Shown one piece after another: positions 1 through 64,000 of a stretch of DNA of 64,000 bases. The position numbers were made by a program, and so were the translations under genes. Source of the stretch: Clostridia bacterium (GTDB lineage: Bacteria > Bacillota > Clostridia > Christensenellales > Borkfalkiaceae); the NCBI GenBank assembly GCA_029066845.1, contig JAIEFR010000017.1, forward strand, positions 170,476 to 234,475, read 5' to 3'. Below the pieces are notes generated by a model. That model saw only the letters and a program-made list of their open reading frames with translations. It searched no databases and was not told the origin of the DNA. Within the stretch, counting starts at the first letter, position 1. Every line of letters starts with the position of its first letter.

Positions 1-292
1 GGGAAGCAATCTCCTTGCCGCCTTGCAAAACAGTGACGAACATCGTGTTGGGATGGGGAAGATTTTCACGCGCGCAGTCGAAAGTGATTTCCGCACTTTC
101 GCCCAGCACCTTTTTAAGTACGGCGTCCGTGCCGTGTCCCTTGCCCGTGAGAGCAAGCGAACCGCACAGCGTAATTTTAAACTGCGCGTCGGGATACAGA
201 TTTTTAAGCTTGACTGCCGCCGCTTCCGGCCCCATACTGTGCGAAGACGAAGGACCCGCACCTATGCGGTACAACTCTTTTAACGATTGCAT
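1..292 (-). CDS. L-serine dehydratase, N-terminal part (cut by window edge)
   Basis: This is the first 97 codons of a gene that runs off the left edge of the window. The translation starts MQSLKELYRIGAGPSSSHSM and continues with GPEAA. The GPSSSH(S/T)MGP motif near the N-terminus is the hallmark of the SDH beta domain of iron-sulfur L-serine ammonia-lyases, which convert L-serine to pyruvate and ammonia. Whether the gene is single-chain or only the beta subunit cannot be told because the cluster-binding part lies outside. A purine-rich AAAGAGAG lies a few bases before the ATG. It follows the HtrA-like gene by 23 bases on the same strand, so it is probably co-transcribed from the promoter upstream of 2880. 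Confidence 0.82.
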   Translation of the reverse strand, partial: MQSLKELYRIGAGPSSSHSMGPEAAAVKLKNLYPDAQFKITLCGSLALTGKGHGTDAVLKKVLGESAEITFDCARENLPHPNTMFVTVLQGGKEIAS

Positions 293-315
293 ATATCTCT
301 CTTTTAAGTATAAAT

Positions 316-1644
316 TTAATCTGCCGTTTTGAACTCGTTTACAGTGAAATACACCGAAACGTGATAATTTCCGTAATTGCCCTTTACGGTAAATTCGACG
401 CAGTCGTTCGGCATTACCGAAAGCATAATATCGTCTATATTGTGCATACGGTTAACCTCCACTTCGTCCACTACGGTGTTGCGACGGATTACCTTTATAT
501 GCTTTATCACGTCGCCGATGCCGAGCTTTCCCACCGCGCTGCTGAGCATTCCTACGCCAGACACGGTAATCTCCTCGCATATTTCCGCATCCCCGTGCTC
601 GTTCAGCCCGGGCGAATAGCTGTCCGTTACGGTAAATTCTATGCCGTGGTCTACAATAGATATTCCGCGTGTATTTTCGCCCGAATAGGAATTAAGCATC
701 TTGTTAACCACGCGCCTGGTCGAGGCGGCGGTGATAGCATATCCTCTGTCGGCATACGTTTTGCTGCTGGCGGACACAAGACCTACAAGCTCGCCGTCGC
801 CGTTGAAAAGTCCGCCGCCCGAATTGCCGGGGTTAATGGGCGCCGACGTGCGCACTGCGGGGTGCGAACGGTAGTCGGGCTTTTCCTCCGTGCCTGCGTT
901 GACGGTTATTTTTTCCAGGTCCTTCGTGATATATCCGACGGTCGCACTCATAGTTTCGCTGTTGGCGTTGCCTATCGCATACACCGTTTCGCCGACGTAG
1001 TTTTCCTCGCGCATACACCAGTTCATTTTTTCCGCTTTGGAAACCTTTACCTTCTGGCTGCCCGTAACCTTTAAAAGCGCGGCGTCGTAGGTTATGCTTG
1101 CGGCAATCAGCTGCGCCTTGATAGCGTTCTTATTGTTTACCTTGTAATTGCTGCATTCGGAGCCGTAAAGCCAAACCGATATGTCGTCGCTGTAACCGTC
1201 GCCCAAAACGTCATCGTCGGGCGAATATACCACGTGGCAGTTGGTCAGCACCAGCATATCGCCGTTTTCCCTGTCGATATCGATAATGATGCCCGAGCCT
1301 GCGCTGCTGCTTACGTGATAGCGGTTAGTTGTGCCCTTTTTGATTCTTGAAATTACGGATACGCTTGCCATAAGCGATTTGTTTATGCAAGCCTCCAACG
1401 ACGTAATGTGTTCGAGGTCGGCGGGCGAATAGGAAAGATACTGCTTTAAAAATTCGTCCATAGTCATATCGGGATTGCCCGATTCTGCCTTTGCCGCCTC
1501 GTATATGTCGTATATATTCAGATCCTTGCCGTTTATACCTTCCCTTCCCGACGAGGCACAGCCGCCGAAAAGCGCCGAAAGCCCCACCGCGGAGGACAGG
1601 GCAACACCGGCAAATATTCTTTTAAAAGCTAAGCCTTTTTTCAT
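316..1644 (-). CDS. Trypsin-like serine protease lipoprotein (HtrA/S1C family)
   Basis: The 442-residue product has a lipoprotein signal ending in LFGGC, so it should be anchored to the outer face of the membrane. The catalytic triad of the S1C family is readable: His in TNCHVV, Asp in YDAALLKV and Ser in NPGNSGGGLF. The last 90 or so residues (GVGMLSSAVGKLGIGD onwards) resemble a single PDZ-like domain, so the plan is protease plus one PDZ as in HtrA proteins. The role is inferred to be quality control or processing of exported proteins. The start lies 15 bases after the UDP-sugar pyrophosphorylase stop, which suggests an operon. An N-terminal segment of about 75 residues between the lipobox and the protease core is not recognised. 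Confidence 0.85.
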   Translation of the reverse strand: MKKGLAFKRIFAGVALSSAVGLSALFGGCASSGREGINGKDLNIYDIYEAAKAESGNPDMTMDEFLKQYLSYSPADLEHITSLEACINKSLMASVSVISRIKKGTTNRYHVSSSAGSGIIIDIDRENGDMLVLTNCHVVYSPDDDVLGDGYSDDISVWLYGSECSNYKVNNKNAIKAQLIAASITYDAALLKVTGSQKVKVSKAEKMNWCMREENYVGETVYAIGNANSETMSATVGYITKDLEKITVNAGTEEKPDYRSHPAVRTSAPINPGNSGGGLFNGDGELVGLVSASSKTYADRGYAITAASTRRVVNKMLNSYSGENTRGISIVDHGIEFTVTDSYSPGLNEHGDAEICEEITVSGVGMLSSAVGKLGIGDVIKHIKVIRRNTVVDEVEVNRMHNIDDIMLSVMPNDCVEFTVKGNYGNYHVSVYFTVNEFKTAD

Positions 1645-1659
1645 ACTTCACCTTACGGC

Positions 1660-2880
1660 TCAGAGTTCCACGCCGTTCGCTTCAAGCAGCGCGCGCGCCG
1701 TTTCCACACTGTCTACGCCCGTCGCGTTCTTGACGGGTGCAAACTCCTTTTCCCTTACCACCTCGAAGCCGAGGCAGCTGCCCGCAAGCTTGACCAAATC
1801 GACGGTAAGCGTTTCCAGCTTGTAGCCGTTGGGCTGTTCGGGCACGACCTTTTTGCCGCCGACTATGCACGCCACCTTTTTATTCGCGAGGTGATAAGGC
1901 AGCTTGCTTTTGTAAATGCCGTTCAGCTTTTCCACGCCGAACAGATAGTTCAATATTACGCCGAAGCAGTATACAAGTCTGCCCCGACCGTCCGTTTCAG
2001 TCTTCTGTTTATCGGGCATTTCGTAATATTCCACGATTGCGGGCAGGCTGTCCTCCTTGCAGAGCACGCCCACCTTTTCCTCGGGTGAAACCTTTCTTAC
2101 CACCTTGCCCGAACAAGCCGCTCCGCTTGCAATGGTTGCGCCGACGAACACGGGGTCGCATATGCGCTGTAAAACGTTATCCACGCCGTAAACGTTCAGC
2201 CATTCGATATTCTCTTTGTCGAGTATTCTGCCGCACTCCGCTTCCTTTAAAGAGGAATACCAGCCGCCGTTGCCGTTGGGCGTAAGCACGGGCTTATACG
2301 TTTCCTCCATAAGAATTTTTCCGTCCGTGGAAATTGCGGGCGCGGTCTTTTGCACGTAGAAATGCACCTTGCCTTTGGGGTAGCCGAAGTAAGCGTTTTG
2401 CTCGAAGAACGCCACCGTCTGCGCGTTGTTTATGGTGCTGGTCATAATAAATAAGTGCGGATACGCCCCCGCCCTCTTAGCAACCGCAATGAGGTTGCGC
2501 ATCTGACATTCGAATATCGAAAGGGTCTTGGTGACGCCGATATTAAACGTGCCTTTGGGCGCGTCTATACCGAGGCGCGTGCCCTGTCCGCCAGCAAGCA
2601 GTACGGCGGCGACTTTGCCGTTTGCGATTGCTTCCAGTCCGGTTTTTTCGTACTCGCCGCGCTTTGCTTCAATCTCCTCCAACGTGAGCGCGTCGGCAGG
2701 CGACAGAACGCCCAGGCTCCTCTCCTTTCCGAAGTCCAGATTTTCCAGAACGGAAAAATCTATTTCCGCTATAGCCGCAAGAAGCTGCTGCTTTTCCCCG
2801 TCGGAAAGTCTTTCGTAATATTCCAGCAGGTGCTCCTGATTATACCTTTTAAGCAGTGCCTGCGCTTCCTTTAAATTCAT
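1660..2880 (-). CDS. UDP-sugar pyrophosphorylase family (UDPGP type 1 / UAP1-like)
   Basis: The 406-residue protein has the nucleotide-binding signature LLAGGQGTRLG near residue 94 and PKGTFNIG just after it. It also has the sugar-binding segment PNGNGGWYSSL and NVYGVDNVLQ, all typical of the eukaryote-like UDPGP family. The reaction would be UTP plus a sugar 1-phosphate (GlcNAc-1-P or Glc-1-P) to UDP-sugar and pyrophosphate. The exact sugar cannot be decided from sequence. GGAGG lies 9 bases before the ATG. A consensus sigma-A promoter (TTGACA, 17 bases, TATAAT) is placed at 2944-2972. It is the first gene of a minus-strand operon with the HtrA-like protease and serine dehydratase. Confidence 0.85.
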   Translation of the reverse strand: MNLKEAQALLKRYNQEHLLEYYERLSDGEKQQLLAAIAEIDFSVLENLDFGKERSLGVLSPADALTLEEIEAKRGEYEKTGLEAIANGKVAAVLLAGGQGTRLGIDAPKGTFNIGVTKTLSIFECQMRNLIAVAKRAGAYPHLFIMTSTINNAQTVAFFEQNAYFGYPKGKVHFYVQKTAPAISTDGKILMEETYKPVLTPNGNGGWYSSLKEAECGRILDKENIEWLNVYGVDNVLQRICDPVFVGATIASGAACSGKVVRKVSPEEKVGVLCKEDSLPAIVEYYEMPDKQKTETDGRGRLVYCFGVILNYLFGVEKLNGIYKSKLPYHLANKKVACIVGGKKVVPEQPNGYKLETLTVDLVKLAGSCLGFEVVREKEFAPVKNATGVDSVETARALLEANGVEL

Positions 2881-2943
2881 AGTTAAGTGCCTCCGCGTAC
2901 GTAATATGTACGCCTTATCCCTGTAATAGTAACGACGTACTTT

Positions 2944-2972
2944 ATTATATATTATAAGTAGAATTATGTCAA
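2944..2972 (-). promoter_or_regulatory. Sigma-A promoter for the 2880-1 operon
   Basis: On the minus strand TTGACA (2967-2972) and TATAAT (2944-2949) are separated by 17 bases, a perfect consensus. It points at the UDP-sugar pyrophosphorylase gene. Confidence 0.8.
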
Positions 2973-3028
2973 ATTCATTTTAAAAAGTGAAAAATGCGTG
3001 CACGCCGCTTATTTTTAAAAAAGCGATA

Positions 3029-3057
3029 TTGACTTTTGACGGCGGCGGTATTATACT
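3029..3057 (+). promoter_or_regulatory. Sigma-A promoter for NUDIX gene
   Basis: TTGACT (3029-3034), 17 bases, TATACT (3052-3057). It lies 54 bases before the NUDIX start codon, which has its own AGGGGGAA ribosome site. Confidence 0.75.
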
Positions 3058-3111
3058 TTATTTGTATGAATTTGCTTCCGCGCCTATTCGGGCACGGGCA
3101 AGGGGGAAAAT

Positions 3112-3612
3112 ATGTATTGTCCCGTATGCGGGGAAAAACTTGCGCTATACGTACACGACCAGGAAGGGCTTGTGCCTTTTTGCAAACACTGCGAACAGTT
3201 CCGCTTTCCGCAGTTTGCCACAGCCGTTTCTATGGTTGTAACAAACAGAACAAAGGATAAAATTCTGCTTGCAAAGCACAAAAATCAGGACGACTTTATT
3301 TTATTTGCCGGCTACGTTAAAAAAGGCGAAACGGCGGAAAAGACGGTCACTCGCGAATTCCGCGAGGAAACGAGGCTGAACGTAGTAAAATACAAGTATA
3401 TGTCCAGCCGCTACCACGAGCCGCACAACGTGCTGATGCTCAACTTTGTCGTCATTGCCGAAAACGGCGAAATCGCGCTGGACACTTCCGAGCTGGACGA
3501 AGCCGTCTGGTTCGATTTTGACGGCGCGCTGGAAGCTATCAGAAAAAATTCCGACGCGGAGGCGTTTTTGAAAAACGCAATCGCCGAGCTGAAAAAACCC
3601 AATTCGATTTAA
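3112..3612 (+). CDS. NUDIX hydrolase with N-terminal zinc ribbon
   Basis: The 166-residue protein begins with a four-cysteine zinc ribbon (CPVCG and CKHCE, residues 3-30), then a NUDIX fold. The box reads G-x5-E-x7-REFREET with GYVKKGETAEKTVTREFREE, so the metal-binding glutamates are intact. The order zinc ribbon then NUDIX resembles NudC-type NAD pyrophosphatases and decapping enzymes, but the protein is shorter than NudC and lacks an obvious N-terminal NudC domain. The substrate is a nucleoside diphosphate linked to another moiety and is otherwise unknown. lemA follows after 19 bases, so read-through transcription is possible. Confidence 0.85.
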   Translation: MYCPVCGEKLALYVHDQEGLVPFCKHCEQFRFPQFATAVSMVVTNRTKDKILLAKHKNQDDFILFAGYVKKGETAEKTVTREFREETRLNVVKYKYMSSRYHEPHNVLMLNFVVIAENGEIALDTSELDEAVWFDFDGALEAIRKNSDAEAFLKNAIAELKKPNSI

Positions 3613-3631
3613 AAAAACGGAGGAAATAAAA

Positions 3632-4228
3632 ATGAATTTACTTGCAACCTTAGGCACGGGCGTTATAGTGGCTATTGCGGTAATCGCGGTGCTGCTGCTC
3701 ATTGCAGTGTTTATTATCTGCTGGTTCATCGGCGCGAGAAACGGCTTCGTAAGGCTTAAAAACAACTGCGAGGAAGCTTTATCGACCATTGACGTCTATC
3801 TTAAAAAGAGATACGACCTCATACCCAACGTAGTGGAAACCGTAAAGGGCTACGTCAAGCACGAGAGCGAAACGCTTGAAAATATAGTTAAAGCGCGCAA
3901 CCAAGCCGTACACGCCACCACTCCCGACGAGAAAATCGCGGCGGACGCTTCGGTTACCCACGCTATAAGAAGCATAAACGTGGTTGCCGAGCAATACCCC
4001 GACCTTAAAGCCAACCCCTCTTTCCTGGATTTGTCGGCACAGCTTAAATCGATCGAAAGCCAGCTTGCGGAACAGAGAAAGTACTACAACGCAATGGTCA
4101 AGAGGCTGAACACAGAAAAGGATATATTCCCCAAGTCCATAGCCGCAAGGTCTATGCACATCGAAAAGATGAATTACTTCCAGCTTGACAGCGAGGAAGA
4201 AAGAAAAAATATTACCGTTAAATTTTAA
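3632..4228 (+). CDS. lemA: LemA family membrane protein
   Basis: The product has 198 residues with one N-terminal membrane segment (about residues 8-33, rich in V, I and L). The LemA signature follows: RLKNNCEEALSTIDVYLKKR and DLIPNVVETVKGY, then a long helical domain. LemA proteins have the N-terminus outside and a helical cytoplasmic domain; their biochemical function is not established. Next to a DUF2207 partner this pair is common in Firmicutes and other bacteria. An ACGGAGGAAAT ribosome site precedes the ATG. A terminator-like hairpin separates it from the next gene. Confidence 0.9.
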   Translation: MNLLATLGTGVIVAIAVIAVLLLIAVFIICWFIGARNGFVRLKNNCEEALSTIDVYLKKRYDLIPNVVETVKGYVKHESETLENIVKARNQAVHATTPDEKIAADASVTHAIRSINVVAEQYPDLKANPSFLDLSAQLKSIESQLAEQRKYYNAMVKRLNTEKDIFPKSIAARSMHIEKMNYFQLDSEEERKNITVKF

Positions 4229-4243
4229 AAAAGGTAAACAGGC

Positions 4244-4273
4244 GGGCGGCATCGGTTTAACTGCCGCCCTTTT
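4244..4273 (+). terminator. Intercistronic terminator-like hairpin between lemA and DUF2207 gene
   Basis: A perfect 8-base stem (GGGCGGCA at 4244-4251, TGCCGCCC at 4262-4269) with a 10-base loop is followed by TTTTAT. It ends 15 bases before the next start codon, so it may attenuate rather than abolish expression of the partner gene. Confidence 0.65.
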
Positions 4274-4288
4274 ATGTAAGTGAGAAAA

Positions 4289-6175
4289 ATGATTAAAGCA
4301 ATTAAAAAACTGCCGCTGATTATAGCCGCGCTTATACTCGTGTTTATCGCCGTAACGTGCATTGCGGTGAATGCAAACGGTGCGCAAAAGGTTTACGCCG
4401 CGGGCGCTTACGACTTCGAATTCACCTCCTTCAACGTCAACTACGATATACGCGCCGACCGCACTATGGACGTAACGCTTGACCTTGCCGTGCATTACCT
4501 CGGTTACGACAGCACGGGAATTATGCACGACATTCCCGTAAACGCGGGCGACAGAGTGAGAAAAATTCAGGCTTACGAGCTGAGCGAAGACGGCGTTGAA
4601 TTTCACCTTGACTACAAGGTAAAGCGCGAGTACGCGGGCTTTATCACCGTGGATATGGGCGACTATTCCAACAAGACGAACGAAACGCACTACTACCGTA
4701 TCAAGTACGAATACGCCATAACCAAACCGAGAGGCGAAAACGCAATCTGGCTGAACGCGGTGGGCTTCGGGTCGGAGGGCGAAATCAACGACGTCAACGT
4801 CACGTTGAAGCTTCCCGACGGGCTCGATTATGCAAAGCGCTACACCAACAAAGCGGGCGAAGGCGACGGCGTTTCCGTAACGCCCAAAAACGGCGTAATA
4901 TCACTTCATTACGACTACCTTCCGTCCTACGAGGGCGTTACCGTCGAGATGATTTTCAACGACGGCGTGCTTTCCACCAAGGCGGATATGACCCCCTACT
5001 ATATAATAATTGCGGCTTGCGTAATACTCGGGCTGCTGTTTGCGGTTAAATTCTTAAAATTCAACAAGGACGGACTTACGCCTGTTTCGGACACCCAGCC
5101 GCCCGCGGGAATGGGTCCCCTGGTAATGGGCAAGCTCATTGACAACCGCGTGGACCAGAGCGACGTTACCTCGCTGATATTCTACTGGGCAAACAAGGGC
5201 TATATCAAAATCGATTTGCAGAACGAAAACGATATAGAGCTTATAAGAATTATGCAGCACCTGCCCGAGAGCGCGCCCAAGCACCAGCACATTATGTACG
5301 AAGGGCTTTTCAAGAGCGGCGATATAGTAAAGATAAACGAGCTTTCGCAGTCCTTCTACCCCGTCGTAGAGGCAGTGACAAAGGAAGTAAACGCCGAAAA
5401 CAGCAAGCTGTACGACGGCAAGAGTATGGGCGTGGCGGTGTTGTTCGCGCTTATGGGCGGACTGCTGATGTGCCTTACCCCCATCATTCTGGCAATGACG
5501 ACCATTTCGATGAAGCTGTTCACCGTCGTGCCGCTGTTTATGATTATCCCCGCGTTCATCGTGTTTGCCCTGACGCAGTCGGTAAAGTACAACACGCTGA
5601 AATACAAAAAGAAAAAGATAACCCTTATGTATGCGGGCATAGTGCTTTTGTCGCTTGTGTGCACCGCGGTATATGCGCTGTTCATTCCCTCGTACGTAAT
5701 CGAACTCGTACCCAAGCTGATACTGTGCGTAGTCGGCTTTGCGATAGTTATTCTTTCCACGACGATTATAAGCCGCACGGAAGCGTACACCGAAAAGCTC
5801 AACCATATAGTGGGTTTCCGCGACTTTATTACGTACGCAGAAAAGGATAAGCTCGAAGCGCTGTTGGAGGGCAACCCCGAGTACTACTATCAGGTTTTGC
5901 CCTATGCGATAGTGCTGGGCGTTTCCGACATCTGGGAAAACAAGTTTGCCGCGCTCACCGTTCCACCTCCCGCGTGGACGACGAGCAGCTATTCCGACAC
6001 GATGTTCAGCTTTGTCGTATTCAACTCGGTTATCCGCAGAGCTAATCTGAATATGGTAAACACCTTTACCTCCCGCCCTTCGTCGGGCAGTTATTCTGGC
6101 GGCGGTCACGGAGGCGGTCACTTCGGAGGATTTTCGGGCGGCGGTCACGGAGGCGGCGGTTTCCGCGGGCGGTGA
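4289..6175 (+). CDS. DUF2207 membrane protein, LemA partner, with glycine/histidine tail
   Basis: About 628 residues. There is an N-terminal signal segment (KLPLIIAALILVFIAVTCIA), then an extracellular beta-rich DUF2207 domain (FTSFNVNYDI at its start). A membrane segment follows near residue 240, then a soluble domain and two to three further membrane segments around residues 380-490. The C-terminus is a GGGHGGG-type tail, typical of this family (often called TPM-like tails). I chose the ATG at 4289; an in-frame GTG at 4280 would add three residues. Neither has a strong ribosome site, so coupling with lemA across the hairpin at 4244-4273 is possible. Function is unknown. Confidence 0.85.
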   Translation: MIKAIKKLPLIIAALILVFIAVTCIAVNANGAQKVYAAGAYDFEFTSFNVNYDIRADRTMDVTLDLAVHYLGYDSTGIMHDIPVNAGDRVRKIQAYELSEDGVEFHLDYKVKREYAGFITVDMGDYSNKTNETHYYRIKYEYAITKPRGENAIWLNAVGFGSEGEINDVNVTLKLPDGLDYAKRYTNKAGEGDGVSVTPKNGVISLHYDYLPSYEGVTVEMIFNDGVLSTKADMTPYYIIIAACVILGLLFAVKFLKFNKDGLTPVSDTQPPAGMGPLVMGKLIDNRVDQSDVTSLIFYWANKGYIKIDLQNENDIELIRIMQHLPESAPKHQHIMYEGLFKSGDIVKINELSQSFYPVVEAVTKEVNAENSKLYDGKSMGVAVLFALMGGLLMCLTPIILAMTTISMKLFTVVPLFMIIPAFIVFALTQSVKYNTLKYKKKKITLMYAGIVLLSLVCTAVYALFIPSYVIELVPKLILCVVGFAIVILSTTIISRTEAYTEKLNHIVGFRDFITYAEKDKLEALLEGNPEYYYQVLPYAIVLGVSDIWENKFAALTVPPPAWTTSSYSDTMFSFVVFNSVIRRANLNMVNTFTSRPSSGSYSGGGHGGGHFGGFSGGGHGGGGFRGR

Positions 6176-6187
6176 GCCACCTTGGGG

Positions 6188-6206
6188 CAAGTCCTTTAAT
6201 TGCTTG
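6188..6206 (+). repeat. 19-base stem-loop repeat, copy 1
   Basis: CAAGTCCTTTAATTGCTTG starts 13 bases after the DUF2207 stop codon. CAAG and CTTG close a loop containing TCCTTTAATTG. An identical 19-mer lies at 52616-52634 after the PPi-PFK stop codon, in the same orientation relative to its gene. Confidence 0.7.
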
Positions 6207-6244
6207 CGCTAATTAAAATACGCTTTCACAACAAAACAAAATAA

Positions 6245-6270
6245 GGGGCGGCTTGATTTCAAGCCGCCCC
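6245..6270. terminator. Bidirectional terminator between DUF2207 gene and rplI
   Basis: A 12-base perfect inverted repeat (GGGGCGGCTTGA and its complement) has TTTTAATT on the plus side and a T-rich tract on the minus side. It serves two convergent genes. Confidence 0.9.
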
Positions 6271-6289
6271 TTTTAATTGCATTATAATT

Positions 6290-6736
6290 TTATTCCTCGC
6301 CGCGCACCTGCACGCTTATTTTGGCGCTTACGCCCTCGGCAAGCTTCAAGGTGACGTCGTAGTCGCCCACCAGCTTTATGGGGTTTGCAAGCACGATTTT
6401 CTTCTTGTCTATATCGTAACCCGCCGCCTTTAAGCTGTCGGAAATATCCTGTGCGGTTACCGAGCCGAACACCTTGCCGTTCTGCCCCACCTTTATGTTG
6501 ACGGGGAACGCCTTGCCCTTTATTTCGTCCGCAAGCGCCTTCATTGCTTTCAGCTCCTCGCGCTTGTGGTATTCGTCTGCGGTCTTCCTCTGGTTGAGTT
6601 CGTTTATCTTGGTCGCCGTAGCCGCCTCCGCAAGTCCCTTCTTGATGAGGAAGTTGCGCGCATAGCCCTCGTTGACGTCCAGCAAGTCGCCCTTTTTGCC
6701 CTGTCCCTTTACGTCCTGCAATAGAATAATCTTCAT
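6290..6736 (-). CDS. rplI: 50S ribosomal protein L9
   Basis: The 148-residue product starts MKIILLQDVKGQGKKGD and shows the L9 pattern of an N-terminal RNA-binding domain, a long central helix (NQRKTADEYHKREELKAMKAL) and a C-terminal domain ending in VQVRGEE. The start at 6736 is set by family alignment and by AGGAGAAG just upstream; an upstream in-frame start at 6775 would overlap the promoter. The gene is alone here, not next to rpsR or dnaB. The promoter is at 6763-6791. Confidence 0.97.
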   Translation of the reverse strand: MKIILLQDVKGQGKKGDLLDVNEGYARNFLIKKGLAEAATATKINELNQRKTADEYHKREELKAMKALADEIKGKAFPVNIKVGQNGKVFGSVTAQDISDSLKAAGYDIDKKKIVLANPIKLVGDYDVTLKLAEGVSAKISVQVRGEE

Positions 6737-6762
6737 ATGCTTCTCCTTTTCTGTTACCATAT

Positions 6763-6791
6763 ATTGTACAGACAAACGGCGCGTTTGTCAA
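6763..6791 (-). promoter_or_regulatory. Sigma-A promoter for rplI
   Basis: On the minus strand TTGACA (6786-6791), 17 bases, TACAAT (6763-6768). It lies inside the extended reading frame upstream of rplI, which argues for the downstream start. Confidence 0.8.
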
Positions 6792-6848
6792 TAGCAGGGT
6801 ATAATTTGGGCAATACCGCACACAATAAATTTAACGGAGGTAAACTTA

Positions 6849-7001
6849 ATGGAAAGTATCAATTTCGGTATTGCTTGCGACGTTTCCAACTGCAAGTATA
6901 ACCACAACGGATGCAACTGCACGCTTGACAAGATTCACGTAGGCTGCACTTGCGAAAGCGATCACTGCACCTGCTGCGAAAGCTTCTCCGATAAGGTTTA
7001 A
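6849..7001 (+). CDS. DUF1540 cysteine-rich small protein
   Basis: A 50-residue protein with nine cysteines, starting MESINFGIACDVSNCKYN and ending CCESFSDKV. The spacing of CxxxxC, CxC, CxC and CxCC fits the DUF1540 family, thought to bind metal; no function is established. An ACGGAGG ribosome site sits 8 bases before the ATG and TATAAT at 6800-6805 could be its -10 box, but no good -35 is seen. It stands alone, diverging from rplI, and is followed by a terminator. Confidence 0.85.
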   Translation: MESINFGIACDVSNCKYNHNGCNCTLDKIHVGCTCESDHCTCCESFSDKV

Positions 7002-7018
7002 GCAAGTTTACAAAAAGG

Positions 7019-7053
7019 TTACGGCGCGGACGATTTTTCGTCCACGCCGTAAT
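7019..7053. terminator. Bidirectional terminator (DUF1540 gene / membrane protein gene)
   Basis: TTACGGCG and GGACGA pair with TCGTCC and CGCCGTAA around a short T loop, with a single C/A mismatch in the stem. It lies between convergent genes. Confidence 0.75.
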
Positions 7054-7067
7054 TTACTTATTGCATA

Positions 7068-8342
7068 TTATGCCGCCAAAGCCCTTATTGCCGCTTCCAC
7101 GGGAGTTTCCTCGGGCGTGATTATGGGCTCGGTAGGAACCTCGGGCGTCGGGTTTACCGGAACCTCTGGCGTAGGATTGACAGGCTCTGAACCTGAGCCG
7201 AACCATCCGCGCAGAGGCAACGACTGGAACGCGCCGTTCATTATATTGTGCGAATACATACAGTCGCCGATGTTGGAGTACGCCGCGTACGTATTGAATT
7301 TTTCCATAAACGCCAAATCGTTGAGCGTATAGGCGATGCCGCCGAAAACCATTATTATTACCAGCAGGACAAGCGTAAGCACTACCGCGCCGAGCACGCC
7401 GTCCACCGCGCAGAAGATTTTATTCTCCCTGAACTTTGACGTGATTTTGGGAAGGCATATGCCGACCAGTATGACGAATATGAGCGACAGTAAAAAGATT
7501 ATGCCCGCAATTATGAAGCGCGCTATGACCGTGGCAGTATCGCCGAGCACTGCCGTAAGAGCGGAAAGCATACCGTTTTTAAGTCCTTCAACCGCGCCCG
7601 CGCACATACTGCTTGAAGCAATCGAGTAGGAACCGATGCCGCATCCTACGAGCATACCTATGATTACCACGAAAGAGAATACCGAGCTTATACCGCTCTT
7701 ATATCCTATTCTTACCGTCATCGAAAGCACGCAGATCAAAGGCAGGTCGAAAGCGAGCTTGGTGCCCAGTCCCGTCCAGCTGCCAGAGCCGAGCGATTTG
7801 GCAAATATAGAAGTCAATAAACTTATTTGCGACAAATCGACGAACAGAAGCAGGGCAAGTATTGCCGCGCCTAACCCCATAAGTACGTTGAAGCAACCGT
7901 TTACCGCGCCTATTACGCCGTCCACTATGCCCCAGACACCTGCGGAATCCTTAATCTTTTTGGCCTTTTTAAGCTGATTTTTGTACTCGCGTTTGTCACC
8001 CGTATCGACAGCGTTCAGAATGAGCGCCTCGTTTTCCTCGATGACGTCCACGTTCTTATAGTGCGAAATGCGCTTGCGCGATTCCACAACTTTGATAAGC
8101 AGCTTTTGTAAGATTAAAGCAACACCGTTGAACGCGAACAGAACGACCACCGTGGTGACCAGCACCGCAATGCCGAATCCGCCCGAGGTCTTTTTAACCG
8201 CCGCGCCTATCGCCATCTGGAACAGAAGCGTAAGCAACGCTGTTATTCCCCAGAACGACGATTTTGTAAACTTTTGAAAAAATCCTGCAACAGCCCCCGA
8301 GATTGCTCCCAGAATGACTGCAACTATTAATATTGCGGACAT
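7068..8342 (-). CDS. Polytopic membrane protein, CvpA-like, with PTPEVP repeats
   Basis: 424 residues with about eight hydrophobic segments. The first and second halves look alike (a run of three to four helices, then a basic cytoplasmic stretch such as KNQLKKAKKIKDSAG). The segment KDSAGVWGIVDGVIGAVNG and the later FCAVDGVLGAVV both resemble the CvpA motif, so this may be a tandem CvpA-like protein; that is inference. The C-terminus has a proline-rich spacer with two copies of VNPTPEVP, probably outside the membrane. It starts 11 bases after the glnS stop with GGAGGATAT as ribosome site, so it is the third gene of the fhs-glnS operon. Function unknown. Confidence 0.7.
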   Translation of the reverse strand: MSAILIVAVILGAISGAVAGFFQKFTKSSFWGITALLTLLFQMAIGAAVKKTSGGFGIAVLVTTVVVLFAFNGVALILQKLLIKVVESRKRISHYKNVDVIEENEALILNAVDTGDKREYKNQLKKAKKIKDSAGVWGIVDGVIGAVNGCFNVLMGLGAAILALLLFVDLSQISLLTSIFAKSLGSGSWTGLGTKLAFDLPLICVLSMTVRIGYKSGISSVFSFVVIIGMLVGCGIGSYSIASSSMCAGAVEGLKNGMLSALTAVLGDTATVIARFIIAGIIFLLSLIFVILVGICLPKITSKFRENKIFCAVDGVLGAVVLTLVLLVIIMVFGGIAYTLNDLAFMEKFNTYAAYSNIGDCMYSHNIMNGAFQSLPLRGWFGSGSEPVNPTPEVPVNPTPEVPTEPIITPEETPVEAAIRALAA

Positions 8343-8353
8343 ATATCCTCCGT

Positions 8354-10006
8354 TTATTTGTTGAAATTATCTTTGAGCGACACGATTTCGGATAGCTGTG
8401 CCTTGCCGTCCCTTGCCGCGCAAACCTTGTAATATCCCGTGCGCATCATCTGGAAGCACTTGCCCTCTCCGCTCTCGGCGGCGTAGGGTTCCACTTTACC
8501 GTTGCACGTTTTTATACTGTCGTAGTTGAGTCTTTCGGCGTAGTCCTGGTCGGGGTATTCCTCGTCCTTCAGAAGCTGGGAATAGCTTGTAAAGCACGCG
8601 TCCACGCCGTACTTGCAGTCCACCCACTGAATTACGCCCTTTGCCTTTATATCGCTCTTGACCTCGCTGCCCGAACGCGTTTCGGGGAAGTAGGTGCAGA
8701 GTATTTCCTCCACCTCTCCGTCCTTGCCGAGTTTAACGTCGTCGCAGCGCACGATATACGCCGCTTTGAGGCGCACGAAGCCGCCCTTGAACAACCTCTT
8801 GAATTTGGGCGGAGGCACGAGCGCGAAGTCGCTTCTGTCGATATATACGCTGCCCGAAAATTTTACGGTGCGGGTTGCGCCGCTTCCGTCGGTGGGGTTC
8901 TTTTCGAACTCCAACTCCTCCTCGCCGCTGTAATTGGTTATAGTCAGCTTGACGGGGTCGGTGACTGCCATTGCCCTTTCCGCCGTTACGTTGAGTTCGT
9001 CGCGGATACATTCGTCAAGCTGGGCGTTATTTACCACGCCGTAGTTCTTGGCAACGCCCACCGCGGCGCAGAATTTTCTTAACGCCATAGGAGGCACGCC
9101 CCTGTTTTTAAGCCCCATCAAAGTGGGCATACGCGGGTCGTCCCAACCGCTGACAACGCCCTCGTCCACAAGCTTTTTGAGGTACCTCTTGGACATAAGC
9201 GTGTTGGTTATGTTAAGACGCGCAAACTCTATCTGTCTGGGCACGGGCTGTGCAAAACCTGCCTTCTCTATAACCCAGTCGTAGAGCGGTCTGTGGTTTT
9301 CAAATTCAAGCGAACACAGCGAGTGCGTAATGCCCTCGATTGCGTCCGACACGGGGTGCGCGAAGTCGTACATAGGATAGATGCACCACTTGTCGCCCTG
9401 GCGGTAGTGCGGAACGTGCGCTATCCTGTAAATTACGGGGTCGCGCATATTGAGGTTGGGCGAAGACATATCTATCTTTGCCCTTAAAACCTTTGCGCCG
9501 TCCGGATACTTGCCCGCCTTCATTTCGCGGAAGAGCTGCAAATTTTCCTCCACGCTCCTATTTCTGTAAGGGCTTTCTGTGCCCGGCTCGGTGAGCGTTC
9601 CGCGCGTTGCGGTAATCTCCTCGGCGGACAAATCGCAGACGTACGCGTTGCCGTCTTTAATATACTTCTCCGCAATCTCGTAAAGCTTGTCGTAGTAGTC
9701 GGAAGCGTAAAAGAGGTTGTCGTATTCGAAGCCCAGCCACTTGACGGCGTCTATTATGGAATTGACGTATTCGTAATCTTCCTTGGCGGGGTTGGTGTCG
9801 TCCATACGCAGGTTGATTTTGCCCGCGTACTTTTCCTTGACGCCGAAATTTATGCACAGCGCCTTTACGTGCCCTATGTGCAAATAGCCGTTGGGTTCGG
9901 GCGGAAAGCGCACCACGATTTGGTTGCCGCGCCCTTCGTACTTGCCGCTTGCAAGGTCCTCGTTTATATACTGTTCGATAAAGTTTGTTGCCTCGGGAAG
10001 TTCCAT
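8354..10006 (-). CDS. glnS: Glutaminyl-tRNA synthetase
   Basis: 550 residues, the usual length for bacterial GlnRS. The class I HIGH motif is in EPNGYLHIGHVKA (about residue 40) and the KMSKS equivalent is LMSKRYL (about residue 270). The C-terminal anticodon-binding beta barrels follow. Presence of GlnRS means tRNA-Gln may be charged directly. AGGTGA precedes the ATG. The gene lies 11 bases after fhs in a minus-strand operon. Confidence 0.96.
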   Translation of the reverse strand: MELPEATNFIEQYINEDLASGKYEGRGNQIVVRFPPEPNGYLHIGHVKALCINFGVKEKYAGKINLRMDDTNPAKEDYEYVNSIIDAVKWLGFEYDNLFYASDYYDKLYEIAEKYIKDGNAYVCDLSAEEITATRGTLTEPGTESPYRNRSVEENLQLFREMKAGKYPDGAKVLRAKIDMSSPNLNMRDPVIYRIAHVPHYRQGDKWCIYPMYDFAHPVSDAIEGITHSLCSLEFENHRPLYDWVIEKAGFAQPVPRQIEFARLNITNTLMSKRYLKKLVDEGVVSGWDDPRMPTLMGLKNRGVPPMALRKFCAAVGVAKNYGVVNNAQLDECIRDELNVTAERAMAVTDPVKLTITNYSGEEELEFEKNPTDGSGATRTVKFSGSVYIDRSDFALVPPPKFKRLFKGGFVRLKAAYIVRCDDVKLGKDGEVEEILCTYFPETRSGSEVKSDIKAKGVIQWVDCKYGVDACFTSYSQLLKDEEYPDQDYAERLNYDSIKTCNGKVEPYAAESGEGKCFQMMRTGYYKVCAARDGKAQLSEIVSLKDNFNK

Positions 10007-10017
10007 TTTTTCACCTA

Positions 10018-11679
10018 TTAAGACAGTCCTGTAATCTTGCCGTCACTATCAATATCGATATGTTCCGCACCGGGAATTTTACCCAGACCGGGCATAAGCA
10101 TAATCGCGCCAGCAATCGCCACTATAAAGCCCGCGCCGCCGCGGTACTCTATATCGCGCACGAAAATTTTAAAGCCCTTGGGAGCCGCCAGTAATGCGGG
10201 ATTATCCGAAAGCGAATACTGCGTCTTGGCGATTATTACGGGCAAGCCCTTTACGCCGTTGCCTTCCAAGAGCGCGATTTTCTGCTCAGCCTCGGGCGAA
10301 AAATCCGCGCCGTCGCCGCCGTATACGTTTTTGACTATGTCGTTGATTTTTGTCTTTATGTCGTCGTTTAAATTATATGCAAAGTGCAGTTTACTCTCAA
10401 CTTCGCACGCTTCTATAACGGCCTCGGCGAGCTCTTTGCCGCCCGCGCCGCCCTTTAAAAAGACGTCGGTAAACACCGCCTTTGCACCCGCCTCCGCGCA
10501 GGCGTTCATAACCGCTTCTATCTCCGCAGGGGTGTCCGTAAAGAACCTGTTCATTGCGACGACTACGGGCTTTTTGTACACCGTCTTCACGTTGTCAACG
10601 TGCTTTAAAAGATTGGGCAAGCCCGCCTTTAACGCCGCTATATTCTCGTCCGAAAGGGTATTTTTGTCCGCACCGCCGTGCAGCTTTAACGCCTTTACGG
10701 TTGCAACCACCACCACGCAATCGGGCTCTATACCCGCGATTCTGCACTTGGCGTCAAGGAATTTTTCCGCACCGAGGTCGGCGCCGAAGCCCGCCTCCGT
10801 AACCGTGTAGTCCGAAAGAGTCATTGCCGCAAGCGTAGCCCTTACCGAGTTACAGCCGTGCGCTATATTTGCAAACGGACCGCCGTGAACAATTGCGGGA
10901 GTACCTTCCAGAGTCTGCACGAGGTTGGGGTTTATTGCGTCCTTTAAAAGGGTTGCCATTGCGCCCTCGGCTTTAAGCTCGCGCGCATACACGAAGCCTC
11001 CCTTCGAATTCTCGCCCACGACTATGTTGCCCAGGCGCGTCTTCAGATCGGCAATGTCCTTGGCAAGGCACAAAATCGCCATTACCTCGCTTGCCGCCGT
11101 AATCGAAAAGCTCTCCTTTCTCGAATAGCTTTCGCAGCCCTTCATATTGCCCGCGGGACAGTCGAGGGTAATGTCCCTCAGCGCGCGGTCGTTCATATCC
11201 ATACAGCGGTGGAAATGCACCTTGGTTATATCGAGTGCGTTGCCGCGTAAGATGTGGTTGTCTATCATCGCGCACAGCAGATTGTTCGCCGCCGTTATCG
11301 CGTGCAGATCGCCCGTGAAATGTAAATTTATATCCGCCATAGGCACGACCTGCGCGTATCCGCCGCCAGCCGCTCCGCCCTTTATGCCGAACACGGGACC
11401 GAGCGAGGGCTCCCTCAGCGCAAGGCAGACCTTTTTGTTTAGCTTTGCCATACCGTCGGCAAGTCCTATGGAAACGGTGGTTTTGCCCTCTCCGCTTGCC
11501 GTGGGGTTGATTGCCGTGACTAAAACGAGTTTGGATTTGGGCTTGAAAGATTTCAAATTTATCTTTGCCTTATACTTTCCGTAAAGTTCGAGGTCGTCCT
11601 CTTCAAGTCCCAGTTTCTTTGCAATTTCGCGTACGTCTTTAAGCTTTGCGCTCTCCGCAATTTCGATATCGCTAAGCAA
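10018..11679 (-). CDS. fhs: Formate-tetrahydrofolate ligase
   Basis: 553 residues, normal family length. The start SDIEIAESAKLKDVREIAKK and the nucleotide loop NPTASGEGKTT (about residues 59-69) are diagnostic. The enzyme makes 10-formyl-THF from formate, ATP and THF and feeds one-carbon metabolism or the Wood-Ljungdahl methyl branch. The start codon is TTG at 11679, supported by AAGGAGAACGG upstream and by family alignment. An extended -10 promoter is at 11712-11720. It is first in an operon with glnS and the 7068 membrane protein. Confidence 0.96.
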   Translation of the reverse strand: MLSDIEIAESAKLKDVREIAKKLGLEEDDLELYGKYKAKINLKSFKPKSKLVLVTAINPTASGEGKTTVSIGLADGMAKLNKKVCLALREPSLGPVFGIKGGAAGGGYAQVVPMADINLHFTGDLHAITAANNLLCAMIDNHILRGNALDITKVHFHRCMDMNDRALRDITLDCPAGNMKGCESYSRKESFSITAASEVMAILCLAKDIADLKTRLGNIVVGENSKGGFVYARELKAEGAMATLLKDAINPNLVQTLEGTPAIVHGGPFANIAHGCNSVRATLAAMTLSDYTVTEAGFGADLGAEKFLDAKCRIAGIEPDCVVVVATVKALKLHGGADKNTLSDENIAALKAGLPNLLKHVDNVKTVYKKPVVVAMNRFFTDTPAEIEAVMNACAEAGAKAVFTDVFLKGGAGGKELAEAVIEACEVESKLHFAYNLNDDIKTKINDIVKNVYGGDGADFSPEAEQKIALLEGNGVKGLPVIIAKTQYSLSDNPALLAAPKGFKIFVRDIEYRGGAGFIVAIAGAIMLMPGLGKIPGAEHIDIDSDGKITGLS

Positions 11680-11711
11680 TTTTTCCGTTCTCCTTGGCGT
11701 TATTCAGGACT

Positions 11712-11720
11712 ATTATACCA
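11712..11720 (-). promoter_or_regulatory. Extended -10 promoter for fhs
   Basis: On the minus strand TGGTATAAT is a TGn-extended -10 element. No convincing -35 box lies 17 bases upstream. The predicted leader is about 25 bases and too short for a folate riboswitch. Confidence 0.5.
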
Positions 11721-11833
11721 CACCCGCGCGACAAAGTATATAATTTCAGGCATTAAATTTAAAAATTTAACGCAGTTAAAATACGGTTTAAACGGCAGGA
11801 TATTACAAATTGGCGCGGCGGTTTGCAATTTAC

Positions 11834-11862
11834 TTGACTTTTTGTCCGCGCAAGAATACACT
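11834..11862 (+). promoter_or_regulatory. Sigma-A promoter for glyQS
   Basis: TTGACT (11834-11839), 17 bases, TACACT (11857-11862). The resulting leader of about 50 bases leaves no room for a T-box. Confidence 0.55.
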
Positions 11863-11919
11863 TGATTTATATTTTTTTATGGGCGCATTATTGCCAAGTG
11901 CGCGCCGAAGGAGATTTTT

Positions 11920-13320
11920 ATGGCTGACAAGAGAAAGGTTACGCAGGAAAAGCTGGTAGCCCTTTGCAAGAACAGGGGCTTCATCTTCCCCGGAAGCGAA
12001 ATTTACGGCGGACTTGCCAACACGTGGGACTACGGCCCCCTCGGCGTTGAATTCAAGAACAACGTCAAAAAGGCTTGGTGGAAAAAGTTCGTGCAGGAAA
12101 ACACGCTTAACACGGGACTCGACTGCGCTATTTTAATGAACACCCGCACCTGGAAGGCGAGCGGTCACCTTGGCGGATTTTCCGACCCACTTATGGACTG
12201 CAAGAACTGCAAGACCCGCCACAGAGCGGACAACTTAGTCGAAGCTTACTGCCAGAAACACGGACTGGACGTCAAAGTGGAATCTATGGACAACGACGCT
12301 TTGGAAGCGTTCATAAATGAAAAGTCCATCGTTTGCCCCGCGTGCGGCAAGAGCGACTTTACACCTATCAGAAAATTCAACCTTATGTTCAAGACCTATC
12401 AGGGCGTAACCGAGGACAGCGTGAATACCGTTTACCTCCGCCCCGAAACGGCGCAGGGCATATTCGTCAACTTCAAGAACGTGCAGAGAGCAAGCCGTAT
12501 GCGCGTGCCCTTCGGCATCGGTCAGATAGGCAAATCCTTCCGCAACGAAATCACCCCCGGCAACTTTATTTTCCGCGTGCGCGAATTCGAGCAGATGGAG
12601 CTTGAATTTTTCTGCAAGCCGGGCACCGACCTCGAATGGTTCAACTACTGGAAAAATTACTGCAAGGACTTCCTCCTTTCGCTGGGTATGAAAGAGGAAA
12701 ACCTGCGCCTTCGCGACCACTCGCCCGAAGAGCTTTGCTTCTACTCCAAGGCGACAACCGACTTCGAGTATAAGTTTGCATTCGGCTGGGGCGAGCTGTG
12801 GGGCGTTGCCGACAGAACGGATTACGACCTCACCCAGCACCAGACCGAGAGCGGCGAAAGTATGGAATACACCGACCCCGTTACAAACGAAAAGTACGTG
12901 CCTTTCGTTATCGAGCCGTCGCTTGGCGTGGAGCGTATGGTGCTTGCTTACCTTACCGACGCGTACGACGAGGAAGTGCTGGACGAAGCCAAGAACGACG
13001 TGCGCACCGTTTTAAGACTGCACCCCTTCCTTGCACCCTACAAAGCGGCTATTCTTCCTTTGCAGAAGGGACTTTCCGACAAGGCTGACGAGGTCTACAA
13101 AAAGCTTGCAAAGAAATTTGCCGTAACTTACGACGTAACGGGCTCCATAGGAAAGCGTTACCGCCGTCAGGACGAAATAGGCACTCCCTACTGCATTACG
13201 GTTGACTTCGACACGCTTGAAAACGATACCGTTACCGTGCGCGACCGCGACAGTATGCAGCAGATTCGTCTGCCCATATCCGAGCTTGAAACGTACATCG
13301 AAAAGAGTTTGGAGTTCTGA
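11920..13320 (+). CDS. glyQS: Glycyl-tRNA synthetase, single-chain (eukaryote/archaeal-like) type
   Basis: 466 residues of the homodimeric class II GlyRS. The segment [18 protein letters not shown] is characteristic, followed by a zinc-like CKNC/CPAC insertion, motif 2 in [12 protein letters not shown] and motif 3 in [13 protein letters not shown]. The C-terminal anticodon domain ends with IEKSLEF. It is not the GlyQ+GlyS alpha-beta form. GAAGGAGATTTTT precedes the ATG. The gene is monocistronic with its own promoter and a strong terminator. Confidence 0.96.
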
Positions 13321-13339
13321 AAAACCACATAAAATATAC

Positions 13340-13369
13340 AATTAGCCGCGGCATATACCGCGGCTAATT
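13340..13369. terminator. Bidirectional terminator after glyQS
   Basis: A 12-base perfect stem (AATTAGCCGCGG and its complement) closes a CATATA loop and is followed by TTGCTTTTTCTTTT. It lies between convergent genes. Confidence 0.9.
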
Positions 13370-13386
13370 TGCTTTTTCTTTTACTT

Positions 13387-14481
13387 TTACTCTTCTTCGC
13401 CGAAAATGGAATTGATTATTCCCTGTCCGACCTTCTTGGTCAAACGCTGTTTAAGCGTGGGCTTTTTCGCCTTCTTAGCTTTCTTCTTTTCCACTTCGAT
13501 ACTGCCTTCCAGATTCATTGCCCTGCACGGGTCAACTACTATATAGCCGCACTCCAAGGCGTAGCTGAAAACGTTTTTCAGAATACCCTCGACTACCGCT
13601 CTGTCCTCCTGCGGGGCGCGGTCAACTACGGCGAAAATGTGGTTTGCGTTTATACTGCTCACCTTGCGCTTGCCGAGCACGGGAAGCAGATAGCCGTCCA
13701 CGCATTTACTTATATCGTCCATATAAGTTTTGGAAACTCGCTGTATGGTTTTGGAGGTTGCGCTTTCGGACATTAAAAGCTGATACCATTCCAACACGAC
13801 GAACGAGAACGTAAGCTTGACCTTGGTGGGCGACATAAGCCAGCGCGCAAGTCCCGCAAAGCCGCCGAATATGAGCGGCAGAATGGAGAAGATGACGAAC
13901 ACGATGGATATTATCAGCGCGACCGTATCCATTGCCACGGAGATAATGTCGCCAGTGCCAGAAACCATAGTCATTATGACCGCCGAGATACCCATTGCAA
14001 GCGACGCAACGCGCACGACGAAGCGGAAAATTCTGAGCATCTGGTTCTTGCGCTTTACGTTCTTGGTAGTGGCGCTGGAGCCCCATACAAGGCTTATGGT
14101 TATGAGCGCGATTGTCAGCGCGATATGCACGCCGATTATGGTATACGCAACCACCTGCGAAGCGTACGAGGCAATTTTCATTACGCCCGAAAAGACCATA
14201 AACATTACGTAAAGGAATGTGAATACCGCCGAAAGCACGGTACTGAACATATTCAGTCGCCTGATTATCTGCGCGCGGTTGGAATACACCGACTTGACAA
14301 GGCAACGCAAATCGAACACGTCCTTTGCGAGCGTGAACGTCTCTTCCGCAGTTATGGTGTGGCGTACTTCCCTTATTACCTGTTCAACGTCGGGCTTGTC
14401 TTCGTCCTCTTCGGTTACAGCTTCCAAAAGCTCGAACGACTCTTCCTCCGTTTCAGTTGTTTCAGTGTTGCGAGGTTTCAT
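13387..14481 (-). CDS. Membrane protein with C-terminal integrase-like core-binding domain
   Basis: 364 residues. The N-terminus is acidic and cytoplasmic, with four membrane segments between about residues 80 and 215. Residues about 235-320 then read like the SAM-like core-binding domain of tyrosine recombinases: a helix with SKTIQRVSKTYMDD, then LLPVLGKRKVSSINANHI, then LKNVFSYALECGYIVVDPC. The last part matches the recombinase pattern of a helix ending in G-x-I-x-x-x-P. No catalytic recombinase domain (R-HxxR-Y) follows; the tail is lysine-rich. The domain match is pattern recognition only. GGAGGG gives a good ribosome site, and it is the last gene of the radical SAM/ABC-F operon. Function unknown. 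Confidence 0.65.
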   Translation of the reverse strand: MKPRNTETTETEEESFELLEAVTEEDEDKPDVEQVIREVRHTITAEETFTLAKDVFDLRCLVKSVYSNRAQIIRRLNMFSTVLSAVFTFLYVMFMVFSGVMKIASYASQVVAYTIIGVHIALTIALITISLVWGSSATTKNVKRKNQMLRIFRFVVRVASLAMGISAVIMTMVSGTGDIISVAMDTVALIISIVFVIFSILPLIFGGFAGLARWLMSPTKVKLTFSFVVLEWYQLLMSESATSKTIQRVSKTYMDDISKCVDGYLLPVLGKRKVSSINANHIFAVVDRAPQEDRAVVEGILKNVFSYALECGYIVVDPCRAMNLEGSIEVEKKKAKKAKKPTLKQRLTKKVGQGIINSIFGEEE

Positions 14482-14503
14482 TCAATTTCCCTCCGTTACT
14501 CCT

Positions 14504-16399
14504 TTATCCGATAAGCTCGCCGTAGCGAGAATACAACTCGTCCAGTTTTTCGCGAACGACCTTCAACAGGTCGAGCACCTCCGCAAGCTTTTTATAGTCG
14601 CCCGTCACTTCGGGGTCGGCAAGCTTTGCGTTTAGCTCTTCTTCCTCGCGTTCGCAGTCTGCTATCTGCTTTTCCAAAGTCTTTACTTCGGCTTTGATTT
14701 GCGCTTCCCTTGCGCGCTCCTTTTTGGAGCGGTAGGAGTTTTCCCGAGCCGCTTCGAACTCCTGCATTTTCTGTTGTTCTTCGCGCGCCCTTTGCTCTTC
14801 CGCGGCAAGCGCTTTCTGCTTTTTATAGCCCTCGTAGCCGCCTTCGAAAAGCGTGAGTTTTTTGTCCTCGATTTCAGCCACGCTGTCGGCGATTGCCGAG
14901 ATGAAATATCTGTCGTGCGAAACGAAAATAACCGTACCCTGAAAAGCCTTTAAAGCCTCCTCTAAACTCTCCCTTGCGGGCAGGTCGAGGTGGTTGGTAG
15001 GCTCGTCCAGAACAAGCACGTTGCCGTGTGCGTTTTCGAACACGCACAGCGCAAGCTTAGCCCTTTCGCCGCCCGAAAGCGACGACACCTTTTTATCTAT
15101 ATCCTCTGGCGTAAGTCCGCACCGCGCAAGCGACGCGCGCACCTCCGTCTGCGTGTATGAAACGTGTCTTTCCCACAGCTCCTGCAGGACGGTATTTTCG
15201 CCGTTTAAGTTGGTCATTTCCTGGTCGTAGTAGGCAAACGCGACGTACCTGCCGAGAGTAATCGATTGGTTGTTTCCGCCCGTTATAGCCTTTAAAAGCG
15301 TGGACTTGCCCGCGCCGTTATCGCCGACGATTGCAACCTTGCTACCGCGCAAAATACTCAATTGACCCCCGCATATCAGCTGTTTACCGCCTATTTCAAG
15401 GTTTAAACCGCGTATATTTATAACTTCCTTGGCGGGGTCCTGCGTGAAAGTGAAATTGAACTTGGGCGGGCGTGGCGGCGTGAAAGGCTTTTCCAGAACG
15501 TCCATTCTTTCAAGCTGCTTAACCCTGCTCTGCGCGCTTCTTGCAGTGGTCGCGCGCACGATATTTTTATCGACGTAGGTCTGTAGTTTTTTTATCTCTT
15601 CCTGCTGCTTTTCGTACTCTTTCAGCGCGCGCTCGTAAGCCTGCGCCTTCAATATTTTATATTTGGAATAGTTGCCCGAATATGTCGTCAACCGCCTATT
15701 TTCTATCTCGGCAATTCTGCCCGTAACGCGGTCGAGAAAGTACCTGTCGTGGGACACGACGAACACCGCGCCTTTGAACGATTGCAGGTAGTCTTCCAAC
15801 CAGTACAAAGTCTTTACGTCAAGATGGTTTGTCGGCTCGTCAAGCACCAGTAAATCGGGGCTTTCCAGAAGCAACCGCGCAAGCTTTAACCTAGTCTTTT
15901 CGCCGCCCGACATAGTGGCAATTTCGCGGTCAAAAAAGTCGGAAAAACCCATACCGCCGAGCACGGTTTTAATCTTTACGTCTACGTTATAGCAGTCGCG
16001 CGAGGCAACGAATTTTTCGAGCGCGTCAATCTTTTGCGTGAGAGTGGAATACTCCCTTCCGCCGTACTCGCACGCGGCAAGCTCGGCAGAGAGTGCGGCA
16101 AGCTTTTCCACTGCGGCAAGCTCCTCCTTGAACACCTCGCGCATTTCGCCGTAGACGGTGTTCGCGCTGTCGTAGCCGCCGTTCTGTTCTAGATAGCCTA
16201 TCCGTATTCCGTTCTTCTTTATTATTTCGCCTTCGTCGGGAAGCAGCTCCCCGAGAAGCAGTTTTATAAGCGTGGTTTTTCCTGCGCCGTTTTCGCCGAC
16301 GAGCCCCACTCTTTCCCCCTCGTTAACGGCAAAGCTTACCTGCGAAAATATTAAATTATCGCCGTAGCCGAAGCCGACGGAAGAAAAGTTTATAAGCAT
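14504..16399 (-). CDS. ABC-F family ATPase (ribosome-associated type)
   Basis: 631 residues with two ABC domains and no membrane segment. Walker A motifs are GENGAGKTTLIKLL and GDNGAGKSTLLKAI; signatures are MSGGEKTRLKLA and LSGGERAKLALC; Walker B regions are LLVLDEPTNHLD and VLVLDEPTNHLD. A linker with basic residues (RSAQSRVKQLERMD) and a C-terminal coiled coil complete the ABC-F plan. Such proteins act on the ribosome, as translation factors or antibiotic-resistance proteins; which applies here is not decided. It starts 3 bases after the radical SAM gene and lacks a clear ribosome site, so it is probably translationally coupled. Confidence 0.9.
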   Translation of the reverse strand: MLINFSSVGFGYGDNLIFSQVSFAVNEGERVGLVGENGAGKTTLIKLLLGELLPDEGEIIKKNGIRIGYLEQNGGYDSANTVYGEMREVFKEELAAVEKLAALSAELAACEYGGREYSTLTQKIDALEKFVASRDCYNVDVKIKTVLGGMGFSDFFDREIATMSGGEKTRLKLARLLLESPDLLVLDEPTNHLDVKTLYWLEDYLQSFKGAVFVVSHDRYFLDRVTGRIAEIENRRLTTYSGNYSKYKILKAQAYERALKEYEKQQEEIKKLQTYVDKNIVRATTARSAQSRVKQLERMDVLEKPFTPPRPPKFNFTFTQDPAKEVINIRGLNLEIGGKQLICGGQLSILRGSKVAIVGDNGAGKSTLLKAITGGNNQSITLGRYVAFAYYDQEMTNLNGENTVLQELWERHVSYTQTEVRASLARCGLTPEDIDKKVSSLSGGERAKLALCVFENAHGNVLVLDEPTNHLDLPARESLEEALKAFQGTVIFVSHDRYFISAIADSVAEIEDKKLTLFEGGYEGYKKQKALAAEEQRAREEQQKMQEFEAARENSYRSKKERAREAQIKAEVKTLEKQIADCEREEEELNAKLADPEVTGDYKKLAEVLDLLKVVREKLDELYSRYGELIG

Positions 16400-16402
16400 T
16401 TT

Positions 16403-17254
16403 TTAAAAGTCCCAGTGAGGAATAAAATCGGTTTTTGCACTCTCTTTATCCTGCAAAAACACGTTTGTAAGCCCCAGCCTTTCCACCGCGGCGAGCACGG
16501 TTTTATACTCCCTGTCGGTTATCTTTCTTTTAAGCTCGGGGAACTTGTCCGCTTCGCCGAACGGCGTGTACTGGCTCATCAGGCTGAAATATACGTCCTT
16601 AGGCAAAGTCGCAACGAACTCCGCCACATTCACGCTGTCGTATGCTGCGAGGGGCAAAATGAGATGTCGCACTATGCACCCCGAAAGCATCTTGCCGCTT
16701 TCGTCGAACTTCAAAGGCTTTTGCGCCATAAACTCAACAGCGGGAAGCGCGTACTTCGCATAGTCCGCCCTGCCCGTGTACCGCCCCGACAGGAACGGGT
16801 CGATAAACTTCAAATCGGGCAGATATATGTCCGTGAAGCCGTCCGCTATTTCCAGCGTATCGACTTTTTCGTAGCCGTGAGTGTTGTATACCACGGGGAT
16901 ATTCGGGCGGTAAAGCCTGAACGCCTCGGCAATCTCGGTGACGTAGTGCGTGGGCGTGACAAGGTTTATGTTGTCCGCGCCCTGCTCCTCCAGCTCCCTG
17001 AAAATGCCCGCAAGCTCCTCCACCGTTATCTCTTTTCCGCGCTCGTTGCGCGACAGCTCGTAGTTCTGGCAGAACGCACAGCGCAGCGAACAGCCGCAGA
17101 AGAATACGCAGCCGCTTCCCTTGCCGTGGGATATTACGGGTTCCTCGAAAGGGTGCAGATAGTATTTTGCTATTTTAACGCCCCTTACGCCGCAGTAGCC
17201 GGCGCTCTTTTTACGGTCGGCACCGCAGGAAACCGGGCAGAGCGTGCAGTTCAT
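16403..17254 (-). CDS. Radical SAM protein, PflA-like
   Basis: 283 residues. An N-terminal cysteine set (NCTLCPVSCG, then GYCGVRG) is followed by the radical SAM motif CSLRCAFCQNY, that is CxxxCxxC. The segment THGYEKVDTLE and LPDLKFIDPFLSGRYTG fit the family annotated as putative pyruvate formate-lyase activating enzymes of AmmeMemo type. The substrate is unknown; no glycyl-radical enzyme is nearby. I chose the ATG at 17254 rather than a TTG at 17281, because TTTACA-17-TACAAT ends 6 bases before that ATG. The transcript would then begin at or near the start codon (leaderless). Heads an operon with ABC-F and the 13387 membrane protein. Confidence 0.82.
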   Translation of the reverse strand: MNCTLCPVSCGADRKKSAGYCGVRGVKIAKYYLHPFEEPVISHGKGSGCVFFCGCSLRCAFCQNYELSRNERGKEITVEELAGIFRELEEQGADNINLVTPTHYVTEIAEAFRLYRPNIPVVYNTHGYEKVDTLEIADGFTDIYLPDLKFIDPFLSGRYTGRADYAKYALPAVEFMAQKPLKFDESGKMLSGCIVRHLILPLAAYDSVNVAEFVATLPKDVYFSLMSQYTPFGEADKFPELKRKITDREYKTVLAAVERLGLTNVFLQDKESAKTDFIPHWDF

Positions 17255-17260
17255 AATACG

Positions 17261-17289
17261 ATTGTAACATAAAAAAAGCAACTTGTAAA
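17261..17289 (-). promoter_or_regulatory. Promoter giving a leaderless radical SAM mRNA
   Basis: On the minus strand TTTACA (17284-17289), 17 bases, TACAAT (17261-17266), then 6 bases to the ATG at 17254. No Shine-Dalgarno lies between. Confidence 0.7.
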
Positions 17290-17303
17290 TATATAGAATT
17301 TAT

Positions 17304-17332
17304 TTGACAATATTTTCTTTGCGGTATATAAT
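17304..17332 (+). promoter_or_regulatory. Consensus sigma-A promoter for metK
   Basis: TTGACA (17304-17309), 17 bases, TATAAT (17327-17332). The SAM riboswitch starts about 8 bases downstream. It is back to back with the radical SAM promoter. Confidence 0.88.
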
Positions 17333-17341
17333 GACGGCGTA

Positions 17342-17467
17342 ACCTATAGAGAGTGTGCGAGAGAACGGCTCTGCGACCACACAGCAACCTGCTTTGCAAG
17401 GTGCTAATACCGTACCGATGGGTAAAATAAGAAGTTTGCACCCGTTCGGTTACCGAACGGGTTTTAT
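17342..17467 (+). promoter_or_regulatory. SAM riboswitch (SAM-I clan) with antiterminator and terminator, controlling metK
   Basis: The aptamer has the SAM-I core segments GAGAGAAC, GCGACC, CAGCAACC and AAGGTGCTAATACC. P1 pairs ACCTAT (17342-17347) with ATGGGT (17418-17423). The terminator stem pairs CCCGTTCGG (17441-17449) with CCGAACGGG (17453-17461), followed by TTTTATC. The P1 3-prime strand with its flank, ACCGATGGGT (17414-17423), pairs over ten positions with ACCCGTTCGGT (17440-17450) with one bulged T, giving an antiterminator that excludes both P1 and the terminator. SAM binding should therefore stop transcription. Whether it is SAM-I proper or the SAM-I/IV variant needs a covariance search. 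Confidence 0.88.
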
Positions 17468-17485
17468 CATTGGAAGGAGTAACTA

Positions 17486-18652
17486 ATGAAAAAGTTTTTT
17501 ACCAGCGAGAGCGTAACCGAAGGACATCCCGACAAAATTTGCGACGCGATTTCCGACGCCGTTGTTGACGCCATACTGTCGCGCGACCCCTACGCCCGCT
17601 GCGCCGTGGAATGCTGCGCCGCATACGACGGGTTGCTGATTATGGGCGAAGTGACGACGACCGCTCAGGTGGATTACGAGCGCATTGCGCGCGGCACCAT
17701 TAAGAGAATAGGCTACACCTTCGGCAGCTTTGCATACGACAGCTGCAAAATTACCGTTGCCGTGCACGGTCAGAGCCCCGACATTGCGCAGGGCGTTGAC
17801 AGCTCGCTTGAAAACAGGACGGGCGAAAAGTCCGCCGAGGACGAGCTTGGCGCGGGCGACCAGGGAATGATGTTCGGGTATGCGTGCTCCGAAACCGAGG
17901 AGCTTATGCCCCTCGCTTTAACCCTTGCGCACAAGCTTGCAAGACACTTGACCGACGTGAGAAAGAGCGGGCTTCTTTCATATCTCCGCCCCGACGGAAA
18001 GACGCAGGTGACGGTTGAGTACGACGGCGACAGCCCTAAGCGCATCGACGCGGTAGTCGTATCCTCCCAGCACGACGAGAGCATAACGCAGGAGAAGCTG
18101 CGCGCCGATATTATAGAGCACGTTATCAAGGCTACCGTGCCCGCAGACCTGCTGGATAAAAACACGCGCATATTCGTCAACCCCACGGGAAGGTTTTTGA
18201 TAGGCGGTCCCGAGGGCGACAGCGGACTGACGGGAAGAAAGATTATAGTCGATACGTACGGCGGTGCGTGCGCGCACGGCGGCGGCGCATTTTCGGGCAA
18301 GGACTGCACAAAGGTTGACCGTTCGGCGGCGTATATGGCGCGGTATATCTGTAAAAACGCGGTTGCCGCGGGGCTGTGCGACAAGATTGAATTGCAGCTT
18401 GCATACGCGATTGGCGTATCCCGTCCCGTATCCGTTTTCGTGGATACGTTCGGTACGGGTAAGCTGAGCGACGGCGAGATTGCCGACGTGCTTGTGAAAG
18501 AGTTCGATATGCGCCCCTACGCCATAATAAAGACTTTGAGTTTAAGGCAGCCCATATATTCGCAGACGGCGGCTTACGGACATTTCGGCAAGCCCTCCCT
18601 CCCCTGGGAACAGTGCGACCGCGTAGAAGATTTGAAGAAGTATTTAAAATAA
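17486..18652 (+). CDS. metK: S-adenosylmethionine synthetase
   Basis: 388 residues, normal length. Family motifs are all present: [17 protein letters not shown] at the N-terminus, [12 protein letters not shown], and [16 protein letters not shown] in the active site. It makes SAM from methionine and ATP. GGAAGGAGTAACTA places a strong ribosome site before the ATG. Expression is expected to fall when SAM is plentiful because of the upstream riboswitch. Monocistronic, ended by a strong hairpin. Confidence 0.98.
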
Positions 18653-18669
18653 TTCATAACGAAAAAAAG

Positions 18670-18698
18670 AGCCCTGCCCCTCGTCGAGGGGCAGGGCT
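18670..18698. terminator. Terminator after metK (also faces ligA)
   Basis: A 12- to 14-base GC-rich stem (AGCCCTGCCCC and complement) is followed by TTTATTTTATTTCTTTTT on the plus strand and by a T run on the minus strand. It lies between convergent metK and ligA. Confidence 0.92.
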
Positions 18699-18713
18699 TT
18701 ATTTTATTTCTTT

Positions 18714-22993
<4,280 letters not shown>

Positions 22994-23008
22994 AAGTGTA
23001 TTGTTAGT

Positions 23009-23037
23009 ATTATACCATAAAGGGCGCGTATAATCAA
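23009..23037 (-). promoter_or_regulatory. Sigma-A promoter for pcrA-ligA
   Basis: On the minus strand TTGATT (23032-23037), 17 bases, TATAAT (23009-23014), 15 bases before the ATG. The predicted leader is 8 to 9 bases. Confidence 0.65.
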
Positions 23038-23045
23038 GGAATTGA

Positions 23046-23423
23046 CTATAACGCGCTCTCTTTTTCTTTTCTGTATTTTTCCAGTGCCGCAAGGTATTTG
23101 CTTGAAAGCTCCATAGTGTACCGCTGACGTTCCTCGTAGGACAGGGTTTCGAAATATTCCCTGTCGGTCAGTCTGCCTATTGCGTCGGAGGTTTCTCCGT
23201 ACTCGTCTAAAAGCTTTTTGACCTTTAAATAGAATTCGTCCTCCGCCTCGCCGCGGATAACGCTTTTGACTTTATCGTACAGGTGTGATTTTACTTTGCC
23301 GGCGTTCTTGCCGTTTTTTTCCGCTTCGCGCGCGGTGGTATCCACATCCTCCTTGCACCTCCGCCAGAAGTCGGTGCCCAACCGCCGTTTTGCCTGTTTT
23401 GCAATTGCCTTTATATCGTCCAT
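23046..23423 (-). CDS. Hypothetical charged helical protein, 125 aa
   Basis: I do not recognise this protein. It is rich in K, E, R and D with predicted helices throughout, no membrane segment and one cysteine. The start reads MDDIKAIAKQAKRRLG and the end LEKYRKEKESAL. AAGGTG lies 5 bases before the ATG. It lies upstream of pcrA on the same strand, with the pcrA promoter in the gap, so some read-through is likely. A terminator after rpsU separates it from the gene before. Confidence 0.65.
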   Translation of the reverse strand: MDDIKAIAKQAKRRLGTDFWRRCKEDVDTTAREAEKNGKNAGKVKSHLYDKVKSVIRGEAEDEFYLKVKKLLDEYGETSDAIGRLTDREYFETLSYEERQRYTMELSSKYLAALEKYRKEKESAL

Positions 23424-23491
23424 TATACACCTTACAACAACTTATTCACGCCGTCTACATTTAGCGTGTTTTTGCGACATATATTTCAATG

Positions 23492-23528
23492 AAAAAACTC
23501 TACCGAAGTTTCAGCTTTGGTAGAGTTT
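23492..23528 (-). terminator. Terminator after rpsU
   Basis: A 14-base stem (AAACTCTACC extended by GAAG, with G-U closing) is followed on the minus strand by TTTTTTCATTG. Confidence 0.85.
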
Positions 23529-23535
23529 AAATTTT

Positions 23536-23712
23536 TCAGTTCTTGTTTCTCTTTCTTGCGGCTTCGCTCTTCTTGCGCCTCTTTACGGAAGGAGATTCGT
23601 AAAATTCTTTCTTTCTGAGGTCGCCGATGATACCGTCGCGCGAGCACTTTCTCTTAAATCTTCTGAGTGCGCTTTCTACGGATTCGTTTTCGCCTACTCT
23701 GATAGTTGACAT
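23536..23712 (-). CDS. rpsU: 30S ribosomal protein S21
   Basis: 58 residues, starting [20 protein letters not shown] and ending with a basic [15 protein letters not shown] tail, typical of Firmicute S21. The start at 23712 is preceded by AGGAGGTG at proper spacing; an upstream in-frame ATG at 23751 is a poorer choice. It has its own promoter and terminator and is monocistronic. Confidence 0.97.
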
Positions 23713-23770
23713 AGCTTTATTCACCTCCTCTCGTTTAAAGATTTTTTGCATAAAACCAAAACGCTTACAA

Positions 23771-23800
23771 ATTATACCAAAGCACGCGGCAAAAAGTCAA
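23771..23800 (-). promoter_or_regulatory. Sigma-A promoter for rpsU
   Basis: On the minus strand TTGACT (23795-23800), 18 bases, TATAAT (23771-23776). Confidence 0.75.
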
Positions 23801-23841
23801 ACGAATTGCGAGTGAATTTTCCGTAAATTTTGTTTACTTTT

Positions 23842-24729
23842 TTATAGCCCTATCGCAGCGTAGATGACGTTGATTACTATACCCACGATTACCGCTATTG
23901 CGTACAGTGAAATTACGAGAAGGATATTCCTTTTTATCTTTTTAGTGTTCTTTAAAAGCACCACCAGCCCCAGCCCCGCATTGGTGCACAAGCCCGCGAT
24001 GCAGCTGCCGAAGGTTATACCGCCCTTGACGAAGGTTTCGGTAATGACCGTGGACGACGCGCAGTTGGGAATAAGCCCCACCGCCGCGGTGATAAACGGC
24101 TGGATATACGCGCCGCCTATCAGCCCCTTGGCAATGGTTTCCTCGCCCACCTCCGCGATAATGAAGCCGAGCACGAGGTTTACTATCAGTATAAACGCCG
24201 TGACCTTTAAAGCGTGCAGAAGCGGCTCGACGATATACAGTCTGACGGAGGACTTGCCCGCGTGGTCGTGACCGCACGAATATGAGGTGATTTCGCCCGA
24301 GTTGCCGTACAGCGGCTGAACGTCCGCGTGCCTGTCGGGTATAATCAGATTGATTAAATATCCTGCCGATACCGCGACGAGCAGTTTAATTAAAATGAGC
24401 GGAAGAATGGACTGCGCCGCCTGTGCGCTGAGCGGACTGTTGACGAGCAGAATGATAAGCGCTTCGTCGCTGGTTGCAAGAAACACCGCCATAATCGTGC
24501 CCGTGCGGATAAGCCCCGAATCGTACAGTCTTGCCGCCATAACCGAAAAACCGCACTGCGGAACAAGACCCGTTGCACTGCCGATAAGCGGCGCAAGCGG
24601 ACCCTGAAGCGCACGGCGGCTCTTGGCGGCGGTCGTGCCGTTTTCCAAAAGCTCGATGAGCATATATATTATTAAGATAAACGGGAATACGATGAGCGTA
24701 TCCTTTAATGCGTCGAGTACAACTTCCAA
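23842..24729 (-). CDS. Putative 10-TM heavy-metal/manganese exporter (ArsP_2-like permease)
   Basis: 295 residues with about eight membrane segments in two related halves. Each half carries a G(L/x)(V/I)P(Q/N)C motif: ATGLVPQCGFSV and AVGLIPNCASSTV. The polar histidine-rich loop SCGHDH lies between the halves. This inverted-repeat layout with paired PQC/PNC motifs fits the ArsP_2 family of putative heavy-metal or manganese exporters; the ion is unknown. The start is a TTG at 24729 with AAGGTG upstream. I looked for a yybP-ykoY manganese riboswitch in the 116-base leader and did not see one. Confidence 0.72.
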   Translation of the reverse strand: MEVVLDALKDTLIVFPFILIIYMLIELLENGTTAAKSRRALQGPLAPLIGSATGLVPQCGFSVMAARLYDSGLIRTGTIMAVFLATSDEALIILLVNSPLSAQAAQSILPLILIKLLVAVSAGYLINLIIPDRHADVQPLYGNSGEITSYSCGHDHAGKSSVRLYIVEPLLHALKVTAFILIVNLVLGFIIAEVGEETIAKGLIGGAYIQPFITAAVGLIPNCASSTVITETFVKGGITFGSCIAGLCTNAGLGLVVLLKNTKKIKRNILLVISLYAIAVIVGIVINVIYAAIGL

Positions 24730-24803
24730 TTGGGCACCTTATATACGGCGTTTAAAACCGTAGTACTGTTATTGCCTTAAACGGGTACTTTTATACCTTT
24801 AAA

Positions 24804-24836
24804 GATTGCACCGCCGAACTTATCGGCGGCGCAATC
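24804..24836. terminator. Hairpin between the ABC-like gene and the permease gene
   Basis: GATTGC and CCGCCGA pair with TCGGCGG and GCAATC around ACTTA. The better T run (GGTTTTTTG) is on the plus strand; the minus strand, where the upstream gene ends, has only CTTTAAA. It is nonetheless the likely end of the 26066-24846 transcript. Confidence 0.6.
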
Positions 24837-24845
24837 GGTTTTTTG

Positions 24846-26066
24846 TTATCTTTTCTTCTTTTCTTCCTTTTTGGGAAGGCTGAACTTTTTCTTCAACGCC
24901 TCCTCCTCGGCGTAACCGAGGGGAACGAAATCGGCGTCCGCAAAGTCGGTCTTTTGGTAGCCCTCGTCCCTTTCGAGAAGCGTCAATCTCGTATCCGCGT
25001 CGAACACGAACACTCTCGTCATATCGGCGCACAAGGTAACGCTGTCACCCTTTTTAACGCCCTCCGCTTTGACTACGAACGAAAGCTTTCCGCCGCAGTC
25101 GCAATCCGCGTAAGTCGTGCCGGCGATCTCCTCCACGGTGCCTGCCGTCCCCTTTATAAAGCCGTCCGCGCCTACGGTCATATCCTCGGGGCGGATACCC
25201 AGAATAATCTTTTTGCCCGTGCCTGCGTATTCGTCCAGCGAAGCAAAACGCTTTACTATATTCTCGGGCAGAGGGAAGCGCACGCCGCCGCTCACCGCAT
25301 ACACATTGTCGCCGTCCTTTTCCACCGTCGCGCCGTTTACGAAGTTGACCGTGGGCGAGCCGATTGTGAAAGCAACGTATGCGGTTGCGGGATAATCGTA
25401 GAGGTTTGCAGGGGTATCGACCTGCTGCAGGAAGCCTTCGCGCAGCACTACCATTCGCGTAGCCATAGTCAACGCCTCGTTGACGTTCTTGCTTGCGTAC
25501 ACGAAAGTGCCGTTCATTCTCACCTGTAAATTTATGAGCACGGAGCGCAGTCTTTCCCTGACGTCGGGGGATATGCCCGAAATGGGGTCGTCCAGAAGAT
25601 AGAGCTTAGGCTCCCTGACTATCGCCCTGCCGAACGCAGCCTTCTGCTTCTGCTCTGTGGTGAGAACCTTGGGCTTGCGGTAGAGCACGTCGGTGAGCCC
25701 TAAAATTTCCGCCGCCGCCTTGACGCGCTGCTCTATGACCGTGTTGCTAGTCTTTCTTATCCTCAGACCGTACGCCATATTCTCGAAAATATTGAGCGAG
25801 GGATAGAGCGTATTGCCCTGGAATATCATTGCGACGTCGCGATCGCGCGAGCTCTCCTGCGTGACGTCCTTGTCGCCCACTATAATCTGTCCCTCGGTGG
25901 TTTCGTCCAGACCCGCTATCAATCTTAAAAGCGTTGTCTTGCCGCTCTTTTCACCGCCGACTACGGCGACGAATTCGCCGCTCTTGAGTTCCAGATTGAC
26001 CTTGTACAGCGCAAGCGCGCCCGAAGGATATATTTTGCTGACCGATTTAAGTTGTAAATTTGCCAT
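24846..26066 (-). CDS. MalK-type ABC protein with degenerate catalytic motifs
   Basis: 406 residues, aligned end to end with MalK/UgpC ATPases, with a C-terminal TOBE-like part. Walker A (GGEKSGKTTLLRLIAGLD) and the Q-loop (FQGNTLYPSL) are intact. The signature LSGGQ is replaced by LTTEQ, the Walker B glutamate by Asp (YLLDDP), the D-loop SxLD by SGIS, and the switch histidine by Lys (VYASKNVNEA). All four changes hit residues needed for ATP hydrolysis, so the protein probably binds ATP but hydrolyses it poorly or not at all. No permease or binding protein gene is adjacent. The ATG at 26066 has GGGAGAG upstream; a longer frame start at 26105 has no ribosome site. Confidence 0.8.
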   Translation of the reverse strand: MANLQLKSVSKIYPSGALALYKVNLELKSGEFVAVVGGEKSGKTTLLRLIAGLDETTEGQIIVGDKDVTQESSRDRDVAMIFQGNTLYPSLNIFENMAYGLRIRKTSNTVIEQRVKAAAEILGLTDVLYRKPKVLTTEQKQKAAFGRAIVREPKLYLLDDPISGISPDVRERLRSVLINLQVRMNGTFVYASKNVNEALTMATRMVVLREGFLQQVDTPANLYDYPATAYVAFTIGSPTVNFVNGATVEKDGDNVYAVSGGVRFPLPENIVKRFASLDEYAGTGKKIILGIRPEDMTVGADGFIKGTAGTVEEIAGTTYADCDCGGKLSFVVKAEGVKKGDSVTLCADMTRVFVFDADTRLTLLERDEGYQKTDFADADFVPLGYAEEEALKKKFSLPKKEEKKKR

Positions 26067-26198
26067 TGTTTGCTCTCCCTTTTGACAATCATACCACAAA
26101 AGCAAATTTTTACCAACCTCTACGCGCTTGTTTTATCAAAAAAATCGTAAAATTTTTGCAGGCGCGCATAAAGCCGCCCCGCGCGGGCGGATAAATTG

Positions 26199-26227
26199 TT
26201 GCAAAGAGGGGCGCGGTGCGGTACAAT
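26199..26227 (+). promoter_or_regulatory. Promoter giving a leaderless queH mRNA
   Basis: TTGCAA (26199-26204), 17 bases, TACAAT (26222-26227), then 6 bases to the ATG at 26234. No Shine-Dalgarno is present. Confidence 0.72.
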
Positions 26228-26233
26228 ATAATT

Positions 26234-26830
26234 ATGAACGCGAAAAATTGCGACGCCGAAATGAAGAAGATTATTGCGGGACTGGACGGCGCAAAGCCGC
26301 GCCTTTTGCTGCACGCCTGCTGCGCGCCCTGCTCCTCCGCCTGTCTGGAAAGACTGCACTCCCACTTCGGCGTGACGGCGTTTTTCTATAATCCCAACAT
26401 AGAGGACGAAGAATATTTTAAGCGCAAAGCCGAGCTCATCCGCTTTATAAACGAAACGGGCTGGGCGGGCATATGCGACTGCGAGCACGACACCGCCGTG
26501 TACTATTCCGCGGTTGAGGGAATGGAAAGCTACCCCGAGGGCGGCGAGCGGTGTGCGGCGTGCTTTAAGCTTCGCCTCGAACGCACGGCAATTGAAGCTA
26601 AACGCAACGGCTACGACTACTTTGCCACCACCCTCACTTTGAGCCCGTTGAAGAACGCGGAGCTTATAAACCAAATAGGATACGGGCTTGCGGAAAAGTA
26701 CGGCGTTAAGTGGCTGCCCAACGATTTCAAAAAGGCGGACGGATATTTAAGAAGCCTGCAGCTCAGCAAAGAGCACGAATTGTACCGCCAAAATTACTGC
26801 GGGTGCGTATTCTCGCTGCCAAACACTTGA
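26234..26830 (+). CDS. queH: Epoxyqueuosine reductase QueH
   Basis: 198 residues. Paired cysteine motifs HACCAPCSSAC (near residue 30) and ERCAACFKLRLE, and the ending CGCVFS, match QueH, which reduces epoxyqueuosine to queuosine in tRNA using an iron-sulfur cluster. FYNPNIEDEEYFKRKAE is also typical. The ATG at 26234 is chosen over a GTG at 26216 that lies within the promoter spacer and -10 region. With the -10 box 6 bases away, the mRNA should be leaderless. Other queuosine genes are not nearby. Confidence 0.9.
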   Translation: MNAKNCDAEMKKIIAGLDGAKPRLLLHACCAPCSSACLERLHSHFGVTAFFYNPNIEDEEYFKRKAELIRFINETGWAGICDCEHDTAVYYSAVEGMESYPEGGERCAACFKLRLERTAIEAKRNGYDYFATTLTLSPLKNAELINQIGYGLAEKYGVKWLPNDFKKADGYLRSLQLSKEHELYRQNYCGCVFSLPNT

Positions 26831-26855
26831 TAAAAATTTTAAAGAGTGTTAAACT
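26827..26855 (+). promoter_or_regulatory. Promoter for the carbamoyltransferase-like gene
   Basis: TTGATA (26827-26832), 17 bases, TAAACT (26850-26855). It overlaps the queH stop codon. The leader holds AAGGAAAAGC before the ATG. Confidence 0.55.
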
Positions 26856-26890
26856 ATTTATGACTTTATGCGCATAAAAAGGAAAAGCTT

Positions 26891-27829
26891 ATGGATATAA
26901 ACAGATACTCTCCGAGTTATTCGGTAACCCAGAAACATATGACCAAGCTTGCCGATTACTCCACCGAGGAGTTGTTCGAACTGCTGTACGCCACGCGGCA
27001 GATGAAGGCGAAGTTTGCGGCGCACGAAAACACTGCGATTCTGCGGGGCGTGACAATCGCGCTCCTCTTCGGCGATTCTTCGCTGAGAACGCGCTCCGCG
27101 CTGGAAATAGGTATTAAACAGCTGGGCGGCGACAGCGTAAATCTGCCTTACAGCGAAAACGATATGCGCGCGGGCGAGAACATAAAGGACGTTGTAAACG
27201 TAATTTCGCGCTACGGCGTGGGCGCGCTTATCACGCGCGGCATTGCCCAGTCCGAACTCGAAAGCTTTGCCGAAGTTTCGCCCATACCCGTAATAAACTC
27301 CACCAACAGCGATTTCGTGCCTATGCAGGCGCTCAGCGATTTGTACACTATATGGGAGCGCAAGAAAAAGCTTGAAGGCGTAAAGCTTGCGTATATCGGC
27401 AAGGGCACCAATGTTGCGGCTTCACTTTTAATGGGCGCGGTCAAGTGCGGTATGGAGGTTGCGGTTGCAACGCCCGAAACCTTTACCGTTAAGACCGAGC
27501 ACCTTGAAAGGGCGGAGCAATACGGAAGCATTACCATTACCGACGACCCCCTGTTTGCCGCAAAGAATGCGGACATAGTTTATACCGACAGCTATCACTA
27601 CCACTCCCAGCTTTCCGAGGAGGAGGCGACGGCGCTTGCCCCCTACAAGGTGAACAACCGCATTATGGCGGTTGCCGCGGGAACGGCTATATTTATGCAC
27701 CCCCTGCCCGCGCGCCGCGGCATAGAGGTTGCGCCCGAGGTTATAGACGGAAAGCAGAGCATAGTCTACGAGCAGGCGGAAAACAAGCTGCACGCCATTA
27801 AGGCATTGCTTGCACTGCTTATAAAGTAA
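26891..27829 (+). CDS. Divergent ornithine/aspartate carbamoyltransferase-family protein
   Basis: 312 residues, the length of ornithine carbamoyltransferase (OTC), and colinear with it (GGDSVNLPYSENDMRAGENI, PVINSTNSDFVPMQALSDL, FMHPLPARRG). Key residues differ: the carbamoyl-phosphate loop STRTR reads SLRTR, the HPxQ histidine is Val (VPMQ), the ornithine-binding SMG motif is absent (YTDSYHYHSQL in its place), and HCLP reads HPLP, which is the aspartate-transcarbamylase form. It therefore belongs to the superfamily, but the substrate is unknown and activity uncertain. No arginine or pyrimidine genes are near. Own promoter and terminator. Confidence 0.75.
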   Translation: MDINRYSPSYSVTQKHMTKLADYSTEELFELLYATRQMKAKFAAHENTAILRGVTIALLFGDSSLRTRSALEIGIKQLGGDSVNLPYSENDMRAGENIKDVVNVISRYGVGALITRGIAQSELESFAEVSPIPVINSTNSDFVPMQALSDLYTIWERKKKLEGVKLAYIGKGTNVAASLLMGAVKCGMEVAVATPETFTVKTEHLERAEQYGSITITDDPLFAAKNADIVYTDSYHYHSQLSEEEATALAPYKVNNRIMAVAAGTAIFMHPLPARRGIEVAPEVIDGKQSIVYEQAENKLHAIKALLALLIK

Positions 27830-27851
27830 AATTCAAAACAGAAAAATCAAA

Positions 27852-27879
27852 GACCGCGCAACGGTTAAGTTGCGCGGTC
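27852..27879. terminator. Bidirectional terminator
   Basis: An 11-base perfect stem (GACCGCGCAAC and complement) with GGTTAA loop is followed by GCTTTTTGTTTT. It lies between convergent genes. Confidence 0.9.
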
Positions 27880-27901
27880 GCTTTTTGTTTTATTGAAATT
27901 T

Positions 27902-28714
27902 TCAGTTGTCCTGCGGGCGGCGCAGTGTTACCGTGACAATCTCGGGACGGTTGAAAAGGCGCAGCGGACACTGAGAATTGCCGAGCCCGCGTGAAATTAC
28001 CTGACGCATATTGCCGCACGCGTGCACGCCCGAAGTGTATTTGGGGAACAGTCCCTGCCCCGGCGAATAGAAGCCTATTTTAGTAAAGGGCAGCCGCCAC
28101 TGTCCGCCGTGCGCGTGACCGCAAAGGGTCAGGGAGTAGCCCGCCATTGCGTACTTGTCGATATACTGCGGCAGATGCGCCAGCAGAATATTAAACCCTT
28201 CTCCGTCGTTCAGTTTATAGAATCTACCGCCCTTGATATGCGCGCAGTTTACCCCCGTTATCTTAACGCCGAACGCCGATATACTCTCGTCGTCCAGCAC
28301 GGTTGCGCCCGCCTCTTTTAGCTGTTTGGATAATGCGCGGTAGCGCGTGCTGCGCATTTCGTGATTGCCGCTGACGTAGTACACAGGCGCGACTCTGCTA
28401 AGCTTTTCGCACGCCTCCGCGGCGACCTCTATATCGCGCTCGCGGTACTTGTGAATGATGTCGCCCGTGATTGCTATAAAGTCGGGGTTGCACTCCTTCA
28501 CGCGCCTTATAAGCCACTTATTGCCCTTGCCGAAACGCTTGCCGTGCAGGTCGGAAAGGTGCACGATTTTCAGCTCCTTTTCGGGCGCGTCCGCACTTTC
28601 TATAACGTAGTCGGAGCGTGTTATGCAGTTGTTCGAAAAGAGCACGAATGCGGCGGTAAGGAGTATAAAAAGCACGCATCCGACGCAAATCAACGCGATA
28701 TATAGCGGTTCCAT
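27902..28714 (-). CDS. Membrane-anchored metallophosphoesterase (YkuE-like)
   Basis: 270 residues with an N-terminal membrane anchor (residues 5-27), then the calcineurin-like fold: HLSDLHG, ITGDI, SGNHE, LLAHLPQ and CGHAHGGQ. The metal ligands (DxH, GD, GNHE, H, GHxH) are all present. YkuE-type enzymes act on membrane or wall-linked phosphoesters; the substrate here is unknown. Its ATG follows the trmB stop directly (TAAATG), so the two are translationally coupled. Confidence 0.87.
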   Translation of the reverse strand: MEPLYIALICVGCVLFILLTAAFVLFSNNCITRSDYVIESADAPEKELKIVHLSDLHGKRFGKGNKWLIRRVKECNPDFIAITGDIIHKYRERDIEVAAEACEKLSRVAPVYYVSGNHEMRSTRYRALSKQLKEAGATVLDDESISAFGVKITGVNCAHIKGGRFYKLNDGEGFNILLAHLPQYIDKYAMAGYSLTLCGHAHGGQWRLPFTKIGFYSPGQGLFPKYTSGVHACGNMRQVISRGLGNSQCPLRLFNRPEIVTVTLRRPQDN

Positions 28715-29383
28715 TTAACTTTTTGCAATTATCCTGTAAATATTTTTGCCCATATCCGAAAAGCGTTTTTCGTGTTCTGTGACAATGTTTTCGGGGTCGG
28801 CAAGCGCGGCTAAGTCCTCGCACTTTTCCAAAATTTCATAGCCGCACTCCGCATAGCTTTCCAGCGAAAAGCGGTAAAAATCGCCGTCGTCCGTCTTCTG
28901 CACTATTTCGCCGCCTTCCTTTAAAAGCGCTCTGTACATATTTAAAAAGCGCGGATGTGTAAGGCGCTGTTTGACGTAGCCGAGCTTGGGCAGAGGGTTG
29001 GAAAAGTTGAGATAGATTTTATCTACCGACTCCTCCTTCACGTAGCGCGGCAGCACCTCGGCGGCACTGTTTATGAAGTGAACGTTTTTAAGATTTTCCG
29101 CCTTAGCCCTTTCCACCGCCTCTATCAAAACGTTGGAAATTTTTTCGACGGCAACGAAGTTTATTTCGGGGTAACGCGCCGCGAGCTCGCAGACGAATTT
29201 GCCCTTGCCGCAGCCTATTTCCAAGCGGACGGGGTTGGAGTTTTTAAAGAGCTTTGAAAAGTCAAGCTCCTCCCTCTCCGCGGCGGCGTGCTTCATATTC
29301 TTATCGGTCAGATCGGCTACGGTAAGTATATCGCCGCAGGCTGACAGTCTTTCGTCCAGGTGTGATTTTCTGTGCATTCTCAT
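28715..29383 (-). CDS. trmB: tRNA (guanine-N7-)-methyltransferase
   Basis: 222 residues. The SAM-binding motif LEIGCGKGKFV is followed by NFVAVEKISNVLIEAVERAK and, at the C-terminus, TEHEKRFSDMGKNIYRI, all typical of TrmB. The usual DPWPK motif reads NPLPK (NFSNPLPKLGY), a tryptophan-to-leucine change at a normally conserved site. The start at 29383 (MRMHRKSH) is supported by a promoter whose -10 box is 7 bases upstream and by the absence of any ribosome site, so this is another leaderless candidate. First gene of a two-gene operon. Confidence 0.92.
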   Translation of the reverse strand: MRMHRKSHLDERLSACGDILTVADLTDKNMKHAAAEREELDFSKLFKNSNPVRLEIGCGKGKFVCELAARYPEINFVAVEKISNVLIEAVERAKAENLKNVHFINSAAEVLPRYVKEESVDKIYLNFSNPLPKLGYVKQRLTHPRFLNMYRALLKEGGEIVQKTDDGDFYRFSLESYAECGYEILEKCEDLAALADPENIVTEHEKRFSDMGKNIYRIIAKS

Positions 29384-29390
29384 AAGCGGA

Positions 29391-29420
29391 ATTTTATCAC
29401 ATACCGCCCCTGCGTTGCAA
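29391..29420 (-). promoter_or_regulatory. Promoter giving a leaderless trmB mRNA
   Basis: On the minus strand TTGCAA (29415-29420), 18 bases, TAAAAT (29391-29396), then 7 bases to the ATG at 29383. Confidence 0.65.
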
Positions 29421-29536
29421 GTGAAATGCGCACGGGTTAATTTTATTTTTATTTTAACGACGCGCGTTTTATTCCGCGCGCGGCAACTTATAAGTATTCA
29501 GAGTCGGGTGAAAATAATTTTGAAAAGGAGAAAATT

Positions 29537-30085
29537 TTGACCATAATACAAATTATAGACACCTTTACTTTTTACGGTCTGGACGTGATTGCGCTTGCCG
29601 CGGCAACCTGCGTTTTGGTGCAGCTTGCAAAAATCACGCTCTTTAAAAAGAGGCAGAAGCGCGCGCTCACATTCCTTCCCTTTATTGTGGGAAGTGCGCT
29701 GTACGCGGGCTATGCCGCGCTGTTGCATCTGAGCTTTAAATTCGTTGCCGACAACTACGTGGAGGTTATAGAACACGGTTTTGCCGTGGGCGCGCTTTCC
29801 ACCGTAATCTACATCTGGTACGAACAGTTCGTGCGCGGCAAAAAGAGCGTGAGCGCGACCGAGGGCGTGATTGCAACGCTGATTGAGGGCTACGTTCCCG
29901 ACGAGCAGACGGAGAGCATAGCCGCGCGCATAGCGCAGGCAATCGAGCGCGACGTGACGGGTGACGGTGCGAAAAAGATTGCCGACATCCTTTCCGAAAA
30001 TCACCCCGAAGAGGTGACCGAAAAGGACATTAAAATGCTGTCGCGTTTAATAATAGAAACGCTTGCGCATATCAGCATAGCATAA
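29537..30085 (+). CDS. Hypothetical membrane protein, 182 aa
   Basis: Not recognised. Three hydrophobic segments lie at about residues 15-32, 44-66 and 80-97, followed by a soluble C-terminal half (ATEGVIATLIEGYVPDEQ onwards) that is helical and acidic. The start is a TTG at 29537, supported by AAAAGGAG 7 bases upstream. It stands alone between trmB and the gerA operon, ending at a strong terminator. Confidence 0.65.
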   Translation: MTIIQIIDTFTFYGLDVIALAAATCVLVQLAKITLFKKRQKRALTFLPFIVGSALYAGYAALLHLSFKFVADNYVEVIEHGFAVGALSTVIYIWYEQFVRGKKSVSATEGVIATLIEGYVPDEQTESIAARIAQAIERDVTGDGAKKIADILSENHPEEVTEKDIKMLSRLIIETLAHISIA

Positions 30086-30108
30086 ACTTACCGTAAAAAA
30101 ACAGCTCG

Positions 30109-30137
30109 GGCGGGGCGCGAATTTTTCGCGCCCCGCC
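30109..30137. terminator. Bidirectional terminator before the gerA operon end
   Basis: A 13-base perfect stem (GGCGGGGCGCGAA and complement) with TTT loop is followed by TCTGCTTTTT. It separates convergent transcripts. Confidence 0.9.
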
Positions 30138-30194
30138 TCTGCTTTTTACCGTTTGAACGGCATATATACCGCAGTCAACGCGGTTTTTGCCGCT

Positions 30195-31391
30195 TTATAG
30201 CGAACTTTTAAGCTTTACGGAGGTTTTTACCGTGACGTCGTTATACAGCCCGTCGGCGTACTGCTCGTACTTGCCGTAGTAGTTTTTATACAGCATTGTG
30301 CGCAGTCCGAAAATATCGCATTCGAGTGTGCGCGCGCTTTCGAAAAGCGATTCGAACAGTCCGCTTACGGTCTCCTCGCCCGCCCTTAAAACTTCGGGCT
30401 TTACTCTTTCCGCCTTTGCGTATTCGGTAGAAAAACCATTCTCTTCGTCCTGCACCTTGGCGGTCGATTTAAAGCTGAATTCCACGACGGGCGAGCCGTC
30501 CTCAATCTTTAAATCCACGCCGCCCTTGCAGTCCCTCAGTCCGAGAACGCGTTCCTCGTCACCCGAGCCGCTCTCCAAAAACGCGTGCTTGACGTCGCTG
30601 AACAGAAGGTTGAGCGCAAAGGTCTGCTTTTCGTCAAGCACACCCTTGCAATAGCCGTCGGCAAATACCGCGCACTTGTTGCAGGTAAGCTCGCTCTCCT
30701 CGCACTGACCTCCGGCACCGCCGCCGCTTCCGCCGGAGCCGCCGCCTTCGCCGCCTCCTTCACCGCCGCCGCTCTCTTCCAGAATTCCGTTTTCAAGGAA
30801 AGGCATATAGGCGCACGCGCTCTTGGAAAACAGCTTTTCGCCAAGCTCTTTTACGGTGGTTGCCGCCACGTTGCCCGAAGCCTGGGCTTCCGACGAGAGC
30901 AGCTTGTCTATGACGTCGGTAGCAGAATTGCCGCACGGGAATTGTTGGGCAATCAGCTCGGAAGCCTTACCCTCGCACGCCGCAACTCTGAGCGTCAGCC
31001 CCGTATATTCGTTGCGGTAAAAGTAATCCAACAGTTCGGTTAGATCTCTTTGGAAACAGCTTTCACCCAGCACTATCAGCTTACAAAAGACCATTTTGGG
31101 ATAGAAGCCCGTTTTAACGTTGACCTCGTTCAACGCCGCGGCAACCGTAACCCCCTTGCCCGTCACCACGTTGAACTTGGTGTTTTCGCCGTTTTCGGCA
31201 GGCTGGGGAACGGCAAGCTGTGCGGTGAGGACGACCTCGTCCTCCTCAATATCCAGCGCAACGCCTATGACTACCGAAGTCTTTCTTAAATCGAGCAAGC
31301 CGAAATCGTTTGTGAAAAACAGAAAGGCGAGCGCGGCAAAAACCAGAAGATATATCACGCTGAGCGCGTATTTCAAGCGGGGTCTTTTCAT
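30195..31391 (-). CDS. GerAC-type spore germination protein, atypical
   Basis: 398 residues, third gene of a gerAA-AB-AC operon. The C-terminal half (SGLFESLFESARTLECDIFGL) fits the GerAC family. Two features are odd: the N-terminus is a membrane anchor ending LAFLFFTNDFGLLDLRKTSV, without the lipobox cysteine that normally begins mature GerAC, and there is a long glycine/serine-rich insertion near residues 210-235 flanked by cysteines (QCEESELTCNKC). GerAC subunits sit in the outer side of the spore inner membrane with the AA and AB subunits. The ATG at 31391 overlaps the gerAB stop (ATGA) and has AAGGAGG upstream. Confidence 0.8.
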   Translation of the reverse strand: MKRPRLKYALSVIYLLVFAALAFLFFTNDFGLLDLRKTSVVIGVALDIEEDEVVLTAQLAVPQPAENGENTKFNVVTGKGVTVAAALNEVNVKTGFYPKMVFCKLIVLGESCFQRDLTELLDYFYRNEYTGLTLRVAACEGKASELIAQQFPCGNSATDVIDKLLSSEAQASGNVAATTVKELGEKLFSKSACAYMPFLENGILEESGGGEGGGEGGGSGGSGGGAGGQCEESELTCNKCAVFADGYCKGVLDEKQTFALNLLFSDVKHAFLESGSGDEERVLGLRDCKGGVDLKIEDGSPVVEFSFKSTAKVQDEENGFSTEYAKAERVKPEVLRAGEETVSGLFESLFESARTLECDIFGLRTMLYKNYYGKYEQYADGLYNDVTVKTSVKLKSSL

Positions 31392-32458
31392 TTCTTCGAC
31401 CTCCTTCTCAGCGCCCAGGCGAGCACGGGTATAAGATAAGCGAACAGCACCGCGGGTATCCACAGCCAGTCGCCCGCAATTTTTTGCAATACCGAAAAAT
31501 TATTGTTTGCAAGAAAGGTAATGGCAATCAGCACCGCGTTTGCGCACAGCGAGTACACGATACGCCAGTTTTTATTGAAGGTCAGACACAGACAGTGCAC
31601 GCACGCCTGAACGTTTAAAACTATTGCGAACAGCACCACGAGGTCGAACGCGTACACAACGAACAGGTCCACCCTGCCGACAAAGCCGACTATGGGGAAG
31701 AACACCGAGATGTTGTTTACGAGGAAGGAGCGCGTGGGCGTGAGCGGTCCGTACAGCGCATAGAACGAAGCCATAAGCGCAATGACCGCAAGTCCGCCCG
31801 CAACGTAGGAAATCGTGAGTTTTGCGGCGTCACCCTTTTTATATTTGTAGTGACCCATAAACATCAACAGGAACGCGCTTTCCGAAAAGCGGAAGGTCGA
31901 AGATAGGCTCAGCCCCGCCACGTTCAAAACGGGTTGGCGCATAATGGGCAGAAGGTTGGTAAAGTCCCCCTCCGCAACCGACATAATGAGAAAGCACGCT
32001 ACGGTGAAAATGAACACGGGGAAGCACATATCCGCGCATCTACCGACGTTGGTGAACGACTTTACGCCCGCGTATACCGAAAAGATAAAGAAGGGCAGAA
32101 AGACTATCAGCGACGGTATGGTGTCGTAGAAAGCGTCGTGCACCAAAAGCTGCTGTTCGTTCATAGGCACCACGGCGGAAGCAAGGAAATAGAGCGCGAA
32201 GAACGCGTAGATTATTCTTGCCGCAACGGTGCCGAAGGTGTTTTGCAAAAGCTCGAAAAAGGATTTATCCGTGCGCGAGCTAAGAAAGGATACCGACCAG
32301 ATTATGATGGTCTGCAACACCAGGTTGAACAGCGTGGAAAATATGAGCGCATTGCCCACCGCGCTTGCGGCGTTTGTGGGATATAGAAGCAGTTTTGTTG
32401 CCGCGTTGTACGCGACCAGTATAAAGCAGATTTGCCTTACCGAAATTTTGTCCTTCAT
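31388..32458 (-). CDS. GerAB-type spore germination protein (amino-acid permease-like)
   Basis: 356 residues with about ten membrane segments. The start MKDKISVRQICFILVAYN and the later SAVVPMNEQQLLVHDAFYDTIP match the GerAB/endospore permease family, which forms the germinant-sensing subunit. It overlaps gerAA by 4 bases at its start and gerAC by 4 bases at its end, so the operon is tightly coupled. The germinant cannot be predicted. Confidence 0.88.
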   Translation of the reverse strand: MKDKISVRQICFILVAYNAATKLLLYPTNAASAVGNALIFSTLFNLVLQTIIIWSVSFLSSRTDKSFFELLQNTFGTVAARIIYAFFALYFLASAVVPMNEQQLLVHDAFYDTIPSLIVFLPFFIFSVYAGVKSFTNVGRCADMCFPVFIFTVACFLIMSVAEGDFTNLLPIMRQPVLNVAGLSLSSTFRFSESAFLLMFMGHYKYKKGDAAKLTISYVAGGLAVIALMASFYALYGPLTPTRSFLVNNISVFFPIVGFVGRVDLFVVYAFDLVVLFAIVLNVQACVHCLCLTFNKNWRIVYSLCANAVLIAITFLANNNFSVLQKIAGDWLWIPAVLFAYLIPVLAWALRRRSKK

Positions 32459-33888
32459 TTCTTTGACTTTAACCTCACTTGGTTTTGAGTTTTCAATACG
32501 CGCGGACGCTTGTCAAGCGTATACAGATTGGACTTGTAAAGACTGTCCCGCATATCGCTTGCAATGAGCGGCGCATAGGGCGCAAGCAGCGGCACGCCGT
32601 AGTCCTGCTCGGTGACCAGATAACACATAATAAACGCTATTGCAATCACCAGACCGAAGGTACCAACGGAGCCGGCAACTATTAAGAACAACAGTCGCAG
32701 CGTCGTGGAGGTTTCCACGAGGTCGGGCACGGTGTACAGACATATTGCCGAAAACGCTATTATGATGACTGCGGGCGTAGATATAATTCCCGCCTTTACC
32801 GCCGTATCGCCGAGCACCAGCGCGCCCACTACCGACAGAGCCAGACCGACGTACTTGGGCATTCGTATGGAAGCTTCGTTTAGTACTTCCAGCACGAACA
32901 GCGTAAAGAATATTTCCACGCTCGGCGACAGCGGTATGCCCGCCACCGAGCTTGCTATTTTAAATAGTAGCTGTGCGGGAATAAGCTCTATTTTGAACAG
33001 CTGTGCGCACACGTATATTGCGGGCATCAGTATGCCGAGTATGACAGCCGTCAGCCTGAGTATACGCAGTATGGTCGAACGGTAGCTGACCGCGTAGTAG
33101 TCCTCCGCCGCCTGAAAATCTTCCACCAGCATATACGGCACGGTGAGCGCGATGGGCGAGCCGTCAACTATGATTCCCACCCTTCCCTCGCACATCTTCG
33201 CGCAGAAAATGTCGGGCTTTTCGCAGGTGGCGTTGCGCTTGAAAAGCGATTTGGGGCGCTCCGAAATAAAGCCTGAAACGTAGGACGAATCGGGTACAAT
33301 ATCTATTTCGTTGGCTAATATCTGCTTTTCAATCTTTTCGGGCAGTCCCTTGGGGCAGATTCCGTCCAGATAGCAAATCGCCACAGCCGTCTGGCTTTCG
33401 TCGCCGACGGTTATGGTTTTCACCAGAAATTTGTCGCTCTTTACTCGCTTTCTCACAAGTCCCAGATTGACCTTTATATCCTCGGTGAAGCCCTCTCTCG
33501 GTCCCTTTACGGTGACCTGTGTGGGCGGCTCCGCAACCGAGCGGCCGGGGGGATTTTTAACGCCTATTATATAAAAGCTCTTTTCTTCGTCTATAAACAA
33601 GACGGCGTTTCCGTCCGAGATATTCTTTATGGCGTCCGCCTTGTTCTTGCCGTCCTTGACGTCGGGCGAGGCGAGCAGCTTTTTAATTTCCTCCGCAGAG
33701 GCGTCCTTGTCGGCGGCGCGCAGCGGTTTTATGACCAGCTCGCCGATCATATTTTTGTCAACTATTCCGTCGGCGTAGATGCAGGCGAACTTCTTGCCCG
33801 AGAACGCGTCGAACTCGAAAACCAGAATATCCTCCGAGGGGAGTTTTTTCTTTATCTCCTCTATTCTTTCTTTAAGTGCATAATTCAT
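32455..33888 (-). CDS. GerAA-type spore germination protein
   Basis: 477 residues from the ATG at 33888 (MNYALKERIEEIKKKLPS). It has an N-terminal soluble domain, the motif NPPGRSVAEPPTQVTVKGPREGF and VGIIVDGSPIALTVPY, then about five membrane segments. These are signatures of the GerA family (Pfam GerA), the pore-forming subunit of germinant receptors. A longer frame start at 34038 would extend into the divergent PadR gene and is rejected. No Shine-Dalgarno is seen and I could not identify a convincing sigma-G promoter. Confidence 0.9.
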   Translation of the reverse strand: MNYALKERIEEIKKKLPSEDILVFEFDAFSGKKFACIYADGIVDKNMIGELVIKPLRAADKDASAEEIKKLLASPDVKDGKNKADAIKNISDGNAVLFIDEEKSFYIIGVKNPPGRSVAEPPTQVTVKGPREGFTEDIKVNLGLVRKRVKSDKFLVKTITVGDESQTAVAICYLDGICPKGLPEKIEKQILANEIDIVPDSSYVSGFISERPKSLFKRNATCEKPDIFCAKMCEGRVGIIVDGSPIALTVPYMLVEDFQAAEDYYAVSYRSTILRILRLTAVILGILMPAIYVCAQLFKIELIPAQLLFKIASSVAGIPLSPSVEIFFTLFVLEVLNEASIRMPKYVGLALSVVGALVLGDTAVKAGIISTPAVIIIAFSAICLYTVPDLVETSTTLRLLFLIVAGSVGTFGLVIAIAFIMCYLVTEQDYGVPLLAPYAPLIASDMRDSLYKSNLYTLDKRPRVLKTQNQVRLKSKK

Positions 33889-33925
33889 ACCGAAAATATT
33901 TTTTGCAATAATTTTATAAAAATAC

Positions 33926-33954
33926 TTGACAGTGCATACTATGTAATGTATAAT
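33926..33954 (+). promoter_or_regulatory. Promoter and possible PadR operator
   Basis: TTGACA (33926-33931), 17 bases, TATAAT (33949-33954). The spacer contains GCATACTATGTAATGTAT, an ATAC/TATGTA dyad of the kind bound by small PadR regulators, so autoregulation is likely (inference). Confidence 0.72.
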
Positions 33955-33979
33955 ATTAGGCGAAGCGAGGTATTGAAGC

Positions 33980-34291
33980 GTGGACGCACAGATAAAAAAA
34001 GGAGTGCTTGACGCCTGCGTATTGTACGCGATAAGCAAGGGCGAAAGTTACGGATACAAGATAATAATAGATTTGCAGGGCGTAATAGAAATATCCGAAA
34101 GCACGCTGTACCCCATCTTGAAGCGGCTTGAAGCGGGCGGCGCAGTTACGACCAGAACAAAGGAATTCAACGGCAGGCTGAGGCGGTACTATAAGATTAC
34201 CCCCGCAGGTCTTGATAAACTAAATGAAAGCAAAAGGGATTTTGAGGCGATAAATGCAATATATCTCAAAATTTTCGGTGGAAAGAAATGA
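33980..34291 (+). CDS. PadR-family transcriptional regulator
   Basis: 103 residues with the winged-helix pattern of small PadR proteins: KGVLDACVLYAISKGESYGY, then ESTLYPILKRLEAGGAV and GRLRRYYKITPAGLDKL. The start codon is GTG with GCGAGG upstream. It overlaps the next gene by 4 bases (ATGA). PadR-DUF1700-DUF4097 is a recurring three-gene module in Firmicutes, where PadR probably controls its own operon. Confidence 0.9.
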   Translation: MDAQIKKGVLDACVLYAISKGESYGYKIIIDLQGVIEISESTLYPILKRLEAGGAVTTRTKEFNGRLRRYYKITPAGLDKLNESKRDFEAINAIYLKIFGGKK

Positions 34292-35001
34292 CTTATATTA
34301 AATGGAAGGACGAAGTTGAAAGCTATCTTGTGGGTATGCCGCAGGACGAAAAACAAAAGCTCTTTTCATACTTTTCGGAAATGTACGCCGACAAGCGCGA
34401 CGCGGGCATCAGCGAGGAGCAGATTATAGAGGAATTCGGCGCACCCTACGACGTTGCTCGCCGCATACTGGAAAGCGGCAAGGACGGCGAAAAGAGCGAG
34501 CCGCAGGCAAAAGTTTCGAGCGGCGGAAATTATAACTACAATTATTATAATTACAACTACGGCGGTGCGCCGCAGGGCGCACCTTCGCCCAACCCCGCGC
34601 CTCCTCCCGCTCAACCCGCGCAACAGCTTGTTCAGCCGATATGCGTTCCGCAACCGCAACCGCAGCCGCAACCCCAACCCCAACCGCAGGCAACTGCGCA
34701 GGCGCAACCGAAAAAGCAGAGCGCGGGGCATATAATCGCAAGTCTGATACTCGTTGTGATAATGCTGTGGGCAACGGCGTTTATGATAGGCGCACCTTTA
34801 ACCGCTATCGTGGAAGGTTTTATATCCCTGGGCGCAACGATAGGTATGCTTGCGTCCTCCTCCTGCACGGCGGGTGTAGGCGTTGCAAGCATAGGAATGG
34901 GTTTGATATACGTGGGCGGCGGTTTGATATTACTTGCCCCGCTGAGTTTACTGACTCACTTCCTCTGGAAAAAACTCACTAATTTCATAAAAGGAGCTTA
35001 A
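34288..35001 (+). CDS. DUF1700 membrane protein with Q/P-rich linker
   Basis: 237 residues. The first 70 form the HAAS/DUF1700 helical domain (LVGMPQDEKQKLFSYFSEMY and EEFGAPYDVARRIL). A low-complexity linker follows, with NYNYNYY runs then alternating Q and P, and finally two or three membrane segments. The family partners with PadR and a DUF4097 protein. Function unknown, presumed envelope-related. Confidence 0.85.
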   Translation: MTYIKWKDEVESYLVGMPQDEKQKLFSYFSEMYADKRDAGISEEQIIEEFGAPYDVARRILESGKDGEKSEPQAKVSSGGNYNYNYYNYNYGGAPQGAPSPNPAPPPAQPAQQLVQPICVPQPQPQPQPQPQPQATAQAQPKKQSAGHIIASLILVVIMLWATAFMIGAPLTAIVEGFISLGATIGMLASSSCTAGVGVASIGMGLIYVGGGLILLAPLSLLTHFLWKKLTNFIKGA

Positions 35002-35006
35002 AACAT

Positions 35007-35789
35007 ATGAACGCTTGGAAAATATTTTTGTCTATCGGCATAGTGATATTTGCCGTCGGATTAGCTTTATTCATTACGGGCTGGGCTTTGAACGGCTGGA
35101 GGTTCAGGGTCGAATACGAAATGAATACCTTTAACTCGACCGAGGAAAACTCCACGCTCGATCTGAGAATTTCGGCAGGCTCTATTGCCGTGGAATTTTA
35201 CGACGGCGAAAATATCGAAGTCACCTACCCCACTTCCATAAATTACGGATACGAAGTGAAAGAGAAGGCTGGCACGCTTAAAGTTACGCCCGTAAACCGC
35301 GTGCACTTCAACTGGTTCGGCTGGAGCGATATTCCCACCGTTACGGTCAAGGTTCCGAACGGCAATGTTATGGATTTAAAGCTTGACTTATCGGCGGGCG
35401 CGGCAACGGTTGCAGGCGGGGAATACGGCGACGTGCGCATAAGTATGTCGGCGGGCTCAACAACCGTAGGCAACATTAAATGCCGCGATTTGAAAACGCA
35501 CCTTTCCGCAGGGAAAGCCACCATAAGCGGTGCGGAGTGCTCCTCGCTGGATGTGGACCTTTCGGCGGGCACAGCGGACGTAAGCAACGTGGTCTGCGAC
35601 AAGATAGACGTAGACCTTTCGGCGGGCTCGGTAAGGTTATCGGTTATCGGCGACAAGAGCGAGTACTCGATTTCGGTTGACAAGTCGGCGGGAAGCTGCA
35701 ACCTTGTAAATCAATCGGGAAGCGTTGCGGGCAAAAAGATTGACGTAGACCTTTCGGCAGGCTCGGTTGACGTGACGTTTAAAGATTGA
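35007..35789 (+). CDS. DUF4097 beta-solenoid protein with LSAG repeats
   Basis: 260 residues with one N-terminal membrane anchor (residues 5-28). The rest is a repetitive beta domain in which the unit (D)LSAG recurs about every 19-22 residues (ISAGS, LSAGA, MSAGS, LSAGK, LSAGT, LSAGS, KSAGS, LSAGS). This is the DUF4097 pattern, probably a surface beta-solenoid. Third gene of the PadR module, 5 bases after DUF1700. Its stop codon overlaps the ogg promoter. Confidence 0.88.
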   Translation: MNAWKIFLSIGIVIFAVGLALFITGWALNGWRFRVEYEMNTFNSTEENSTLDLRISAGSIAVEFYDGENIEVTYPTSINYGYEVKEKAGTLKVTPVNRVHFNWFGWSDIPTVTVKVPNGNVMDLKLDLSAGAATVAGGEYGDVRISMSAGSTTVGNIKCRDLKTHLSAGKATISGAECSSLDVDLSAGTADVSNVVCDKIDVDLSAGSVRLSVIGDKSEYSISVDKSAGSCNLVNQSGSVAGKKIDVDLSAGSVDVTFKD

Positions 35790-35814
35790 CACAGTCACAA
35801 AAAAATGATAAAAT
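35786..35814 (+). promoter_or_regulatory. Promoter for ogg
   Basis: TTGACA (35786-35791), 17 bases, TAAAAT (35809-35814). It overlaps the stop codon of the DUF4097 gene. Confidence 0.7.
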
Positions 35815-35842
35815 ACAGCCTTGTAAAGAGGCTGTATTTTTT
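35811..35842 (+). terminator. Hairpin with T run immediately before the ogg start codon
   Basis: AAATACAGCC (35811-35820) pairs with GGCTGTATTT (35830-35839), followed by TTT and then the ATG at 35843. It can end the PadR operon transcript. For transcripts from the ogg promoter the 5-prime arm is partly untranscribed and the possible ribosome site AGAGG lies in its 3-prime arm. Confidence 0.6.
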
Positions 35843-36667
35843 ATGCAAAAGATTGATTTCGATTCTACCTATTTCAACCCAAAAGACGTATTGGAATGCG
35901 GACAGATTTTCCGCTTCGAGCCGTATAAAGAGGGCTATAAAGTCTTTACTACGGACAAGGCTTGCTACGTTTATACCGACGGCAAAAAGACGGTTATCGA
36001 GTGCGAGAACCCCGACTATTTTCACGAATTTTTCGATTTGGGACGGGAATATGCGGCGGTTAACCGCAAAATACGGGATTTTAACGTGCCCGTGCTTACC
36101 CGCGCGTGCGAGCTTGGCAAGGGCATAAGGCTTTTGAACCAGGACGCCGAGGAAATGATTTTTTCCTTTATAATTTCGCAGAACAACAACATTCCGCGCA
36201 TAAAGGGAATTATATCCCGCATATGCAGAGAGCTGGGCGAAAAGCGCGATTTCGCTGGCGAGGAATACTATACCTTCCCCACCGCCGCCACTCTTGCGCA
36301 AAGGGACGCCGCGTTCTATAAAGCTTTGGGCGCGGGCTACCGCGACGCGTTTATTGTGGAAACGGCAAAGCGCATTTCCGCCGAGGGCATCGACAAATTG
36401 AAAGAGCTTGACGCGGCATCGCTTAAAAAGGAGCTTTTGTCCTATCACGGCATTGGTCCAAAGGTTGCCGACTGCGTGTGCCTGTTCGGCTTCCACAAGT
36501 CGGCAAGCTTTCCCGTGGACACCTGGATAGAAAAGATATACCGCGAGGACTTCGGCGGCACGCTTAAGGACCGCAATAAAATAAACGCATACTTCACGGA
36601 AATGTTCGGAGAATATTCGGGGTTGGTTCAGCAGTATTTATTTTACTGTAAACGGGAAAACTTATAA
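35843..36667 (+). CDS. ogg: 8-oxoguanine DNA glycosylase (OGG1 type)
   Basis: 274 residues. An N-terminal OGG_N domain (VLECGQIFRFEPYKEGY) is followed by the HhH-GPD core: SYHGIGPKVADCVCLFGF with the catalytic lysine, and SFPVDTWIEKIY with the catalytic aspartate. It removes 8-oxoguanine from DNA. The start is placed by the family N-terminus; a frame open from 35786 is rejected because it runs through the promoter. The downstream phospholipase-like gene starts one base after the stop. Confidence 0.92.
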   Translation: MQKIDFDSTYFNPKDVLECGQIFRFEPYKEGYKVFTTDKACYVYTDGKKTVIECENPDYFHEFFDLGREYAAVNRKIRDFNVPVLTRACELGKGIRLLNQDAEEMIFSFIISQNNNIPRIKGIISRICRELGEKRDFAGEEYYTFPTAATLAQRDAAFYKALGAGYRDAFIVETAKRISAEGIDKLKELDAASLKKELLSYHGIGPKVADCVCLFGFHKSASFPVDTWIEKIYREDFGGTLKDRNKINAYFTEMFGEYSGLVQQYLFYCKRENL

Positions 36668-36668
36668 T

Positions 36669-37343
36669 ATGCCCGATTATTTTTCCCACGCTATATGCGC
36701 ACAGAAAATTCTTGAAAATTGCACGAAAGACGTAAAGAGCAAAATTTCCGACCACACCCTCTATATGCTGGGTGCGCAGGGCGGCGACGTGTTCTTTGCC
36801 TATAAGCTCAACTTTAAAAAGACAAACCTGGGGCGCAAGCTGCACCGCGTGAACGTAGTTGAACTGTTTGAAATTTTAAAGGACACGAACGCCAGCTACG
36901 CCGCAGGCTTTGCCACGCACTATGCGCTGGACTGCACCCTGCACCCCGCAATATACGCCTTTGAAAACGGTACGAAATCGCCCCTCGCCCATATGAAATT
37001 CGAAAACGATTTGGGGCTGTATATAAGCCGCAAATTCGCGCAACCCCGCAATATATTGCCGCGCGAAAAGGTTACGGGCGCGACTTTCGCCCTTTACGAC
37101 TGCATCGTCAAGGTCGAACCCGAAGTCACCGTGACGGGCGTGGAACGCTGCTTAAAGCGCCACTTTTCCTACACGCGCGCACTGCTTAAAAGCAAGAAGC
37201 AGGAGTTTTCCATAAACTACGATTACCGCTCGCTTTCGGGCGCGGTAGACGACGCCGTTTCGCTGGGCGCGGAGTGCGTTAAAGCGGTGACTGACGGCAA
37301 AGTGCCGGTTGAGCTGTTTTCCAAATCCTTCCTGGAAAAATAG
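36669..37343 (+). CDS. Zinc-dependent phospholipase C-like protein
   Basis: 224 residues. The N-terminus PDYFSHAICAQKIL and the segments GAQGGDVFFAY and FATHYALDCTLHPAIYA, with spaced histidines and aspartates, match the zinc-dependent phospholipase C-like family common in Clostridia. No signal peptide is seen, so it acts in the cytoplasm if active. The substrate is unknown. Its last 121 bases overlap, on the opposite strand, the end of the spoIVFB-like gene. Confidence 0.8.
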   Translation: MPDYFSHAICAQKILENCTKDVKSKISDHTLYMLGAQGGDVFFAYKLNFKKTNLGRKLHRVNVVELFEILKDTNASYAAGFATHYALDCTLHPAIYAFENGTKSPLAHMKFENDLGLYISRKFAQPRNILPREKVTGATFALYDCIVKVEPEVTVTGVERCLKRHFSYTRALLKSKKQEFSINYDYRSLSGAVDDAVSLGAECVKAVTDGKVPVELFSKSFLEK

Positions 37344-38194
37344 TCCTCACCTTTGCCCAAAAGCCATTCCTCGTTCGCGCCGTCCGATAATTCGTCGTCA
37401 AACACCCTGTCGTAAAAGGAATGTTCCCCCGCCTGGGCGTACAGTTCGTCCTGCGTGATTTCGTCGGCAACGCCGTTGTCGTACAGCTGCAACACCAAAT
37501 AACGCTTGTCGTCCAGCCGCTTGAATGCGTCCTTGTACGTCAGGTTTTTATCGCACAATACGTACTTGACCTCTATCCCCCTACTGAGCTTGCCTTCCGA
37601 CGAGAAGTTGATGAGCTCCGCCGAGGGGGCTTTTTCTATTGCCGAACAGACGAGGAAGAGCGCGAACATTATAAGCGTGGGATTGTAGCCAGAAAAGAAG
37701 AACGCGACGAAAAGAGCCGCCGCACACAGCGAGGCTATCACCTTTAAAATTATTAAAGCCGTGCGCTTTTTGAACAGCTTTGCAAGCACGCACCCCGCCA
37801 CTCTGCCGCCGTCCAGCGGATACGCGGGCAAAAGGTTCACGACAAGCATTGCAAGGTTTGCCTGCATAACGGTATCGGTGTAAGCGTAGCTTTCGGGGAA
37901 AAACCACCACAGCCCCGCAAGCGCCACGCATACCGCCGCGTTGACAAGAGGACCCGCCAAAGCAAGGCGAATCTCGTCCCCCGCGCGTATGCCTTCCACG
38001 TCGCACATAGCCGCCGCGCCGTATGGCATAATCTTGACCGTCTGACACTTGAAGCCCATTTTTGCGGCGCAAAAAATGTGACCGCTCTCGTGCAGGAGTG
38101 CGGTCACAAGGCAAATGAGCGCCGACGGCAGACCGCCGAACAGCGCACAAAACAGCATTGTCGCAAAGAACAGCGGATGTATTTTTACCTTCAC
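37223..38194 (-). CDS. spoIVFB: SpoIVFB-like site-2 protease (M50)
   Basis: 323 residues with about six membrane segments. The zinc site ALLHESGHIF and the downstream NLLPAYPLDGGR give the HExxH...DG pair of M50B intramembrane proteases. A CBS-like cytoplasmic part follows. In Bacillus, SpoIVFB cleaves pro-sigma-K during sporulation. The C-terminal tail is serine/threonine-rich and encoded opposite the phospholipase-like gene. Its ATG overlaps the upstream spoIVFA-like stop by 4 bases. Confidence 0.85.
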   Translation of the reverse strand: MKVKIHPLFFATMLFCALFGGLPSALICLVTALLHESGHIFCAAKMGFKCQTVKIMPYGAAAMCDVEGIRAGDEIRLALAGPLVNAAVCVALAGLWWFFPESYAYTDTVMQANLAMLVVNLLPAYPLDGGRVAGCVLAKLFKKRTALIILKVIASLCAAALFVAFFFSGYNPTLIMFALFLVCSAIEKAPSAELINFSSEGKLSRGIEVKYVLCDKNLTYKDAFKRLDDKRYLVLQLYDNGVADEITQDELYAQAGEHSFYDRVFDDELSDGANEEWLLGKGEDYFSRKDLENSSTGTLPSVTALTHSAPSETASSTAPESER

Positions 38195-38937
38195 GAATTC
38201 CAGACGGGCACCGCGCCTGACAGCGTGTAGCAGTTGAGCAAGGTCTCGCCGTCGTACATACTTACGCGAACCTCGTTTTCGCCCTTGGAATATGCGAAAG
38301 GCAGATTGGATTTAACAGCCTCGCCGACCGACGCATATACTGTATCGAGCCCGGTAATTACGCTGCAGAACTGCGAGGTATGCGCAATCTTAACCGTGTA
38401 AAGACCGTTCTGCTCGGTAACGGACGAAACCTCGCCGTCGCATACGGGATATACGGTAGCCTGCTGGGTGAAGTGGATAACGCCGTCGTCGGTGACTGCG
38501 ATTTCCGCCTCGGAAAGGTCGCTTATTACGGAGGTAAGCGTGAAGTCCTTATAATCGGCTTCCTTCTGCTTTACCGCGGTAAGGCTGCCCATAAAGGTGT
38601 TGATAGCCGTGTTGGGCACGAATACGTTGGTCAAAAATATTCCCGCCGCAATAAGGCACGCTGCCGCCGCTTCCGCCATTAAAATTTTGCCTGCGGTACC
38701 CATCTTTTTCTTTTCCTTGACGGGCGCGGTGAGGTCTTCGGTCTGCACGTAGCCAATATTATCCTGCGGATAGTATGCGGATGCGTCGCCAACGCGTTCG
38801 TTCACGCTGTCCACTACCATATCCTTTAAATCGTCCGCGGGCTTCGCCTTGCGCGAAAACAGACTTTTCTTTTTGACGACATTGACTGTGCTGACGGGTA
38901 TTTCCAACATTTGTGCGTATTCCAAGCCTTCATTCAT
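38191..38937 (-). CDS. spoIVFA: SpoIVFA-like protein with degenerate M23 domain
   Basis: 248 residues: a cytoplasmic N-terminus, one membrane segment (about residues 84-108) and an external domain. That domain (VCDGEVSSVTEQNGLYTVKIAHTS... VGEAVKSNLPFAYS) resembles an M23/LytM fold but lacks the catalytic HxH motif. This architecture directly upstream of an M50 protease is that of SpoIVFA, which holds SpoIVFB in the forespore outer membrane. Assignment rests on layout more than on sequence identity. AAGGAG lies 7 bases before the ATG. Confidence 0.72.
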   Translation of the reverse strand: MNEGLEYAQMLEIPVSTVNVVKKKSLFSRKAKPADDLKDMVVDSVNERVGDASAYYPQDNIGYVQTEDLTAPVKEKKKMGTAGKILMAEAAAACLIAAGIFLTNVFVPNTAINTFMGSLTAVKQKEADYKDFTLTSVISDLSEAEIAVTDDGVIHFTQQATVYPVCDGEVSSVTEQNGLYTVKIAHTSQFCSVITGLDTVYASVGEAVKSNLPFAYSKGENEVRVSMYDGETLLNCYTLSGAVPVWNS

Positions 38938-39037
38938 AATTCGTACTCCTTTTACATTTAACCGTTTTCGGGTTAAGCCCCTTGCCTACCCTATCCTAAA
39001 TATACGCTGCGGACAAGCATTTAAGAACAAAAAAAGA

Positions 39038-39061
39038 CGACCGAATAAAATTTTTCGGTCG
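39038..39061 (-). terminator. Terminator after rsmA
   Basis: CGACCGAA and TTCGGTCG form an 8-base stem; on the minus strand it is followed by TC and seven T. Confidence 0.85.
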
Positions 39062-39088
39062 CAATTTTTTTACAGTATATGTTTCGGG

Positions 39089-39928
39089 TTACGAAAGCGT
39101 TACTTTCAGCTGTTTCGAAAGGGCGGCAAACTGCTCGGGCGAGAGCGCCTCGCCCCTGATTCCCTCGGCAAGATTACAGGCGGCTATAACGCTTTTAGCC
39201 TGCTCTCGCGTCAGCGAAAAGGAGTTGACGAGATTGTTTTCCAAAGTCTTGCGGCGCGCGGAAAAAGCGGCGCGCACGGTCTTTTTATAAAGGTCGGTAT
39301 CCTCCACGTCCAGACGGCGTTCGCACAGGTCAATGCGCACCACCGCGCTGTCCACGTTGGGGCTGGGCGTAAAGCGTTCCCTGCCCACCTTTTCCAGCAA
39401 GGAACACGTGCCACGCAGAGCAACGTTTGCCGTAATCGCGCCGTAGTCTGGCGTGTCGGGCTGCGCGCACAGCCGCATCGCGACTTCCTCCTGCACCATA
39501 ACCGTGAGAGATTGACATTTCTGCGAATTCTCGACAAGCGCCATTATGAGCGGCGTAGTAATATAATAAGGTAAATTAGCCACCACCTTATATGGCGGCA
39601 GAGTCTTTTCCAGCTCGTCTATGCGCACGCGCATAAAATCCTTGAAAATTATTTCAACGTTGTCAAGCCCCGCAAGCGTTCTGGAAAGTACGGGGCGGAG
39701 AGTGTTGTCTATCTCGTAACCGTAAACCTTCTTTGCGGCGTTTGCAAGCGCGCGCGTGAGCGTGCCCGCGCCGCAGCCTATTTCTATTACGGTGGTATCG
39801 CTGTCCACGCCCGCGCCGCGCACTATGCGTTCAAGCAGTGCGGTATCCGAAATAAAGTTCTGTCCGAACTTTTTCTTGAACGAAAAGCCGCTGCCGGCAA
39901 GCGTAGATTTAAGCCCGTCTTTTTCCAT
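39089..39928 (-). CDS. rsmA: 16S rRNA (adenine1518-N6/1519-N6)-dimethyltransferase
   Basis: 279 residues. FKKKFGQNFISD, VIEIGCGAGTLTRAL and the catalytic VANLPYYITTPL identify KsgA/RsmA, which dimethylates two adenines in helix 45 of 16S rRNA. The ATG at 39928 has GGAGGAAATTT upstream; an upstream frame start at 40018 adds 30 residues with no family match. Monocistronic, between terminators. The 5-prime region 39955-40010 holds a CCCGC/GCGGG hairpin of unknown role. Confidence 0.95.
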   Translation of the reverse strand: MEKDGLKSTLAGSGFSFKKKFGQNFISDTALLERIVRGAGVDSDTTVIEIGCGAGTLTRALANAAKKVYGYEIDNTLRPVLSRTLAGLDNVEIIFKDFMRVRIDELEKTLPPYKVVANLPYYITTPLIMALVENSQKCQSLTVMVQEEVAMRLCAQPDTPDYGAITANVALRGTCSLLEKVGRERFTPSPNVDSAVVRIDLCERRLDVEDTDLYKKTVRAAFSARRKTLENNLVNSFSLTREQAKSVIAACNLAEGIRGEALSPEQFAALSKQLKVTLS

Positions 39929-40027
39929 AAATTTCCTCCGCGCACGGCGTATATCCGCGGCGCAAATATAGATACTAAGTAACGTACCCCGCGGATAACC
40001 TGCGGGCATACCAGACAAAAGATTAAA

Positions 40028-40056
40028 AAAGCCGTGGCGTTTAACGCCGCGGCTTT
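40028..40056 (-). terminator. Terminator after metG-tatD
   Basis: AAAGCCG and GGCG pair with CGCC and CGGCTTT (one G-U); on the minus strand TTTTTTAATC follows. Confidence 0.88.
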
Positions 40057-40063
40057 CGGTTTT

Positions 40064-40837
40064 TCAGCCGAGTTTTTTAAACAGCCTGCAAGCGTTTTCC
40101 ATAACCGCTTTTTGCACGGTTTCGGGCGTTAACCCCTTAATATCCGCTATGCAAGCGCAAATTTCGGGTATTGCAAGCGGCGTGTTGGGAAAAGTTCCGT
40201 ACGCACTTGCAGGCGGCATATACGGACTGTCCGTTTCGGTAAGTATGCTTTCGAGCGGCAAAAGCGTAAGCGTGCGCTTGGCTTTTTTGTTGCTCTTCCA
40301 GGTGCTCGCGCCGCCGAACGAAAAGCTTAAGCCCAGCTTTAAAAACTCCTCCGCCATCTCCGTAGAATGTGAATAGCAGTGCATAAGCGCGCCGTTTTGC
40401 AAAAGGTGCTTATGCTCCGAAAGCAGCGAAAGCATATCCTCGGCGCAGTCGCGCGAATGTATCTGAACGGGCATTTTAAGCCTGTCCGCAAGCTCGAGCT
40501 GTGCGATAAACACTTCGCGCTGCAACTCCTTCTGCGTATCGGGATAGTGATAGTCCAGCCCGATTTCGCCCAGAGCAACGCACTTGGGATGCGCGCACAA
40601 ACCGGCTATTGCGTCAAGGTCGCCGTCTTTATACTTCGAAAGCTCGGTGGGGTGAAAACCCGCGGTGAAGTAAACTCCTTCGTGCCCTTCCGCAATTTCC
40701 GCGGCGAGGCGCGAGGACGGTAAATCGAACCCGACGGTTATAATCCTGCCCACATCCTGCTCGGCGCACCTGTTTATAAGCGCGGAAATATCGCCGTAGT
40801 TTTCGTGGTCCAGATGACAGTGAACGTCTATAAACAT
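40064..40837 (-). CDS. tatD: TatD family metal-dependent deoxyribonuclease
   Basis: 257 residues. FIDVHCHLDH, GEIGLDYHY, IHSRD, MHCYSHS and LTETDSPYMPP give the metal-binding set of the TatD amidohydrolase-fold nucleases. It overlaps metG by one base (TAATG), a gene order seen widely in Firmicutes. The biological role is in DNA or RNA quality control. Confidence 0.93.
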   Translation of the reverse strand: MFIDVHCHLDHENYGDISALINRCAEQDVGRIITVGFDLPSSRLAAEIAEGHEGVYFTAGFHPTELSKYKDGDLDAIAGLCAHPKCVALGEIGLDYHYPDTQKELQREVFIAQLELADRLKMPVQIHSRDCAEDMLSLLSEHKHLLQNGALMHCYSHSTEMAEEFLKLGLSFSFGGASTWKSNKKAKRTLTLLPLESILTETDSPYMPPASAYGTFPNTPLAIPEICACIADIKGLTPETVQKAVMENACRLFKKLG

Positions 40838-42834
40838 TACGATAACAAGCTGCCGTCGGGCAAATCCTTTTCGGGCGAAACGACCGACAGCGTGCCGTCG
40901 GGTCCCTCCGCGCAGATAATCATACCTTCGGACAAAAGCCCTTTCATCTCTCTGGGCGGCAGGTTGGTGACGACGATTACCTTTTTGCCGACCATTTCCT
41001 CGGGCGTGTAGTACTTTGCGATGCCGCTTAAAACGGACAGCGTTCTGTTGCCGACCTTAATGGTTTCGTGCAGAAGCTTACTCTTTTTGACCGCCTCGCA
41101 CGCGGTGACAAGACCGACCTGCATACGCACCTTAAAGAAGTCGTCGATAGTGATCTGAGGCACTTCCTCCTCTTCTTTAGCGGGCGCAGCCTCCGCCATT
41201 TGCGCGGCGGCTATTTTTTCTATTTTGCCCTTTATATCCTCGAAATTTATGCGCTCAAACAGCGTCTTGGGCTCTTTAGTCACGCAATATTCGGGGGTTA
41301 AACCGAATTTATCCAGTTTTTCGTACTGCCTTTCGCTTGTGCCCAGCTCCTTCAGAATGCTTGCGCACGTGTCGGGCATAAAGGGTTTTATAAGGTTTGC
41401 GCCTATTGCAATCGCCTCGCTGAGGTTGTACATAACCTGCTGCAAACGGGGCGCGTTCGCCTCGTCCTTGGCAAGCACCCAGGGCGCGGTTTCGTCGATA
41501 TACTTGTTCGCCCTTCTGAACAGCGACCATATCTCGTCCAGCGCGTCGGCAATTTTGTACTCGTCCATTTTAGCCTGCATCTTGTCCCTTACCGAACGCA
41601 CGGTATCGGCAAGCTCGCCGTCCACGGCTTCGCTGACGCCAGTGGGCGCAACCTTACCGCCGAAGTACTTGTTGGTCATTGCAACCGTGCGCTTGACGAG
41701 GTTGCCCAGAACGTTGGCAAGATCGGAATTGACGCGCTCGGTTATAAGCTCCCAGGTGATAATGCCGTCCGAATTGTAGGGCATTTCGTGTAGCACGAAG
41801 TAGCGCACCGCGTCCACGCCGAACATATTCGAAAGGTCGTCGGCATACATAACGTTGCCCTTGGACTTGGACATCTTGTCGCCGCCCTGCAACAGCCAGG
41901 TGTGACCGAATACGGTCTTGGGCAGCTCCACGCCCAGCGCCATCAAAAAGATAGGCCAGTATATGGTGTGGAATCTTATTATGTCCTTGCCGACGATATG
42001 CACGTCCGCAGGCCAGAAATCCTTGAACTTCTGCGAGGGGTTGTCCACGTCGTAGCCCAGCCCCGTGATATAGTTGGTCAGCGCGTCCAGCCAGACGTAT
42101 ACTACGTGGCGGCTGTCGAAGTCAACGGGTATGCCCCACTTAAACGACGTGCGCGAAACGCACAGATCCTGCAGCTTGGTCTTTAACGTGCCGCTTTCAA
42201 CCGCCTTTAAAAGCTCCTCGTCGCTCTTGCCCACAAACTCGTCCGCAAGCAGGAAATTGTTCATCATCTCGTTCTTTCTTGCAACGGGCTGAATAAATTC
42301 GGGGTGGGATATTATGTGCTTAATCAGTCTGTCAGCGTACTTGCCCATTTTGAAGAAGTACGCCTCCTCCTTTGCGGGCTTTACCTCTCTGCCGCAGTCG
42401 GGACACTTGCCGTCCACAAGCTGGCTCTCCGTCCAGAAGCTTTCGCACGGAGTGCAGTAAAGCCCCTCGTACGACGACTTGTAGATGTCGCCCTGCTCGT
42501 AAAACTTTTTGAAAATCTTTGCAACCTGCCTTTCGTGGTCACTATCCGTCGTGCGGATAAACTTGTCGTAGGACACGTTCATCAAATCCCAGATCGACTT
42601 GATGGTGCCCGCGACGTCGTCAACGAACTGCTTGGGCGTAACGCCCTTGTCGGCGGCTTTAAGCTCCACCTTCTGACCGTGCTCGTCGGTGCCCGTCTGG
42701 TAAATGACCTCGTAGCCCTGCATACGCTTAAGGCGCGCGATTGCGTCGCACAGAATGACTTCGTAGGTGTTGCCGATGTGCGGCTTGCCCGACGTGTAGG
42801 TTATTGCGGAAGTTAAATAAAATGCGTTTTTCAT
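40837..42834 (-). CDS. metG: Methionyl-tRNA synthetase with C-terminal tRNA-binding domain
   Basis: 665 residues. HIGH is KPHIGNTYE (near residue 18), the zinc knuckle is CTPCESFW and CPDCGRE, and KMSKS is GGDKMSKSKGN. The C-terminal 110 residues (TIDDFFKVRMQVGLVTACE) form an EMAPII/Trbp111-type tRNA-binding domain. No T-box or riboswitch is seen. The -10 box TATATT lies 9 bases before the ATG and no ribosome site exists, so the leader would be 2 or 3 bases. Coupled to tatD. Confidence 0.97.
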   Translation of the reverse strand: MKNAFYLTSAITYTSGKPHIGNTYEVILCDAIARLKRMQGYEVIYQTGTDEHGQKVELKAADKGVTPKQFVDDVAGTIKSIWDLMNVSYDKFIRTTDSDHERQVAKIFKKFYEQGDIYKSSYEGLYCTPCESFWTESQLVDGKCPDCGREVKPAKEEAYFFKMGKYADRLIKHIISHPEFIQPVARKNEMMNNFLLADEFVGKSDEELLKAVESGTLKTKLQDLCVSRTSFKWGIPVDFDSRHVVYVWLDALTNYITGLGYDVDNPSQKFKDFWPADVHIVGKDIIRFHTIYWPIFLMALGVELPKTVFGHTWLLQGGDKMSKSKGNVMYADDLSNMFGVDAVRYFVLHEMPYNSDGIITWELITERVNSDLANVLGNLVKRTVAMTNKYFGGKVAPTGVSEAVDGELADTVRSVRDKMQAKMDEYKIADALDEIWSLFRRANKYIDETAPWVLAKDEANAPRLQQVMYNLSEAIAIGANLIKPFMPDTCASILKELGTSERQYEKLDKFGLTPEYCVTKEPKTLFERINFEDIKGKIEKIAAAQMAEAAPAKEEEEVPQITIDDFFKVRMQVGLVTACEAVKKSKLLHETIKVGNRTLSVLSGIAKYYTPEEMVGKKVIVVTNLPPREMKGLLSEGMIICAEGPDGTLSVVSPEKDLPDGSLLS

Positions 42835-42843
42835 ATCTACAAA

Positions 42844-42872
42844 AATATATCATAAACTTAGCTAAAAGTAAA
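42844..42872 (-). promoter_or_regulatory. Promoter giving a near-leaderless metG mRNA
   Basis: On the minus strand TTTACT (42867-42872), 17 bases, TATATT (42844-42849), 9 bases before the ATG. It overlaps the divergent spmA promoter region. Confidence 0.6.
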
Positions 42873-42882
42873 TTGATTTATA

Positions 42883-42911
42883 GAATATTCGGACGCGCGG
42901 ACAAATATTAT
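42883..42911 (+). promoter_or_regulatory. Sigma-E-like promoter for spmAB
   Basis: GAATATT (42883-42889) matches the sigma-E -35 consensus KMATATT; 14 bases later AATATTAT (42904-42911) matches five of eight positions of CATACAAT. No sigma-A -35 is present. The ATG at 42918 follows 6 bases after. Confidence 0.55.
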
Positions 42912-42917
42912 TACTTT

Positions 42918-43508
42918 ATGAACGCCATTTTTACGACAATTTTTTTGCTGTCTGCGGCGGTTATGTGTTTTACCGCTCCCGCCGACTTTCTGCCCGCTAT
43001 GCTGGACGGCGGAATGAACGCCGCAAAATGCTGTCTGACACTGTTCTGCATATACGTCGTCTGGATGGGACTTTCTGCCGTAGCCGAGGACTGCCGCATA
43101 ACCCAAGGCGCCGCAAAGCTTTTATCGCCGCTGTGCACCCGCCTCTTCAAAACAAAAAACAAGGAAGCGGTTGAAAGCATAACTATGAATATAAGCTGCA
43201 ACCTTTTAGGAATAGGCGGCGCGGCAACCCCATACGCGGTTAAGGCGGTCAACGCGCTGGAAAAGGATAAAAACAACTACGCGCAGGAACTGCTGTTTAT
43301 AATAAACGCCACGTCCATACAGCTCATTCCCACCACCGTAATCGCATTGCGCGCGGCGGCGGGCAGTACGGCGGCGTTCGATATTGCGATTCCCTCGCTT
43401 ATAGCAACCTTCGTTTCGACTTTTACGGGCGCGGCGCTCTATATAGCGTTCAACAGGATTAAAGCAAAGCGCGCGGCAAAGGACAAAAGGGCAAAATGCA
43501 GTACGTAA
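42918..43508 (+). CDS. spmA: Spore maturation protein A
   Basis: 196 residues, about four membrane segments with nucleoside-recognition (Gate) domain motifs: NISCNLLGIGGAATPYAVKA and INATSIQLIPTTVIALRAAAG. Paired with spmB, it affects spore core dehydration and heat resistance in Bacillus. The ATG at 42918 is preferred over an upstream frame start at 42804 that lies inside divergent metG. No ribosome site; a sigma-E-like promoter ends 6 bases upstream, so the mRNA may be leaderless. It overlaps spmB by 13 bases. Confidence 0.9.
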   Translation: MNAIFTTIFLLSAAVMCFTAPADFLPAMLDGGMNAAKCCLTLFCIYVVWMGLSAVAEDCRITQGAAKLLSPLCTRLFKTKNKEAVESITMNISCNLLGIGGAATPYAVKAVNALEKDKNNYAQELLFIINATSIQLIPTTVIALRAAAGSTAAFDIAIPSLIATFVSTFTGAALYIAFNRIKAKRAAKDKRAKCST

Positions 43509-43999
43509 TACCCGTTATATTCATAGCCGTGCTGCTATGCGCGGCAATTAAAAAGGTGAACGTCTTTTCGTCCTTTTCGCGCGGCGCGGGCGAAGCCGTG
43601 AAGTTCGTTATGGGGCTGATTCCGCTGCTTGCCTGTACCTTTATTATGTGCGAGTTGTTCGAGCGTTCCCATTTATCCGACGCAATGTCCAGGGCGCTTT
43701 CGCCCGTCTTTTCGGTTTTGGGGGTGCCTTCCGAGCTTTCCAAACTGATACTTATAAAACCCTTTTCGGGCAGCGGCTCGCTTGCCTATCTTACGCAGAT
43801 TATTTCCGAGCACGGCGCGGACAGCTACATATCGCGCTGCGCCTGCGTTTTGTACGGTTCCAGCGAAACGGTTTTTTACATATCCGTTGTATATTTTGCT
43901 AAATGTGAAAAAAAGCGCCGTCCCTTAGCAATTGCAATTATTTTGTTTGCAACTTTCATTTCGACAATCGTCGCCTGCCTTTTGTGCAGAATAATGTAA
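43496..43999 (+). CDS. spmB: Spore maturation protein B
   Basis: 167 residues with four to five membrane segments. VKFVMGLIPLLACTFIMCEL and LILIKPFSGSGSLAYLTQII, then GSSETVFYISVVYF, match SpmB. Overlap with spmA suggests translational coupling. The nearest terminator lies about 200 bases downstream, after the small-RNA candidate. Confidence 0.9.
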   Translation: MQYVIPVIFIAVLLCAAIKKVNVFSSFSRGAGEAVKFVMGLIPLLACTFIMCELFERSHLSDAMSRALSPVFSVLGVPSELSKLILIKPFSGSGSLAYLTQIISEHGADSYISRCACVLYGSSETVFYISVVYFAKCEKKRRPLAIAIILFATFISTIVACLLCRIM

Positions 44000-44049
44000 A
44001 CTTATATCAACATTAAGGAATATTTATTCGCAAAAGTGAAGAAATGAAA

Positions 44050-44100
44050 AAATTTCACAAAAAATGTTGTGAATTAATAAAATAAAATTTCACAAAAAAT
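44050..44100. repeat. AT-rich direct repeat with internal palindrome
   Basis: AAATTTCACAAAAAAT occurs at 44050-44065 and 44085-44100. The first copy overlaps a palindrome TTCACAA-N6-TTGTGAA (44054-44073). The stretch 44000-44110 holds no open reading frame. Possible protein-binding sites upstream of the small-RNA promoter. Confidence 0.6.
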
Positions 44101-44113
44101 TTTTTTATATTGT

Positions 44114-44141
44114 TTTACTTTTTTGTATAGTTTAGTATAAT
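44114..44141 (+). promoter_or_regulatory. Promoter for candidate small RNA
   Basis: TTTACT (44114-44119), 16 bases, TATAAT (44136-44141), followed by no start codon with a ribosome site before a terminator. Confidence 0.55.
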
Positions 44142-44147
44142 TATACA

Positions 44148-44243
44148 CGTAGACGATATTTCGTCACATTAAATTGTTCATTCATTTTCCCCCTTATCAT
44201 ACGGAAGCGGCGTTAACTTCGGGTTAGCGTCGCTTCTGTTTTT
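44148..44243 (+). ncRNA. Candidate C-rich small RNA, about 95 nt
   Basis: A promoter at 44114-44141 and a strong terminator at 44204-44243 bound a transcript with no coding potential. It would start with a small hairpin (GACGATATTTCGTC), then an unstructured stretch with TTTTCCCCCTT, then a 14-base stem. An open C-rich motif before a terminator recalls Firmicute regulators such as RsaE/RoxS, but I see no homology. Could instead be only the 3-prime end of spmAB. Confidence 0.45.
44204..44243 (+). terminator. Strong plus-strand terminator (spmAB and/or small RNA)
   Basis: GAAGCGGCGTTAAC pairs with GTTAGCGTCGCTTC (two G-U pairs) around TTCGG and is followed by TGTTTTTATG. Confidence 0.88.
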
Positions 44244-44251
44244 ATGATTAA

Positions 44252-44280
44252 AGGCGGCGCGCCCGACAGGCACGCCGCCT
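44252..44280 (-). terminator. Terminator of the ispE-nifS operon
   Basis: AGGCGGCG and CGCCGCCT form the stem with a 13-base loop; on the minus strand TTTAATC follows. Confidence 0.7.
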
Positions 44281-44295
44281 CTTCCTATTTTCTCT

Positions 44296-45423
44296 TTATC
44301 CTCTTATTCTTGCAACCGCTTCTTTAAGTATGCCCACCGTTTGGTCAACTTCCTCCTGCGTGTTGTACTTGCCGAAGGTGAAGCGCACCGCGCTCTTTAC
44401 TCGGCTTTCCGGCAACCCCATTGCCGTAAGCACGTGCGAAGCCGTTACCGCTCCCGCGGAGCACGCCGAACCCGTGGACACCGCAACGCCCTTTAAATCG
44501 AGCGCAAACAGTATCTGTTCGCCGTCGCACCCGTCGAATGAAAGGTTGGCGTTGGAGGGCAGGCGGCTCATACTGTCGCCGTTCAGACTTACCCCCTCAA
44601 TTTCCGTCACTACGCTCCGAATAAAATAATCGCGCAGAGCCGCAACATATTTATTGTTTTCCTCCGCGTTGGCAACGGCTTTTTCCAGAGCGTACGCCGC
44701 TCCTACCGCGCCTGCAACGTAAGTAGTGCCGCCGCGCAGTCCCCTTTCCTGCTTGCCTCCCGCAATCAGCCGTTCAAAACGACAGTCGGGGCGCATATAC
44801 AGTCCGCCGAAGCCCTTGGGGCCGTAAAACTTATGCGCGGAAAAACCTACGCCGTCCGCCGGGAAGTTTTCAAAGGGAAGCACGCCCGCGGTCTGCACGC
44901 AGTCGCAGTAAAAGAAAACGCCGCGCTCTCTGCACACCCCGTAAATATCTTTAACGGGCTGTATAACGCCCGTTTCGTTGTTTGCCGACATAACGCCCGC
45001 AAAAACCGTATCGGGGCGTATTGCCTTATTTACGCTGTCCGCGCTGACTACGCCCTGCCCGTCCGGCTTGACGAGAGTGACATCATAGCCGTAAGCGCGC
45101 ATATCCTCGGCAGCCGACAACAGCGCGGGGTGCTCTATTGCCGAAAGCACGATATGCCTGCCCTTATCGCGGTTGGCGGCGCACACGCCCTTTAAAGCGG
45201 TGTTGCCCGCTTCGGTGCCGCCCGACGTGAAATACAGCGAGTTGGACGGCACGCCCATAATTCTTGCAATGCCGTCGCGCGACGCAATTACGGCGTTTGC
45301 CGCCTCCCTGCCGAACGCGTGCTGGCTGGATGCGTTGCCGTACACCGTCGTCAGATAGGGAGTCATTTTTTTAAGCACGTCTTTATCGAGCGGCGTGGTT
45401 GCCGCGTAGTCGAGATATATCAT
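44296..45423 (-). CDS. Cysteine desulfurase (NifS/IscS family)
   Basis: 375 residues. YLDYAATTPLD at the start, the PLP lysine in GFSAHKFYGPKG and the catalytic cysteine in STGSACSAGAV identify a class V aminotransferase-fold cysteine desulfurase of the NifS/IscS kind. It supplies sulfur for Fe-S clusters or tRNA thiolation; no iscU or mnmA is adjacent to tell which. Its ATG overlaps the upstream stop by one base (TAATG). Last gene of a three-gene operon begun by ispE. Confidence 0.93.
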   Translation of the reverse strand: MIYLDYAATTPLDKDVLKKMTPYLTTVYGNASSQHAFGREAANAVIASRDGIARIMGVPSNSLYFTSGGTEAGNTALKGVCAANRDKGRHIVLSAIEHPALLSAAEDMRAYGYDVTLVKPDGQGVVSADSVNKAIRPDTVFAGVMSANNETGVIQPVKDIYGVCRERGVFFYCDCVQTAGVLPFENFPADGVGFSAHKFYGPKGFGGLYMRPDCRFERLIAGGKQERGLRGGTTYVAGAVGAAYALEKAVANAEENNKYVAALRDYFIRSVVTEIEGVSLNGDSMSRLPSNANLSFDGCDGEQILFALDLKGVAVSTGSACSAGAVTASHVLTAMGLPESRVKSAVRFTFGKYNTQEEVDQTVGILKEAVARIRG

Positions 45424-46331
45424 TATTCGCCTTTAAGTACCGAATATATTGCAATTAACGCCTTTAATTTAGCCTGCTCGGCAAGCAAGTCGCGCCCGAG
45501 CTGCGTGGACGTGTTGCGCTTGTTCAGCCTTACCCTGCGGCAGGTTATGTTGAGATAGCGCGCCGCAAACGCAAGTGCGATGAGCGCGAAAAACGAAAGT
45601 CCGCCGAATACGCAGGTGAGTATGAGATAGGTACCCGTTGACACAGAATATATGACAGAACCGAAATAGCCGGTGAGCGCGCAGAACACCGCGAACAGTG
45701 CGCAGACAGAAGCGAAAACTATTATTGCCGTCTTTCTGTCCTTTAAAAATCTGACGGCGCGCTCGGCTTTCTTGCCCTCGTTTTCCTCGTGCATTTGGGC
45801 AACCTTCGCTCTCGATTCAGCGATATTCGCTTCGAGCGACGACGAAGCCTTTTTAAGCATTTCCGCCTTTCTTTCGGGGGCGGTGTATTCCTTTACGTCC
45901 TCTACGCCCTCGGCGGCGGCAACCGCCTGCGAATAGTCGGTAAAGTTGCGCGTATAGGCGACAAGCTTCAACGCGTGCACTTCGCCGTCTTCTCCGTCTA
46001 TTTCTTCCGCCTTTTCAAGGTATTCCAGAGCGGTTGCAAACTTGTTGAGCTTGCAGTCGCTTTCCGCCTTTTTTATAAGCTCCTCCACCTGGCGTCTGCG
46101 CTCCGCCCTTTCGGCTTCCTCGCGCTCGCGCTTGGCGGCAAGCTGTTCGGGAGTCATAACCGCTTCTTCCTCGTTGTCCTCGGTCAGCTCCTCCACCTCG
46201 AAGGTAACTTCCTCCTCGGCTTCGGGCTGCTCCTCGTCGCCGTCCACGACAAGCTCTTCTTCGCCGTCGGCATTGACCTTTATGCGGTACTTTCTGTCCT
46301 TGTCCTCGTCAATCAATCTCTCTTCTGCCAT
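45423..46331 (-). CDS. Hypothetical membrane protein with acidic N-terminus and TPR-like helices
   Basis: 302 residues, not recognised. The first 65 are very acidic (long E runs), residues about 70-200 are charged helices with one TPR-like unit (FATALEYLEKAEEIDGEDGEV), and two membrane segments lie near residues 213-262. The C-terminus is basic. A consensus AAGGAGG site precedes the ATG at 46331 and overlaps the ispE stop. Position between ispE and a cysteine desulfurase does not suggest a function. Confidence 0.7.
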   Translation of the reverse strand: MAEERLIDEDKDRKYRIKVNADGEEELVVDGDEEQPEAEEEVTFEVEELTEDNEEEAVMTPEQLAAKREREEAERAERRRQVEELIKKAESDCKLNKFATALEYLEKAEEIDGEDGEVHALKLVAYTRNFTDYSQAVAAAEGVEDVKEYTAPERKAEMLKKASSSLEANIAESRAKVAQMHEENEGKKAERAVRFLKDRKTAIIVFASVCALFAVFCALTGYFGSVIYSVSTGTYLILTCVFGGLSFFALIALAFAARYLNITCRRVRLNKRNTSTQLGRDLLAEQAKLKALIAIYSVLKGE

Positions 46332-46332
46332 T

Positions 46333-47199
46333 TCATTCCTCCTTGGTCGGCACAACCGTTTTGGTCATAATAAAGGTATGCTTGCCGCGATACCTGCTCT
46401 TTGCGTACCGCGCAAACTGGTCGTTTTCAAATACGGCGAACACGCCGCTGCCTGAACCAGTCATATTAACCCCAAGCGGGTCGAACGCCTTCAACTGATT
46501 ATAGCACTCTTCAACGTCGCCGTTCAGCCTTATTGCGGCGGCGTACAGCCCGTTGGATAAGCTTGCGCCTATATCCTGCTTATTGCCGGCAAGCACGGCT
46601 TTTTGAGCCTCGTTACTGGTAAATTGCGCGCTTGCCCCCGTACTATCGCTAAGCGAATAGCACTGCGCCGTGGAAACGCCGCTTTTGGGAATAAGCAGAC
46701 CTATTTCCAGCTTGACGCCGCTTTTCAGTTTTTCGACCTTATCGCCGCGCCCCGTCAGCCTTGCAAAGCCGCCCGTCAGCATATATCCGCTGTCGCTGCC
46801 CAGTCCGTCGGCAAGCTGCTTTAAGGTGCGCATATCGTTTACTTCGTACAGCTTAGCCATCGCGTTCAGAACACCCGCGACGTCCGCGGAAGAGCCGCCC
46901 AGCCCCGCGCCCATCGGGATATTCTTCCACACGGTAATATCCACGCCGTCCGTCCCGAAGCGCGCAATAAACAGCTCCGCCGCCTTTGCCGCGTTGTTGT
47001 TTTCGTAAGGGATACTCTCGCTGCCCTCGCCGTGCATAGTCACCGAAACAAGCTTGTCCCTGCGCCTTTTTACGGCTATTAAATCGTAAAGGTCTATGCT
47101 TGCAACCACGCTGTCAATCGTATGGTATCCCCCGTTCACGCCGGTAATATCCAGCGTGAGATTGATTTTTGCATACGATTTGACACGAACGTAATTCAT
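46333..47199 (-). CDS. ispE: 4-diphosphocytidyl-2-C-methyl-D-erythritol kinase
   Basis: 288 residues of the GHMP kinase fold: SYAKINLTLDI at the N-terminus, the phosphate loop IPMGAGLGGSSADVA and MTGSGSGVFAVF near the end. It phosphorylates CDP-ME in the non-mevalonate isoprenoid pathway. The ATG at 47199 is supported by a -10 box (TATAAT) 6 bases upstream, so the mRNA should be leaderless; an upstream frame start at 47262 is rejected. Confidence 0.94.
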   Translation of the reverse strand: MNYVRVKSYAKINLTLDITGVNGGYHTIDSVVASIDLYDLIAVKRRRDKLVSVTMHGEGSESIPYENNNAAKAAELFIARFGTDGVDITVWKNIPMGAGLGGSSADVAGVLNAMAKLYEVNDMRTLKQLADGLGSDSGYMLTGGFARLTGRGDKVEKLKSGVKLEIGLLIPKSGVSTAQCYSLSDSTGASAQFTSNEAQKAVLAGNKQDIGASLSNGLYAAAIRLNGDVEECYNQLKAFDPLGVNMTGSGSGVFAVFENDQFARYAKSRYRGKHTFIMTKTVVPTKEE

Positions 47200-47205
47200 A
47201 GATAA

Positions 47206-47234
47206 ATTATAACATAGAGCGGCGGCGTTTTCAA
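47206..47234 (-). promoter_or_regulatory. Promoter giving a leaderless ispE mRNA
   Basis: On the minus strand TTGAAA (47229-47234), 17 bases, TATAAT (47206-47211), then 6 bases to the ATG at 47199. Confidence 0.75.
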
Positions 47235-47252
47235 TAATTCTCGTCACAAAAA

Positions 47253-47291
47253 ACGGGCGCACCGCTCTTTTTTAACTTGCGGAACGCCCGT
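47253..47291 (-). terminator. Terminator after the SipL-like gene
   Basis: ACGGGCG and CCGC pair with GCGG and CGCCCGT with a two-base internal loop; on the minus strand TTTTTTG follows. Confidence 0.82.
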
Positions 47292-47310
47292 ATATGCCCT
47301 TTATTTATTT

Positions 47311-48801
47311 TCAGTTGGCTTTTTTGCCCCTGTAAACTATTATTCTTTCCTTGCCCGTCAGCGGGAATTTGAGTTCCGCATTGCAGGCGGATACGTCGTC
47401 GGGAGATTTTTTCAGCTTCTTGGCTATATCCCACAACCCGTCGCCCGCCGTAGGCAGGAACACGGATACCGCGCAGTCGTTGACTTCGACCTCCTCGCCC
47501 TCCTCGATTTGGGTAAGGTATGTAACCTTGCGCTCGTCGCACACGGTCACGCATATTTTAAGCGTGGCTTCGGCTTCCGCCTCGCCCTCGGCTTTGAGGC
47601 GTACGCTCACGCCGCACACCGCAACGTCCTCGGTTACACTCTGACCTTCCTCACGCACACCGTTCAAAGCGACAGAGAAGGGCAGGCTGACGTCCGTGCT
47701 CTTGATTTCGCCGTTCTGCTCGTATACAAGCACGGTATTCACCGCGCCCTCCACGCAGCCCGTCTGCTCGTTGAAGGAGCACTCCGCCTGAGGAAGTGCG
47801 GCGGCAAGGAATTTGCAGTCGTAGGTGAGCTTGCTCTTTGTTGCGGCAAGTCCCGAAACGCGCTCGGTGTACACCTTTACGTCCACGCAGCGAGGCATAA
47901 CCTCCTCGGTGCTCGTGAGCTCTACGGCGTTGGTATCGGAGAACGCATCTACGGCGACATCCTCGGTATGCTCGTCGGCAAACCAGCCGCTGAGGTTAAG
48001 GTTGCACACGAAATTTATATCGCATCTGCCCTTATCCTCGTTGACGTTCGCCGTCACGTTCAAATCGCTTATCTCGGCGCGGGTAGCCGCTCTGCGCCCG
48101 ACGGACGCGTCGTCGCAGGGTATTATGCATTTAAAGGGAATAATTCTTTCAAGACAGGTGGGATTCTGCTGGCGCATTGCAAACAGCGAAAGATAAATTT
48201 CTCCGCTGGCTTCCACCTCGCCCGTGCCGCAGGCAGAGGAAAGAACTACCGCCTTTGCGCAGGGAATGAGCACGTCTACAACGCTGTCAGCTTCGAAGTC
48301 GTCCTCAACCTCGCTCTCTCCCGAGAAGGTGACGGCGGAAGAAAAACTGAGGCTTTCCTTCTTTACGAACGCGCCCTCCGCGCCGCACACGTAGGTTCTG
48401 TCGGTGCGTGCATAGATGGATATATCCGCAGATATTATGGCGGCAATCACGAAAGAGGAGCCCTCGCGCTTGACCGTAGTCTTATCGCAGGTGAGCGCGC
48501 AAACGCCGTTCTGCGCGGGAGCAAGACAGTCGTCGTCCGCAAAGTGGGAGAATTCCGCACCCTTCTGCATACGGCACAGCTTGCCGTCCTCGTCGCAATA
48601 TACTATGGTCAATATGAGCTTGCCGCTGTAATTGACGCGCCCGGACGATACCTCGCACGAAACGAGAGAAACCTGCGGGTATACCGCTACGACTTCGGTT
48701 ATTTCACTCGATTGGGGAAAGCGGCACTCCACCACGCTCTGACTTTCGATTTGCTTTATAAGCTTATTACAGCCTTCGGAATTTTGCAGTTGTTTCAACA
48801 T
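47311..48801 (-). CDS. SPOCS (DUF3794) and LysM protein, SipL-like
   Basis: 496 residues. Repeated beta-rich SPOCS/DUF3794 domains fill most of the protein (for example VVAVYPQVSLVSCEVSSGRV and VNYSGKLILTIVYCDEDGK). The end is a LysM domain (GDGLWDIAKKLKKSPDDVSACN). This is the plan of SipL, which links SpoIVA to the forespore membrane in Clostridioides. The count of cysteines is high for such a protein. AGGAGCTGTGAT precedes the ATG. It lies 50 bases after a Veg-like gene, probably in one operon. Confidence 0.83.
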   Translation of the reverse strand: MLKQLQNSEGCNKLIKQIESQSVVECRFPQSSEITEVVAVYPQVSLVSCEVSSGRVNYSGKLILTIVYCDEDGKLCRMQKGAEFSHFADDDCLAPAQNGVCALTCDKTTVKREGSSFVIAAIISADISIYARTDRTYVCGAEGAFVKKESLSFSSAVTFSGESEVEDDFEADSVVDVLIPCAKAVVLSSACGTGEVEASGEIYLSLFAMRQQNPTCLERIIPFKCIIPCDDASVGRRAATRAEISDLNVTANVNEDKGRCDINFVCNLNLSGWFADEHTEDVAVDAFSDTNAVELTSTEEVMPRCVDVKVYTERVSGLAATKSKLTYDCKFLAAALPQAECSFNEQTGCVEGAVNTVLVYEQNGEIKSTDVSLPFSVALNGVREEGQSVTEDVAVCGVSVRLKAEGEAEAEATLKICVTVCDERKVTYLTQIEEGEEVEVNDCAVSVFLPTAGDGLWDIAKKLKKSPDDVSACNAELKFPLTGKERIIVYRGKKAN

Positions 48802-48851
48802 ATCACAGCTCCTTTTTGGTTACAAGGTATAATATGTTGACGATTTAAAGA

Positions 48852-49103
48852 TTATGCGCGCTTTTCCGCCAAAGTTATAAACACCTTTCCGCACATTATT
48901 TCGGAATAGGAATAAGCCGTCTTGCCCAGGAAATTTTTATCGAACGGCTCCACCGTGAAAATGGACGAGTAGATGCCCGACAGCGTTGCGGGGAAAGTGA
49001 CGAATTTGTTCCTGCCTAGGTTAAGCTTTACCGTAACCGCTTTTTTATAGCAATTGCGTATGTTTTCTTTGATTGAGTTAATTGTAATTTCGGGTTTAAT
49101 CAT
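48852..49103 (-). CDS. Veg-like protein (DUF1021)
   Basis: 83 residues from the ATG at 49103 (MIKPEITINSIKENIRNCYK). VTVKLNLGRNKFVTFPATLSGIYSS and TAYSYSEIMCGKVFITL follow the Veg pattern of a small SH3-like barrel (GRRK, then YPSVF, then SYADILT in Bacillus). Veg affects biofilm and possibly peptidoglycan; its action is not settled. A ribosome site is weak at this start; an in-frame ATG at 49139 adds 12 residues and has none. Confidence 0.75.
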   Translation of the reverse strand: MIKPEITINSIKENIRNCYKKAVTVKLNLGRNKFVTFPATLSGIYSSIFTVEPFDKNFLGKTAYSYSEIMCGKVFITLAEKRA

Positions 49104-49177
49104 ATTTACATTTTTCCCGAAATTTTCCAATTTATTCATTTTGCGCGTTGCCGCGGACAATAAAGGCATTAAAAAAG

Positions 49178-49198
49178 CCCCGCGCAAACCTGCGCGGG
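49178..49198 (-). terminator. Terminator after the zinc-ribbon gene
   Basis: CCCGCGCA and TGCGCGGG form the stem; on the minus strand GCTTTTTTAATG follows. Confidence 0.88.
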
Positions 49199-49215
49199 AC
49201 TTCACAATATTTTAA

Positions 49216-49704
49216 TTAAAACAAGTCGTCGTCTTCGTCCTCGTCGTCATCATCGTCTTCGTCGTCGCCAAGCTCGTCGAGGGAATCGATGTCGTCATCA
49301 AAGAAATCGTCTTCCTCTTCGGCGTATTCCTCGTCCTCTTCTCCGACTTCCGCAAGCTCCTCGGCAAGCTCCTCCTCGTCAAGCGACAAGTCCTCCGTAT
49401 CCTCGGTGAGGTAGCTCTTCCATTCCTCGTCCTGCTCGTCGTCCTCGACGATGTCTTCCTCGTATTCGGACTGCTTTTTGCAAGCTTCGCACATAGTTTC
49501 GCCGAAGCGCATATTGTTTATGCCGCAGACGGGGCACAGCTCCATAGATTCGTTTTCAAGCTCTGCTTCCAGCTCCTCGTCCTCGAGGTCTGCAAATTCG
49601 AGCTTATTGCCCTTCATTTCCGCGATGCACACGTCGCAATATTCCTGCTTACCTTCAATTATAAAATTGAGTTCGCACCTCGGACATTTAATATATTTAT
49701 TCAT
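49216..49704 (-). CDS. Double zinc-ribbon protein with very acidic tail
   Basis: 162 residues, not assigned to a known protein. Two CxxC pairs occur twice: CPRC and CDVC (residues 8-26), then CPVC and CEAC (residues 57-76). The remainder is almost only D and E, ending DDDDDEDEDDDLF-like. The tail recalls the delta subunit of RNA polymerase, but the N-terminus has no RpoE wing. A nucleic-acid-mimic or RNA polymerase-binding role is possible and unproven. AGGGGAA precedes the ATG. Own promoter at 49768-49796. Confidence 0.7.
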   Translation of the reverse strand: MNKYIKCPRCELNFIIEGKQEYCDVCIAEMKGNKLEFADLEDEELEAELENESMELCPVCGINNMRFGETMCEACKKQSEYEEDIVEDDEQDEEWKSYLTEDTEDLSLDEEELAEELAEVGEEDEEYAEEEDDFFDDDIDSLDELGDDEDDDDDEDEDDDLF

Positions 49705-49767
49705 AGTAAATTCCCCTTGACCGAACGTAAAGCTAAATTGTATTTCCGTTCTTTTCTTCGCTGTAAC

Positions 49768-49796
49768 ATTATATTAGTATTTAAAAAGTTTGTAAA
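49768..49796 (-). promoter_or_regulatory. Sigma-A promoter for the zinc-ribbon gene
   Basis: On the minus strand TTTACA (49791-49796), 17 bases, TATAAT (49768-49773). Confidence 0.68.
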
Positions 49797-49857
49797 CTGT
49801 TTTAATAAATTATTTTAGCGTTTTTTGCAAAAATATTTACAAAAATTGCAAAAAAAA

Positions 49858-49886
49858 CGGGCGGCCCTTTTAATTGGGTCCGCCCG
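49858..49886 (-). terminator. Terminator after the 49905 gene
   Basis: CGGGCGG and CCC pair with GGG and CCGCCCG (one bulged T); the minus strand continues with eight T. Confidence 0.88.
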
Positions 49887-49904
49887 CACGCTTTATTGGG
49901 TTTT

Positions 49905-52193
49905 TTATTCGTCCGAGCCGCTGCTTTCGCCGCTCTCTGCGCCGTCCTCGTCGCCGTAAACGTCCACGCTCTTATCGTCGGTGATGTCCACCTTAAACGC
50001 CTTTTCGTGGTCGGTTTCGCCCTTGTTCTTTGCGCGCTTTACAAGGTAGATAGTCAGCCATACCGCGCCGCCTATGACAAGCAAGCCAGCCGCGCACATA
50101 CCGATGATAAAGCCTACCTTTCCGCCCGTGGACAGCTTCTGATACCAGGTGCTGTCGTCAACGGGGTACTCTTTCATATACTCGCCCTTGAAGTAGCTTG
50201 CAAGCGCGTCGGAATCGCTTTCGGTCATTTCGCCTACCACCGAGTAGTAATAGTCGCGCGAATTCGCGTAAACCTTCTGACCGTTAATTTCCTTATAGTC
50301 GTCCTTGTAGTCCGCCCAGTCGCCCTCCGCCGCAAGATAATCCTTGACTATCTTTACGGAAGCTTCGGAATAAGCATATTCCTTATCCTTGCCCTGAACG
50401 TCGATATAAGCCTGAATAAGTTCGTCGATATAGTCAACGTCGCCCGTGTAGAAGACGTATTTGAGCGCGTCGGAAAGTCCGTCGTATGCAGCTGTGCCGT
50501 CCGCGTTGGTTTCGCCGTTATATTTGTCGGCTTTATCGGTCACAGCCTCATACTTTTCGTTGAGAGCCTTGACTTCGTTGTTGGTCATTATGCCGTCCGC
50601 GCCCTCAAGGTCGCAAACCATTATATAGTTGTACTCGGACAAACCCTCGGTTTCGCTTGCAAAGAAAAGCTTGTTGCCAACGAATTCGGGCTTGTACCAG
50701 TCGCTGCACGCGTCGAGGTCAAGCACCTTCACGCCGCGGTAGGTCAGGTCAGGCTCCAACGAAGTGGAAAGCTTTCTGTAATCGTCCTCCTCGCCGTCGA
50801 TTGCAATGCGATTAATGGTATAGCCGTTGCCGCCAGTCGAAGAATAATACAAATTCAGATGACCGTGCTCTTCCCTGATACCCAGAATGGTTGCCGAAGT
50901 GTCGGCGCTCATAGGGAAGCCCTCTTCCACGACTTCGTCCTTTACAAGGCTCTTTACAATGCCGCTCGAACCCGTGCTTATCGCATAGGTGTTGCCGTCC
51001 ATTTCCACAAATTCGTATTCGGTGGTGTCCGAACCACGGACGAGCAGATTTTTCAAAGCGGGGTCAGCCTGCTTTTCGTTCTCCACGATAGCGTCCCAGC
51101 TTGCGTCCACCTTGCCGTCGTTGTCCTTATCAACGTCCGAAAGCGACAGCTTGAAAAGGCTTGTCAGGCTTCCGCTTTCGCTGCTCTTGCGCGTGTAGTA
51201 AAGCACGCCGTCCTTGTACCACTGAATATCATAGGTATAGTCGGAGTTATCGAAAGCGTACTCCTTGTCGCTGCCGTACGCGAAGTTGAGCTGAGAAATT
51301 CTGCCCGACTTATAGTTGAGCCAGCCGATACCGTCGAAAACGTAGTCGCCGCAGTTGATATATACGGGGTCTTTTTCGGCGTCGTAGTCCTCGATTTCGC
51401 TGAAATCGTAGGTGCGGGGCGACTCGGTAACGTCCGCCCTCACCCTGTACAGCTGGTTATAGCCGTAGTTGGAGCTTTCACCCAAAAACTGGGGTACGTT
51501 CATAGTGTAGTAAACGTAGGGATTTTCGGGGTCAACCGTGTCGAAAGCGTAGTCCGTAACATTGTATGCAAGAATTTTGTTTTCCTTGGTGGTGCAGTTT
51601 ACGGAGTGAACGTTGGTTACAGAAGTACCGTAAAGGTTTTCGCTGAGCGCGTACAGGATATAAACCGTTTCGCCCACCTTTACGTAGCGGTAATCAACCG
51701 CGTTGTCCGAGCTCTGCCAGATATAACCGCTGGTCGTATCCGTGCCGTCGAGCTTGGTGCGCTTGAAGTCGAGGTTGGAGTTAAGCACCTCGCCGTCGGC
51801 GTTCTTTTCGGTCGTAGGCGTGGTGTAGTAAATATAGCCGTCGTAGATATAAAGTCCCGCGTTAGTGTTGCCCGAATAATATACGGACGGAACTACCGTG
51901 TCGCACTTTGCAAGGTTGCCCGCGTTAAGGTCGGTCTTTTTCATTCTTTTGATTGCGCCCTTAACTACCGTGCCGAACTTGTTGGTATCGGTATTTGCCG
52001 CTTTACCGTTTATGAAATAAACGTAGTCGCCCGTTTCGGCAACGAAGCCGCCGTTGGTACCTTCAACGTAGGCGGAATTGTCCTTTTCGGCAACGCCCGA
52101 CCAATTTACGGCGCAGGCAGGTGCAAAAGCCAGAGTAGTTGCGGAAATTGCCGCAACCGCCGTGCATATAATTTTAGTAAACCGTTTACTCAT
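49905..52193 (-). CDS. Exported propeller-like sensor with one C-terminal membrane segment
   Basis: 762 residues. A signal peptide (KIICTAVAAISATTLAFAPACA) is followed by a large tyrosine-rich beta domain with repeated units such as GDYVYFING, GYIYYTTP, VYILYAL, PYVYYTM, VLYYTR and NLYYSS, the pattern of DUF5050-like beta-propellers. A helical part follows, then one membrane segment (about residues 697-722) and a cytoplasmic acidic tail. The topology suggests a surface sensor or adhesin. Function unknown. GGAG precedes the ATG. Monocistronic. Confidence 0.75.
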   Translation of the reverse strand: MSKRFTKIICTAVAAISATTLAFAPACAVNWSGVAEKDNSAYVEGTNGGFVAETGDYVYFINGKAANTDTNKFGTVVKGAIKRMKKTDLNAGNLAKCDTVVPSVYYSGNTNAGLYIYDGYIYYTTPTTEKNADGEVLNSNLDFKRTKLDGTDTTSGYIWQSSDNAVDYRYVKVGETVYILYALSENLYGTSVTNVHSVNCTTKENKILAYNVTDYAFDTVDPENPYVYYTMNVPQFLGESSNYGYNQLYRVRADVTESPRTYDFSEIEDYDAEKDPVYINCGDYVFDGIGWLNYKSGRISQLNFAYGSDKEYAFDNSDYTYDIQWYKDGVLYYTRKSSESGSLTSLFKLSLSDVDKDNDGKVDASWDAIVENEKQADPALKNLLVRGSDTTEYEFVEMDGNTYAISTGSSGIVKSLVKDEVVEEGFPMSADTSATILGIREEHGHLNLYYSSTGGNGYTINRIAIDGEEDDYRKLSTSLEPDLTYRGVKVLDLDACSDWYKPEFVGNKLFFASETEGLSEYNYIMVCDLEGADGIMTNNEVKALNEKYEAVTDKADKYNGETNADGTAAYDGLSDALKYVFYTGDVDYIDELIQAYIDVQGKDKEYAYSEASVKIVKDYLAAEGDWADYKDDYKEINGQKVYANSRDYYYSVVGEMTESDSDALASYFKGEYMKEYPVDDSTWYQKLSTGGKVGFIIGMCAAGLLVIGGAVWLTIYLVKRAKNKGETDHEKAFKVDITDDKSVDVYGDEDGAESGESSGSDE

Positions 52194-52234
52194 AAAATCT
52201 CCAAAAAAGCCTATACGACTTGCTATACCTTGTA

Positions 52235-52263
52235 ATTATACAACAATAACGCCGTTTACGCAA
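52235..52263 (-). promoter_or_regulatory. Sigma-A promoter for the 52193 gene
   Basis: On the minus strand TTGCGT (52258-52263), 17 bases, TATAAT (52235-52240). Confidence 0.62.
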
Positions 52264-52304
52264 TAAAAAACGGCTGAATTTATCCAAAAAATATATTAAG
52301 GAGA

Positions 52305-52553
52305 ATGCATTTCACGGAAAATTTTGCTCTTTTTAATCTTTTGAAGCTGCTCGGCGGTATGACCTCCGCGCAGAACGGCACTCCTGCGGCACAGCCTGCG
52401 GAAAACGATTTTGCCGCTCCGCAGGTCAATACGCGCACCGACGGCGCAACGGCAACCCAAACCGCGCCGCCGTCCGAGGAAAAACACAACGTTATGGCGG
52501 ACGTTATAGAGCGGCACGAACGCATAGTAAACCGCGCGAAAAACACAAAGTAA
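52305..52553 (+). CDS. Hypothetical small protein, 82 aa
   Basis: Not recognised. A short hydrophobic start (FALFNLLKLLGG), an A/P/T/Q-rich middle and a basic helical end (VMADVIERHERIVNRAKN). AAGGAG is present but only one base before the ATG, which is unusually close, so the true start may differ. A perfect 11-base terminator directly after the stop supports a real plus-strand transcript. Confidence 0.5.
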   Translation: MHFTENFALFNLLKLLGGMTSAQNGTPAAQPAENDFAAPQVNTRTDGATATQTAPPSEEKHNVMADVIERHERIVNRAKNTK

Positions 52554-52556
52554 AAA

Positions 52557-52581
52557 CCGCGCGGCAATTCTTGCCGCGCGG
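52557..52581 (+). terminator. Terminator after the 52305 gene
   Basis: CCGCGCGGCAA and its complement enclose TTC and are followed by CTCCGTTTTGC. Confidence 0.8.
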
Positions 52582-52615
52582 CTCCGTTTTGCTGAAATCA
52601 AGCTAATCGTTAAGC

Positions 52616-52634
52616 CAAGCAATTAAAGGACTTG
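52616..52634 (-). repeat. 19-base stem-loop repeat, copy 2
   Basis: The complement reads CAAGTCCTTTAATTGCTTG, identical to 6188-6206. Here the stem is extended to AGCCAAG/CTTGGCT. It begins 18 bases after the PPi-PFK stop codon and has no T run after it. Confidence 0.7.
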
Positions 52635-52652
52635 GCTGCGGCGACACGCCGC

Positions 52653-53876
52653 TTATTTTACCAGTCTTAAATGTCTGGGCAGACCGTCAACCCACAGCGG
52701 CGTGATTTCCGACTGAATGAGCGGGCGGATATAGTGAATGAGCTCGGGCGTAACGTAAGTGCCGTCCTTGGTTATCCACTCTGAGGGCACCTTCTTTTCC
52801 ACGTTTGCAATGTCCGAAACGTTTGCAAGCTCGGTAATGCACATATAGGGATCCTCGGATACGCGCTTCAGGCACGCAACCATACCCGTCTTGCCCTCGA
52901 ACGCCGCCTTAACCGCCGCACCTGCGGAGTTGAAAGCTTCGGTAACGTCGATACGCGAGGTGATGTGCGCCGCGCAGCGCTGCAGGGAGGAAAGCTCGAT
53001 TGCACGCGTCTTTACGCCGTACTTTTCGGCAACCTTGCCCGCAAGGTATCTTGCCGTGCCCGCAAGCTGTTTATGACCGAACGCGTCAACGTAGTCAACG
53101 TGGTCCGCAAGCTCGCACACGTATCTGCCGTCCGCTACCTTTACGCCCTCGGAAACGGCGATAACTATGGAGCGGTTCTCTTTGAGCATTTCGCCCGTCT
53201 TTGCAACGAACGCGTCAACGTCGAACACGCGCTCGGGAAGGTAAATCATATCCACGCCTTCGCAGTCCTCGCCCTTTGCAAGAGCCGCAGCAGCGGTCAG
53301 CCAGCCCGCGTTTCTTCCCATAACTTCGATAACCGAAACAACGGGATAGTCGTAAACCAGACCGTCACGGATAATTTCCTTGGTGGTAGCCGCTATGTAC
53401 TTAGCCGCCGAGCCGTAGCCGGGCGTGTGGTCGGTGATTGCAAGGTCGTTATCGATGGTCTTGGGACAACCCATAAAGCGTATGGGGCTGCCGATCTTTT
53501 TGCCGTACTTGGAAAGCTTGTCTATGGTGTCCATAGAGTCGTTGCCGCCGATATAGAAGAAGGCGTAAATGTCAAGCTTCTTCAAGGTTGCGAATATCTG
53601 GTCGTAAGTCTTTTCATTGCCCTCTATTGCAGGCAGCTTATAGCGGCAGGAGCCGAGGAAGGACGAAGGAGTTCTCTTTAAGAGGTCCATATCCAGGTCG
53701 TTCTTTATCTGCTTGGAAAGGTCAACTACGTCCCCGTCCAAAAGTCCTTTGATGCCGTGTACCATTCCGTATACGATGTCCGCGCCCCTGTCCTTAGCCG
53801 TCTTGAATACGCCCAGAAGGCTTGCGTTGATTACGGAAGTAGGTCCTCCCGACTGTCCTACGATTACGTTTTTCAT
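52653..53876 (-). CDS. Pyrophosphate-dependent phosphofructokinase
   Basis: 407 residues. GQSGGPTSVINASL at the start, IGGNDSMDT and PKTIDNDLAITDHTPGYGS identify the long PFK class; the lysine in PKTIDND (glycine in ATP enzymes) and the GGND loop point to pyrophosphate as phosphoryl donor. The reaction is F6P plus PPi to F1,6BP plus Pi, reversible. The ATG at 53876 is chosen from the family N-terminus and AGGGGAAAT upstream; a frame start at 53936 overlaps the promoter. Monocistronic. Confidence 0.9.
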   Translation of the reverse strand: MKNVIVGQSGGPTSVINASLLGVFKTAKDRGADIVYGMVHGIKGLLDGDVVDLSKQIKNDLDMDLLKRTPSSFLGSCRYKLPAIEGNEKTYDQIFATLKKLDIYAFFYIGGNDSMDTIDKLSKYGKKIGSPIRFMGCPKTIDNDLAITDHTPGYGSAAKYIAATTKEIIRDGLVYDYPVVSVIEVMGRNAGWLTAAAALAKGEDCEGVDMIYLPERVFDVDAFVAKTGEMLKENRSIVIAVSEGVKVADGRYVCELADHVDYVDAFGHKQLAGTARYLAGKVAEKYGVKTRAIELSSLQRCAAHITSRIDVTEAFNSAGAAVKAAFEGKTGMVACLKRVSEDPYMCITELANVSDIANVEKKVPSEWITKDGTYVTPELIHYIRPLIQSEITPLWVDGLPRHLRLVK

Positions 53877-53907
53877 AAATATTTCCCCTAAATTTTTAGT
53901 TAATTCA

Positions 53908-53936
53908 ATTATAATATATACTCGGCGAAAATGCAA
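53908..53936 (-). promoter_or_regulatory. Sigma-A promoter for PPi-PFK
   Basis: On the minus strand TTGCAT (53931-53936), 17 bases, TATAAT (53908-53913). Confidence 0.72.
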
Positions 53937-53996
53937 TATCTAAAATAAAATTTATTGGGAATTTATGGCGAATAAAGATTGCCGCCCAATTAAAGA

Positions 53997-54016
53997 GGCG
54001 CGGCTTGCGCCGCGCC
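53997..54016 (-). terminator. Terminator after the pectinesterase gene
   Basis: GGCGCGGC and GCCGCGCC form the stem; TCTTTAATT follows on the minus strand. Confidence 0.75.
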
Positions 54017-54040
54017 CCTATTTGTTTTGTGTCAATTGAA

Positions 54041-57000
54041 TTATTCGACTTTTACCGTTGCAGACGAAATTTCAATGCCTTTACCGCTGGTGTTCGAAGT
54101 AATTTTAATATACTTAAACGCCGTTTCGGTCTCCACGGTTATCGTAGTCTTTTTATCGTTATCAGGACCGAAAGTTATAGGTCCGTTATCTCTGTTTGCC
54201 GGTGTTGTTCCGACCTGAGTAGCGCCACTGATTAACTGATCATCCGCATCGTAGAATTCTACGTTCACGTAGGGTTGCGCCATACCGGAACCGTCCGTCC
54301 AGCCTTGCAACGTAATCGTCGCTTTATTTTTCGCTTCGGGTAACGTTAAAGTTAAATACGTTCCGGCAGCAAGCTTTAAAGCCTTCACTCCGTTTGTACT
54401 CGTCTGTTCTGCGGTACCGCCGTTTACCCAAGCAGTATCGATAGTTCCGCCGTATACGTAGCCGAAATTTGTTTGGGGAGGATCAACCTTAATTTTACTG
54501 AGATATGAGTTACCGTTGCCTGCCTGGCGCTTGATTGTAACGAGGCCGTCAGCAGCTACTTTAAAGGTAATCGTGTCCGCCGAGGACGACTTTAATATTA
54601 CGCCGTCTTCGCCCGCTTCAGCATCGTTTACGGCTACGCCGTTGGTTACGACAAGTCCGCTCGTTCCACTATATACGTCAATCGTTACGATAGTATCCTT
54701 TACACCAATAAACGATATGCCGCCGGCATCACTGCCGAATTTAAGCCAACTGTTGTTTACGTTCATATTGGTAAACGTCAAATTGTATACGCCTTCAACT
54801 GCTGTTCCGTCTGCGGTGCCGTCTTTAACGTACCTGTCGTCCGTAGTATAATCGTATATAACAGTTTCGGTAACAGGCACTTGGATAGAAAGCGTTCTGA
54901 AATAAGCGTTTGTACCAGCTTTACGCTTGATTGTAACGACGCCGTCCTGAGTTACCGTGTAGGTAACAACGCCTCCGTCAGCCGCCGCCTCGTCGGTATT
55001 GAACACAAGGGTTTCGCTTCCGCTTACCGTAATGGTGATAACGGTGCCCTTTAATGCAGTAAAGCTGATTGACGCATTATCGTCCTTCCATCTTGCCCAG
55101 CTGTTGTTTACAACGATGTCGGAGCAGGTCACTTTCTTAATTTTATCAATTGCCGCACCGTCGTCATCGCCGCCGTGGTTATGACTGTCGTCGTTAGCGT
55201 AAACGTAATTTATGCTCGTTCTGATGGTCGGGTCAGCCTCCGTATAGGTTGCATACAGGGTCTGTGCTTCCGTCAGCGCGGTGCCGTATACGAACGCAGT
55301 CGCACGGGTCGCGTCGGTATACAAGCCGGTAAGCTTATAATCTTCGATTTCAAACAGCTCTTCCGCAAGCGCCTTGGTAAGCTTAACGTTCTTGTTTACC
55401 TTGACTTCAAGGTTATCCATATCCTCAACGTCAATCGTAATGGTAATCTGTTCGTTAGTACCTGCCCACGCCGCAGCGTAAGTTACGCTGCCGTTCTTCT
55501 GAGCGAATATAATGTCGAAGTCAGCGAATTTAGCCGCATCTGCCGCAGTGGGTACGGTGCACATATTTGCAATTACGCCCTTCGAATCCTTGGTTGCAAT
55601 TATCGCTTCGGTCAACGCGCCGTCGCCCGTGTTGTTATACTCGAACAACTGTGCAGGCTTAGGATCGGCATTCATCTTGGTATAACGGTCGTTCTTGTTG
55701 CTTGTTGTATCGCCGTAGTACTCCAACGAATAAGCATCGGAGAATTCGGAATTCATAAACATAAGGCGCATACCGCTATCCCAGCCGCGTGCAAGCGAAA
55801 CGGTTCCGGGCGTTACGGCGTCGTCGCCGCCGAAGGTGCATCCGTCGAAGATATAGCCGTACTCAACGCCGCTGCCCTTGGTAGCTACGATATAGCCGCC
55901 GTTCTTAGAGTCGCCCGCACCAATCGTATTTACGGTACAGTTATGGAAGTAAGCCGTTGCATTATCGCCGAAGATATAGTCCGTTCTGCCTTCGATTTCG
56001 CAAGCTTCGTAAACCTGTCTGCCGTTATCGGCATACAGGGTATCGTGATAGGAAGTGAAGAAGCAATTTTCGAAGGTTACCATATCGGCACGAACGAGGC
56101 AGGCAACCGCCTGAGTATTAGCGCCGAGCTTCTTGGACTCTTCATACAACGCATTGGTATTGTAGTAGTTTTTGAAAGATATATTCTTAGCCGTGAAGCC
56201 GGTACCGGTTTTGCGGATAGATACGGTAGCCGAGCCGTCGGTGCTGTGTGCAACGCCGCCGTGAGCAACGGTAAGTGAAAGCGCGTCGTACCAGATAACG
56301 ACGTCCTTCATCGTCTGTGCACCCGAAATATCGCCGACAAAGTGTACGTTGGGAATATCTATTTCAACCTTTTCCTTATACTCGCCCGCTTTAATCTTTA
56401 TGGTCTTAACCGCGGTATCCTTTACGTTTTCGCCGAGCTTAAGAAGCTGCAACGCCTGGTTTACGGTATTAACCGTAGCCGTGCCCGCAGCCGCGTCAAC
56501 GGCAAACGCCGCAGTTTTGTCAACGGTGATTTCGTATTCTGCAAGCTCTGCAAACGCGCCGTCCACTACCTGTATGCCGTAGGTTGCCGTAGCGGTCTGC
56601 TTGTCAAGCGCCGTAACGGTGACGGTCTTCGCACCCGCCGTAGCGGTATCGCCGCCCGAAACGCTGTACTCTTCGTTGCCGGTAGCAGCGGAAAGCACAA
56701 ACTTTTCCTTGGCTTCGATGCCGGGGCAGGACGTCGTTGCAACAACGCCGAGATTGGTGCTGTTGAAGCTTGAGCTCTTTGCGAATACCTGCTGTACGTT
56801 CTTCGTTTCTCTGTTGGCGTTAAGGTCGTACATTTCAAGCGCAATGCTATCGATTTCGTATACCGCAACTTCGTACGTATCTTCGAAATCAGCGTCGTCT
56901 TTCGCGTCGTGATATTTTACTTTTACGGTATACTTACCCGCAGTTTCCATATCGACTGCGGAGCTGTCTACCATATTAGCCGTAACTTCTACGGCGTCCG

Positions 57001-57898
57001 TTCTGCCGTTCTCATAGTTGAGGGTAACGGCCAGACCGTTATAATTGAACTCTCTGCCCTTTAAAAGCTTTGTAACCGCGCCGCTTACGGTTATGCCGCT
57101 CTTATCGGAAACTTCCAACTCCTCGCTAATGGATATTTTATACAGACGGAACGAACCCTGCGTTGCGACCGAATACGTACCCGCCTCAAGATTTGTAAAC
57201 TCTAAGCCGTCCGCAGCAACACCGTTTCCGACGTTAGTCTTTTCACCAAGCTTTTCGCCGCTTGCATCACCCTTATAAACGGTTATGCTTGCAGTACCGG
57301 ACGAAGCACCTTCACCCCAAACTATAAGCGAATTGGTTCTGCCCGTTAAAGTTACGGTGAAAGTTTGACCCTGAGTGTTTACGCAGTCCGTCAGTTTAGA
57401 ACCGTTATAAGTGTTGGTCGACGTTTTGCCCGGCTCGAACCTCATTCCGCTGGCAAACTTAAACTTGCCTGCGTAAACGTATCCGTCGTTACCGACAGTA
57501 CCATTCGCCGTATCGCTGCCGCCGTTTGCATTGCTGGCCTTTTTAAAGTCAACCGAAGTAGTAACCGTTTCGTACTGTGTTTCCTCATCGCCGGGCGTAG
57601 GCGTGGGCGTGGGTGTCGGAGTGGGCGTAGGCGTAGGCGTCGGAGTTTCTTCCTTCGGAACTAACTGATAGCCGCAGTCGGGGCACTTGCCCTGGTCGTT
57701 TGCCGTGCCGTGAGGTACGGTTTCGGTGTGCTGGTCGGTATGCTTACAGTTCGCCTCGTGATAGTGACCTGCGGCGCCGTCCGCTTTCCAGTCGTCGGAA
57801 TAGGTGTGCTTGTGAGCGCAGCCTGCCGCGCCTGCAACGCCCGTTCCGATTGCGCCCGCAATTACGAACACGGACAGAAGTTTGGTTAATTTATTCAT
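54041..57898 (-). CDS. Multidomain pectinesterase (CE8) lipoprotein
   Basis: 1285 residues. Order: lipoprotein signal ending GAAGC; a His-rich region with CPDC; a (TP)n linker; a carbohydrate-binding-like beta domain; a bacterial Ig-like domain (VSGAVTKLLKGREFNYNGL); the CE8 pectin methylesterase domain; a Listeria-Bacteroides-type repeat; and three more beta modules, two of them related (NNSWARWKDDNASISF and NNSWLKFGSDAGGISF). In CE8 the catalytic aspartates are kept (HDTLYAD, TDYIFGD) with the arginine in LARGWD, but the usual QDTLY glutamine is His. The ATG at 57898 follows GGGAGGAAAA; an upstream TTG frame start is rejected. Demethylates pectin at the cell surface, by inference. Confidence 0.85.
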   Translation of the reverse strand: MNKLTKLLSVFVIAGAIGTGVAGAAGCAHKHTYSDDWKADGAAGHYHEANCKHTDQHTETVPHGTANDQGKCPDCGYQLVPKEETPTPTPTPTPTPTPTPTPGDEETQYETVTTSVDFKKASNANGGSDTANGTVGNDGYVYAGKFKFASGMRFEPGKTSTNTYNGSKLTDCVNTQGQTFTVTLTGRTNSLIVWGEGASSGTASITVYKGDASGEKLGEKTNVGNGVAADGLEFTNLEAGTYSVATQGSFRLYKISISEELEVSDKSGITVSGAVTKLLKGREFNYNGLAVTLNYENGRTDAVEVTANMVDSSAVDMETAGKYTVKVKYHDAKDDADFEDTYEVAVYEIDSIALEMYDLNANRETKNVQQVFAKSSSFNSTNLGVVATTSCPGIEAKEKFVLSAATGNEEYSVSGGDTATAGAKTVTVTALDKQTATATYGIQVVDGAFAELAEYEITVDKTAAFAVDAAAGTATVNTVNQALQLLKLGENVKDTAVKTIKIKAGEYKEKVEIDIPNVHFVGDISGAQTMKDVVIWYDALSLTVAHGGVAHSTDGSATVSIRKTGTGFTAKNISFKNYYNTNALYEESKKLGANTQAVACLVRADMVTFENCFFTSYHDTLYADNGRQVYEACEIEGRTDYIFGDNATAYFHNCTVNTIGAGDSKNGGYIVATKGSGVEYGYIFDGCTFGGDDAVTPGTVSLARGWDSGMRLMFMNSEFSDAYSLEYYGDTTSNKNDRYTKMNADPKPAQLFEYNNTGDGALTEAIIATKDSKGVIANMCTVPTAADAAKFADFDIIFAQKNGSVTYAAAWAGTNEQITITIDVEDMDNLEVKVNKNVKLTKALAEELFEIEDYKLTGLYTDATRATAFVYGTALTEAQTLYATYTEADPTIRTSINYVYANDDSHNHGGDDDGAAIDKIKKVTCSDIVVNNSWARWKDDNASISFTALKGTVITITVSGSETLVFNTDEAAADGGVVTYTVTQDGVVTIKRKAGTNAYFRTLSIQVPVTETVIYDYTTDDRYVKDGTADGTAVEGVYNLTFTNMNVNNSWLKFGSDAGGISFIGVKDTIVTIDVYSGTSGLVVTNGVAVNDAEAGEDGVILKSSSADTITFKVAADGLVTIKRQAGNGNSYLSKIKVDPPQTNFGYVYGGTIDTAWVNGGTAEQTSTNGVKALKLAAGTYLTLTLPEAKNKATITLQGWTDGSGMAQPYVNVEFYDADDQLISGATQVGTTPANRDNGPITFGPDNDKKTTITVETETAFKYIKITSNTSGKGIEISSATVKVE

Positions 57899-58032
57899 TT
57901 TTCCTCCCTTATTGAATTGCCGATGCTTTTTTACAGTTAAAAATGTTTGCGCGGCGTTTTGCAACGCCGCGCCCTCTTTTAACCGTAGGATAAAAGAAAG
58001 GCTTTTCAATAATATTTATTTACACTGCTTTT

Positions 58033-58061
58033 ATTTTATCACTAAGTCAATCGCAAGTCAA
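58033..58061 (-). promoter_or_regulatory. Sigma-A promoter for the pectinesterase gene
   Basis: On the minus strand TTGACT (58056-58061), 17 bases, TAAAAT (58033-58038). A second TTGACT lies inside the spacer. Confidence 0.68.
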
Positions 58062-58074
58062 TATATTTTAGTTA

Positions 58075-58103
58075 ATTCGTAACGAATTTTGTTACAAAGT
58101 AAC
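58075..58103. promoter_or_regulatory. Two adjacent palindromes upstream of the pectinesterase promoter
   Basis: ATTCGTAACGAAT (58075-58087) and GTTACAAAGTAAC (58091-58103) are perfect odd-length dyads 3 bases apart, placed just upstream of the -35 box. They look like operator sites for a regulator or activator. Confidence 0.55.
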
Positions 58104-58141
58104 ATATACGTATCACCGCAGACAAGCCGTTCAATGCCCCG

Positions 58142-60583
58142 TCAGCTGCCCTTTCTTTTTAGGGTTACGCTGCCGCCGTCGCCGAAGTTTACAATCAAAT
58201 CGTTCGACGATTGCCATATATCGTGTTTATACTTGCCGCCCTTGTCGATTGCCGACCACTGTTCGGGCGTGCCCGCATAGTTGATAACCTCCGCACAGCC
58301 GAGCGCGCTTTCCCCGATTTCGGTCACGCAAGCGGGCAGGTCGTATTCGGTGAGCGAAGTGCAACGGTAGAACGCAGACTCCCCTATTTCCTCCACGGCT
58401 TTAAGGTCAACCGACATAAGCGCAGTGCAGGAATTGAACGCATAATTACCTATCTTTTTGATACCGTTCGGGAGCGTAGCCAACCGCAAATTTTTGCAGC
58501 CGCTAAACGCAGAATTTCCTATTTCGACGACGTCGGTAGCCGCAATATCCAAGCCTTCCAGCCTCGTGCAGTCGGTAAACGCACTGTCGGCTATCTTCTT
58601 CACGCCGCGCTGAATTGCAATATTTGAAAGCGACCTGCACTCCCTGAACGCGCCGTCCCACGCCTGCACGCTTGCGGGCACCTCTACCGCCGTTATGCCC
58701 GATTCCGCGAAAGCGCGCTCGCCTATAAACTTCAGGTTCGAAGTTTCGTCCGAGCCGACAAGCGCAACGGTAGTCAACACGGAGGTATCGTTCGTTTCCG
58801 TCTTTCTGAACGCGTTGCCGTATATGCCCGTGTAGCCGCTCAGATCGAGACCGGTTGCGCCGCCGTTCGAATAATCGGAAGAAATTACCCAGCCGTCTAT
58901 ACTGTTCACGCCGTTTTCGCTTTTGGTGTAGGCGAGTGAGGAAAGGTCGCCGAGTGCATAAGTGCCCAAGTATTCAACGCCGCCCAGATTGATGCTTTCA
59001 AGTCCGTTGAAAGCATTTGCTCCTATACGCTTTACTCCCGCACTCAGATTGACCGTCTTTAGAGCCGTGCAATACCGGTATGCGTAGGCAGGAATATCGC
59101 CATCCCCGAACAGCGTAAGCGTCTGAACGGATGACGCGTTGTGTCCGTAGTTTGCAGGCACGGTAAGCTCCTTAACCTTGCAGTCCTTTAAAATATTTTC
59201 GCCCACCGATTCAACCGTGTTGTTGATAATAATTTTATTTGCCGTAATGCCCTTGTCGCCTGCCCGACCGTAATTGAAGCAGCCGCCGCCTATGGCTTTT
59301 ACGGTTGTCGGCAAAACTATATCCAGCGTTGCCGCGCCCTTGATTGCAAACGCAAGGTCGCCGATAGTTTCCAGTCCCTCGTTAAACTTTATCTGCGAAA
59401 GACTGTTGCAGTCCGCAAACGCCTTGTCGCCCACCGACTTCACCGAAGCGGGCAGCGAAAGAGAGGTTATTCCCGTTTCCTTGAACGCCGACTCGCCAAT
59501 GCTTTCGACGCCGTTTTCAATTGTTAAGCTTACAAGGCTCCGGCAGGCGTAAAAGGCTTCCTCGCTCACCGTCTTTAAGGAAGCGGGAATGGTAACCGCG
59601 GTAAGCCCGCTTTCCCAGAACGCTTGGTCGCCTATTTCGGTCAGCGTTGCGGGCAGGCTTATATTTTTTAATGCAAAGCAATAGCCGAACGCCATTTCAC
59701 CAATGGAGGTCACGCCCTCGCCAAGCGTTACGTCGGAAAGGTTTTCCGCCCACTGAAACATTTTATCCTGAACAGGGCTGTCTATGCTGATTTTGCTCAG
59801 CACGTTAAGGTTCGCCGCGCACGATTCAAGCCTATTGCCAATCGTCATTTCGGTCAGCTTTTCACAGCCGCCGAAAGCGCGCTCCCCGATAGTTACGATA
59901 TTGGGCAGGTTAAACGAAACGACGTTCGCGCAATTATAAAACGCCAAGTTGCCCAGCGCCTCCACACCCGCGGTGTTAACACTTTCGAAAGCGCAACCGT
60001 AGAAGCAGTTTGCGCCTATCGTTTTAACCGTGTCGGGCAGGGTCAGGGTTGCAAGCGCGGAGCAGCCCTCGAAAGCGCGTTCGCCTATTTCGATCAGCCC
60101 GCTCTCAAACGCAATGCTTTCAAGCTTCGTGCAGTCGCTGAAAGCGAGCTTGCCGACCGACGTAACCGCAGGAAAATCGACCATTTGCAAAAGCACGCAG
60201 CTGTCGAAAATTCTGTCTGGCAGTACGGAAATCGTATCGGGCAAAGTCACCTGCTTTACGCCCGTTCCGCTGAACGCATAGCCTTTAACCGAAGTCACCG
60301 CCTTGCCGTTCACCGTGTCGGGAACGGTTACGGTTTCGCCGTCGCCCTTATACCCTTCAACAAAATTGTCGTCCTCGTCGTATCCGTCGCGGAGGTCCGC
60401 ATACTCGTAGCGCGCAAGCTCGTACGTGTCGTCGTCTTTAAGCTCGAACCGCATATTGTCCTGTATAAAGGATTTATCGTCCCCGTCGTCTTTTCCGCCG
60501 CCGAACAGTCCGCACCCCGCAAAAGCCGCCGCCGACGTCACCGCCGTAACGGCAAGCGCACAAGCAAAAAATTTTTTCTTCAT
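58142..60583 (-). CDS. BspA-type leucine-rich-repeat lipoprotein
   Basis: 813 residues. A lipoprotein signal ends AFAGC, then a short acidic region, then more than 20 LRR_5/BspA units of about 23 residues with the core I-x-x-x-A-F-x-x-C-x-x-L (for example GERAFEGCSALATLTLPDTV and GESAFKETGITSLSLPASV). Such proteins bind host or bacterial surfaces; the ligand is unknown. AGAGGTAGTT precedes the ATG. The next gene downstream is the pectinesterase lipoprotein on the same strand, with its own promoter and no clear terminator between. Confidence 0.9.
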   Translation of the reverse strand: MKKKFFACALAVTAVTSAAAFAGCGLFGGGKDDGDDKSFIQDNMRFELKDDDTYELARYEYADLRDGYDEDDNFVEGYKGDGETVTVPDTVNGKAVTSVKGYAFSGTGVKQVTLPDTISVLPDRIFDSCVLLQMVDFPAVTSVGKLAFSDCTKLESIAFESGLIEIGERAFEGCSALATLTLPDTVKTIGANCFYGCAFESVNTAGVEALGNLAFYNCANVVSFNLPNIVTIGERAFGGCEKLTEMTIGNRLESCAANLNVLSKISIDSPVQDKMFQWAENLSDVTLGEGVTSIGEMAFGYCFALKNISLPATLTEIGDQAFWESGLTAVTIPASLKTVSEEAFYACRSLVSLTIENGVESIGESAFKETGITSLSLPASVKSVGDKAFADCNSLSQIKFNEGLETIGDLAFAIKGAATLDIVLPTTVKAIGGGCFNYGRAGDKGITANKIIINNTVESVGENILKDCKVKELTVPANYGHNASSVQTLTLFGDGDIPAYAYRYCTALKTVNLSAGVKRIGANAFNGLESINLGGVEYLGTYALGDLSSLAYTKSENGVNSIDGWVISSDYSNGGATGLDLSGYTGIYGNAFRKTETNDTSVLTTVALVGSDETSNLKFIGERAFAESGITAVEVPASVQAWDGAFRECRSLSNIAIQRGVKKIADSAFTDCTRLEGLDIAATDVVEIGNSAFSGCKNLRLATLPNGIKKIGNYAFNSCTALMSVDLKAVEEIGESAFYRCTSLTEYDLPACVTEIGESALGCAEVINYAGTPEQWSAIDKGGKYKHDIWQSSNDLIVNFGDGGSVTLKRKGS

Positions 60584-60619
60584 AACTACCTCTTTAAACA
60601 GTATAATTTACTGACTATA

Positions 60620-60648
60620 ATTTTATTATGTGCAAAAATAAAAAGCAA
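60620..60648 (-). promoter_or_regulatory. Sigma-A promoter for the BspA-type gene
   Basis: On the minus strand TTGCTT (60643-60648), 17 bases, TAAAAT (60620-60625). Confidence 0.55.
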
Positions 60649-60696
60649 GCAACGCCGCTTTACAATCCGTCAACTTAACCTTGCAAATTAAAAAAA

Positions 60697-60710
60697 CCGC
60701 CTTGCGGCGG
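60697..60710 (-). terminator. Terminator after the XRE gene
   Basis: CCGCC and GGCGG close a TTGC (GCAA on the minus strand) loop; seven T follow on the minus strand. Confidence 0.75.
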
Positions 60711-60722
60711 CTTATTTTTATG

Positions 60723-61217
60723 CTACTTTTTCTTACGTTTCTTTATTACTATCACGCTGACGACGAACGCTATCAAAAACATAACCGCCCACCCGGGAGC
60801 CACTATCAGAAGCATATAAAAGGTTGCCGGGTCCGCGAGGTTAGCCGACTTCATTACGACAAGCATAAATATGAACGCCGAAAGCGCGCTGACGCCTATC
60901 AGCGCAAGCGTGATTATGCCCGCGATTATAAGCGCCCTGACTATGCCCGACTTTTTCCTTGCGGGCTTGACTTCGGGGGCTTCTGGCACGGTTGCGGACT
61001 GCGGTTCGTCCGCCGCTTCCACGCCGTTTATCAGCCAGTCCAGGCTCACGCCGAAATATGCGCCTATCGCAGCCGCCTTTTCGGAGTCGGGCACGCTCTG
61101 TCCCGTCTCCCACTTGGAAACCGCCTGACGCGATACGCCGAGCTTATCTGCAAACTCCTCCTGCGACAAGCCGCTCTTCTTTCTCAGATTATAAATTCTT
61201 TCGCCGAATTCAACCAT
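60723..61217 (-). CDS. XRE-family regulator with two C-terminal membrane segments
   Basis: 164 residues. The helix-turn-helix (RIYNLRKKSGLSQEEFADKL and GVSRQAVSKWETGQSVP) occupies the first 65 residues and two membrane segments lie near residues 92-118 and 130-155. Membrane-anchored XRE proteins of this build are common in Clostridia and probably sense an envelope signal. The ATG at 61217 has TATAAT 6 bases upstream and no ribosome site: another leaderless candidate. Target genes are unknown; nearby surface-protein genes are possible. Confidence 0.88.
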   Translation of the reverse strand: MVEFGERIYNLRKKSGLSQEEFADKLGVSRQAVSKWETGQSVPDSEKAAAIGAYFGVSLDWLINGVEAADEPQSATVPEAPEVKPARKKSGIVRALIIAGIITLALIGVSALSAFIFMLVVMKSANLADPATFYMLLIVAPGWAVMFLIAFVVSVIVIKKRKKK

Positions 61218-61223
61218 AGCCAC

Positions 61224-61252
61224 ATTATACACCGCCTCGCAAAAAATTGCAA
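61224..61252 (-). promoter_or_regulatory. Promoter giving a leaderless XRE-regulator mRNA
   Basis: On the minus strand TTGCAA (61247-61252), 17 bases, TATAAT (61224-61229), then 6 bases to the ATG at 61217. Confidence 0.78.
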
Positions 61253-61276
61253 GCCGCCGCATATAACGCAATTAAA

Positions 61277-61302
61277 AGCCCCGCGGCGGTTGCCGCGGGG
61301 CT
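61277..61302 (-). terminator. Terminator after the large repeat protein gene
   Basis: An 11-base perfect stem (AGCCCCGCGGC and complement) with a GGTT loop (AACC on the minus strand) is followed by TTTTAATTGC on the minus strand. Confidence 0.9.
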
Positions 61303-61308
61303 CTCATA

Positions 61309-64000
61309 TCAGTCCTTATTTTCGTCGTCCGTAAAGCCCATATCGGTTATCGGGTCCGCGGGGGTATAGAAGCCGCCCACGTCGAATACACGTCCGTCGT
61401 CCACAGGCATAGGCGCGACAAAGTTGCGCACAACCGTCCTGCCCGAAGGCGCCGCCTGCGCGTTCTGCGCCGAAGCTCCCTGCGCCTGCTTCTTGGTGGT
61501 GTCAATCTTGGTCGTCGTCACCGTGGTCATAACCGCGTCGGGAGGTACCTGAGCCGCAACGGGTGCCGCACTTGCCGCCGCGCCTTCGGGCGCTGCGGGC
61601 TGCGCCGCAGGCTTTTCGACAGCCAGCACCTTTTTAACCGTCGCTTCTACAAGCTCGGTCAGTGTCTGCATCGAAACGCCGCTCTGCGCTACCTGATCGC
61701 CGCCCAAACGGTTGAGGATATTTGCCAGCTGCATATCGGTTTTCGCCTGAGCAATTTGCTGCTCGGTCAACGCCTTTGCTGTCTGCTCCGCCCTCAACGC
61801 CGCCTGCTCCGCCTTCATAGTGGCGAATTCTGCCTGCATCTGCATAAACATCGCCTCGCTAATCGACGAGCCGCCGCCCATAGGCGCGGACTGCGCCACA
61901 GGCTGTGACTGAGGCATTTGCTGATTCATCATCTGGGGCATCTGGGGCATTTGAGGCATCATCATCTGAGGCTGAGCCATACGCGCCGCCATACGCTCTT
62001 CACGCTCTTCGCGGCGACGCTCTTCTTCACGCTGTCTGCGCTCATCATCCTTACGCTCGCGCTCTTCTTCCTTGCGCTCGCGTTCCGCCTTTTCCTCGGC
62101 AAGTCTGCGTTCCTCGCGCTCGCGCTTCTTCTTGGAAGAACGTACCGCAAGTGCGATTATCAATATGAGAAGTATCAGCGCAACAACCGCGATTACTATC
62201 CACAGCCAGTTTGCCTTTACAACCGCCAGCACCTTTTCGAAGCCCGTAAGCTCCTTGGCGGGCGTGGTATAGCTGAACGATTTAACGGTGTACTGTGCCG
62301 CGCTCGCGTCAAGGTCGAAGTTATCGGTATCAACCAGTTCAGCCTTAACGTAGTACGTGGTTTCCTTTGCAAGGTCTTCCGCCGCAACTTCTTCCGTGCA
62401 AGCCTCGTCCGTATAGTACTTCAAGGTTACGACGTCGGCAATCGCACCGATAAAGCTCTCGCTCTTGAACTCGGGCAGCGCGCCGTCCTTCCTGGTCGCG
62501 GTAAGTACCGCCCTTGCAATGCTCCAGTCAACGGCAACTTCGTTTGCTAAAAGCGTTACTTCGCCGTCGTATACTGCCACCGCAAACACTTTTTTGCTCA
62601 CTGTCGTTGCCGTAGCCCACTCGTAATTTTCGTAGTCGTTCAGAGCAAACACTGCCTTATATGTGCCGACATTCAAACCGCTTTGAAGCTTGTCGGTGAC
62701 GAAGGTCATCAACTCGCCGTCGTAGCCGTTAAAGTTGTCAACGGTAGGTTTTACAGCAAAGCCCGTGTAACCAAGACCGCCCTTGAACGTGGGCAGAGCA
62801 ACCTTGACCTTCTGCACCGTAATATTGACTACGGTAGAAACCTCATTGTCCAACTCGTCCGTGTACTTGACGGTAACGCTTACGGGACCGGATTTAAACT
62901 TTCCGTCAGCGCGCAGCTTGTCGCAGGTTATTTCAAGGTCTTCAACCTTAACGCTTTCCTTCTTGCCGTTGTTGTATTCTATTTCGGCGGTAAGCTTTGT
63001 CTTCAACTCGTCCAGAGTGTTTGCGGTATTAAACACCGCGCCGTCCTCCAATTTCGCCGAAATGCTTTCAACTACCGCGTCGCTGATTTTCAGCGTGATT
63101 TCAACGGGCTCTATTTCGTTGTAGTTGTCCTTATCCTCGGGCTCGAAATACGCCTTAACGACGTAGTCGCCGGGGTCGGTAAATTCGGGAGGCGTGCTCG
63201 TCTTAACCGTCTTGCCGTTCTTGTCAACGTACTCGTATACGACAGACTTGACGCCTTCGGGAAGTTCTTTGACTTCAACCTTGTGCGCGGAGCCGTCGCT
63301 GAGAACGGTGCCGCCCTTAAACGTATCCTCGGGAATTTCCACGTCCGCCTTTGCGATATTTACCACCGCGCTGACGGGCTTGATTTCCTCGTAATTGTCC
63401 TCGTCGTAATCGAAGCCGACTTCGACGATGTAATCGCCCGCGCCGCTTATTTCCGAAACGGGCTCCCACTTGGAAGGATCCTTAGGAGTGCCGTCAGCCT
63501 TGAATTCGGGCTTGCCCTTACCCGTGTACTTCTTGTATACGGGCGCCTTGGGCGTAACGCCGTCGGGCAGGCTTTCGGTATCGACATCCAACACGAAGCC
63601 GCCGTCGGGGCTGTAGGTGCCGGTATATCCGCCGTTTGCAGCAGGCTTCAAGCCGCCGCTGCTGCCTGTGCTTTCGCCCGTGGGCGTTATGGTTGCGCCG
63701 TCCATATCGTGCGTGCCCTTGCCGATAGTAACGGTCGTGCTCATACCTTCAACGTCCTGATAGTCGTCGCCGCCGTCAAAGGTTACGTCAACCTTGTACT
63801 CGCCCGCGCCGTCTATCTTGTCAACGGGCTCCCACTCCTGAGTTTCGGGATTCTTTTTCTTAATCGTCGTATCCTTGATGGTAACGCCGTCGGGCAACGT
63901 GTCGGGGTCTATGCCTATATCGTAGCCGCCGTCGGGGCTGTAAGTGCCGGTATATCCGCCCTTGCCGTCCGAGGTAAGTCCGCCGCCCGCTTCGGGCTTG
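61309..64000 (-). CDS. Large surface protein with MBG-like repeats, one membrane segment and a long cytoplasmic tail (5-prime end outside window)
   Basis: At least 896 residues; the frame stays open to the window edge, so an internal TTG at 63897 is not a start. The outer part has tandem repeats of about 100 residues sharing GGYTGTYSPDGG, LPDGVT and GAGDY/GAGEYKVDVTFD units, resembling MBG or bacterial Ig-like modules. One membrane segment (NWLWIVIAVVALILLILII) is followed by about 280 cytoplasmic residues: a highly charged R/E coiled coil, an M/P/Q-rich patch (PQMPQMPQMMNQQ), a second coiled coil and a disordered A/P-rich end. Such a long tail behind a repeat ectodomain is unusual. Function unknown. 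Confidence 0.8.
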   Translation of the reverse strand, partial: KPEAGGGLTSDGKGGYTGTYSPDGGYDIGIDPDTLPDGVTIKDTTIKKKNPETQEWEPVDKIDGAGEYKVDVTFDGGDDYQDVEGMSTTVTIGKGTHDMDGATITPTGESTGSSGGLKPAANGGYTGTYSPDGGFVLDVDTESLPDGVTPKAPVYKKYTGKGKPEFKADGTPKDPSKWEPVSEISGAGDYIVEVGFDYDEDNYEEIKPVSAVVNIAKADVEIPEDTFKGGTVLSDGSAHKVEVKELPEGVKSVVYEYVDKNGKTVKTSTPPEFTDPGDYVVKAYFEPEDKDNYNEIEPVEITLKISDAVVESISAKLEDGAVFNTANTLDELKTKLTAEIEYNNGKKESVKVEDLEITCDKLRADGKFKSGPVSVTVKYTDELDNEVSTVVNITVQKVKVALPTFKGGLGYTGFAVKPTVDNFNGYDGELMTFVTDKLQSGLNVGTYKAVFALNDYENYEWATATTVSKKVFAVAVYDGEVTLLANEVAVDWSIARAVLTATRKDGALPEFKSESFIGAIADVVTLKYYTDEACTEEVAAEDLAKETTYYVKAELVDTDNFDLDASAAQYTVKSFSYTTPAKELTGFEKVLAVVKANWLWIVIAVVALILLILIIALAVRSSKKKREREERRLAEEKAERERKEEERERKDDERRQREEERRREEREERMAARMAQPQMMMPQMPQMPQMMNQQMPQSQPVAQSAPMGGGSSISEAMFMQMQAEFATMKAEQAALRAEQTAKALTEQQIAQAKTDMQLANILNRLGGDQVAQSGVSMQTLTELVEATVKKVLAVEKPAAQPAAPEGAAASAAPVAAQVPPDAVMTTVTTTKIDTTKKQAQGASAQNAQAAPSGRTVVRNFVAPMPVDDGRVFDVGGFYTPADPITDMGFTDDENKD

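Follow-up and report, generated by a model that had tools for sequence, protein, structure and literature searches.

Putative leaderless genes with a conserved promoter-to-start spacing in a Christensenellales genome

Genes and promoters in the window

The window, the whole 64,000-nucleotide stretch of DNA analyzed here, carries six genes whose promoters stand almost directly in front of the start codon. They encode a radical SAM protein (rSAM, 16403..17254, minus strand; PF04055 and PF13353), the epoxyqueuosine reductase QueH (26234..26830, plus strand; PF02677), a putative tRNA methyltransferase (trmB, 28715..29383, minus strand; PF02390), methionyl-tRNA synthetase (metG, 40837..42834, minus strand; PF09334), a GHMP kinase (ispE, 46333..47199, minus strand; PF00288 and PF08544), and an XRE-type regulator (60723..61217, minus strand; PF01381). 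Five are predicted to be leaderless, and metG is near-leaderless.

When the six promoters were re-read in the window, their boxes, spacers, and gaps to the ATG were exactly those given by an earlier sequence-only reading. The rSAM promoter (17261..17289, minus strand) reads TTTACA-17-TACAAT-6-ATG, with the -10 box at 17261-17266 and the -35 box at 17284-17289, and that of queH (26199..26227, plus strand) reads TTGCAA-17-TACAAT-6-ATG (-35 at 26199-26204, -10 at 26222-26227). For trmB (29391..29420, minus strand) the layout is TTGCAA-18-TAAAAT-7-ATG (-10 at 29391-29396, -35 at 29415-29420), and for ispE (47206..47234, minus strand) it is TTGAAA-17-TATAAT-6-ATG, where the -10 box at 47206-47211 is preceded by TGn and the -35 box lies at 47229-47234. 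The XRE promoter (61224..61252, minus strand) is TTGCAA-17-TATAAT-6-ATG (-10 at 61224-61229, -35 at 61247-61252). The gap between the -10 box and the ATG is thus 6 or 7 bases in five of the six genes and 9 in metG, whose promoter (42844..42872, minus strand) reads TTTACT-17-TATATT-9-ATG (-10 at 42844-42849, -35 at 42867-42872).

Clostridia are usually treated as Shine-Dalgarno (SD)-led. The claim that the six genes have no SD sequence was borne out: between -20 and -4, the longest match to AAAGGAGGTG was 0 bases for rSAM, ispE, and metG, 3 for trmB, and 4 for queH and XRE, in both of which it falls inside the promoter. A retained ribosome binding site (RBS) of the clostridial type was seen upstream of none of rSAM, queH, ispE, XRE, and trmB. 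Strong SD sequences do occur elsewhere in the window, such as ahead of the gene at 47311 and of metK (17486), for which one had been claimed, in agreement with the proposed coexistence of these genes with SD-led ones. The 16S 3' end of this genome was not found in its assembly, and the anti-SD is therefore seen only in relatives, with CCTCCTTT at the 16S 3' end in 3 of 31 genomes, including a single genome of the same genus.

Spacing of the -10 box in the genome and its relatives

The earlier reading proposed a class of genes with a fixed -10-to-ATG distance and, as a check, the measurement of such distances across the genome and its relatives; in samples of these there was a peak at exactly 6. 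In our own sample, made up of the window and 20 stretches of the same genome with 163 first-in-operon genes, strict -10 boxes stood at distance 6 in 11 genes, the highest count of the 54 distances compared (mean of the other 53, 2.25), and at distance 7 in 4 genes. Distance 6 also ranked first in stretches from the genus (9/175 genes; mean of others, 2.74) and from signal-rich families (12/168; mean of others, 2.38), and when these three sets were pooled it occurred in 32 of 506 genes, with every other distance at 15 or fewer. It was found in 0 of 158 genes from signal-poor families (mean of others, 1.40) and ranked third in a mainly Lachnospiraceae panel (11/541; mean of others, 5.87). The contrast between rich and poor families is not fully independent of the pattern scan described below, since the genomes of both kinds were chosen after it, as was G200 among the 19 genus genomes; G001-G018 were not. 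The strict excess amounts to 6.2% of first-in-operon genes in our own sample, 3.7% in the genus, and 5.3% in the rich families, the first of which is not far above the 2 to 4% mapped in other clostridia; these figures rest on gene starts called from coding score alone, which are sometimes wrong (one window start was 24 bases too far upstream), and on a strict filter that also picks up likely chance cases such as 52305-52553, at distance 7 with AAGGAG. The distance signal is more than chance.

A scan that made no use of gene calls gave the same picture. The pattern TTG-N20-TANAAT-N5-TATG matched this genome at 20 sites, and at one site in a control with the last gap lengthened by six bases. Eighteen of the 20 matched ATGs open reading frames of at least 64 amino acids with a positive coding score, and several of these frames hit a Pfam family from residue 2 to 10 onward. 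Over the order, 248 genomes held 2,544 matches against 381 for the control, and some dozen families accounted for most of the matches; the remaining phylum held 335 against 232 in 198 genomes, all of these totals being summed from per-genome rows entered by hand.

The layout is also conserved gene by gene. A -10 box at 6 or 7 bases was present in 61 of 65 same-genus orthologs, own copies included, of ispE (17/17), queH (15/16), trmB (14/15), and rSAM (15/17), and was missing in 4; a stricter five-of-six rule left 58 of 65, with 13 each for queH and trmB. The copies from other genomes of the genus share 42 to 85% protein identity. All 65 have a pyrimidine (T or C) at -1, several genes have TG ahead of the -10 box, and information in the genus upstream regions peaks mainly at -35, -10, and -1. 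Three orthologs (ispE L106, rSAM L174 and L175) start with GTG at the same distance, so +1 is still a purine. For XRE, distance 6 is seen in our genome and in both genus genomes that carry a close copy (L203-L205), and its start is supported by those two close copies only. Most XRE matches in the 31 genomes are other HTH proteins; treating them all as orthologs was rejected in favor of the three close copies.

Outside the genus, 7 of 32 separate orthologs of the four genes show the 6-7 spacing (ispE 3/11, all at distance 6; queH 2/10; trmB 1/3; rSAM 1/8) and 25 are without the layout, as read by eye and then counted with the nearest start codon taken automatically, a start that is doubtful where the protein match begins late (L149, L153, L154, L196, and L197, for example).

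The place of metG in the class stood only in part. Its promoter has the gap of 9 that had been described, which lies outside a peak at exactly 6, and the layout is not conserved: among 15 genus relatives, the nearest -10 box is 24 to 34 bases away in ten, two are near-leaderless (7 and 9), and three show none. We therefore rejected metG as a conserved member, and its near-leaderless state apparently reflects a recent loss of the leader. The spmA-like Gate-domain gene (PF07670; 42918-43508, plus strand) is preceded at 42883..42913 (plus strand) by a GMATA-like block (-35 to -31) and a MATAAANATA-like block (-14 to -5). Both blocks are conserved in 16 genus upstream regions, with T at -1 in 16 of 16, and it is possible that this gene is leaderless with another type of promoter. 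CATA boxes, as in sporulation-type promoters, showed no clear peak near the ATG before first genes of our own or the genus sample, and in the mainly Lachnospiraceae panel they stood at -14 in 8 of 541 genes.

Initiation mode and alternative explanations

The best reading of these sequences is a mixed system in which many genes are SD-led and a conserved minority would be expressed from leaderless mRNAs. With a sigma-A-like -10 box ending 6 or 7 bases before the ATG, transcription likely begins at the start codon itself, and we consider it very probable that rSAM, queH, ispE, XRE, and trmB give leaderless mRNAs; since many other genes are SD-led, two initiation modes would coexist. RNA polymerase would initiate some 7 bases past the -10 box, and the transcript would open with the start codon's A (or G), following the -1 pyrimidine. 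The 5'-terminal start codon would then be engaged by a ribosome that already holds the initiator tRNA, either as a 70S ribosome directly or with the help of IF2, both of which have been described for leaderless mRNAs elsewhere. Selection on the spacing may keep the mode gene by gene, and single genes could switch, as metG seems to have done and as suggested by trmB of one relative (L166), which has GGGAGG and a longer leader.

Within this small-genome order of Clostridia, the leaderless mode seems to characterize about a dozen families. A broader proposal, which we hold tentatively and with slightly less than even confidence, is that these families share an ancestral, selected leaderless set, of which ispE would be the oldest visible member, as a stable second mode that reaches a sporulation-type promoter (that of the Gate-domain gene) and that genes enter or leave through the loss or gain of a short leader.

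Among the alternatives, the one that fares best, although it is unlikely, is that the promoters near the ATG are secondary and that a stronger one further upstream yields a transcript with a leader, as has been described for Clostridium phytofermentans. A second upstream start is possible in some genus copies because -10-like hexamers lie 25 to 43 bases before the start in L103, L104, L106, L136, L140, L142, L165, and L177 and, by the strict definition, at 33 before our own rSAM; XRE L205 has one at 44, and a TGTCAAW element is conserved at -46 to -59 of rSAM in 14 of 17 genus copies. However, the five window genes keep no SD that would serve a leadered transcript, and such hexamers turn up sporadically, in a small number of copies, against 61 of 65 copies with the near box, mostly with 60 bases of upstream sequence examined. 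Within 50 bases upstream of ispE, trmB, and XRE, there is no strict -10-like hexamer beyond the near box.

It is very unlikely that the TATAAT-like element serves the ribosome, as an A/T-rich site of weak structure or of the S1 type, and is not a promoter. One study cautions that an A/T bias before starts should not simply be ascribed to leaderless mRNA, since S1 sites may be behind it (PMC5397173), but the -35 box at a spacing of 17 to 18, the TG before the -10 box, the preferred distance of 6, and the -1 pyrimidine are all promoter features, and altering only the last gap of the full pattern leaves 1 match in place of 20.

Even less probable is that the ATGs are miscalled and that a leadered mRNA is translated from a codon further downstream. 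In-frame second ATGs are present at codon 3 of trmB and codon 10 of queH, and start calling erred once in the window. Against this, protein similarity among the genus homologues of ispE, queH, trmB, and rSAM begins at the ATGs, by eye with none of the conserved protein upstream that would have spoken against the earlier reading, and in rSAM the cysteine-rich CxxCPVxC is shared by the genus copies from residue 3. The trmB start is further supported because leadered copies (L166 and, from other families, L170 and L172) open at the same MRM residues.

Chance placement of some of the many -10-like hexamers near ATGs has a negligible probability for ispE, queH, trmB, and rSAM, where 61 of 65 orthologs contradict it, and sits poorly with the surplus over the control in our genome (20 to 1) and in the order (2,544 to 381), despite likely chance cases such as 52305 and the near-control signal in the rest of the phylum (335 to 232); chance may still account for individual genes found in just one genome.

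Known leaderless genes and other signals at the starts

The view that leaderless mRNA is not a textbook feature of Clostridia holds only in part, since leaderless starts have already been reported there, though as rare. The reported levels are 4% (potentially leaderless) in C. phytofermentans (PMC5171806), 2 to 3% in three solventogenic strains (PMC9045289), and 15 genes in Clostridioides difficile (PMC7438776), and in all of these cultured clostridia the transcripts concerned begin at the start codon or no more than a few bases from it, as predicted here. Those of C. phytofermentans are reported to retain, as a rule, an RBS and a second transcription start site (PMC5171806), in contrast to the five genes described here, which have no SD and a spacing conserved across species.

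The system appears to be of a known kind. In a survey of 953 bacteria, leaderless (TA-led) genes made up about 20% of genes in Actinobacteria and about 40% in Deinococcus-Thermus, and those of this phylum were concentrated in Lactobacillales and Mycoplasma (PMC3160421). The genes described here resemble the former two groups in having a -10 box shortly before the start, no SD, and SD-led genes alongside, but their excess is smaller, at 6.2% of the first-in-operon genes sampled. They also resemble the leaderless genes of the Lactococcus-Streptococcus clade, another lineage but likewise within the Firmicutes, where a TATAAT box is preceded by a TG peak. They differ from those of Lactococcus, in which the -35 box is taken to be probably missing (PMC3160421), in that the -35 box is conserved. 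The apparent novelty lies in the conservation of an RBS-free set in this clostridial lineage; in the open-licence PMC literature, we found no paper on leaderless genes in Christensenellales or Christensenella, or on leaderless genes with promoters in metagenome-assembled genomes.

If true, the existence of such a conserved leaderless set would alter the calling of gene starts in the genomes of a large order that is mostly uncultured. The natural pairs in which the same gene is leadered in one species and leaderless in a sister species (metG and trmB) would offer a test of what the ribosome needs, and the set is relevant to the question of whether leaderless initiation is a relic of an ancestral state or repeatedly arises anew.

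Other signals at the starts were mixed. Predicted folding of the 5' end did not differ between putative leaderless and SD genes (P = 0.75, 0.80, and 0.40), and A-rich early codons were rejected as a feature of the putative leaderless class, which has slightly less A, not more. Enrichment of a -1 pyrimidine was not significant in the genus (9/12 versus 38/58) or in the rich families (11/13 versus 52/80), but it was in our own sample (14/15 versus 30/60), where T stands at -1 in 78% of the 69 first genes with an SD match of at most 3 bases and in 48% of the 60 with a match of at least 5.

Spacing between the −10 box and the start codon

The six promoters that the sequence-only reading had placed close to an ATG, those of the radical SAM gene, queH, ispE, the XRE regulator gene, trmB and metG, are present in the window letter for letter. 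The genome itself comprises 25 contigs and 1,561,092 bases at 99.1% completeness. A scan of it for TTG-N20-TANAAT-N5-TATG, independent of gene calls, gave 20 matches versus 1 in a control in which the last gap alone was lengthened by 6 bases. An open reading frame of at least 64 amino acids with a positive coding score begins at 18 of the 20 ATGs, and for 12 of these 18 no in-frame start codon lies upstream before a stop; the other two matches open frames of 12 and 17 codons. Pfam assigned QueH, an ispE-type GHMP kinase, two HTH_3 proteins (one being the XRE regulator), PrmA, an iron-dependent repressor, ApbE, ThiF, a phosphorylase-superfamily protein, an HI0933-like protein, PAP2, a hexapeptide transferase and a GNAT protein among the 18, four of which were unscanned or without a match.

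The −10 to start distances were also computed, with genes predicted from codon scores and their starts set blind to upstream motifs. First-in-operon genes were those with a divergent neighbour or a gap of at least 40 bases, and a strict −10 box was TA...T with five of six bases matching TATAAT. In the window plus 20 stretches of the same genome, the strict box lay at distance 6 in 11 of 163 first-in-operon genes and at 7 in 4; distances other than 6 held 2.25 genes on average and 6 at most. The peak at exactly 6 was repeated in 20 stretches that sample 19 genus genomes (9/175 genes) and in 20 from families with a high ratio of pattern matches to control (12/168), and was absent from 20 stretches of the low-ratio families f2, f4 and f11 (0/158), the rich and poor genomes and also G200 of the genus set having been chosen after the pattern scan. 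Pooling the own, genus and rich samples gave 32 of 506 genes at distance 6 and no more than 15 at any other. Among the 65 loci L036-L100, mainly Lachnospiraceae, 11 of 541 genes were at distance 6, ranking only third of 54 distances.

In the gene at 20654-22993, which lacks a Shine-Dalgarno (SD) match, TATAAT precedes the called ATG by 15 bases; the leader would then be about 9 bases long, so that the gene fits neither the leaderless nor the SD-led mode. The region 6640-6830 holds a gene that from its translation we take to encode a ribosomal protein L9-like product; it has a TTGACA...TACAAT promoter, and its SD-led start is at 6736, the automatic call of 6760 being wrong.

Conservation in the genus and reach across the order

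Orthologs were searched in 30 relatives, leaving out genomes without a match and two with only weak radical SAM-like matches; of the 19 same-genus genomes, including our own, 17 had ispE, 16 queH, 15 trmB and 17 the radical SAM gene. Accepting TA...T boxes with four of six matches, the distance was 6-7 in 17/17, 15/16, 14/15 and 15/17 copies, respectively (61/65), and with five of six in 17, 13, 13 and 15 (58 of 65). The exceptions to the looser rule are L136, L177, L187 and L166, the last of which combines GGGAGG with a longer leader. Position −1 is T or C in 65/65 copies, three copies start with GTG at the unchanged distance, and most maxima of information content in the upstream alignments fall on the −35 box, the −10 box or position −1. 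In other families, the distance was 6-7 in 7 of 32 copies: ispE L118, L119 and L120 of 11 (L121 has 8), queH L146 and L151 of 10, trmB L171 (7) of 3 and radical SAM L194 of 8.

The metG gene does not share this conservation. Its own distance is 9, as had been noted; in 10 of 15 genus relatives, whose SD matches are 4-7, the nearest usable −10 box is at 24-34, and in 3 of 15 no strict box was found within 40 bases; G007 has 7 and G005 has 9. On the simplest reading, the metG leader would have been lost in the ancestor of our genome and G007, and separately again in G005. Among the best 80 of 592 metG loci, the closest matches in named genomes are uncultured Clostridia, from 84% identity downwards, including Candidatus Onthoplasma faecipullorum (67%), which NCBI taxonomy places in Christensenellales. 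Our genome is inferred to belong to this order too.

Within the order (248 genomes), the pattern matched 2,544 times versus 381 for the control, and 150 genomes had at least five matches and three times their own control. The ratio was 7.6-21.5 in f1, f3, f6, f8 (two genomes), f9 and f30 (one genome each), f16, f18, f19, f24, f28 and f32, 4.9 in f10 and 1.0 in f4, f13 and f15, other families being intermediate or having few genomes. In 198 genomes of the phylum outside the order, there were 335 matches versus 232, at most 10 in a single genome, and 15 genomes passed the same rule. The trait thus belongs to a subset of one order, and outside it there is a weak background. In the per-genome table, uncorrected for phylogeny, genome size tends to be small in rich families (f28, 0.8-1.3 Mb; f1, 1.2-1.9 Mb) and larger in the flat family f4 (1.6-4.2 Mb).

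Predicted initiation and known leaderless genes

At the sequence level, the promoter, its spacing, the missing SD, the −1 pyrimidine and their conservation are established. Sigma-A RNA polymerase begins transcription about 7 bases past the −10 box and prefers a pyrimidine followed by a purine. The mRNAs of the predicted leaderless genes would start at the start codon itself and would be translated in a leaderless manner, by 70S ribosomes directly or through initiator tRNA and IF2. 70S ribosomes are said to bind leaderless mRNAs directly (PMC5397173); another account holds that such mRNAs depend on small subunits carrying initiator tRNA, a process in which IF2 has the central role (PMC10783764). 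SD matches of at least 5 bases precede 60 of the 163 first genes in our genome, and the anti-SD is intact in all three relatives whose 16S end was found, so both modes would operate side by side.

A survey of 953 bacterial genomes reports leaderless genes in 207, those of Firmicutes clustering in Lactobacillales and Mycoplasma (PMC3160421), and GeneMarkS-2, according to PMC9581028, predicted that leaderless transcription occurs in 21.6% of bacterial species. Transcription start maps of cultured clostridia report 4% potential leaderless transcripts, generally with a ribosome-binding site and another start (PMC5171806), 2-3% (PMC9045289) or 15 genes (PMC7438776). Given these surveys and maps, leaderless genes are a known kind, and this order appears to be a new place for a conserved set of putative ones.

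Other conserved upstream elements

Divergent from metG is a Gate-domain gene at 42918, presumably spmA-like, preceded in the genus copies by conserved GMATA-like and MATAAANATA-like blocks (42883-42918) that we liken to a sporulation sigma factor promoter consensus. The second block stops 4 bases short of the ATG, T stands at −1 in 16/16 genus copies and SD matches do not exceed 4; this is perhaps another candidate leaderless gene, with a putative sporulation sigma factor promoter. In loci L036-L100, CATA is at −14, its top position, in 8 of 541 first genes, which could reflect sporulation-type promoters near starts.

Upstream of the radical SAM gene, TGTCAAW is an extra conserved element at −46 to −59 from the start in 14 of 17 same-genus copies, possibly a candidate operator. 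It lies directly upstream of the −35 box (about 17302-17309 in the window; genus copies L174-L189). The divergent metK is preceded by a SAM riboswitch (RF00162, 51.3 bits) at 17341-17424.
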